Source: a virus. From it: DNA of 21,948 nucleotides. The DNA lies in the IMG/VR virus record IMGVR_UViG_3300009177_000682, positions 1 through 21,948 of that record. One strand, given 5' to 3'. Positions within the stretch are counted from its first letter, which is position 1. Each line of letters starts with the position of its first letter. Under the pieces are notes generated by a model. That model had not been told where the DNA came from. It did not search any database and was given only the letters and a program-made list of their open reading frames with translations. The position numbers were made by a program, and so were the translations under genes. This document shows, one piece after another, positions 1 through 21,948 of this stretch.

Positions 1-642
1 CAGCTCTTCGCCACGGGCCTGCTGAACGCGGCCGATCCCGAGGTGCAGATGAAGGCGCTCGAGGAATACGGGCGCTCGAGCTGGCTGCCGAGCATGAAAG
101 CCGACGCGGAGAACGCGGCGAAGCAGATCGAGATCTTCGAGCAGCTCGCGCTCGACCCCCAAGCCGTCCAGCTCCTCGGCATGCTTCTCCAGCAGGCCGC
201 GCAGATGCAGGCCCAGCAGAACGCGGCCGTGATGCAGGCGCAAGCCTCGGGGATGGCGCCCCAGGCGACGCCGCCGCCGCTTCAGCCGATCACCTATGAC
301 CAGATCGTGCAACTCGCTGCCGCGCAGGGGCTGGAATTGCCCGAGGTGCGGCCGATGCTCGACGGTCACGCGATCCTCGCGCGCGAATTGGGCAACTGGC
401 TGAAGGGCGACGCGAGCCAGCAGCTCCCGAAGCCGATCCAGAAGGTGGCCGAAGCCAAATTTAACGAGCATTGGATGATCGCCCAGCAACGCGCGATGGA
501 ACAGGCTGCCGCGCGCTCGGGCACCTATCCGACCTCGGGATTCCTGAGCAATCCGGGCGGCCAGCAGGGGCCGAGCGGGCAGGAGCAGCCGCCCTCGCGG
601 ATGCAGGGGGAGCAGCGCGAGATGGAGCAGAGCGCGGCATGA
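1..642 (+). CDS. Portal protein, C-terminal part (5' end outside window)
   Basis: The reading frame is open from the first base, so the gene starts upstream and only about 213 C-terminal residues are visible. The visible part is mostly helical and rich in Gln and Ala (an uninterrupted helix-prone stretch around residues 30-80), then a Pro-rich linker, another helical block, and a flexible Gly/Pro/Gln tail. Podovirus-type portals often end this way: after the barrel comes a Gln-rich tail. The position, just ahead of scaffold and major capsid genes, fits the dodecameric portal through which DNA is packaged and ejected. Its stop overlaps the next start (ATGA). The conserved portal wing and clip regions are not in the window, so the call rests on context and composition. 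Another head protein with a Q-rich C-terminus is possible. Confidence 0.55.
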   Translation, partial: QLFATGLLNAADPEVQMKALEEYGRSSWLPSMKADAENAAKQIEIFEQLALDPQAVQLLGMLLQQAAQMQAQQNAAVMQAQASGMAPQATPPPLQPITYDQIVQLAAAQGLELPEVRPMLDGHAILARELGNWLKGDASQQLPKPIQKVAEAKFNEHWMIAQQRAMEQAAARSGTYPTSGFLSNPGGQQGPSGQEQPPSRMQGEQREMEQSAA

Positions 643-926
643 TTCACCGCATTGGCGAATCGGACATGCTGCAGCCCGGGATCAACCTCTGCGTGAATGA
701 GTCCGACGGCCGCGAGTGGGTCTCGGTTTACGTGCGCCGCGACGATGGGTCAGTCGAGGCGTTTCGTGCCTGGCGCCCCAAGACCTATGACGCGCTGAAT
801 TGTGCCCACAGCCGCTGGCCGCGCGCTGGCGCCGAGGAGTTCTGCTCTGGCCCACCGGCCGCAGCGACCTCGCCGACACCGGAGGCGCGAGCGTTCTGGT
901 GGCCTGATTCGGAGGCTTGGAAATGA
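639..926 (+). CDS. Small protein of unknown function (95 aa)
   Basis: The ATG overlaps the portal stop codon by four bases (ATGA), which points to translational coupling. The first 60 or so residues look like a small beta-rich domain with alternating hydrophobic residues (REWVSVYVRRDDGSVEAF, around residues 27-44). A Pro/Ala-rich stretch follows, and the end is Trp-rich (FWWPDSEAW). Two cysteines, near residues 56 and 69, lie in the second half. I do not recognise a family. Its place between portal and scaffold suggests a small head or regulatory protein made with the structural genes. An open frame extends upstream to about position 471, but it runs inside the portal gene and has no need to be used. 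Confidence 0.55.
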   Translation: MIHRIGESDMLQPGINLCVNESDGREWVSVYVRRDDGSVEAFRAWRPKTYDALNCAHSRWPRAGAEEFCSGPPAAATSPTPEARAFWWPDSEAWK

Positions 927-1099
927 CGCCGATTAAGCGCGCCGAGATCGAGGGCCGTATCAAGCGCATCGAGGAGCTACGCGCCCAGGCAGGCTCGATG
1001 CGGGCCGCCGCGAAGCTCGCGAAGATGGATCGGTCGAGCTTCTACCGCCTGTGGCGCACACGCCACATCTTGACCGCGCCCGACGCGAAGGCTAACTAG
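923..1099 (+). CDS. Small helix-turn-helix protein (58 aa)
   Basis: The start is the ATG at 923, seven bases after a GGAGG ribosome-binding site at 911-915. A TTG at 917 would be too close to that site. The start overlaps the previous stop. Residues 1-22 form a charged helix, and residues 25-45 (MRAAAKLAKMDRSSFYRLWR) match the Fis/NtrC-type helix-turn-helix pattern: an Ala-rich first helix, a turn at K-M-D, then S-S-F-Y-R-L in the recognition helix. The protein would bind DNA as a dimer or as a minimal regulator, though its target is unknown. A DNA-binding protein inside a head gene cluster is unusual. It could act on late transcription, or be a small DNA-packaging helper. Family-level identity is not certain because the protein is so short. 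Confidence 0.6.
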   Translation: MTPIKRAEIEGRIKRIEELRAQAGSMRAAAKLAKMDRSSFYRLWRTRHILTAPDAKAN

Positions 1100-1103
1100 G
1101 ACC

Positions 1104-1892
1104 ATGCCCAAGACGACGCAGATCGGCGCGAAGCCCGTAGACAACGGCATGCTCGGCAACACGCCAGCCCCCGCACCCGCGCTCGGCTGGGGCTCCACGC
1201 CCGCAGGCGGGGGCGGTGGCATCGGCTGGGGCTCGAGCCCAGGCGGTACGGGTGGCATCGGCGGCGGTGGCGGCACGGGCGGCTTGCAGGGCCTGCTCGG
1301 CGATCTTCGCGGCGGCCTCGGTGGTGGCGGGGCGATCCCGCAGCCCTGGGTGGACATGTACAACCGGCAGACGCCCGGCACGCAGGCCGCGATGTCCTCG
1401 CGCTGGTCCGGGATGAGCCCCGACGCGATCACGAACGACTGGAACACGAACATCCAGCCGCGCTACGGTCCCGGCACCACGCCGGATCAGATCCTCGGCG
1501 GCGCGCCCACCCTGGGCGGCGGTGGCATGGGCAGCCTTGACCCGAGCGGCCCAGGGATGGGCGGCGCCGGGATGAGTGGCGCTCCTGCCGCGCCAGCCCG
1601 AGCAGGCTTCAAGCTCGGCAATCGCGGCGCCCAGAAGCGCATCAGCGGCGGCAATCCCTATGGCGCGCTGCGTACCGCGGCCACGGATGGCGGCCCGGCG
1701 AGCGCCCCGGGGCTCTTCGGCGATCCCGCGCCCAGTGGCGCAGGGCCAGAGCCCGCGAACTGGGCACCGCGTAGTGGTGGCAGTGCCGCACCCGCCAGTC
1801 CAGGCGGGACCAGCAGTGGGCCCGCCGCCGGTGGCGGGCTGCAAAGCCTGCTCACGCGCGCCCGGGCCATGAGCCCGTACGGGCAGGGATAG
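1104..1892 (+). CDS. Glycine-rich virion-associated protein with two GLQxLL motifs
   Basis: The protein has 262 residues and is dominated by Gly, Pro, Ala and Ser, with little predicted fold. The most ordered part is around residues 78-130 (IPQPWVDMYNRQTPGTQAAM and onward), which is polar and contains aromatic residues. Two copies of a short hydrophobic motif stand out from the glycine background: GGLQGLL at residues 59-65, and GGLQSLL near residues 244-250, shortly before the C-terminus. The same motif recurs in genes at 15791, 16277 and 17573. It starts four bases after the HTH gene stop, and a terminator follows. No known family is recognised. A flexible internal head protein, or a linker protein carried in the virion, is my inference from composition and the shared motif. 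Confidence 0.6.
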   Translation: MPKTTQIGAKPVDNGMLGNTPAPAPALGWGSTPAGGGGGIGWGSSPGGTGGIGGGGGTGGLQGLLGDLRGGLGGGGAIPQPWVDMYNRQTPGTQAAMSSRWSGMSPDAITNDWNTNIQPRYGPGTTPDQILGGAPTLGGGGMGSLDPSGPGMGGAGMSGAPAAPARAGFKLGNRGAQKRISGGNPYGALRTAATDGGPASAPGLFGDPAPSGAGPEPANWAPRSGGSAAPASPGGTSSGPAAGGGLQSLLTRARAMSPYGQG

Positions 1893-1945
1893 CCTAGCGA
1901 CTTCGAGCGATTTCATCGGGCGCGCCCTGATCAGGCGCCGTTAAG

Positions 1946-1965
1946 CCGGGCTCCTTGGAGCCTGG
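1946..1965 (+). other. Hairpin in the gap before the scaffold gene
   Basis: The arms CCGGGCTCC and GGAGCCTGG fold around a TT centre, with one G-T wobble. The hairpin lies upstream of the stronger terminator hairpin at 1983-2016 and has no T-run after it, so on its own it is not a classical terminator. It may stabilise the 3' end of the upstream transcript. Confidence 0.4.
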
Positions 1966-1982
1966 GCCACACGTAGCGGACC

Positions 1983-2019
1983 AAGGCCGCTGAGGGGGAA
2001 ACTCCTCGGCGGCTTTGTT
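1983..2019 (+). terminator. Intrinsic terminator between the portal cluster and the capsid cluster
   Basis: A 13-bp stem pairs 1983-1995 (AAGGCCGCTGAGG) with 2004-2016 (CCTCGGCGGCTTT), with two G-T wobbles and an eight-base loop. C1982-G2017 can extend it. The 3' arm runs directly into TTTGTT (2014-2019). It sits in the 173-bp gap between the glycine-rich gene and the scaffold gene, the second-longest non-coding stretch in the window. The scaffold and capsid genes may therefore have their own promoter or depend on read-through. I see no convincing -35/-10 pair or phage-polymerase promoter in the remaining bases up to 2065. Confidence 0.6.
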
Positions 2020-2065
2020 CGTTGCGCGCACCGCCGCGACCAAGGCGACGGCTCGCGAGTGAAGC

Positions 2066-2920
2066 ATGGAAGGGTTTGACCCGGGCGTTACGTCGGAGTC
2101 GCCCACCGGCACCGAAGTTCTCGACGACGGCGCACAGTCCGCGGGGACGTTAAACACCGACACCGCGCCACGCTCCCAGCCTCAGCCCACCGTTCCGTAC
2201 GAGCGCTTCCACGAAGTCAACACGGGGTATCGCCAGGCGGAAGCGCGGGCCGCGGCGGCCGAACAGGCCGCCCAGCTCCTCCGCGAGCAGGGCCAGCAGA
2301 CGCAGCAGCGCCTTGCCCAGCTCGAGAGCCAGCTCCAGACGCGCTCCCAGCAGGTCTCGCGCACCCCTGAGCAGGAGCAGGAGCGCCAGGCCGCGATCAA
2401 GGTGCTCGAAGAGCTCCAGAGCGCCAATCCCAATTACGCGCGGATGCAGCAGCTTGCGCAGGCCGCCCCCGCGCTCATCCAGAAGATCCTCGCGATGGAA
2501 GAGCGCCAGGCGCGCAGCGATGAACGCAGCGCGCGCGCGTTCATCGGTGGGGAACAAAGCCGCTTGCCCCAGATGGCTGCCGCCGCAGGCCTGACCCTCT
2601 CGGCCCAGCAGGGCGCGGCCTTTGAAAACTTCGTTGCGGGCATCATCCGCAGCAACCCGCAGGCCCATGCCGCGTTCGTCGGCGGGGATCAGCGCGTGCT
2701 GCCGTGGGCCTTCGACATCGCACGCCAAGAATACGCCGCGCAGCAGCAAGCCGCGCGCGCCTCCATCGCCCAGACCAAATCCCGGATGCCCCCGCCACGC
2801 ATCGGCGGCAGCACACCCGGCTCAACGCCGATCCCGAAGTACGACCCCAAGGATCACCGCGGCTCCATGGCCAAGATTCACGCCGGCGCCGCGGCGGCTT
2901 GGGAGCAGATGACGGGCTAG
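2066..2920 (+). CDS. Capsid scaffolding protein
   Basis: Scaffolding proteins form the inner core around which capsid subunits assemble, and they leave or are degraded before DNA packaging. This 284-residue protein lies directly before the major capsid gene, where scaffolds normally sit. Residues 1-40 are acidic and disordered. The segment VPYERFHEVN (residues 43-52) is a typical scaffold entry to the coiled coil. A long Gln/Ala/Glu-rich coiled coil follows (about residues 54-130). Later helices contain a Gly/Pro break near 240-255, and the protein ends in a short charged helix (DPKDHRGSMAKIHAGAAAAW), the usual capsid-binding element. The ATG at 2066 has only a weak Shine-Dalgarno-like GTGAAG upstream. 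No protease signature is visible, so a fused protease is unlikely. Confidence 0.8.
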   Translation: MEGFDPGVTSESPTGTEVLDDGAQSAGTLNTDTAPRSQPQPTVPYERFHEVNTGYRQAEARAAAAEQAAQLLREQGQQTQQRLAQLESQLQTRSQQVSRTPEQEQERQAAIKVLEELQSANPNYARMQQLAQAAPALIQKILAMEERQARSDERSARAFIGGEQSRLPQMAAAAGLTLSAQQGAAFENFVAGIIRSNPQAHAAFVGGDQRVLPWAFDIARQEYAAQQQAARASIAQTKSRMPPPRIGGSTPGSTPIPKYDPKDHRGSMAKIHAGAAAAWEQMTG

Positions 2921-2939
2921 GCGCCGCACAGGAGCCCCC

Positions 2940-4250
2940 ATGGCAGGACAAGACACCACCGCCGCCGACGCGATCCTCAAGGACTGGTACGAGGGCGCGA
3001 TCCGCGACCAGATCGTCACCAAGGCGAAGATGTACCGCCGCTTCCAGGACAAGGACGCCCATCAGTGGGGCGGCCGGCAGGTGACGTACCCGATCCGCAC
3101 GGGACGCAACCAGGGCATCGGCGCCTACGCGGAATCCGGCGCGTTCCCGACCCCGGGGCGCAACAGCTACACCACCGTGTCGATCCCGATGCGGTACGAG
3201 GGCGGGCGCATCCGGCTCACCTCGCAGGCCATGAAGCACTCGGCCTCGGACAAGGGCGCCTTCGCCTCGATCTTCCAGCAGGAGCAGGACGGGCTCGTGG
3301 AAGGGTTCGTGAACGAGTTCGGCCGCATGATCTGGTCCGACGGCCGCGGGGTGCTCGCGCTGGTCAACGGCGACCCCGGTACGGGCGTCACCGTGACACT
3401 CGACTCGCCCGGTGGCATGCCCGGCGCGCTGAACGGCTCACGCTTCCTGAATCTGAACGAGCTGATCACCTTCGTGGAGCCCGTGACGGGGGGCCTCCGC
3501 GCCGCCGCCGATGAGTTCGTGGCCGCGGTGCCCAACACCGGCCTCACGGTCACGATCGGCACCGCCGCCGCGGCCGTCATCGCCGACAACGACTTCGTGG
3601 TCCGCGCCAACGTGGCCGGCGTCACCGACATCTCGGGCACGAGTTATGCAAAGGAAGCGATGGGACTCAGAGGCCTCGTCGATGACGGGACCTATGTGGC
3701 CACACTCCACGGCGTCAACCGCACCTCGTACCCGATCTTCGCGTCGACCCTGATCGGCAGCGCGAGCTCGCCCGTCGGCGCGCTCTCAGCCGACGTGATC
3801 CAGCGCGGCCTCGACGTGGCCGAGCAGCGCGGCGGGGGCGACATCGACCTCTTCGCGTGCCACCACGCTGTCCGGCGCGCCTATCTGCAGCTCATGGACT
3901 CGGGTCGCCGCTACGCCGGGGGCGACCTCATGAGCCCCGACGCCGGGACCAAGGCCGCGAAGGGTCGCAACATGACCTTCGGCGGCATCGAGATGGAAGT
4001 CGACAAGTACGCCGACTACAACGTGCTGTACGGCCTCGACACCTCCACGCTGGTGCGCTTCGTTGAAGTCCCCGGCGAGTGGATCAACGACGACGGCGCG
4101 ATCCTGCGCCCGGTCGGCGTGGGCGCGACCTTCACCGACGAGTGGGAAGCCGCCTACCGCATCTGGCAGAACTTCCACAACGAGTACCCCAACAAGAGCT
4201 TCAAGCTCGAGGGCGTCACGGCGACCACCGTCGTGGTGCACGTCGACTAG
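2940..4250 (+). CDS. Major capsid protein, HK97 fold
   Basis: This is the main shell protein (436 aa), which assembles on the scaffold. The start at 2940 follows an AGGAG site at 2931-2935. An N-terminal helical arm (residues 7-35) comes first. An E-loop-like, Gly-rich beta section follows (about 44-95, with TYPIRTGRNQGIGAYAESG and RYEGGRIRLTSQAM). A long spine helix is next (about 105-135, FASIFQQEQDGLVEGFVNEF). Beta-rich peripheral and axial domains fill the rest. This order matches HK97-fold capsids of tailed phages. The region around residues 180-230 is an Ala/Val/Thr-rich beta section that may form an inserted subdomain. It ends two bases before the next start. The gene context makes the call firm even though the exact family cannot be named from sequence alone. 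Confidence 0.88.
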   Translation: MAGQDTTAADAILKDWYEGAIRDQIVTKAKMYRRFQDKDAHQWGGRQVTYPIRTGRNQGIGAYAESGAFPTPGRNSYTTVSIPMRYEGGRIRLTSQAMKHSASDKGAFASIFQQEQDGLVEGFVNEFGRMIWSDGRGVLALVNGDPGTGVTVTLDSPGGMPGALNGSRFLNLNELITFVEPVTGGLRAAADEFVAAVPNTGLTVTIGTAAAAVIADNDFVVRANVAGVTDISGTSYAKEAMGLRGLVDDGTYVATLHGVNRTSYPIFASTLIGSASSPVGALSADVIQRGLDVAEQRGGGDIDLFACHHAVRRAYLQLMDSGRRYAGGDLMSPDAGTKAAKGRNMTFGGIEMEVDKYADYNVLYGLDTSTLVRFVEVPGEWINDDGAILRPVGVGATFTDEWEAAYRIWQNFHNEYPNKSFKLEGVTATTVVVHVD

Positions 4251-4252
4251 CC

Positions 4253-4723
4253 ATGAGCACCTTCGCGGATGTCGACTTCTACACCAGCTTGGTCCTCGTG
4301 GATCGCCTCGGCCTCGGCGGCAAGGATGCCGAGTTCATGTTCGACGGCATCCCGTTCCCCTTCGTGGACGACGACGGCCAGGTCGTCACGGAAAAGGCCT
4401 TCCCGAAGTTCGTCGCCGAGTGGCTGTTCGGCAAAGAGAAGTTCCAGGTCTGGACGAAGGCGACGGAGACGCAGCCGACGCAGTTCGTCAACCGCTACGG
4501 CATCAAGAATTGCCCCAAGAAGCTGATCGATCTGCTGGGCGCCGAGGTCGCCGACTGCTCGCCCATCGAGCGCGACCCCGATGTCATCGAGGGGTCGGAT
4601 GCGCCCCTGTATCGCACGGAGCCCGTGCGCATCGAGCGCCTCTCGCTGCCCCCGAACGAACAACCCCGCGATCGGCTCGGCCGCAAGGGGAACATGACCG
4701 CAGTCCCCGCAGGGAGGGCGTAG
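4253..4723 (+). CDS. Unknown protein following the capsid gene (156 aa)
   Basis: The start is the ATG at 4253, two bases after the capsid stop. The protein is acidic at the N-terminus and mixed alpha/beta: MFDGIPFPFVDDDG (residues 24-37) looks like a beta hairpin. It is followed by a helix (FPKFVAEWLFG), a short polar stretch, and RYGIKNCPKKLIDLLG with two cysteines in the vicinity (near residues 86 and 102). The C-terminal third is Pro/Arg-rich and likely extended. I do not recognise a family. A head-completion or capsid-associated role is inferred only from its position directly after the capsid gene, where many phages encode head-tail joining proteins. Confidence 0.6.
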   Translation: MSTFADVDFYTSLVLVDRLGLGGKDAEFMFDGIPFPFVDDDGQVVTEKAFPKFVAEWLFGKEKFQVWTKATETQPTQFVNRYGIKNCPKKLIDLLGAEVADCSPIERDPDVIEGSDAPLYRTEPVRIERLSLPPNEQPRDRLGRKGNMTAVPAGRA

Positions 4724-4727
4724 CCCC

Positions 4728-5186
4728 ATGGCCAACGTGACCGCTGTCGCCAACCTCAAGAATGCCGTCGCCTACCTGCCGGATGGCGTCCGCCAGATCG
4801 CGGACAGCATCATGCGCTTCCTGCCGCCGGATGTGATCGCCTCCGACGGCGCGGGCTGGTTCACCTTCCCCGCGATCAGCACCACCAAGCAGGAACTGAG
4901 CGCGACGGGCAAGCGGCCCATCGCCATCATCATCAACGCGCATGCCGCCGCCGCCGCGAGCTACGTGCAGTTCTACAACAACCCCGCGACGTCCGTGACA
5001 GAAGGCGTCAACGCGGACTTCACGATCCCGTGCAGCAACACCAACGGGGAATGCGTCGCGCTGGTCATCTACGGCGCGTCCTGGTCCCGTTTCTGGGCCA
5101 CGGGCCTCACCGTGGCCGCGTCCAGCGCGTCGGAGACGAGCGCGGCCCCGTCCGTGCCACCGGACGTGTACGTGTTGTTCGCCTAG
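4728..5186 (+). CDS. Unknown beta-rich virion protein, possible capsid decoration protein (152 aa)
   Basis: The ATG at 4728 lies about 11 bases after an AGGGAGGG stretch. After a short N-terminal helix (residues 8-32), the protein is almost entirely beta: GAGWFTFPAI, ELSATGKRPIAIIINAHA, ASYVQFYNNP, ADFTIPCSN and ECVALVIYGA alternate hydrophobic and polar residues like strands of a sandwich. No signal peptide or membrane segment is present. The C-terminal 25 residues are Ser/Ala/Pro-rich. Proteins of this size and fold class next to a capsid gene often coat or cement the head. That role is a guess from position and composition, since no family motif is recognised. Confidence 0.55.
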   Translation: MANVTAVANLKNAVAYLPDGVRQIADSIMRFLPPDVIASDGAGWFTFPAISTTKQELSATGKRPIAIIINAHAAAAASYVQFYNNPATSVTEGVNADFTIPCSNTNGECVALVIYGASWSRFWATGLTVAASSASETSAAPSVPPDVYVLFA

Positions 5187-5194
5187 GAGCCACC

Positions 5195-6193
5195 ATGACA
5201 GCGCCGAATATCAACGACATCATCGCCTCGCAGGACTACGGCGAGACCTTCTACATGGTTGACTCGGACTACTCCACGACGGGCTGGAGCGTGGCGGATG
5301 GCACGGGTCCGCTCGATCTCTGGCAGGAGCGCAATCAGGGCCGCGTCTTCTACACGCCGGGTGGCGCCACCACGCCCTCGGGCAATACCGATGCCGCCGC
5401 GCTCCAGGCCGCGCAGGACGCGATGGTCAGCCTGCGCGGCGATATCCTGTACTTCCTCCCGGGCACCTACACGCCCGCGACCGCCATCGTCATGAACAAG
5501 TCGGACGCGCGCTGGATGGGCAGCAAGCGCAAGCGCGGCCAGTCGGCCTCCCTCGTCGCGGGGGTGGATCTCTGCTTCGGCCCCACCGCCGCCGCGGACA
5601 ACGTGGAGATCGCGCACCTGCGGCTCGTGCCGCTCACCGCGGGCATCATGTTCGCCCGCGCCACGGCCGGCGCGGATAGCTGGTGGATGCACGACTTCAC
5701 CTACGACGCGCGCGGCATCACGGCCAACGTCGGCACCATCTTCATGAAGGACACGGGCGCGTGCCTGGCGACGACCTTCGATGATTTCGTGATGCGCACC
5801 AATACCGCCATCGGTCCGCTGTACCAGGTGGCGGCCTCCAGCATCGGCGGCGCCATCACCAATTTCCTGCACTTCCACACCGCCAACACGCTGGTCACGA
5901 GTCTGTACGAGACGATCTCGGGTGGCGCGGGCGCAACCGGCGTCGTGATCGGCCCCGGCCACGTGCAGATCGGCGGGGGTGGGGTCATCACGCAGCTCGG
6001 CGCCCAGATCGACATGACCGCCAACGGCACCAACGCCACGATCCGCAACGTCACCACTTCCGTGGGCGGCGCGACCACCGCGCTGGGCTGGGAAGCAGCG
6101 ACCGGGCTCGCGGGCGAAGGCGACATCGTCAACTCGTGGGTCGCGACCGTGGCCGGTGGTGCAGGCCGCGCGGCGCTGGTCGGCACCACGTAA
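5195..6193 (+). CDS. Right-handed beta-helix-like protein (spike or head fibre)
   Basis: The start at 5195 follows AGGAG at 5185-5189. The protein has 332 residues. The part around residues 63-110 (NTDAAALQAAQDAM, then GDILYFLPGTY and a T/I-rich strand leading to DARWMGS) is the classic opening of pectate-lyase-type beta-helix proteins. In that pattern a helix is followed by a strand, P-G-x-Y, and then rungs. After it come repeated short strands with G, N, T and I/V (for example VEIAHLRLVPL, NATIRNVTTSVGG), consistent with stacked rungs. No catalytic residues can be named, so enzymatic activity on a surface polysaccharide is possible but unproven. Its place among head genes, not beside the nozzle, leaves a head-attached fibre or decoration protein as likely as a tailspike. 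Confidence 0.6.
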   Translation: MTAPNINDIIASQDYGETFYMVDSDYSTTGWSVADGTGPLDLWQERNQGRVFYTPGGATTPSGNTDAAALQAAQDAMVSLRGDILYFLPGTYTPATAIVMNKSDARWMGSKRKRGQSASLVAGVDLCFGPTAAADNVEIAHLRLVPLTAGIMFARATAGADSWWMHDFTYDARGITANVGTIFMKDTGACLATTFDDFVMRTNTAIGPLYQVAASSIGGAITNFLHFHTANTLVTSLYETISGGAGATGVVIGPGHVQIGGGGVITQLGAQIDMTANGTNATIRNVTTSVGGATTALGWEAATGLAGEGDIVNSWVATVAGGAGRAALVGTT

Positions 6194-6411
6194 TGGCGCA
6201 GCGGGATCGGGACGACGCGCCCAAGGAGGCGGCGCGGCACGCGCGCCACGACCGCCCGGCGCAAGACGAGCGGATCTTCATCGAGGGACGGCGGTTCGCG
6301 CATCGCAGCCAGGATGCGCGGGGGGACCACGAGTGTGTGGCCACGCCGCCGATGCCCGCGTGCCCCTGTGGCGCCTTCACGAACCTCGAGTGGTCGTGGA
6401 GCCACCTGTGA
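6193..6411 (+). CDS. Small Arg/His-rich protein of unknown function (72 aa)
   Basis: The ATG at 6193 overlaps the previous stop (TAATG). The first 45 residues are very rich in Arg, Asp, His and Ala and probably disordered. The C-terminal part has H46, C48, C57, C59 and H71 (HECVATPPMPACPCGAF), a spacing that could bind a metal ion, although it matches no finger I can name. The gene ends in TGATG with the next one. The ORF is supported by coupling on both sides and by consistent third-position G/C. Its function is unknown. Confidence 0.45.
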   Translation: MAQRDRDDAPKEAARHARHDRPAQDERIFIEGRRFAHRSQDARGDHECVATPPMPACPCGAFTNLEWSWSHL

Positions 6412-6692
6412 TGGCGACCTGGGGGCAGCACTACGCGGACGCGGAGCGCAAGGTGCGGCGGCAGGCCGCCGATACCGCGCTCCGGGCGCGCCACGACATG
6501 TTCGACGTGCAGGCGCAGGATCTGCACCACAAGTTCGATCGCGCGCACTTTGCCGTCTGCGGCGAAGGAAGCAGGACCGCCAACGAGAATTACGCGATCG
6601 GATACGAGCGCATCTTCCCCACTTGCCGACCCGATGCCCGCGGTTCACTCCCTCCTGGCCCCGCGCGTCCAGGTGTCGGGGCGGCAGGGTAG
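6411..6692 (+). CDS. Small helical protein of unknown function (93 aa)
   Basis: It starts with an overlapping TGATG at 6409-6413. Residues 1-50 form charged, helix-prone sequence (YADAERKVRRQAADTALRAR, then DVQAQDLHHKFDRAHF). After a Cys/Gly turn the C-terminal 25 residues are Pro/Gly/Arg-rich. Over the last 60 bases the third-position G/C bias weakens in this frame and improves in the +1 frame, where an ATG at 6634 begins the alternative start of the next gene. The true 3' end of the conserved protein may therefore be less constrained than it looks. No family is recognised. Confidence 0.42.
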   Translation: MATWGQHYADAERKVRRQAADTALRARHDMFDVQAQDLHHKFDRAHFAVCGEGSRTANENYAIGYERIFPTCRPDARGSLPPGPARPGVGAAG

Positions 6693-6696
6693 TCCC

Positions 6697-6900
6697 GTGA
6701 TCCCCATTCACATCCTTCGCCCGCTCGAGCGGTTCCGCGACGGCCTGAACGTCGTGGTGCAGGACGGCGCCGACGCCGCGTCGGTCCAGGTGGTCTGGGC
6801 GCAGGACGGGCTCGCCACGCAGGGCGTGATGGTCGTGGCGTCTCAGCGCCAGGGTGGCGTGGACATCCAACAGGTGGACTACGCCGAGGTGCTGCGCTAA
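6697..6900 (+). CDS. Small beta-rich protein of unknown function (67 aa)
   Basis: I chose the GTG at 6697, four bases after the preceding stop, because this genome favours tight packing and uses GTG elsewhere. An ATG at 6634 would add 21 residues and overlap the upstream gene by 59 bases. The codons between 6634 and 6697 do look coding in this frame, so that longer form (88 aa) cannot be excluded. The protein reads as alternating strands (GLNVVVQDG, SVQVVWAQDG, QGVMVVASQR, VDIQQVDY) of a compact beta fold. It ends in TAATG with the next gene. No family is recognised; a small virion component is likely from context. Confidence 0.5.
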   Translation: MIPIHILRPLERFRDGLNVVVQDGADAASVQVVWAQDGLATQGVMVVASQRQGGVDIQQVDYAEVLR

Positions 6901-7301
6901 TGGCCTTCACGGGCGCCAAGTACGCGTGGAATGGCATCCCAGCCCGCCCGCTGATGCCCGAGAGCGGCGGGACCGTGAACGGGGAAGCCTTCGCGGTGCC
7001 GAGTGGCGCCAAGATGCTCACGATTCACGTCCCCGCGCTCCCGGGCGCCGCCACCACGATCAAGCTGCAAACGCTGGCGCCCACGGAGACGGTGGAGGCC
7101 ACCCAGGTGTGGTCCGACATCACCGTCTTCGACCTCACGGACGGCACCTTCGAGGCGCTGGACGCGCTCCCCGAGAGCACGACCGTTACGATCCCGGTCA
7201 GCGCGACGGGCGGCGGCAACTTGCGCTTCGTGGCCTCGGCCGATGCGTCGAGCGGCCCCGTCGTCATTCCCGTGTTCTTCACCCGCGACGGGGGCGCCTA
7301 A
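6900..7301 (+). CDS. Beta-sandwich-like virion protein of unknown function (133 aa)
   Basis: The TAATG overlap at 6898-6902 sets the start. After a short N-terminal segment (AKYAWNGIPARPLMPESG), the sequence is a run of predicted strands: EAFAVPSGAKMLTIHVPAL, TTIKLQTLAP, VWSDITVFDL, STTVTIPVSA, NLRFVASAD and PVVIPVFFTR. The pattern is that of a single Ig-like or jelly-roll-like sandwich of about 110 residues. It has no cysteines, signal peptide or membrane segment. This is the usual make-up of small decoration or fibre-support proteins in phage particles, but no family can be assigned. Confidence 0.55.
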   Translation: MAFTGAKYAWNGIPARPLMPESGGTVNGEAFAVPSGAKMLTIHVPALPGAATTIKLQTLAPTETVEATQVWSDITVFDLTDGTFEALDALPESTTVTIPVSATGGGNLRFVASADASSGPVVIPVFFTRDGGA

Positions 7302-7799
7302 ATGAGCGTCGAGAAGCTGGAGTTGCAGGAGTTCATCGGCTTCTGTGCGGCCGAGAGCGAGAAGCGCAAGTGGTTTGAGGGGGCCGGCGCCTTCGCCAAG
7401 ACCTTCCTCGTGCTGAAGAACGAGCAGGAGAAGGCCGAGCGCGCCCGCGATGAGGCGTTCAAGGCCCGCGACGCCGCGCTGAAGGAGATCGACACCAAGC
7501 GCGCGAAGTACGAGGCCGACATGAAGGCGTCGCTGGCCGATCTCGAGCGCGTGACGCAGGAGAAGGCCGACCTCGCCAAAAAGGAGCGCGCCAAGCAGGA
7601 AGCCGAGCTCGCCACGCTCAAGGCGGCCACGGTGACGGCGCGTGAGGCCAAGGAGCGAGCCGAAGCGCAACTGGGCGCCTACCTGGAGGAGTCCGACCGG
7701 GAAACGGTCGCCGTCGCCACCGGCCTGAAGGCCCTACGCGCGGAAGAGCGCGCCATCAGGGACCGCCTCGGGAGCCTAGCCGGGACGCTGAAGGGGTAG
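7302..7799 (+). CDS. Coiled-coil protein upstream of the fibre gene (165 aa)
   Basis: It starts at the ATG immediately after the previous stop. After a short N-terminal region with a possible aromatic patch (ELQEFIGFCAAESEKRKWF), residues of about 40-125 form a continuous Lys/Glu/Ala-rich helix with heptad spacing (for example ARDEAFKARDAALKEIDTKR), and a second helix closes the protein. There is no signal peptide or transmembrane segment, which argues against a spanin. It may be a structural rod in the virion or an assembly factor for the fibre encoded six bases downstream. Both are inferences from position and fold. Confidence 0.6.
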   Translation: MSVEKLELQEFIGFCAAESEKRKWFEGAGAFAKTFLVLKNEQEKAERARDEAFKARDAALKEIDTKRAKYEADMKASLADLERVTQEKADLAKKERAKQEAELATLKAATVTAREAKERAEAQLGAYLEESDRETVAVATGLKALRAEERAIRDRLGSLAGTLKG

Positions 7800-7805
7800 G
7801 CCCTC

Positions 7806-8957
7806 GTGGCCGACACCAAGATCTCCGGCCTGGCCGATGGCGCCCCGGCCCAGGCGACGGACATCGTCCCCGTGGCCCGTGGGGCGACCACGCGCCGCCT
7901 GTCGCTGACCAACCTCGCGACCCTCTTCGGGAGCACCTTCGCCGCGCTCGTGCACACGCACGCCGAGGCCGATGTGACCAACCTGGTCAGCGACCTCGCC
8001 GCGAAGGCGTCGACCACGCACGCCACCACGCACCAGGCGGGCGGTAGCGATCCCATCGCGCTGGACACACTCGCGGCGCCCACGGACGTGACCACGCTGA
8101 ACGTCACCTCGACCAAGCACGGGCTGACCCCGAAGTCGGGCGCGGATGCCACCACGTTCCTGAACGGGGCCGCCACGCCCGCCTATGCCGCCGTGAAGGA
8201 CTCCGACCTCGCCACCACAGACATCACCACGAACAACGTCACCTCCACCAAGCACGGCTTCGCGCCCAAGAGCGGAGCGGACGCCACGACCTTTCTGAAT
8301 GGCGCGGCGACCCCGGCCTACGCGGCGGTGAAGGACTCCGACCTCTCGACGAGCGACATCACCACCAATAATGTCGCGACGACCAAGCACGGCTTCGCGC
8401 CGAAGCTCCCCAACGACGCGACCAAGTACCTCGACGGCACGGGGGCCTACACCGTCCCCGTCGGCAGCGCGAGCGTGGTCAGCGTGCTCACGCTGGCCTC
8501 CGATGCCACGATCAACAGCACGACGACGGGCGTCGCGATCACCGGGCTCAACAAGGCGACGGGCACCGGCACCTTCGTCTTCCAGTACTACATCCGCCAC
8601 CAGAGCGCCGCGACCACCACAGGCGTGAAGTTCGGGATCAACCACACGGGCACGGTGACGGCCTTCGCGGCGACGATGCGGTTCGCGGGCCAGAGCGGCG
8701 CCCCGACGGCGCACGACCAGCAGCTCACCACGCCCGTGGCCATGTCCCACGCCTCCACGCGCGCCTTCACGACCACCGCGCCCGACCTGGGCCCGACCAT
8801 CTCGGTGGACGTGCAGGACGCGGACATGCTCACGGTGATCGACGGCTTCCTCATCGTCACCGTCACCGGGAACCTCGAGCTCTGGCATGCCTCCGAGGTG
8901 GCCTTTGCCTCCACGGTCAAGGCGGGCGCCTCGCTGGTGCTCATCAAGACGAGCTGA
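7806..8957 (+). CDS. Tail fibre / receptor-binding protein with tandem repeats
   Basis: It starts with GTG at 7806. Residues 1-42 (ADTKISGLADGAPAQATD, then IVPVARGATTRRLSLTNL) match the common phage-fibre N-terminus, which attaches the fibre to the particle. A short Thr/His linker follows (HTHAEADVTN, HATTHQAGGSDP). Residues 94-220 hold three tandem repeats with a STKHG(F/L)xPK core, a signature of phage fibre shafts. The last 160 residues form a beta-rich C-terminal head (TINSTTTGVAITGLN, FVFQYYIRHQSAATTTGVKF, LELWHASEVA), probably a trimeric receptor-binding domain. The protein totals 383 aa. It ends in TGATG with the next gene. The fibre assignment is secure; whether the fibre sits on the tail or the head is not. 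Confidence 0.8.
   Translation: MADTKISGLADGAPAQATDIVPVARGATTRRLSLTNLATLFGSTFAALVHTHAEADVTNLVSDLAAKASTTHATTHQAGGSDPIALDTLAAPTDVTTLNVTSTKHGLTPKSGADATTFLNGAATPAYAAVKDSDLATTDITTNNVTSTKHGFAPKSGADATTFLNGAATPAYAAVKDSDLSTSDITTNNVATTKHGFAPKLPNDATKYLDGTGAYTVPVGSASVVSVLTLASDATINSTTTGVAITGLNKATGTGTFVFQYYIRHQSAATTTGVKFGINHTGTVTAFAATMRFAGQSGAPTAHDQQLTTPVAMSHASTRAFTTTAPDLGPTISVDVQDADMLTVIDGFLIVTVTGNLELWHASEVAFASTVKAGASLVLIKTS
8085..8465 (+). repeat. Three 135-bp tandem coding repeats in the fibre gene
   Basis: The units begin at 8085, 8220 and 8355, each at a GAC codon, and encode 45 residues. The third is shortened to about 37 residues and ends in a DGTGAYTVP variant. Units 1 and 2 share 26 identical consecutive residues beginning at KSGADATTFL, although 15 of those 26 codons differ synonymously. 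The duplication is therefore old and the protein sequence is under selection. Confidence 0.9.
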
Positions 8958-9364
8958 TGGCCACGCGCACGTACACCCGCAACGGCTTGCAGTTCAGCGA
9001 GCCGCACCTCGCCGCGCTGCTGAACACGGCGCTCGGCCTCACCGGCTGCGTGACCCAGGCGACGGCCACGACCATCCTGGTCACGCACCCGACCCTGAGC
9101 GCGGCCCACGATGCCGGAGTCGCGAGCGTGCTCAGCAGCTACGTGTTCGACCCCGACTTCGGCGTCGCGCCCGAAGCCCTGGCGCTGCGGGGCAAGGTCG
9201 CCGTGCTGCGGACCTGGGCGTCCGACGGCCGCGACGAGGTGCTCGCGTGGGATGGCCAGACGCAGGCGCAGAAGAACGCCGCCATGAAGATCGTGATCGA
9301 CCGCGTCAGCAAGTTCTTCGACAACTTCGCGGACTTCCTCGCCGTGATGGGCCAGGGGGGCTAG
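8957..9364 (+). CDS. Unknown protein following the fibre gene (135 aa)
   Basis: The start overlaps the fibre stop (TGATG). The N-terminal half contains LAALLNTALGLTG and TTILVTHPTLSAAHDAGVAS, which alternate helix and strand. The C-terminal half is helical: REVLAWDGQTQ-like spacing around residues 95-105, then a long amphipathic helix (AAMKIVIDRVSKFFDNFADF). There is no hydrophobic segment long enough for a membrane anchor and no signal peptide. A fibre-assembly or attachment partner is possible because it is coupled to the fibre gene, but I recognise no family. Confidence 0.55.
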   Translation: MATRTYTRNGLQFSEPHLAALLNTALGLTGCVTQATATTILVTHPTLSAAHDAGVASVLSSYVFDPDFGVAPEALALRGKVAVLRTWASDGRDEVLAWDGQTQAQKNAAMKIVIDRVSKFFDNFADFLAVMGQGG

Positions 9365-9398
9365 CCCTGTCCACCGAGCACCACGAAGGAGCCACAGC

Positions 9399-9692
9399 AT
9401 GGCGGTAAGAGCGATCTACATCGTGCGCGCCGACGATTTCGGCGCCGAGAACCTCTGCCAGTCCACCACGACCACGACGGACTGCTCGGTCGCGATCATG
9501 GGCGTGATCCTCGGGGAGGACCAAGGAACCGTGCCCCTGGACTATCCGCCGCGGTTCCGCTGCCTGATCCCCACGCTCGACCCCGAGAGCGAGACCCTCG
9601 CCGCCGACATCGACGCGGGCGTCAAGGCGTTCCTGATGGCCTGCGGCGTGCCCTTCGGCGAGGGCGCGGTCGACACCGTCAAGCGCCTCTAA
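9399..9692 (+). CDS. Small protein of unknown function (97 aa)
   Basis: A clear AAGGAG (9387-9392) precedes the ATG at 9399. The sequence is a compact alpha/beta mix: VRAIYIVRADDFG at the start, CSVAIMGVILGEDQGTVPLDY in the middle, and an amphipathic helix (AADIDAGVKAFLMACGVPFG) near the end. Four cysteines are present (near residues 20, 29, 55 and 82) without an obvious metal-site spacing. The gene ends in TAATG with the next one. No family is recognised. Confidence 0.55.
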   Translation: MAVRAIYIVRADDFGAENLCQSTTTTTDCSVAIMGVILGEDQGTVPLDYPPRFRCLIPTLDPESETLAADIDAGVKAFLMACGVPFGEGAVDTVKRL

Positions 9693-9859
9693 TGGCCACC
9701 GACTACCTCGTGCAGGAAGAGGATGGCACCAGCAAGTTCACGCTGGAAGAGGACGGCGGCTTCCTCATCCTTGAGGAGTCCACGGGCGGCGGGGGCGGCG
9801 GCGGCGGCGCGTTCACCATGATTTTCCATCATCACCACGTGAACGGAGTGACCCAGTGA
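9692..9859 (+). CDS. Short protein with Gly8 and His4 runs (55 aa)
   Basis: The frame is set by TAATG at 9690-9694 and by a GTGA overlap with the following gene. Coupled junctions on both sides make this a real gene despite its size. Residues 4-29 are two or three copies of a short strand pattern (YLVQEEDGTSKFTLEEDGG, then FLILEES), like a miniature beta meander. Residues 32-39 are eight consecutive glycines and residues 46-49 four histidines, in FTMIFHHHHVNG. Short proteins with such TDYLVQEE-type repeats occur among phage structural genes, but I cannot assign a role. A flexible tether between a tiny beta domain and a metal-binding or hydrophobic tail is an inference. Confidence 0.6.
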   Translation: MATDYLVQEEDGTSKFTLEEDGGFLILEESTGGGGGGGGAFTMIFHHHHVNGVTQ

Positions 9860-10377
9860 CCCCCACGCAAGCGCCGCACCTCATCCGCGCCCTCCACGCC
9901 TTCGACCCGCAGATGCGGTGGCGGTGGGCCACCCACGGCAAGCACTGGGTCATCGAGCTGAAGATGCCCGAGCGCCAGCCCGCCTGGCTCCTGGAGCGCC
10001 CGAATCCGTTCGGGCACACGAACCGCGCCAAGGACACGTGGGACGGCTACAAGGAGGGCTACCTGTACGTGACGAAGATGAAGCATCCAGTGGAGTACCC
10101 ATGGGCCTTCATCGCCGAACACCTGCGCCACCTGAGCCTGGAGGCGCACGCCGCGAAGGATCGGCTGATCGACCGCCTCGACGCTGCGGAAGCGGAGGAG
10201 GAGGCGCGCAACCAGCGGGCGTGGAATGTCATCAACGAGCAGGGCGCGAAGGAACTCTACGACAGGCTCCAGTGGGATAACAAGCGCGCGATCTCGACCC
10301 ACGTCGCGGGGCCGAATCCCCTGCGCCACGAGCATGACGGCTACGTGGTCTACGACCGGCGCACGGTGAACGCCTGA
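9856..10377 (+). CDS. Unknown protein before the adaptor gene (173 aa)
   Basis: It starts with GTG at 9856, overlapping the previous stop by four bases and preceded by CGGAG at 9844-9848. The N-terminal 80 residues are rich in Trp, His and Arg (MRWRWATHGKHWVIELKMP, then WDGYKEGYLYVTKMKHP) and look like a small beta domain. Residues 90-145 form a long charged helix (SLEAHAAKDRLIDRLDAAEA, then EEEARNQRAW). The end is polar with aromatic residues (HEHDGYVVYDRR). I do not recognise the family. The tight coupling to the adaptor gene suggests it belongs to the head-tail connection or its assembly. Confidence 0.58.
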   Translation: MTPTQAPHLIRALHAFDPQMRWRWATHGKHWVIELKMPERQPAWLLERPNPFGHTNRAKDTWDGYKEGYLYVTKMKHPVEYPWAFIAEHLRHLSLEAHAAKDRLIDRLDAAEAEEEARNQRAWNVINEQGAKELYDRLQWDNKRAISTHVAGPNPLRHEHDGYVVYDRRTVNA

Positions 10378-11126
10378 TGGCCAACGAAGCCCGGCGCACG
10401 CTCACGCAGATGATGGCCTCCGTGCGGAGCGCGCTGGACGAGCAGACCGCCTCCTTCTGGTCTTCCGACCCCGATCTCTACACCGTCTTCACGCGCGCTG
10501 CCCATGCCGTCGCCACGGAGGTGCGCCGCATCCGCGAGGACTACTTCGTGCGCTCGCTCGCCTCCACGGACGCCTCGTACGTCTTCGGCGGGGAGACCTA
10601 TGCGCCCTCGTCGCTGGCCATCGTCGCGGGCACGGCCGAGTACACGCTGCCGCCCGATCTGCTCGAGCTGAAGCTGATCGAGGGCATCACGACGAACTAT
10701 ACGGGCACCGTGTTCGAGTATCGCGACATCACGGACCCGGCCCACCGCGCGTCGCGGGCCGCCACGACGAATCAGTCGCCGAACGGCGGGTTCTACTTCG
10801 ACATCCTCGGCGAGCGGACGCTGACCATCGCCCCGAAGAGCGACACCGCCTTCGACGTACGCATCACGTACATCAGCAGCGCGATCATTCGCAGCTCGGC
10901 CGACGTGTACCAGATGGACTTCCTCGCCACCACCGATCAGCTCGTGATGCCGTTCCCTGGCTACATGGCCGTCGAAGAAGTCGCCACCATGCGCGCGATG
11001 CTGAAGGACAGCAACGTGATGGCCGCCGCGTGGGCCAAGATGGCCGAGAACAGCGTCCAGCGCCTCTTCAGCGCAGGCGCGCGCCAGTCCCAAGACACGA
11101 CGGTCGTCCAGAGCATGTTCGAGTGA
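10377..11126 (+). CDS. Head-tail adaptor (connector) protein
   Basis: The start overlaps the previous stop (TGATG). The protein has 249 residues. It opens with a helix pattern typical of phage adaptor proteins that sit under the portal: TLTQMMASVRSALDEQTASF, a short loop with SSDPDLYTVFTRA, and a long helix HAVATEVRRIREDYFVRS. A beta domain follows (AEYTLPPDLLELKLIEG, FYFDILGERTLTIAPKSD, VRITYISSA), then a C-terminal helical pair (LVMPFPGYMAVEEVATMRAM). It lies next to the nozzle gene, as adaptors do in T7-like (gp11-gp12) and P22-like phages. It would seal the portal and anchor the tail. The exact family cannot be decided from sequence by eye. Confidence 0.7.
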   Translation: MANEARRTLTQMMASVRSALDEQTASFWSSDPDLYTVFTRAAHAVATEVRRIREDYFVRSLASTDASYVFGGETYAPSSLAIVAGTAEYTLPPDLLELKLIEGITTNYTGTVFEYRDITDPAHRASRAATTNQSPNGGFYFDILGERTLTIAPKSDTAFDVRITYISSAIIRSSADVYQMDFLATTDQLVMPFPGYMAVEEVATMRAMLKDSNVMAAAWAKMAENSVQRLFSAGARQSQDTTVVQSMFE

Positions 11127-12709
11127 GCCCGTTCGCGATCCCGTCGGTCGGCCAGAAGCTCAAGTCCTATCGCGTCGACTCCTTCGCGGGCGGCGTGGAT
11201 GTGAAGACGACGAAGCTGCGCCTGTCGCGCCTGAAGAATGGCAATCGCCTCACGCAGGGCGACTCGATGGTGCTCACCACCGAGGGCGGCGTCACCAAGC
11301 GCTTCGGCAAGGTGGCGATCAACGCCACCACGCTGGGCGCCTCCGTGAAGATCCTCGGCGGCACCCAGTTCCGCCTCTCGAGCGGCACCGACTACCAGGT
11401 GGTGGGCACGAGCGACGGGCGCGTGGTCCGGATCAACACCGATGGAACCACCAGCAATCTCGCCACGGGCAAGTCCACCAACGCGGGCGTGCGCTACCGC
11501 TTCGCCACCTACAACGATCTCCTGCACATCACGAACGGCTACGACGCGCCGATGACCTGGGACGGCACCACGTTCCAGAACATGGCGGGCTCGCCCCCGG
11601 CCACGGGCCAGGTGATCGTGATGCACGGCAACCGCGCCTTCATGACCGCCCGCGCAGTGCCGTCGCGCCTGTACTGGTCCGCGCTGAACAATACGGTGAG
11701 CTGGACCGGCACGACGGACGCGGGCTTCATGGACGTGGAGCCCAATGACAACTCGATCCTGATCGACCTCGTCTCCTCCATCCAGGAGCTGGTGATCCTG
11801 AAGGGGCGCCGCCCGTATCGCCTCCAGGGCATCGGGCCGTCGACCGGCTACACGGTGGCCGATCATCTGGTGCCCACGGTGGGCTCGGTGGGCGCGGTCT
11901 CCTCGCAGGGGGCCGTCTTCGCGCTCAACGATGTCTTCTATGTCTCCGAGCTGGGCGTGCACCAGCTCACGCAGACGCAGCAGTTCGGCGACCTGAAGGA
12001 GGCGTTTCTCTCCGACCGCATCGAGCCCTACTTCCGCCTCGATAGCGAGGTGGCGCTCTCCATCAACCAGTTGAACTGGGCGGTGTGCGCCTACGACTCC
12101 CAGGCCAACAACATCATGGTGGTCGCCGACTCCGACAACGACGGCGTGAACGACACCACGCTCTGCTACGACAACATCCTCAAGGCGTGGACGATCTGGC
12201 CCAACACGCCCTACGCGTCCCTCTTCACCGTGCGCCATCCCACGACCGGCGCCCGCGAGGTGTGGGCGGGCGGCTACGACGGCTTCGTGTACTCCCTCAC
12301 GCGCTCCTCGGGCTCCACGGAGCAGATCAGCGGGATTGCCTCCTACATCACGGACCTTGGCGAGCCCGGTGTCCAGAAGAGCGTCCGCTACGGGTTCTTC
12401 TACTTCTCCACGGAGGACTTCGGCTCCGTGCAGATTTCGACCCAGTTCGACTTCGGCGCGGCGGGGGGCCAAGTCTACACCGCTGATCTCTCGGCGGGCT
12501 CCACCCTCTGGGATAGCGCGCACTGGGACATTGGCCTCTGGGATTCAGGCGGGCCGCGTACGGGGATCTTCCGGCTCGACCTGAGCGGCCTCGGCGAGGT
12601 GGTGGAGTTCACCGTGCAGAACCTGCAACCCGACCAGCCCTTCACGTGGCTGGGCTTTGAATGCTTCTATCGCGACCGGCGCCACATCCGGCGCCCACGG
12701 AGCCTGTAA
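11123..12709 (+). CDS. Tail nozzle / hub protein, beta-propeller-like (P22 gp10 or T7 gp12 type)
   Basis: It starts with GTG at 11123, overlapping the adaptor stop. The 528 residues show repeated blade-like blocks: TDYQVVGTSDGRVVRINTDG, LLHITNGYDAPMTWDG, SRLYWSALNNTVSW, ELVILKGRRPYRLQG, FALNDVFYVSELGVHQL and EVWAGGYDGFVYSL. The N(G)YDAPMTWDG and SRLYWSA elements are characteristic of podovirus nozzle or stabilisation proteins that close the portal channel after packaging. A D-x-D-x-D-G-x-x-D loop at residues 336-344 resembles a calcium site. The C-terminal 90 residues are beta-rich, with several Trp-Asp pairs (LWDSAHWDIGLWDSGG). Order with the adaptor gene supports the role. Confidence 0.78.
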   Translation: MSPFAIPSVGQKLKSYRVDSFAGGVDVKTTKLRLSRLKNGNRLTQGDSMVLTTEGGVTKRFGKVAINATTLGASVKILGGTQFRLSSGTDYQVVGTSDGRVVRINTDGTTSNLATGKSTNAGVRYRFATYNDLLHITNGYDAPMTWDGTTFQNMAGSPPATGQVIVMHGNRAFMTARAVPSRLYWSALNNTVSWTGTTDAGFMDVEPNDNSILIDLVSSIQELVILKGRRPYRLQGIGPSTGYTVADHLVPTVGSVGAVSSQGAVFALNDVFYVSELGVHQLTQTQQFGDLKEAFLSDRIEPYFRLDSEVALSINQLNWAVCAYDSQANNIMVVADSDNDGVNDTTLCYDNILKAWTIWPNTPYASLFTVRHPTTGAREVWAGGYDGFVYSLTRSSGSTEQISGIASYITDLGEPGVQKSVRYGFFYFSTEDFGSVQISTQFDFGAAGGQVYTADLSAGSTLWDSAHWDIGLWDSGGPRTGIFRLDLSGLGEVVEFTVQNLQPDQPFTWLGFECFYRDRRHIRRPRSL

Positions 12710-13297
12710 ATGGCCACCCTCACCACGTTCACGGCGGGCGACACGATCCGCTCGGCCGATGTCAACGCCAACTTCCAGGCGCTCAACACGGACCTCGTCG
12801 CCGCGCAGGCCGACATTCTGGCGTCGATGACGCCGCTCTACACCACGTCGACGCCGGTCTCCACGGTGGCGGCCACGGAGACGACGCTGGCAAGCTTCAC
12901 GCTCGCCGCGAACGCGATTCCCGCCAACGGCGGGGGGTTGCTCGTGCGCGCGCTCGGACTCTTCGAGAACGTGGCGAACGCCAAGACGCTCAAGTTCTAC
13001 GTCGGCAGCGCGTCCTCGCAGTTGAACCTCACCGCAGCGCCTCAGTCCAAGACGTTCTACGTCGACCTCTGGCTGACGCGGGTCACGTCGACCGGCTACT
13101 ACATCGCGGGCATGGTGACGCTCTCGGCGCTCGACGGGGCGTCCAGCCCGACCCTCGAGGCCGCGGGCCGATTCTCCGTGGTCGGCTCACCCAACTTTGC
13201 GATTGCCCAAACGGTGAAGATCACGGGCCAGGTCACGACCGGCGCCGGGGGCGAGATGTCGTTGCAGACCTTCTCCGTGTGGAGCTTCGGGACCTAG
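12710..13297 (+). CDS. Short fibre-like virion protein (195 aa)
   Basis: It begins right after the nozzle stop. Residues 5-27 (TTFTAGDTIRSADVNANF, then QALN) are a common N-terminal anchor of phage fibre proteins. A short helix (TDLVAAQADILAS) follows, which may trimerise the protein. The remaining 140 residues are a jelly-roll-like beta domain: TTLASFTLAANAIPANGG, LLVRALGLFEN, TLKFYVGSA, FYVDLWLTRV, YYIAGMVTLSAL and FAIAQTVKITGQV. It is probably a short appendage near the tail tip, given its neighbour. Ligand and trimer state are not visible from sequence. Confidence 0.65.
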   Translation: MATLTTFTAGDTIRSADVNANFQALNTDLVAAQADILASMTPLYTTSTPVSTVAATETTLASFTLAANAIPANGGGLLVRALGLFENVANAKTLKFYVGSASSQLNLTAAPQSKTFYVDLWLTRVTSTGYYIAGMVTLSALDGASSPTLEAAGRFSVVGSPNFAIAQTVKITGQVTTGAGGEMSLQTFSVWSFGT

Positions 13298-13299
13298 CC

Positions 13300-13464
13300 A
13301 TGGCTGGCACGCTGCCCCCCAAGCTCCGCGCGCTCCTGGATCAGCTTCGCGGCGCCAATCTGCCGGAGAAGCTCGGCGAGGACGTGCGCGCGCAGATCGA
13401 CCAGGTGGAGGCCGAGGTGACGGACGTGATGAAGCGCCTGGAGCGCGATCCCGAGGCGCCGTGA
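13300..13464 (+). CDS. Small helical protein between two fibre genes (54 aa)
   Basis: ATG at 13300 lies two bases after the upstream stop, and its own stop overlaps the next GTG start. The sequence is two amphipathic helices: LPPKLRALLDQLRGANL, then EDVRAQIDQVEAEVTDVMKR with a clean heptad pattern. There is no membrane segment. The gene fills the space between two fibre genes exactly, supporting it as real. It could be a small coiled-coil chaperone or adaptor for the adjacent fibres. That is a guess from context. Confidence 0.55.
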   Translation: MAGTLPPKLRALLDQLRGANLPEKLGEDVRAQIDQVEAEVTDVMKRLERDPEAP

Positions 13465-14051
13465 GGCATACCAAGCCGCTGCGCCGCAACTGCGTGGTGA
13501 TCGGGCTCGGCTCGGCCATCGACCCCACCACGCTGGAGGCCCCCGGCACCACGGGCCAGGTGCTCACCGCCGTCACGGGGGGGCCGCCCGCCTTCGCCGC
13601 CCCCGCCGCCGTGAGCCTGACCACGGGCGTGACCGGCGTGCTCCCGCTCGCCAACGGGGGCACGAACCAGACAATCGGCGTGGTCGTGCCGATTCTCCTG
13701 CAAGCGACGGCGGTCGCGCCTGGCACGGTCTTCCTCGGGCTGGGCAACGAGGATGCGACCGAGGCCAACGTGCAATGGCCGAGCGCCTTCACGGGGACGC
13801 TCATTCGCGCCTACGTCGTCACGACGGGCGCCCCAGGCGGCACGGAGACGTTCACCTATCGCCCCCGGATCGGCGGCGCCGTCGTGGGCAACACCCTCAC
13901 GCTGACGGGCGCCGCGACGACCGGCAACATCACCTTCAGCCAGTCGACGGCCATCGCACTCGGCGACCTCTTGTCCTACCGCCTCGTCGTGTCGGCCGCC
14001 GCGGGCACCTTCAGCCACCAACTCATGCTGATGGTGCGGATCGACGGCTGA
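13461..14051 (+). CDS. Fibre-like protein with the GVLPLANGGT motif (196 aa)
   Basis: It starts with GTG at 13461, overlapping the previous stop. After a short basic N-terminus (RHTKPLRRNC), residues 18-75 contain LEAPGTTGQVLTAVTGGPPA and VTGVLPLANGGTNQ. The latter is a well-known phage fibre element that precedes a shaft or head domain. The last 120 residues are beta-rich (VVPILLQATAVAPGTVFLGL, TLIRAYVVTTGAPGG, ETFTYRPRIGGAVVG, LLSYRLVVSAAAGTF), consistent with a small trimeric head. No enzymatic motif is visible. It ends in TGATG with the following internal-protein gene. Confidence 0.65.
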   Translation: MRHTKPLRRNCVVIGLGSAIDPTTLEAPGTTGQVLTAVTGGPPAFAAPAAVSLTTGVTGVLPLANGGTNQTIGVVVPILLQATAVAPGTVFLGLGNEDATEANVQWPSAFTGTLIRAYVVTTGAPGGTETFTYRPRIGGAVVGNTLTLTGAATTGNITFSQSTAIALGDLLSYRLVVSAAAGTFSHQLMLMVRIDG

Positions 14052-15460
14052 TGGCGCCGCGCTACGTCCGGATCGCGCCCCAGGCCCCCACGGGCGCCGA
14101 CGATGACCTCGGCACCGCGCTCCAGAGCCTCGCCCCCGCAGGCGCCCTCGCCAAGGGCGCGGGCAAGCTCAGCGGCAACACGGACCTGGGCAACGCGGGC
14201 ACCGGGCTGGCGGGTCTGCTCTCGCTTACCCGCGGCATCGCCAAGGGCGACCCGGGCCAAGCGGTGGGCGGCGCGGCCAACGTGGGCAGCGGGCTCGCAG
14301 GCCTCGCGGACTACCCGGGCGTGGCCGATACCTTGGGCGCGGTCGGTGGCCCGCTCACCCTGGCCACGGGCCTGGCCTCGGGCGACCCGCTGAGCAGCAC
14401 GCTCGGGGGCCTCCAGACCGCGAGCCTGGCCAGCGGCTACCTGGGTGGCCCCACGCTCGGGTCGCTCGCGACCGAGGGCCTGGCCGCGGCGGGCTTGGAT
14501 AGCGCCACCCTGGCCGCGATGGGCGGGCTGGGCGGGCTCAGCGTCGCCTTGGCGCCTGCCGCGCTCACGCTGCTGCTCGGCTCCGTGGACTTCAAGGGCG
14601 CGGGCCTGGATGACATGCTCTTCGGCGGCTACAAGCCAATCGAGCAGCGCCAGCTCGAGGAGTACAAGCGCTACGCCGCCGACTTCCCCGGCCTCGCGGC
14701 GCGGCGCACGGCGGGCGCCAAGACGTTCGACACGCTGGGAGACATGGACACGCCCGACGAGATCAGCCAAAGCCTCGCCACGGCCGCCAGCGGCGCGCAC
14801 GCGAACGTGGAACCGGCCGCCTGGAACGTGGGCCACACGCCGCATCGGCTCAAATTCGACGCGCCCGACATGTCGTCCTGGAACGCGGCCAGCCCCGAAC
14901 TGGGCGGCCACAACCAGGCCGCATTCCTGGGCCTGATGGACAAGGGCCAGGCGGCCGGGCTGGACACGGGCGGCATGACGGGGGACTGGAACCTCGGCCA
15001 GTGGGTGCCCTTCGACCAGAACGGGCGCATGGAGTACACGCCGCTCGGCCCCAATACCACGGGCTCCGACTACCGCACGCGCCTCGGCCTGAACGAAGTG
15101 GGCGATCCCGCCCAGACGCAGGAGGCGCAAGACCTCGGCAACGCGGTGAGCGGGATGGCGCGGCATCTGGGCGTGGACCTGCGGAGTAAGGGCGAGGGGG
15201 ACTACGAGAACTTCAACCCCGACCAGTTGGCGGGCTACGGTTTCACGCCGGGGAATTATGGGCTGGCCAGTTTGAACTACTTGCGATCGTTCGATCCAAA
15301 TGTGTCCCAAAACCCCGAGTGGGCGAGCTACGCGTCGGCGCTCGACCCGAACAACGCGCTGGCCGACCTGGACCCGCTCACGCTGACGCCACGGAAGCGG
15401 GCGAGCCTGGCAACGCCCTACTCCGAGTTCAACCTGGGGAGCGGGGGAGGGACGGCATGA
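14051..15460 (+). CDS. Probable internal virion (ejection) protein with Gly/Ala/Leu N-terminal half
   Basis: The start overlaps the previous stop (TGATG). The protein has 469 residues. Residues 20-180 are almost only Gly, Ala, Leu, Ser and Thr, ending in a strongly hydrophobic stretch near residues 150-178 (GGLSVALAPAALTLLLGSV), which could insert into a membrane. Residues 185-470 are polar and helical, with Asp/Asn/Tyr-rich loops (EQRQLEEYKRYAADFPG, HTPHRLKFDAPDMSSW). Podovirus ejection proteins often combine such membrane-active segments with long polar regions and lie after the tail genes. A degenerate copy of the shared motif (ALQSLAP, residues 23-29) and GLAGLLSL (near 52-59) are present. 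The role is an inference from composition and order. Confidence 0.55.
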   Translation: MAPRYVRIAPQAPTGADDDLGTALQSLAPAGALAKGAGKLSGNTDLGNAGTGLAGLLSLTRGIAKGDPGQAVGGAANVGSGLAGLADYPGVADTLGAVGGPLTLATGLASGDPLSSTLGGLQTASLASGYLGGPTLGSLATEGLAAAGLDSATLAAMGGLGGLSVALAPAALTLLLGSVDFKGAGLDDMLFGGYKPIEQRQLEEYKRYAADFPGLAARRTAGAKTFDTLGDMDTPDEISQSLATAASGAHANVEPAAWNVGHTPHRLKFDAPDMSSWNAASPELGGHNQAAFLGLMDKGQAAGLDTGGMTGDWNLGQWVPFDQNGRMEYTPLGPNTTGSDYRTRLGLNEVGDPAQTQEAQDLGNAVSGMARHLGVDLRSKGEGDYENFNPDQLAGYGFTPGNYGLASLNYLRSFDPNVSQNPEWASYASALDPNNALADLDPLTLTPRKRASLATPYSEFNLGSGGGTA

Positions 15461-15462
15461 TG

Positions 15463-15636
15463 CTAGTTGTCGCTCCAGCAGTAGCCGCGATTATGGGTCG
15501 CCACGGCCAGGAAGAGACGCACGGCGCTGCGAAGAGCCTCGGTCGCCTCGTCTTCGGTGCGCCCCTGCGAATAGAGCCGGAGCATCGTGGCGTTCGCCAC
15601 GTAGGTCTGCGACTCCGCGTCCCACCGCATAGTCAT
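15463..15636 (-). CDS. HicB-antitoxin-like protein (57 aa), minus strand
   Basis: This is the only gene I can support on the minus strand. Read from 15636 down to 15463 it gives a 57-residue HicB-fold domain: MRWDAESQTYVANAT as the first two strands (compare W-D-x-E-x-x-x-Y-V-A in HicB), LYSQGRTEDEATEAL as the S-Q-G-x-T-x-x-E-A core, and SAVRLFLAVATHNRG as the second helix. Third positions are G/C in about 49 of 57 codons, as in a coding frame. HicB proteins neutralise HicA mRNA interferases. No hicA-like partner is visible, and the usual C-terminal DNA-binding part is absent. No Shine-Dalgarno precedes the ATG; instead, a perfect inverted repeat ends three bases upstream. The frame is open further upstream but lacks a start codon. 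An orphan antitoxin, or a HicB-fold protein of another role, are both possible. Confidence 0.68.
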   Translation of the reverse strand: MTMRWDAESQTYVANATMLRLYSQGRTEDEATEALRSAVRLFLAVATHNRGYCWSDN

Positions 15637-15638
15637 TC

Positions 15639-15686
15639 GCCAGAGGCCGTCCTGGTCCCTGGGGAGAGGCGGGGACGGCCTCTGGC
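15639..15686. promoter_or_regulatory. Perfect 14-bp inverted repeat beside the HicB-like start codon
   Basis: The left arm GCCAGAGGCCGTCC (15639-15652) and right arm GGACGGCCTCTGGC (15673-15686) are exact reverse complements with a 20-base spacer. In the minus-strand transcript the hairpin ends two bases before the AUG of the HicB-like gene, where a ribosome-binding site would lie. It may be an operator, or an RNA structure controlling translation. No T-run follows on either strand, so it is not a standard terminator. Confidence 0.7.
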
Positions 15687-15742
15687 TGCCCGCAAGAACC
15701 TCAACGGGCCCGATCCTACCACGGGTTGTGGGCGAAAGAGTG

Positions 15743-15757
15743 ATAGGGTCTACCTAT
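15743..15757. promoter_or_regulatory. Small inverted repeat ATAGG-N5-CCTAT
   Basis: The perfect 5-bp arms ATAGG (15743-15747) and CCTAT (15753-15757) are separated by five bases. They lie in the locally AT-richer stretch where a promoter for the rightward operon would be expected, and abut the parS-like site. It is operator-like in form, but short enough to arise by chance. Confidence 0.35.
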
Positions 15758-15772
15758 GTTCCACGGGAAACA
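15757..15772. promoter_or_regulatory. parS-like 16-bp site
   Basis: TGTTCCACGGGAAACA differs from the chromosomal parS consensus TGTTNCACGTGAAACA at one position (G for T at the tenth base). The left half-site is intact; the right half-site carries the change within the central CACGTG. It lies 18 bases before the start codon of the gene at 15791 and just ahead of its ribosome-binding site. ParB-type proteins bind parS and spread on DNA. No ParA or ParB gene is in the window, so binding by the host protein is a hypothesis only. Confidence 0.4.
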
Positions 15773-15790
15773 TTCCGATAGGAGCGCCTG

Positions 15791-16267
15791 ATGGCTGAGG
15801 GTCTCCAGGGCTTGCTTGCGCACTTGGCGGGGTCCGCTATTGGCCCGTCCGAGACGCAATCGCTCCTCCAGCAATTGGCCGACCAAGATCCAGAGGCCGC
15901 CGACAAGATGATGGACCGGCTTGGCTACGGCCACCGCCCGGCGCGGCGCACGCTCGGCGAGGGCGCTGGGCTCTACTGGGACGCGCGCCACCCGACCCAA
16001 GGCGGCACCCAGCGAGTGGAGTCATCGGTCGGCGCCCCGAGTGCGGATCACTACCGGCTCGTCGACAGCATGGAAGAGGGGCACGACGTGCTGGGGCGCG
16101 GCGAGAAGCCGCTCCTCATCGGCAACCTGGAAGACATCAACCCCGACGAGATCGACCCCCGCGTGCTGCGGCAACTCCAGGAAGACCAGTGGGCCGCACC
16201 GGGCGGCACGCCGCTCTGGGGCGACATGGGCACCAGCGGGGGCCTCCAGGGCCTCTTGCGGCAATAG
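15791..16267 (+). CDS. Unknown protein with GLQGLL at both ends (158 aa)
   Basis: A good AGGAG (15780-15784) lies six bases before the ATG at 15791, the first gene of the operon that reads away from the control region. The protein starts MAEGLQGLLAHL and ends GGLQGLLRQ, so one copy of the shared motif sits at each terminus. Between them are a helical part (residues 20-45, QSLLQQLADQDPEAADKMMD), a polar middle with RTLGEGAGLYWDARHPTQGG, a short alpha/beta region (DHYRLVDSMEEGHDVLGRG, KPLLIGNLEDINPDEIDP), and a Pro/Gly tail. No enzyme motif is recognised. Two motif copies in one protein could bridge two partners in the virion, which is an inference. Confidence 0.6.
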   Translation: MAEGLQGLLAHLAGSAIGPSETQSLLQQLADQDPEAADKMMDRLGYGHRPARRTLGEGAGLYWDARHPTQGGTQRVESSVGAPSADHYRLVDSMEEGHDVLGRGEKPLLIGNLEDINPDEIDPRVLRQLQEDQWAAPGGTPLWGDMGTSGGLQGLLRQ

Positions 16268-16276
16268 GAGTATGTG

Positions 16277-17101
16277 ATGGCCGACTTCGACTGGGATAGC
16301 CTGCTGGGCGGCTTCAGTAGCGAGATGCCGACCGACTGGCTGTCGGCGGTCGCGGGTGGCGCCGACCTCTCCAATATGGTGCTGGATACCGCCACCGGGC
16401 AACTCGTGGACATCGCGAGCCTGAGCCCGGAAGACCTCACGGACCTGGACGGGGAGGGCCTGACGGGCGGCGGCTCTGGCCAGCTCAACCTCGGCCCGAG
16501 CTCCACGTCGACCAGCGACCATCTGCGCAGCCTCCAGGCCGATCCGAACACGCCTGGCAGCGAGCCCTTCGACTGGAACGCCATGGCCGATCCCAGCGCG
16601 TCCATCGCCAGCGCGGACGACAACGGGTGGGGCAAGGCGCTGGCGCAAGGCCTCAGCAACGCGCTGAGTGGCGCGGGCGGCGGCTTAAAGGGCCTGATGG
16701 GCGATCCCAGCGGGGGCGGCCCGACTCCGGGCGGCGCAGGCGGTCTCGCCGGGGGCCAGCCGAGCCTCATGGGCGACCCTGGCCTCGTGGGCGACCCCGG
16801 GCGCCTGAGCGGCGGCGCCCCCAGCGTGCTCGGCGACCTCATGGGCCCACCCTCGGGCGGCGGGCTGCAATCGCTCCTGCACCCGGGGAGCCAGGATGCC
16901 GTTGGCGCCCAGTACACCGCGACGGCGGGCGTGCCGCGCTCCCCGCTGACCATGCAGTCGGCGATTGACCCGGGCCCCGCGCCGCGGCCGTTTACTCCGC
17001 TCGCGCTGCCGACGGCGGGCGGGCCCCTGCCGATGGCGGGCCAGGCGCCGATGCCGCGGCTTTCGGGGCTGCAGCGCCTACTTTCAGAAAGGCTCGGGTG
17101 A
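16277..17101 (+). CDS. Gly/Pro/Asp-rich protein with three GLQxLL-type motifs (274 aa)
   Basis: AGGAG at 16266-16270 is six bases before the ATG at 16277; an in-frame GTG three bases earlier is less well placed. The N-terminal 75 residues are acidic with aromatic anchors (ADFDWDSLLGGF, PTDWLSAVAGGADL). Residues 130-200 are low-complexity repeats built on GDP and GG (LMGDPSGGG, LMGDPGLVGDPGRLSGGAPS). Three motif copies occur: GGLKGLM (16682-16699), GGLQSLL (16862-16879), and SGLQRLLSERLG at the very C-terminus (17063-17098). It is likely largely disordered, like the gene at 1104, with which it shares this architecture. The stop overlaps the endonuclease start (TGATG). No family is recognised. 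Confidence 0.58.
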   Translation: MADFDWDSLLGGFSSEMPTDWLSAVAGGADLSNMVLDTATGQLVDIASLSPEDLTDLDGEGLTGGGSGQLNLGPSSTSTSDHLRSLQADPNTPGSEPFDWNAMADPSASIASADDNGWGKALAQGLSNALSGAGGGLKGLMGDPSGGGPTPGGAGGLAGGQPSLMGDPGLVGDPGRLSGGAPSVLGDLMGPPSGGGLQSLLHPGSQDAVGAQYTATAGVPRSPLTMQSAIDPGPAPRPFTPLALPTAGGPLPMAGQAPMPRLSGLQRLLSERLG

Positions 17102-17568
17102 TGGCTGAGATCCAGTTGACGCAAGGGAAGGTCGCTTTGGTTGATGACGCGGACGTGCCGCTCGTCATGGGCCACAAGTGGTACGCGGTCAGACATGCGA
17201 CTGGCATCTGGTATGCGCAGTCAGGTCGAGCGCGCTCGAGCAAGCTCATGCATCGCCTGATCCTCCCAGATGCGCCTCGCATCGACCACTGGGACCGCGA
17301 CGGGCTGAACAACCAACGTGGCAACTTGCGCCCATGTACGGCCAGCCAGAATCTGGCGAACTCACGGCATCAAGTCGGCGGCACTAGTCACTATAAAGGA
17401 GTGTGCTGGGTTACGAGAGAGCGCCGCTGGCGAGCCCAACTGAAATCCAACTACCGCACAGTCTGCCTGGGCTACTTCACAGACGAGATCGCCGCGGCCA
17501 GGGCCTACAATGCTGGCGCGCTCGCGACTTGGGGCGAGTTCGCCTGCCCCAACGTGATCGAGGAGTAA
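17101..17568 (+). CDS. HNH-AP2 homing endonuclease, free-standing
   Basis: Free-standing HNH enzymes of this type cut DNA at phage sites that lack the gene and spread by repair of the break. Residues 4-40 are the usual N-terminal part (IQLTQGKVALVDDADV, then HKWYAV). Residues 50-87 hold the HNH core: MHRLIL, D62-H63, the NNQRGNLR block with N71 and N75, and N84 and N87. Residues 97-151 are an AP2-type DNA-binding domain (YKGVCW, RWRA, LGYF, AAARAYN, GEFACPN). Codons such as AAA, GGA, ACT, AGT and TCA make the gene visibly less G/C-biased than its neighbours, a sign of separate origin. It lies between two virion genes, starts by TGATG overlap, and is 155 aa, a normal length. It appears intact. 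Confidence 0.88.
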   Translation: MAEIQLTQGKVALVDDADVPLVMGHKWYAVRHATGIWYAQSGRARSSKLMHRLILPDAPRIDHWDRDGLNNQRGNLRPCTASQNLANSRHQVGGTSHYKGVCWVTRERRWRAQLKSNYRTVCLGYFTDEIAAARAYNAGALATWGEFACPNVIEE

Positions 17569-17572
17569 CGCC

Positions 17573-18907
17573 ATGCCAACAGCGCCCGACACGCGCAATC
17601 CGTGGCAGGACTACGGCGTCGCGCCGAATGCCCCGAACAACTGGGTAGGCGGCGACGGCTCCATGGAAGCCGCCTGGGCCGAGCCCATGCACCAGTATCA
17701 GGACACGTTCGACGCCAGCGGCAAGCGCATCGCGGGCGCCAAGGTGTACAAGCCCGGCTATGGCGCGGGCGCCGATCCCAACACGGTGGTCAGCCTCGGC
17801 GGCTACGGGGGCTACGGCGGCACGGGTGGCGGCGGCATGAGCGGGTCGTACACGGGCGGCGGCACAGGGGCTGGGGGCTACTCGCTCCCCGATCCCACGG
17901 GCGCCTCGGCCGCGATGCGCGCGCTTCAAATGAAGTCGATGGGCGGCCTGCAAGGGCTCCTCTCGCAGGACACGAGCGCGCAGCGGCAGAAGATCCAGGA
18001 TGCGCTCTACGAGACCTCCTCGCGTGGGATCAACACGGCAGCGGATCGCGCGCGGCAGACCATGCTCGAGGGCACCTTCGGGCGCGGGGTCGGCTCCTCC
18101 TCCATCGGCGTGGAGCTCGCCGGGCGCCAGCAGCAGGAGCAGAGCGACGCGCTCGCGCAGGCCGCCCGCGAGGCCTTCACCCAGGCGGGCGCCGAGCAGC
18201 GCGCGGACCTGGCCTCCGCGCTCGGGCTGAATCAGGGCGCGTTCAATAGCGCGACGGCCGGGCTCCAGGGCGAGGCCAACGTGGCGCTCGCCAACCTGGC
18301 GCGCGAGCAGCAAGCGAACCAGTTCGCGCAAAACCTCGGCTTCCAGGGCACGCAGAATGATCTCAACCGCGCGCAGGCCGCGAGCCAGTTTCAGGGGCAG
18401 CTCGGGCTCAACTATGCGCAGCTCGGGCAGCAGAACGACCAGTTCGGCCGCAACATGGGCTTTCAGGGCGAGCAGAACCAGCTCAACCGCGATCAGAGCA
18501 CGAGCGAGAACGCGCTCAACCGGCAGCTCCAGCAAATGCTCCTCGACAGCCAGCAGGGCTTCGCGGGCGGCCAGAACGAGGCCACGCGGGCGCTGCAGAA
18601 GTACCTCGCCGACTCACAGCAGGCCTTCCAGGGCACGCAAAACCAGCTCGGGCGCGACTTCCAGAGCACGCAGAGCCAGTTGGGCCGCGACTTCACCGGG
18701 AGCCAGAACCAGCTCAACCGCGACTTCACTGGCGGGCAGAATCAGTCGGGGCGCGACGCGGCGATGCAACAGCTCCTCCTCTCGCTGGAGGCGCAGGATC
18801 AGCGCGCACAGAACAGCACGGTCGCGGGGGCGCTCGGGAGCGGTATCACCGGCTTCGGGAACCTCGTGGGGCCGCTGCTGAAGCAGTGGGCGGGAGGGAC
18901 GACCTAG
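17573..18907 (+). CDS. Probable internal virion protein with 11-residue repeats and a GLQGLL motif (444 aa)
   Basis: GAGGAG lies just upstream of the ATG at 17573, overlapping the endonuclease stop. Residues 1-110 are Gly/Tyr/Ser-rich and flexible. GGLQGLL follows at residues 124-130. Residues 131-240 are helical (RQKIQDALYETSSRGINTAA, QQQEQSDALAQAAREAF). From about 240 to 400 the protein is Gln/Asn-rich, with recurring FQGxQNxLNR units that end in four exact 11-residue repeats. The C-terminus is hydrophobic (ALGSGITGFGNLVGPLLKQW). Long Gln-rich helices with an 11-residue period are seen in coiled-coil ejection proteins that could form a conduit through the cell envelope. That role is inferred; the absence of any enzyme motif supports a structural function. 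Confidence 0.58.
   Translation: MPTAPDTRNPWQDYGVAPNAPNNWVGGDGSMEAAWAEPMHQYQDTFDASGKRIAGAKVYKPGYGAGADPNTVVSLGGYGGYGGTGGGGMSGSYTGGGTGAGGYSLPDPTGASAAMRALQMKSMGGLQGLLSQDTSAQRQKIQDALYETSSRGINTAADRARQTMLEGTFGRGVGSSSIGVELAGRQQQEQSDALAQAAREAFTQAGAEQRADLASALGLNQGAFNSATAGLQGEANVALANLAREQQANQFAQNLGFQGTQNDLNRAQAASQFQGQLGLNYAQLGQQNDQFGRNMGFQGEQNQLNRDQSTSENALNRQLQQMLLDSQQGFAGGQNEATRALQKYLADSQQAFQGTQNQLGRDFQSTQSQLGRDFTGSQNQLNRDFTGGQNQSGRDAAMQQLLLSLEAQDQRAQNSTVAGALGSGITGFGNLVGPLLKQWAGGTT
18626..18757 (+). repeat. Four 33-bp tandem repeats encoding 11-residue units
   Basis: Units begin at 18626, 18659, 18692 and 18725 and read FQGTQNQLGRD, FQSTQSQLGRD, FTGSQNQLNRD and FTGGQNQSGRD. An 11-residue period fits a hendecad coiled coil. 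Related, more diverged units (FQGTQNDLNRA, FQGEQNQLNRD, FAGGQNEATRA) occur earlier in the same gene, so the repeat family has expanded stepwise. Confidence 0.88.
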
Positions 18908-18909
18908 CC

Positions 18910-20442
18910 ATGGGCACGAGTCCGTACGCGATCTTCTCGGGCCTCTTCGCGGGGGCCGGTGGTGCCGCCGGAGCCATCGGCAACTCCATCGCTGAGCAGC
19001 AGAAGCAGCAGATCGAACGGGATCGGCTCGCGCTGGATCAGCAGCGCGCGGACGACGCGAATCGGAATGCCGAGGCGCTGCTCGCCCAGAATCTCCAGAT
19101 CCACCAGGACACGCTGAAGGCCACCGACGCGGGGCGCTATACCGACCTCGCGCCGCTGGTGAAGGCGGGCATTCTCCCGGCGAGTCTCTTGGAGGGCGGC
19201 ACGACGCGGATGCAGACGCCCGCAGTCGATGCCGCCATGAAGCAATACCAGGTCCAGCAGGGCGTGCAGCGCGATCAGGAGCGCGACGCCAAGACGGCGG
19301 CCTTCCTTCAGCAGGCGAAGGGCCAACCCGGTGTGCCCGCTCCCGACGACGCGGCCATGTACTCGGAGGGCAAGCCCGCCACGCCGCAACTCAGCAAGTG
19401 GGACACCGCCGCGGGGCTCTCGGGGCTCGGCCACAAGGATGCCGCGCTGACGAGCTTCATGAACATGCTGTTCCCGCCGAAGAACTTCGTGCCCCTCTCG
19501 GAGAATGCGCCGGGCGTCCTCAACCCCGAGACCGGTGAGACGAGGATGTTCGATCGGCCCGACGCGGGCGCCATGCCCCAGGCGCGCCCCGGATTCGAGA
19601 TCGAGACCACGACCGACAAGAATGGGCGCGTCAGCTACCACGAGAAGCGGATTAATTCGGGCGTGGACCACGACGCGCTGGCCCGTGAGCGCGGGTTCGG
19701 CTCCTTCGCTCAGGCGCCGACGGATGTGCAGAAGGCGATCAACGCGCAGATCAAGCAGGACCGCGTGGACGTGTCCGCGCAGCAGGGCGCCGTCGCCCTC
19801 GGGCAGCGCCCCCTCAGCGATCAGGAGCAGGGCGCGATCGGCACGCATAACAACATCCTCGCGTCCACCGCGCTCCTCAAGCAGTTCTCGCCGCAGGAGA
19901 TCGCGCTCTACACGGGGCTCATCAACCGCCCGATCGCGGAGATCAAGAACGCGCTGGCAGGCGCGGGGATCATCGACGCCGACAAGCGCTTCAACGAGTT
20001 CAAGCCGATCATGGGCCGGTTGCAGGGCACGGCCTTCGGAGAGGGCGGCAAGCAGTTGACCGGCACCGAGCTAGCCGTGGTCTCGCAGTACACGCCGACC
20101 GGCAGTGAGCGCGGCGGGGCGCCCGAGGTGATGGCCAAGGTGCGCAACCTCGAGGCCTTCACGAAGATCGCGCGCGAGGCGCGGCTGTACATGGCCAAGA
20201 CGGGGCGCGGCGCGATCGACGCGGACCAGCTTGACCAGATGATCCAGTCCAAGATGTCGCAGGCGGGCATGGCGATCCCGCAGCCCGCGGCCGGATGGAG
20301 CGCACCGGGGAGCAGTGCGGCCGCGCCCGCAGGCGCCCCGAATACGCTCTCGCGCCAGGACCCGCTCTATAGCCACGCCCGCGGGCGTGGCATGAGCGAC
20401 CAGCAGATCCAGACCAAGTACGGGATCACCCTGGTGCCCTGA
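18910..20442 (+). CDS. Probable internal virion (ejection) protein (510 aa)
   Basis: I chose the ATG at 18910, two bases after the previous stop and about 11 bases after GGGAGGG; an in-frame GTG at 18886 would overlap the upstream gene. Residues 6-27 form a Gly/Ala/Phe-rich segment (AIFSGLFAGAGGAAGAIGNS) able to enter a membrane. Residues 28-72 are a Gln/Arg/Asp-rich helix (AEQQKQQIERDRLALDQQR). The central part alternates Gln-rich helices with Pro/Gly loops (QGVQRDQERDAKTAAFLQQ, PQARPGFEIETTTDKNG). Residues 330-440 are more folded (EIALYTGLINRPIAEIKNAL, GRLQGTAFGEGGKQLTG, TKIAREARLYMAK). The C-terminal 25 residues (YSHARGRGMSDQQIQTKYG) look like a short helix. No lysozyme motif is seen. The role is inferred from architecture and order. 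Confidence 0.55.
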   Translation: MGTSPYAIFSGLFAGAGGAAGAIGNSIAEQQKQQIERDRLALDQQRADDANRNAEALLAQNLQIHQDTLKATDAGRYTDLAPLVKAGILPASLLEGGTTRMQTPAVDAAMKQYQVQQGVQRDQERDAKTAAFLQQAKGQPGVPAPDDAAMYSEGKPATPQLSKWDTAAGLSGLGHKDAALTSFMNMLFPPKNFVPLSENAPGVLNPETGETRMFDRPDAGAMPQARPGFEIETTTDKNGRVSYHEKRINSGVDHDALARERGFGSFAQAPTDVQKAINAQIKQDRVDVSAQQGAVALGQRPLSDQEQGAIGTHNNILASTALLKQFSPQEIALYTGLINRPIAEIKNALAGAGIIDADKRFNEFKPIMGRLQGTAFGEGGKQLTGTELAVVSQYTPTGSERGGAPEVMAKVRNLEAFTKIAREARLYMAKTGRGAIDADQLDQMIQSKMSQAGMAIPQPAAGWSAPGSSAAAPAGAPNTLSRQDPLYSHARGRGMSDQQIQTKYGITLVP

Positions 20443-21917
20443 TGGGCGTCGACGATCTGCGGCGGGACCTGGGCGTCGGCGAGGAGCCAGGCGGCATCGA
20501 GGCGCTACGGGCCGATCTCCAGGCGCCAGCCGGTGGCGGCGGCATCGCGGGCACCGTGAACGCGGGGCTCTCAGCCGCGCGGGATTGGTTCCAGCCCGCC
20601 GCGAACAACCTCGTGAACCTCGCGACCGAAGTGTTCTCGCCGCCCAAGTTCGATCAGTCGCCGCTCTCAGGCCCGCGCGGCATCTTCACGGGCGCCTCCC
20701 CTGAGACGCAGGCGCCGCCCACGTCAGGCGCGGGGCGCTTCGCTGCGGAGATCGTCAACCCGGTCCCGCGCGATCTCCCGAGCGCTGGGGCCCAGGTGGG
20801 CACCATCGCGGGCGGCCCCTTCGGCGCGCTCGGGCGCGTCGGACTCGGCATCCTCGGCGCGGGGGCTGGCTCGGCCGCGCAGGGCGACACGCCCGCCCAG
20901 ATGACCGGGCACGCCGCGGTCGCGGGCGCAGGCGGGCTCGCGGGCGAGGTGCTCGGCAAGGTGATCCCGTGGTTCCGCCGCGTGGCGGGCGGGGCCAAGG
21001 CCGACATCGCGCACGGCGACGCGGCGGCGATGCAGGCCGCCTCGAGCGAGCTGGCTACGGGGCTTGGTCAGGCCCCCGCGCAGGGCACCTCGGGCTCGGA
21101 GCGGCTGCGCTCCCTCGTCGCGACCGACGCGGGCCAGACCGGCATGAGCGCGGCCAAGGAGCAGGTGATGACCGGGCTCGACACCGCGCTCGGGGGCCGG
21201 ATGATCCCCGTGCCCTCGGTCGGCACGTCGCCCATGAATCGCACGGGCCAGATGAGTATCCGCGACGCCAATGCGGCGCTCACGGAGATCGGCGAGGGCC
21301 TCCGGCACCGCGACATCGCCGACCCCACGCTGCGGCAGAAGGTCGTGGCGCAGGAATACGCCAAGGTCGCCGAGGAGATTCGGCAAGGGCTCGACAGCGT
21401 GACGCCGGGACTCGGCGCCATCTGGGAGGCGGGGCAGCGCGACTACCGCGCGGGCTTGTTCCTCACCGACCTCATCAGCAGCAAGGCGGCGTGGCGCCCC
21501 GGCAACGCGGGCCCCGAGCTGAACACGCAGTACCTTCAGGATCGCCTCCTCGATCCCAGCGTGGAGCGCGAAGCCCGGCGCGCACTCGGAGACGTGGGCT
21601 TCGAGAAGATCGCGGCCAGCCTGACGCGCGGCGCGGGGGTCGGCGGCGTGGATATCCTCTCGCCCGGGCGCGGCGGCATCGGCCAGTCCGTGGGCCAATT
21701 CGAGCGCGGCTCGAATACCGGGAGCTGGGGCCTGCCCCTGGCCATCGTGCGCGCCGGGCTACCGAATCTCGGCTCCTCCTATGTCGGCAAGCAGCCCTAT
21801 GCCACGAGCCCCGGCACGCAAGCGCTCCTCGACTATCTCGGCATCAAGGCCACGGACCAGTGGAACGCGGCCCAGCAGGGCACCCCCGTGAAGATCGGCG
21901 ATACGTACGGCCGATGA
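20442..21917 (+). CDS. Probable internal virion (ejection) protein with central hydrophobic Gly/Ala segment (491 aa)
   Basis: The start overlaps the previous stop (TGATG). The N-terminal 110 residues are polar with a helix near 37-63 (TVNAGLSAARDWFQPAANN). Residues 115-172 are Gly/Ala/Leu-rich and hydrophobic (GTIAGGPFGALGRVGLGILG, HAAVAGAGGLAGEVLGKV), followed by a Trp-Phe-Arg-Arg boundary, as expected of a membrane-active segment. Residues 185-390 are helical (TGMSAAKEQVMTGLDTALGG, IRDANAALTEIGEGLRHRDI, KVAEEIRQGLDSVTPGLGA). The C-terminal part has NTQYLQDRLLDP and a Gly/Ser-rich tail. This is the third such protein in a row with the pattern of the gene at 18910, fitting a set of ejection proteins. 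It ends in ATGA with the next start. Confidence 0.55.
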   Translation: MGVDDLRRDLGVGEEPGGIEALRADLQAPAGGGGIAGTVNAGLSAARDWFQPAANNLVNLATEVFSPPKFDQSPLSGPRGIFTGASPETQAPPTSGAGRFAAEIVNPVPRDLPSAGAQVGTIAGGPFGALGRVGLGILGAGAGSAAQGDTPAQMTGHAAVAGAGGLAGEVLGKVIPWFRRVAGGAKADIAHGDAAAMQAASSELATGLGQAPAQGTSGSERLRSLVATDAGQTGMSAAKEQVMTGLDTALGGRMIPVPSVGTSPMNRTGQMSIRDANAALTEIGEGLRHRDIADPTLRQKVVAQEYAKVAEEIRQGLDSVTPGLGAIWEAGQRDYRAGLFLTDLISSKAAWRPGNAGPELNTQYLQDRLLDPSVEREARRALGDVGFEKIAASLTRGAGVGGVDILSPGRGGIGQSVGQFERGSNTGSWGLPLAIVRAGLPNLGSSYVGKQPYATSPGTQALLDYLGIKATDQWNAAQQGTPVKIGDTYGR

Positions 21918-21948
21918 CCAGGCGCACGCAGCCAGCCACATCAGATGC
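21914..21948 (+). CDS. Start of a further gene, truncated by the window end
   Basis: ATG at 21914 overlaps the preceding stop (ATGA), the junction type seen repeatedly in this operon. Only eleven codons are visible (MTRRTQPATSD), basic and polar. Nothing can be said about its product. Confidence 0.4.
   Translation, partial: MTRRTQPATSD

Follow-up and report, generated by a model that had tools for sequence, protein, structure and literature searches.

A six-residue peptide motif, GLQ[GSR]LL, occurs seven times, always in frame, across four dissimilar proteins (A, B, C and D) encoded in the window, by which we mean the whole stretch of 21,948 nucleotides of viral DNA that was analysed (IMG/VR record IMGVR_UViG_3300009177_000682). 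The data show that the motif is under selection, that it appears in proteins unlike one another and that its form differs between lineages. We concluded that it is a lineage-specific short linear motif; most likely it serves as a docking or virion-loading signal recognised by a shared component of the head. The full proposal, in which this docking motif would load unrelated minor proteins into the procapsid via that component, is held with moderate confidence.

The features of the window, together with their counterparts in the 48-kb relative G001 and in other relatives, are as follows.

1..642, plus strand: portal protein, C-terminal part, without the motif; 80% identity with the 3' part of the G001 portal (800 aa).
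1104..1892, plus strand: protein A, 262 aa, Gly-rich, with two motif copies, between portal and scaffold.
1281..1298, plus strand: motif copy A1, GLQGLL, residue 60 of protein A.
1836..1853, plus strand: motif copy A2, GLQSLL, residue 245 of 262 of protein A.
2066..2920, plus strand: scaffold-like protein without the motif, candidate partner, preceding the capsid gene; 62% identical in G001.
2940..4250, plus strand: major capsid protein (phrog_14242 major head protein, 1.5e-36).
10377..11126, plus strand: head-tail adaptor-like protein (Pfam SU10_adaptor, 4.1e-10).
11123..12709, plus strand: tail protein, 27% to MW202554 14380-15891, which is annotated as 'phage stabilization protein'.
14051..15460, plus strand: 469-aa protein of the same cluster as B-D, with a degenerate GLAGLL at 14204-14221; GLSGLL in the G001 homologue.
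15791..16267, plus strand: protein B, 158 aa, with the motif at both ends.
15800..15817, plus strand: motif copy B1, GLQGLL, residue 4 of protein B.
16241..16258, plus strand: motif copy B2, GLQGLL, residue 151 of 158 of protein B.
16277..17101, plus strand: protein C, 274 aa, Gly/Pro-rich, with relatives in G001 and G011.
16682..16699, plus strand: degenerate copy GLKGLM in protein C; GLSGLA in the G001 homologue.
16862..16879, plus strand: motif copy C2, GLQSLL, in protein C; GLQGLV in G001.
17066..17083, plus strand: motif copy C3, SGLQRLL, C-terminal in protein C; SGLQRLM in both G001 and G011.
17573..18907, plus strand: protein D, 444 aa, with Gln-rich helical repeats and relatives in G001, G011 and G035.
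17945..17962, plus strand: motif copy in D, GLQGLL, residue 125 of 444; GLQGLM in G001.

A position check placed all seven copies, and the degenerate GLKGLM, in the reading frames given for them in the preliminary description; the copies are real, but some of its intervals took in the preceding glycine, the first copy being 1281-1298. Its placement of the motif at both ends of B, near the C-terminus of A and C and inside D also held (one of the seven copies is N-terminal, three lie at most 12 residues from the C-terminus and three are internal), as did its observation that the codons vary among copies. The carriers are indeed unlike one another: the best pairwise BLASTP E value among A-D was 0.079, with the motif itself as the best match, and it became 1.8 once the motif was masked. 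Protein C gave a weak match outside the motif to the adjoining protein encoded at 14051 (E 0.012), and copy A1 and the degenerate GLKGLM of C lie in 38-nt stretches of DNA that are 76% alike. A DNA repeat or DNA signal was rejected because the codons vary while the frame is constant. The claim that the peptide, and not the DNA, is selected was further borne out by the motif's recurrence in relatives, both in corresponding and in other proteins, and by its shift of place within one protein.

Shuffling had been set beforehand as the test that might overturn the motif, which withstood it: across 27 window ORFs, one of them read past a stop, the seven observed copies of GLQ[GSR]LL compare with a mean of 0.008 and a maximum of 2 in 1000 residue shuffles. 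For GLQ.LL, likewise observed seven times in these ORFs, 1000 residue shuffles gave a mean of 0.031 (maximum 2) and 500 dipeptide-preserving shuffles a mean of 0.068 (maximum 1); it was also the most repeated 5-of-6 pattern in the window, the peaks in 100 shuffles being 2-4. A DNA-level scan of the window returned seven forward and no reverse matches with 0.10 expected. An origin in chance, in codon or composition effects of a Gly/Leu-rich genome of 69% GC, or in a DNA-level signal would be in keeping with the Gly-rich nature of the carriers, with the one pair of copies in similar DNA and with looser 4-of-6 patterns (e.g. GL.GL.) whose excess over shuffles is modest in the window. It is opposed by the 0.03-0.07 copies of GLQ.LL that same-composition shuffles give, by seven copies that all use the frame of their own gene with varied codons, by a reversed-pattern control that gives 0 and by conservation in relatives; we assign it a negligible probability, and for the window and G001 chance is refuted by the shuffles.

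The preliminary description had also held that loss of the motif in close relatives would speak against it. The exact form ending in LL was absent from all five close records (0/5), so that formally such a loss was found, but the motif itself was kept with its last residue changed: four of the five (G001, G002, G003 and G005) carry GLQ.L[IMV], the carrier genes all lie outside the fifth record (G004), and where carrier genes are present only the last motif residue differs. In G001, seven copies of GLQ[GR]L[IMV] lie in the homologues of A, C and D, in a B-like protein and in a small beta protein, all within the portal-to-ejection half, where 5 of 32 called genes carry them; the 38 genes of the other half carry none. 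The last residue is Leu in 7/7 window copies and in 0/7 copies of G001 (Fisher p 0.0006, although the sites counted within a genome are not historically independent), as would happen if a single pocket, common to all carriers, had changed. At the five aligned window-G001 sites in A, C and D, the first five residues were kept at 22/25 positions vs 98/217 in the flanks; when the non-aligning A1 and the looser site of the 14051 protein are added, all seven compared sites kept 27/35 vs 153/317. The motif thus recurs in non-homologous proteins above chance and is better kept than its flanks, as short linear motifs (SLiMs) are, and its general core is G-L-x-[GSR]-L-[LIMV]. The more distant G010 and G011 keep the motif, and once position 6 is relaxed, matches appear in 7 of 11 records, G004, G006, G008 and G009 being without any and MW202554 having a single GLQDLV.

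Relatives of protein A were found in L009, L011 and L013, and also, by position and motif, in G010, where the C-terminal copy is absent. The A2 site aligns with GLQGLI in L009/L011 and GLPGLI in L013. In the window and L013 the internal copy precedes the conserved domain, whereas in L009/L011 it follows that domain; in G001 it is on the other side of this domain with respect to the window, and A1 does not align between the two. G001 has a B-like protein carrying the motif, and tblastn found no homologue of B there (best E 0.34). Protein C matched G001 at 47% and G011 with an E value of 0.001 over 59 aa, and its C-terminal SGLQRL is identical in the three phages, in which C overall is 36-56% identical. 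At the aligned site of protein D the full motif is present only in the window and G001, the D protein of G035 having GLASLL elsewhere and that of G011 only GLSQLA. The AlphaFold model of D had a mean pLDDT of 46, too poor for disorder to be read from it.

The small beta protein was not found in the window. Its domain was detected at 39 loci, six of which end in the motif, with four distinct tails, and all six belong to relatives of the window phage; five of the six have a matching scaffold. The other 33 of the 39 lack a motif tail, including one relative of the window phage, and in L117 (capsid 50% and portal 33% related) the protein ends in GLETLR. The small proteins with extreme C-terminal copies are of 61-69 aa (or about 54 aa, should translation begin at an internal ATG) and adjoin portal and scaffold genes; GGGLRSLL and GGLKSLL end at the very last residue, and GGGLRSLL and SGLQRLLSERLG serve as examples of the motif peptide. 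In the model of the small protein the last two blocks have pLDDT values of 56 and 49, vs 75-92 before them. Its fold gave no significant match in PDB (best E 0.67) or BFVD (best E 0.08), and its sequence gave no match in PDB. Searches of the isolate-phage collection with D, with the 18910 protein and with two small-protein family members found no match.

In G001, seven GLQ.L[LIMV] were counted against 0.10 expected, and in G002, G003 and G010 two each against 0.01-0.02, numbers reached in 0/300 shuffles; the gene caller used for this comparison misses window gene A, so that it counts 5/7 window copies. G013/G014 and G035 have the looser form only, with modest or absent enrichment, and most of the distant capsid relatives show none. 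In 24 more distant capsid relatives, a GLQ-type DNA pattern matched 14 times, in 10 records, and the control 13 times, also in 10 records; because the reversed pattern is equally frequent, these matches were taken as background, except that in G011, which is set apart by its place in C. The 25 small-protein records likewise gave 14 matches vs 13 for the reversed control, with none in G035. G020 (capsid 50%, scaffold match 28%, E 4e-10) had no GLQ copy; its partial record shows no gene between portal and scaffold and no match to B, C or D. A broader pattern was found in the last 22 residues of 19/2645 sense ORFs vs 4/3153 antisense ORFs, near-duplicate records included; in 46 further loci (L075-L120) the same count was 7 sense, six of them in G001, G011 or G035, vs 7 antisense. 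Among 25 hand-listed copies, 13 lie within 20 residues of the C-terminus vs 3.4 expected, a figure that is partly circular. This list omits the near-duplicates G002, G003, G007 and G014 and looser copies such as GLKGLM, GLAGLL, GLSGLM, GLSSLL, GLADLV, GLGGLI, GLRGLV and GLQDLV; GLSSLY was taken in for its C-terminal position. The fixed G, L and L in it are due to selection, since the copies were picked by hand; position 3 is Q in 18 copies and S, K, R, A or P in 7.

The G001 portal matches phrog_156 portal and Pfam P22_portal (E 3.8e-6, exactly at the curated cut-off), and through it the window shows the P22-like portal of a P22-type podovirus head module; MW202554 was described by its depositors as Podoviridae sp. 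The product of 2066..2920, which matched no scaffold family and has a weak tropomyosin (coiled-coil) match below cut-off, is probably the scaffold. The tail protein encoded at 11123..12709 has a weak phrog_8094 tail appendage match. The only window genes matched in all of G001, G010, G011, G013 and G035, of which G010 and G013 are partial records, are portal, scaffold, capsid, 9856 and two tail genes. The capsid sequence GLRGLV (residue 242) was set aside as a motif carrier and judged structural since all of 24 capsid proteins compared, among them those of relatives without the motif, have G242 and D248. A search of genome contigs with the capsid alignment found no relative, the portal profile had no match among PDB sequences, and the sole PDB match of the capsid profile, an NAD synthetase (E 0.0016), was taken as chance. 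The link between motif and head type is confounded by common descent.

According to our proposal, the motif would belong to a single lineage of uncultured phages that are podovirus-like and have a P22-type portal, and would sit on ends or linkers of unrelated minor proteins. Its head-side carriers would be A and, in relatives, the small beta protein, encoded next to head genes; B, C and D, in a cluster behind the tail genes, are probably ejection proteins, a label taken from gene order because A-D have no PHROG match and A, C and D no Pfam match. The motif would bind through a Leu/Leu/aliphatic face that may fit one hydrophobic pocket on the shared head component, so that the carriers, as internal virion proteins, would be loaded into the procapsid. 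The receptor would be a head protein, and the scaffolding protein is the best candidate by analogy with P22, in which the excerpted text of PMC8402733 states that scaffold is needed for ejection-protein loading and that of PMC12005531 proposes the inner end of the scaffold column as their docking site.

By description, the motif would work like the T4 capsid targeting sequence or an encapsulin cargo peptide. In T4, one short sequence common to highly diverse internal proteins encapsidates them into the scaffolding core (excerpt of PMC3012670), and the N-terminal ten residues of IpIII suffice (excerpt of PMC8402733). The window copies, by contrast, do not keep to the N-terminus but are C-terminal, internal or N-terminal, sometimes two per protein, and are found in a phage with a P22-type portal. 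The encapsulin cargo peptide is short (about 10 residues) and C-terminal, in one case N-terminal, and enters a hydrophobic pocket inside an HK97-like shell that several cargos can share (excerpt of PMC7355545); it resembles the motif in being a short, often C-terminal peptide on several proteins, whereas the carrier here is a phage with scaffold and portal. The P22 ejection proteins gp7, gp16 and gp20 are minor proteins found inside a phage whose portal belongs to the same family; gp20 binds via its N-terminal 314 residues and gp7 via residues 21-154 (excerpt of PMC8402733), but the excerpts of PMC8402733 and PMC12005531 mention no peptide shared by the three. In excerpts of open-licence PMC papers, retrieved by the peptide letters and by shared or loading motifs of phage virion proteins, no description of the motif was found. 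The letters GLQGLL occurred in one of them, on a peptide conjugate for vaccination.

The motif might instead tie minor proteins together, or to the portal barrel, after packaging, to form the ejection assembly, and not be needed for loading. The two copies each of A, B and C in the window would allow such bridging, and a crAss001 cargo protein is partly folded on the portal wing (excerpt of PMC10172136); we nevertheless consider this unlikely, as extreme C-terminal copies on small proteins near portal and scaffold genes resemble address tags more than components of an ejection tube; the P22 portal is also dispensable for incorporation (excerpt of PMC8402733), a finding that concerns loading only. 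An amphipathic, membrane-active segment for ejection into the host envelope is suggested by the small hydrophobic LxxL[LIMV] patch and by the location of B, C and D in a cluster that, from gene order, probably holds ejection proteins. It is improbable, given that the head-side small protein of relatives also carries the motif and that six residues with an internal Gly, Ser or Arg are too short to span a membrane.

Recruitment of a host factor, during assembly or after injection, is very improbable: a lineage-wide tag that accompanies one head module and is absent from the other half of the G001 genome fits a viral partner better. Some other phages process their head proteins, and the Q at position 3 in 18/25 hand-listed copies would suit a maturation protease cutting, for example, after LQ; such a site is extremely improbable, because cleavage of the copies GGGLRSLL and GGLKSLL would remove just two or three residues, Q is replaced in the remaining 7/25, and a Pfam scan of 23 window proteins (B and a few small ORFs lying outside it) contained no protease family. 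A sliding-clamp binding motif, Q-x-x-L-[FL], was rejected for its misfit in spacing.

The preferred reading, a docking signal for virion loading, can be extended, tentatively, to a portable cargo tag: one pocket, probably on the scaffolding protein, would load every minor internal protein of the lineage, and any protein gaining G-L-x-[GSR]-L-[LIMV] at a flexible end would become virion cargo, the small beta protein then being a natural example of such recruitment. The loading of P22-type ejection proteins is unsettled, its binding elements having been narrowed no further than to large regions of gp7 and gp20 (excerpt of PMC8402733). If one six-residue tag on many proteins does serve this purpose, it would permit a direct peptide-binding and fusion test of loading, supply a minimal tag with which foreign proteins could be brought into phage heads, and open a route to minor virion proteins of uncultured phages that homology searches miss.

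The preliminary description had reported seven copies of the peptide motif GLQ[GSR]LL in four otherwise unlike proteins, here called A to D, and all seven were found where it had placed them. The shuffling that it had proposed as a check gave a mean of 0.008 copies per residue-shuffled set as compared with 7 in the window ORFs. At the DNA level there were 7 matches on the forward strand and 0 on the reverse, with 0.10 expected, and GLQ.LL was the commonest 5-of-6 pattern among the 27 window ORFs examined. Its further statements also held: A to D showed no significant alignment apart from the motif, and the Leu codons TTG, CTG, CTC, CTA and CTT differ among the copies, in agreement with the view that this is not a recent DNA repeat. 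The 14051 protein (bare numbers denote gene starts) matched the neighboring C weakly (E 0.012). The GC content of the 21,948-base window is 69%.

Gene order of the window
Start: C-terminal part of the portal; protein A, 1104..1892 (+); scaffold-like protein; major capsid protein (phrog_14242)
After the capsid: block of unknown genes, some probably tail fibers; SU10-type adaptor
After the adaptor: tail protein related to the 'phage stabilization protein' of the annotated relative MW202554
Last cluster: six large genes of unassigned function, 14051, B (15791..16267, +), C (16277..17101, +), D (17573..18907, +), 18886 and 20442, with an HNH/AP2-like ORF among them

G001, a close relative with a complete portal, matches the P22 portal family with that protein at the family cut-off; the virus was therefore treated as P22-portal and podovirus-like, and the last cluster would, by gene order only, represent ejection genes. 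The ORF at 17098-17568, between C and D, has HNH and AP2-like Pfam matches, both below their cut-offs; its G001 relative sits elsewhere (46780-47262), a displacement that would fit the expectation for a mobile homing endonuclease. Gln/Asn-rich repeats of 33 nt (11 aa), with FQGTQNQLGRD as the type, are present in protein D (18337-18757), and its homologues in G001 and in another relative, G011, have similar Gln-rich stretches. The 7806 gene, whose product is probably a tail-fiber-like protein, harbors a 135-nt (45-aa) unit repeated three times in tandem (8080-8405).

A capsid search yielded as close relatives G001 (48 kb, capsid 87% identical), G002, G003, G004 and G005. Loss of the motif from such relatives had been named in advance as evidence against it, and the exact form GLQ.LL was indeed absent from these five records (DNA pattern), but with the last residue relaxed the motif was kept in four of them. 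With that relaxation, G001 had 7 matches, all on the coding strand (DNA pattern), and 7 of the 11 records examined had a match, as compared with 0 of 11 for the reversed control. G001 carries GLQGLI twice in protein A, GLQGLV and a C-terminal SGLQRLM in protein C, and GLQGLM in protein D; GLQGLV also occurs in two further proteins, close to the N-terminus in one of 161 aa adjoining C and C-terminally in one of 68 aa. The 161-aa protein starts with MPGGLQGLV and B with MAEGLQGLL, and the two showed no significant likeness (E 0.11). GLQSLI and GLPGLI are present in protein A of G005 (locus L013), and the protein at A's place in G010 has GLQSLI and GLQRLL, one near the N-terminus and one further in. 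G010 (L068 and L069) is a mosaic relative of the window, with a tail protein 91% identical (247 aa), a capsid only 41% identical and a scaffold at 42%. G004, a 10-kb record running from inside the capsid gene to before the B-D cluster, had no match to the relaxed pattern.

Relative to the conserved domain of A, the internal copy is on the N-terminal side in the window and L013 and on the C-terminal side in loci L009 and L011. Five window-G001 sites in A, C and D align, and residues 1 to 5 of the motif were kept there at 22 of 25 positions versus 98 of 217 in the flanks; for all seven sites, including the non-aligning internal copy of A (1281..1298) and a looser site in 14051, the values were 27/35 and 153/317. 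The window, G001 and G011 share the same C-terminal SGLQRL in protein C. Leu occupies position 6 in 7/7 GLQ copies of the window versus 0/7 in G001 (Fisher p 0.0006), or 7/8 versus 0/8 (p 0.0014) with K/S variants added; such a concerted change across unlike proteins would be expected if all of them faced the same pocket, though the sites share one genome's history. The motif is very probably selected.

The capsid alignment yielded 28 more distant loci, and 24 records were scanned, of which 10 had GLQ-type matches (14 matches), versus 13 matches in 10 records for the reversed control. Among these 24, only G011 (capsid 53%) has such a match placeable in a carrier homologue, the SGLQRLM that ends its protein C. 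In G011, moreover, GGGLRSLL ends a 61-aa protein, GGLKSLL ends the next frame, and its Gly-rich protein preceding the scaffold ends in GQGLSSLY. In a comparison of 35 stretches taken from 34 records (many partial), the GLQ form exceeded shuffles in the window, G001, G002, G003, G005, G007 and G010. A single copy is present in G011 and in MW202554, a count that 13 and 22, respectively, of 300 shuffles also reached; G013, G014 and G035 have the looser form only, enriched modestly or not at all, and nothing convincing emerged from the remaining relatives in this comparison. G020 has a significant scaffold match and 0 GLQ copies, but the record is partial, has its portal and scaffold genes side by side, and gave no match to B, C or D.

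The best natural experiment on the motif is a small protein with the domain RLAFKG..VVEAKNxKTGATHTPxEF, found at 39 phage loci and ending in the motif at six of them, with four distinct tails.

Small-protein family
L085, 10001-10207; L101, 6966-7151; L107, 10031-10240; 36 further loci
Tail GLQGLVS: G001 and L021, nearly identical
Tail GGGLRSLL: G011
Tail SGLSRLVRDTDMDKG: L044 and L045
Tail GGLSRLMEE: L107 (G035)

At five of the six motif-tailed loci there are also genes for a capsid of at least 47% identity and for a scaffold matching that of the window; L021, the sixth, is a fragment that carries the tail protein (81%). At the remaining 33 loci the small protein has a different end, in most cases a basic tail (L099 runs off its contig), and comparison with nine window proteins gave no match for 29 of them, many being fragments. 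A weak tail-protein match was seen for L118, and L091, L098 and L117 have a related capsid (38%, 35% and 50%) without a scaffold match at the same threshold. L117 is awkward, its capsid and portal being related, yet its small protein ends in GLETLR. Hence, among the 39 loci seen, this widespread domain is tagged only in relatives of the window phage, an association for which descent alone could also suffice. AlphaFold predicts three strands and a helix for the small protein, with pLDDT 75-92 over the domain and low confidence at the motif-bearing end. No Pfam match (one member scanned) or PDB sequence match was found, and only 1 of 30 members had a weak PHROG match.

As to a partner, matches in all of G001, G010, G011, G013 and G035 were obtained for the window genes of portal, scaffold and capsid, for 9856, of unassigned function, and for the two tail genes, a list possibly too short because the G010 and G013 records are partial; portal, scaffold and capsid are those facing the head interior. 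P22 shells made without scaffold hold no ejection proteins, and the portal is not needed (PMC8402733); from a procapsid structure it has been proposed that they dock at the scaffold column's inner end (PMC12005531). Because of this P22 precedent, the scaffold is our first choice, and by analogy it may, tentatively, be the motif receptor. Capsid and portal are also candidates; in crAss001, a cargo-protein domain binds the portal (PMC10172136). In the window capsid protein, GLRGLV at 3663-3680 fits the looser motif; this site, conserved family-wide with G242 and D248 invariant, is probably structural, and it is possible that the tag mimics such a capsid segment.

Taken together, the motif reported in the preliminary description is confirmed, and relatives carry it as well. 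In T-even phages, one conserved capsid targeting sequence directs internal proteins that are otherwise diverse to the scaffolding core (PMC3012670); the window motif would act alike, but it sits at a different position. Encapsulin cargo carries a peptide, mostly C-terminal, for which the shell has a fitting pocket on its luminal side (PMC7355545), and the motif would resemble it in putative pocket binding. We lean, with some reserve, toward the motif being a putative virion-loading or docking signal.

What the first reader, a model, noticed from the sequence alone, without database searches (positions are those of the whole stretch)
15463..15636. Orphan HicB-like gene on the opposite strand inside the virion operon
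A 57-residue minus-strand frame with a clear HicB-type core (SQGRTEDEA) and strong third-position G/C bias interrupts a region where all other genes are on the plus strand. No HicA toxin is adjacent. Orphan antitoxins in phages can neutralise host toxin-antitoxin defence. Alternatively this may be a moron-like gene with its own expression. It is short enough for a routine length cut-off to miss it.
Basis: partly seen in the sequence, partly recalled or inferred. Interest (0 to 1): 0.65.

Follow-up and report, generated by a model that had tools for sequence, protein, structure and literature searches.

The report
Orphan mini-HicB antitoxin gene in phage
A soil phage carries, pointing against the rest of its virion genes, a tiny gene that looks like the antitoxin half of a bacterial HicA/HicB toxin pair without the toxin, most likely to disarm a host toxin; it is a real gene that routine annotation would miss, but lone phage HicB genes have been reported before.

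Summary
The 57-codon minus-strand frame at 15463-15636 is very probably a real gene. It is the only one of six frames there with the phage's codon usage, it lies in an intergenic gap, and its stop is 2 nt from the upstream gene's stop. Curated HicB models (Pfam PF15919 and PF05534, PHROG 497, NCBIfam) do not detect it. A HicB profile built without it does (24.2 bits; best of 50,000 shuffles 13.5). Its nearest bacterial matches are HicB-like proteins, and several sit directly beside a Pfam-confirmed HicA. With a HicB alignment AlphaFold gives the beta-beta-beta-alpha HicB core; alone it gives two helices. It is shorter than known HicBs: no DNA-binding domain and no fourth strand. No HicA is found in the window or in the one syntenic relative, which lacks the gene and has a 60-nt gap at that junction, so it looks like a moron-type insertion. 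A unique 14-bp perfect inverted repeat ends 2 nt before the start codon. Best reading: a minimal orphan HicB antitoxin that neutralises a host HicA; that function is inferred, not shown. A lone HicB in a lytic phage is already published, so this is a new, very small, divergent member of a known kind.

The parts
15463..15636 (-). 57-aa HicB-like gene (ATG at 15636, TAG at 15465-15463)
   Evidence: Codon usage; HicB profile score against shuffles; relatives beside HicA; fold with HicB alignment
15639..15686 (.). 14-bp perfect inverted repeat (arms 15639-15652 and 15673-15686, 20-nt loop); its inner end on the gene's strand lies 2 nt before the ATG and overlaps the likely ribosome-binding stretch AGGACGG; role unknown
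   Evidence: only perfect repeat of 11 bp or more, loop up to 40 nt, in the window or L008; shuffled windows average 0.33 such repeats of 11 bp or more; minus-strand RNA fold z -2.56
15743..15757 (.). Palindrome ATAGG-N5-CCTAT in front of the next plus gene; also present at the homologous junction of L008 (14911-14925)
14048..15460 (+). Upstream virion-region gene (about 470 aa), 50% identical to L008 13341-14864; ends tail-to-tail with the HicB-like gene. Flank, not part of the unit
15791..16267 (+). 158-aa gene of unknown function; like the HicB-like gene, missing from the homologous junction of L008. Flank

Best explanation
The frame is a moron-like gene for a minimal HicB-type antitoxin without a toxin partner. 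Shown: it has the phage's codon usage, it is homologous by profile to small HicBs that lack a DNA-binding domain and are encoded beside HicA, and it is absent from the same junction in a relative. Inferred: the protein keeps the three strands and helix 1 of the HicB core, the part that in solved HicA-HicB complexes packs against HicA, and during infection it binds a host HicA RNase and prevents mRNA cleavage, so that a HicA-based abortive defence does not stop the phage. It has no DNA-binding domain, so it cannot autoregulate as long HicBs do. The hairpin that overlaps its ribosome-binding stretch may set its translation level instead (inferred).
For: Only coding-like frame of six (+20 bits against -31 or less). 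HicB profile without it: 24.2 bits, E 1.2e-9 for one sequence; best of 50,000 composition shuffles 13.5; still ahead of all shuffles with Pfam-found seeds only (19.5 against 13.2) and with Pfam-found seeds lacking SQG/TQG (14.8 against 11.7). Search of 199 genomes of the L022 genome's phylum: 5 of 6 matches at E 0.01 or better are HicB-like (one of the five, in G005, was already known). Relatives L022, L023, L027, L030 and L075 have a Pfam-confirmed HicA directly next to or overlapping hicB; L081 and L042 have partial HicA matches. AlphaFold with HicB alignment: beta-beta-beta-alpha, pLDDT about 97-98 over residues 1-40; PDB matches 2yzt, 6g1c, 6g1n, 2dsy are HicB or HicB-like, TM 0.57-0.72 by query length, rmsd 1.1-1.7. 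HicB helix 1 packs on HicA independently of the DNA-binding domain (PMC10865869). Lone HicB in lytic phage R16F (PMC10152775).
Against: No curated HicB model detects it. The single-sequence AlphaFold model is two helices, and the HicB-like model depends on an alignment that already assumes homology. Foldseek E-values are weak (best 0.23 in PDB). Strand 4 is missing and strand 1 is short, so it could be a decayed fragment. No relative carries it, so selection on it cannot be measured. No promoter-like site was found. The host and any host hicA are unknown.
Confidence: 0.6

Rival explanations
1. A decaying remnant of a HicB gene picked up by recombination and now without function.
For: Shorter than the 60-90 aa of compact HicBs (PMC10865869); no strand 4, short strand 1; absent from the relative; no promoter-like site.
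Against: Phage-like codon usage and GC3 of 0.86 across the whole frame. No HicB-like sequence continues past the stop (read directly: HHAVPPPLPRLNSE then a stop) or before the ATG. No HicA remnant.
Confidence: 0.17
2. A HicB-fold protein that does not act against HicA but serves another role, such as a small regulator or an inhibitor of another host protein.
For: The partial RNase H fold is reused in other families (DUF1902, DUF7387 and UPF0150 match the same consensus). The tail is unlike that of other HicBs. Host HicB-solo genes of unknown function exist (PMC9694453).
Against: Several of its nearest relatives are direct HicA partners.
Confidence: 0.13
3. The frame is a chance open frame or non-HicB helical mini-protein, and the HicB likeness is a coincidence around SQGRTEDEA.
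For: No curated model match; single-sequence fold helical; when SQGRTEDEA is replaced by alanines the profile score falls to 5.4 bits, so the motif carries most of the score.
Against: Profile scores above all shuffles even with seeds lacking SQG/TQG. Spacing from the YVA strand to SQG equals that in L022. Codon usage.
Confidence: 0.06
4. The interval mainly serves as a structured RNA or regulatory spacer (14-bp hairpin, ATAGG-N5-CCTAT palindrome), and the frame is incidental.
For: Unique inverted repeat and a palindrome shared with L008.
Against: Both elements lie outside the frame; no Rfam match; codon signal confined to the frame.
Confidence: 0.04

Closest known systems
Compact HicB antitoxins without a DNA-binding domain (Classes 1 and 2 of PMC10865869; Pfam PF15919, PF21748 and PF24113-like), e.g. 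L022, L030, L023
   Same: Core strands 1-3 and helix 1 with the SQG-x-TE-x-EA turn; no DNA-binding domain; L022 shares the nonamer SQGRTEDEA
   Different: 57 aa instead of 60-90; no strand 4; no adjacent HicA; in a virion operon on the opposite strand
Orphan HicB of Vibrio phage vB_VpaM_R16F (PMC10152775)
   Same: HicB-family gene in a phage genome without HicA
   Different: Its sequence was not compared here; per the paper it was recognised by ordinary annotation and resembles bacterial HicBs
PHROG 497, toxin-antitoxin system HicB-like (category moron, auxiliary metabolic gene and host takeover), e.g. viral locus L013
   Same: Phage-borne HicB-like protein; L013 is 38% identical over 45 residues
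   Different: The PHROG 497 model does not detect the window gene
HicAB-like pair of mycobacteriophage Adephagia (gp90/gp91; described in PMC11594946)
   Same: Phage-encoded HicB-like antitoxin
   Different: Adephagia has the cognate toxin; here none is found

Membership tests
HicB antitoxin family | Match to a curated HicB profile above its cut-off | tested here: not met
   No HicB model listed for Pfam, NCBIfam or PHROGs; PF15919, PF05534 and PHROG 497 empty in targeted searches of the window
HicB antitoxin family | Sequence homology to bona fide HicBs by a sensitive profile | tested here: met
   24.2 bits against 13.5 for the best of 50,000 shuffles; holds with restricted seed sets
HicB antitoxin family | Closest relatives are partners of HicA | tested here: met
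   HicA (PF07927) adjacent to or overlapping hicB in L022, L023, L027, L030, L075; partial in L081, L042; not seen by the motif search in L025, L026, L028, L078, L079, L080
HicB antitoxin family | Partial RNase H fold, beta-beta-beta-alpha-beta | tested here: inconclusive
   beta-beta-beta-alpha with HicB alignment (PDB HicB matches); two helices without alignment; strand 4 absent in both
HicB antitoxin family | Adjacent hicA gene | tested here: not met
   No HicA in the window or in relative G001. This makes it an orphan and speaks against a TA module, not against an HicB-type protein
HicB antitoxin family | C-terminal DNA-binding domain (long HicBs) | tested here: not met
   57 aa in all; compact Classes 1 and 2 also lack it
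HicB antitoxin family | Binds and neutralises HicA | not testable with these tools
   Needs co-expression or binding assays
Phage moron | Present in one phage, absent at the same junction in a relative, outside the operon's transcription direction | tested here: met
   L008 has a 60-nt gap between the two homologous flanking genes; opposite strand. Only one relative spans the junction
Phage moron | Own promoter and terminator | tested here: inconclusive
   None found by sigma-70 and U-tract scans, which do not cover other promoter types

The most novel reading that the evidence does not exclude
A minimal HicB, reduced to strands 1-3 and helix 1 (below the size of described compact HicBs), that works as a stand-alone phage inhibitor of host HicA and is controlled by a hairpin over its ribosome-binding site rather than by autoregulation.
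Probability: 0.15. Interest if true: 0.5.

Novelty: new member of a known kind. Interest (0 to 1): 0.28.

Why it matters
If the inferred function holds, it would be direct material for the open claim that HicAB systems act in anti-phage defence, which reviews state still lacks experimental proof (PMC11594946): phages would not keep lone HicBs unless HicA harms them. It also shows that curated HicB models miss very short HicBs in GC-rich phages, so lone phage antitoxins are probably undercounted.

Tried and rejected
Direct relatives of the 57-aa protein: none by peptide-pattern scans of viral contigs or genome contigs or by tblastn against PLSDB plasmids; phage tblastn gave only chance-level matches (E about 2). 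The weak Pfam matches SirA (E 0.024) and PHD_like (E 0.046): SirA is taken as chance; the PHD_like stretch matched is one that a generic HicB consensus also matches. A blastn match of 49 nt to Caulobacter phages (E 0.03) lies antisense to the annotated genes there and has no HicB likeness: rejected as chance. L064, brought in as a viral relative by the HicB alignment, is a DUF1902 protein beside a HicA match and scores at noise in the HicB profile (4.0 bits). The hairpin as an intrinsic terminator: no U-tract on either strand (sequence). Structured RNA: no Rfam match. The downstream 158-aa gene as homologue of L008 15727-16209: not significant. PADLOC: no match for the protein. Host assignment: the MCP is only 25% identical to Arthrobacter phages and 44% to a hostless podovirus, so no host is claimed.

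Full report
The observation. The minus-strand frame 15636-15463 exists as described. It lies between a plus-strand gene ending at 15460 and one starting at 15791, with the two stops 2 nt apart, tail to tail. At 69% GC an open frame of 57 codons is not remarkable, so I tested codon usage: a model trained on the plus-strand genes of the window gives this frame +20 bits. The other five frames over the same bases get -31 to -85, and no shuffle of the 171 bases reached +20. Of genuine same-length gene segments, 9% score as low or lower, so the frame is in the lower part of the genuine range. Stop-free wrong frames inside known genes reach +20 in 0 to 6% of cases by frame. The signal ends near the ATG, and no common start codon lies upstream in frame. 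I take it as a real gene.

HicB or not. No curated model detects it: Pfam, PHROGs and NCBIfam scans and targeted searches of the window with PF15919, PF05534 and PHROG 497. I therefore built a profile from HicB-like proteins found by PF15919 in bacterial genomes plus HicB-like proteins from viral contigs, without the window protein. It scores 24.2 bits (E 1.2e-9 for one sequence). The best of 20,000 and of 50,000 composition-preserving shuffles score 10.4 and 13.5, and no other open frame of the window or of ten loci of relatives exceeds 4.5. Two biases exist: the genomes supplying seeds were chosen because they hold a similar HicB, and the viral seeds were found with a consensus that I wrote after seeing the protein. 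Without the viral seeds the score is 19.5 (best shuffle 13.2); with only Pfam-found seeds lacking SQG/TQG it is 14.8 (11.7). Replacing SQGRTEDEA by alanines drops the score to 5.4, so the motif carries most of the score.

Reciprocal evidence. A scan of bacterial genomes with a four-row alignment led by the protein gave 11 loci, all small HicB-like proteins; that alignment included the HicB consensus, so this set is biased. As a wider check, the protein alone was searched in 199 genomes of the phylum of the L022 genome: 6 matches at E 0.01 or better, of which five are HicB-like by the profile, the best 46% identical over 43 residues (L078); one of the five (G005) was already known, and the sixth (L082) is not HicB-like. 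Next to hicB in L022, L023, L027, L030 and L075 there is a HicA above Pfam's cut-off; in L081 and L042 only partial HicA matches, 28.5 and 26.1 bits against a cut-off of 27. In several other loci (L025, L026, L028, L078, L079, L080) the motif search saw no adjacent HicA. So the family to which the protein is closest is a family of genuine HicA partners, the compact type that lacks a DNA-binding domain (PMC10865869).

Fold. AlphaFold2 without an alignment gives two helices (best model pLDDT 82, the other four 72-74). With 33 HicB-like rows it gives strand 2-6, strand 11-16, strand 21-25, helix 28-48, all five models at pLDDT 89-90. The alignment-based model finds 2yzt first in the PDB, then 6g1c (HicB N-terminal domain), with 6g1n and 2dsy further down, at TM 0.57-0.72 by query length and rmsd 1.1-1.7, but with weak E-values (best 0.23) because the protein is short. 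A HicB-like viral structure (A0A8S5P710) matches at TM 0.74. I could not run the control of an unrelated sequence with the same alignment. Relative to known HicBs, strand 1 is short and strand 4 is missing.

Surroundings. The window is a fragment of a virion operon (MCP of PHROG 14242, SU10-type adaptor), related to the 48-kb contig G001/L008 (about 68-85% nucleotide identity in matching stretches) and more distantly to podovirus MW202554 (MCP 44% identical). L008 is the only relative found that spans the junction. There the homologues of the flanking genes (50% and 47% identical) are separated by 60 nt, without the HicB-like frame and without the 158-aa gene. No HicB-like frame exists anywhere in G001 or G002, and no HicA in the window or G001. 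Both junctions keep a palindrome ATAGG-N5-CCTAT before the next gene, so the HicB-like gene seems to have entered between the upstream stop and this element (inference). A 14-bp perfect inverted repeat with a 20-nt loop ends 2 nt before the ATG and covers its likely ribosome-binding stretch. It is the only perfect repeat of 11 bp or more (loop up to 40 nt) in the window or L008. It has no U-tract and is not a standard terminator.

Mechanism. Shown: a coding-like frame, profile homology to HicA-paired HicBs, orphan state, absence from a relative. Inferred: the retained helix 1, which in known complexes packs against the HicA sheet independently of the DNA-binding domain (PMC10865869), blocks a host HicA and protects the infection. 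Acquisition of antitoxins by phages is described as a usual counter to TA systems (PMC11594946), and a lone hicB is reported in lytic phage R16F (PMC10152775). Against: the C-terminal strand is missing, so folding and binding need proof; a decayed fragment remains possible.

Verdict. A new, unusually short and divergent member of a known kind: a lone phage HicB-type gene.

Noticed in passing
window 17098-17568: HNH endonuclease with AP2 domain between virion genes, GC3 0.75 against about 0.9 elsewhere; another gene stands at this place in L008, so it is probably a recent mobile insertion.
   Followed up: partly
window 15743-15757; L008 14911-14925 and 20686-20700: Palindrome ATAGG-N5-CCTAT before a gene start in both phages; expected 0.1 or fewer per sequence even with one mismatch allowed. 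Possibly an operator or promoter element of this phage group.
   Followed up: partly
window 15639-15686: 14-bp perfect inverted repeat with no U-tract just before the HicB-like ATG; unique in window and relative; function unknown.
   Followed up: partly
L022 1468-1883: A protein that matches only Pfam DUF7387 (function unknown) is followed, overlapping, by a HicA (PF07927, 64 bits): DUF7387 looks like a HicB-type antitoxin family.
   Followed up: partly
L064 3926-4423: Viral contig with a DUF1902 protein followed by a HicA match (27.6 bits, cut-off 27): a DUF1902-HicA pair.
   Followed up: partly
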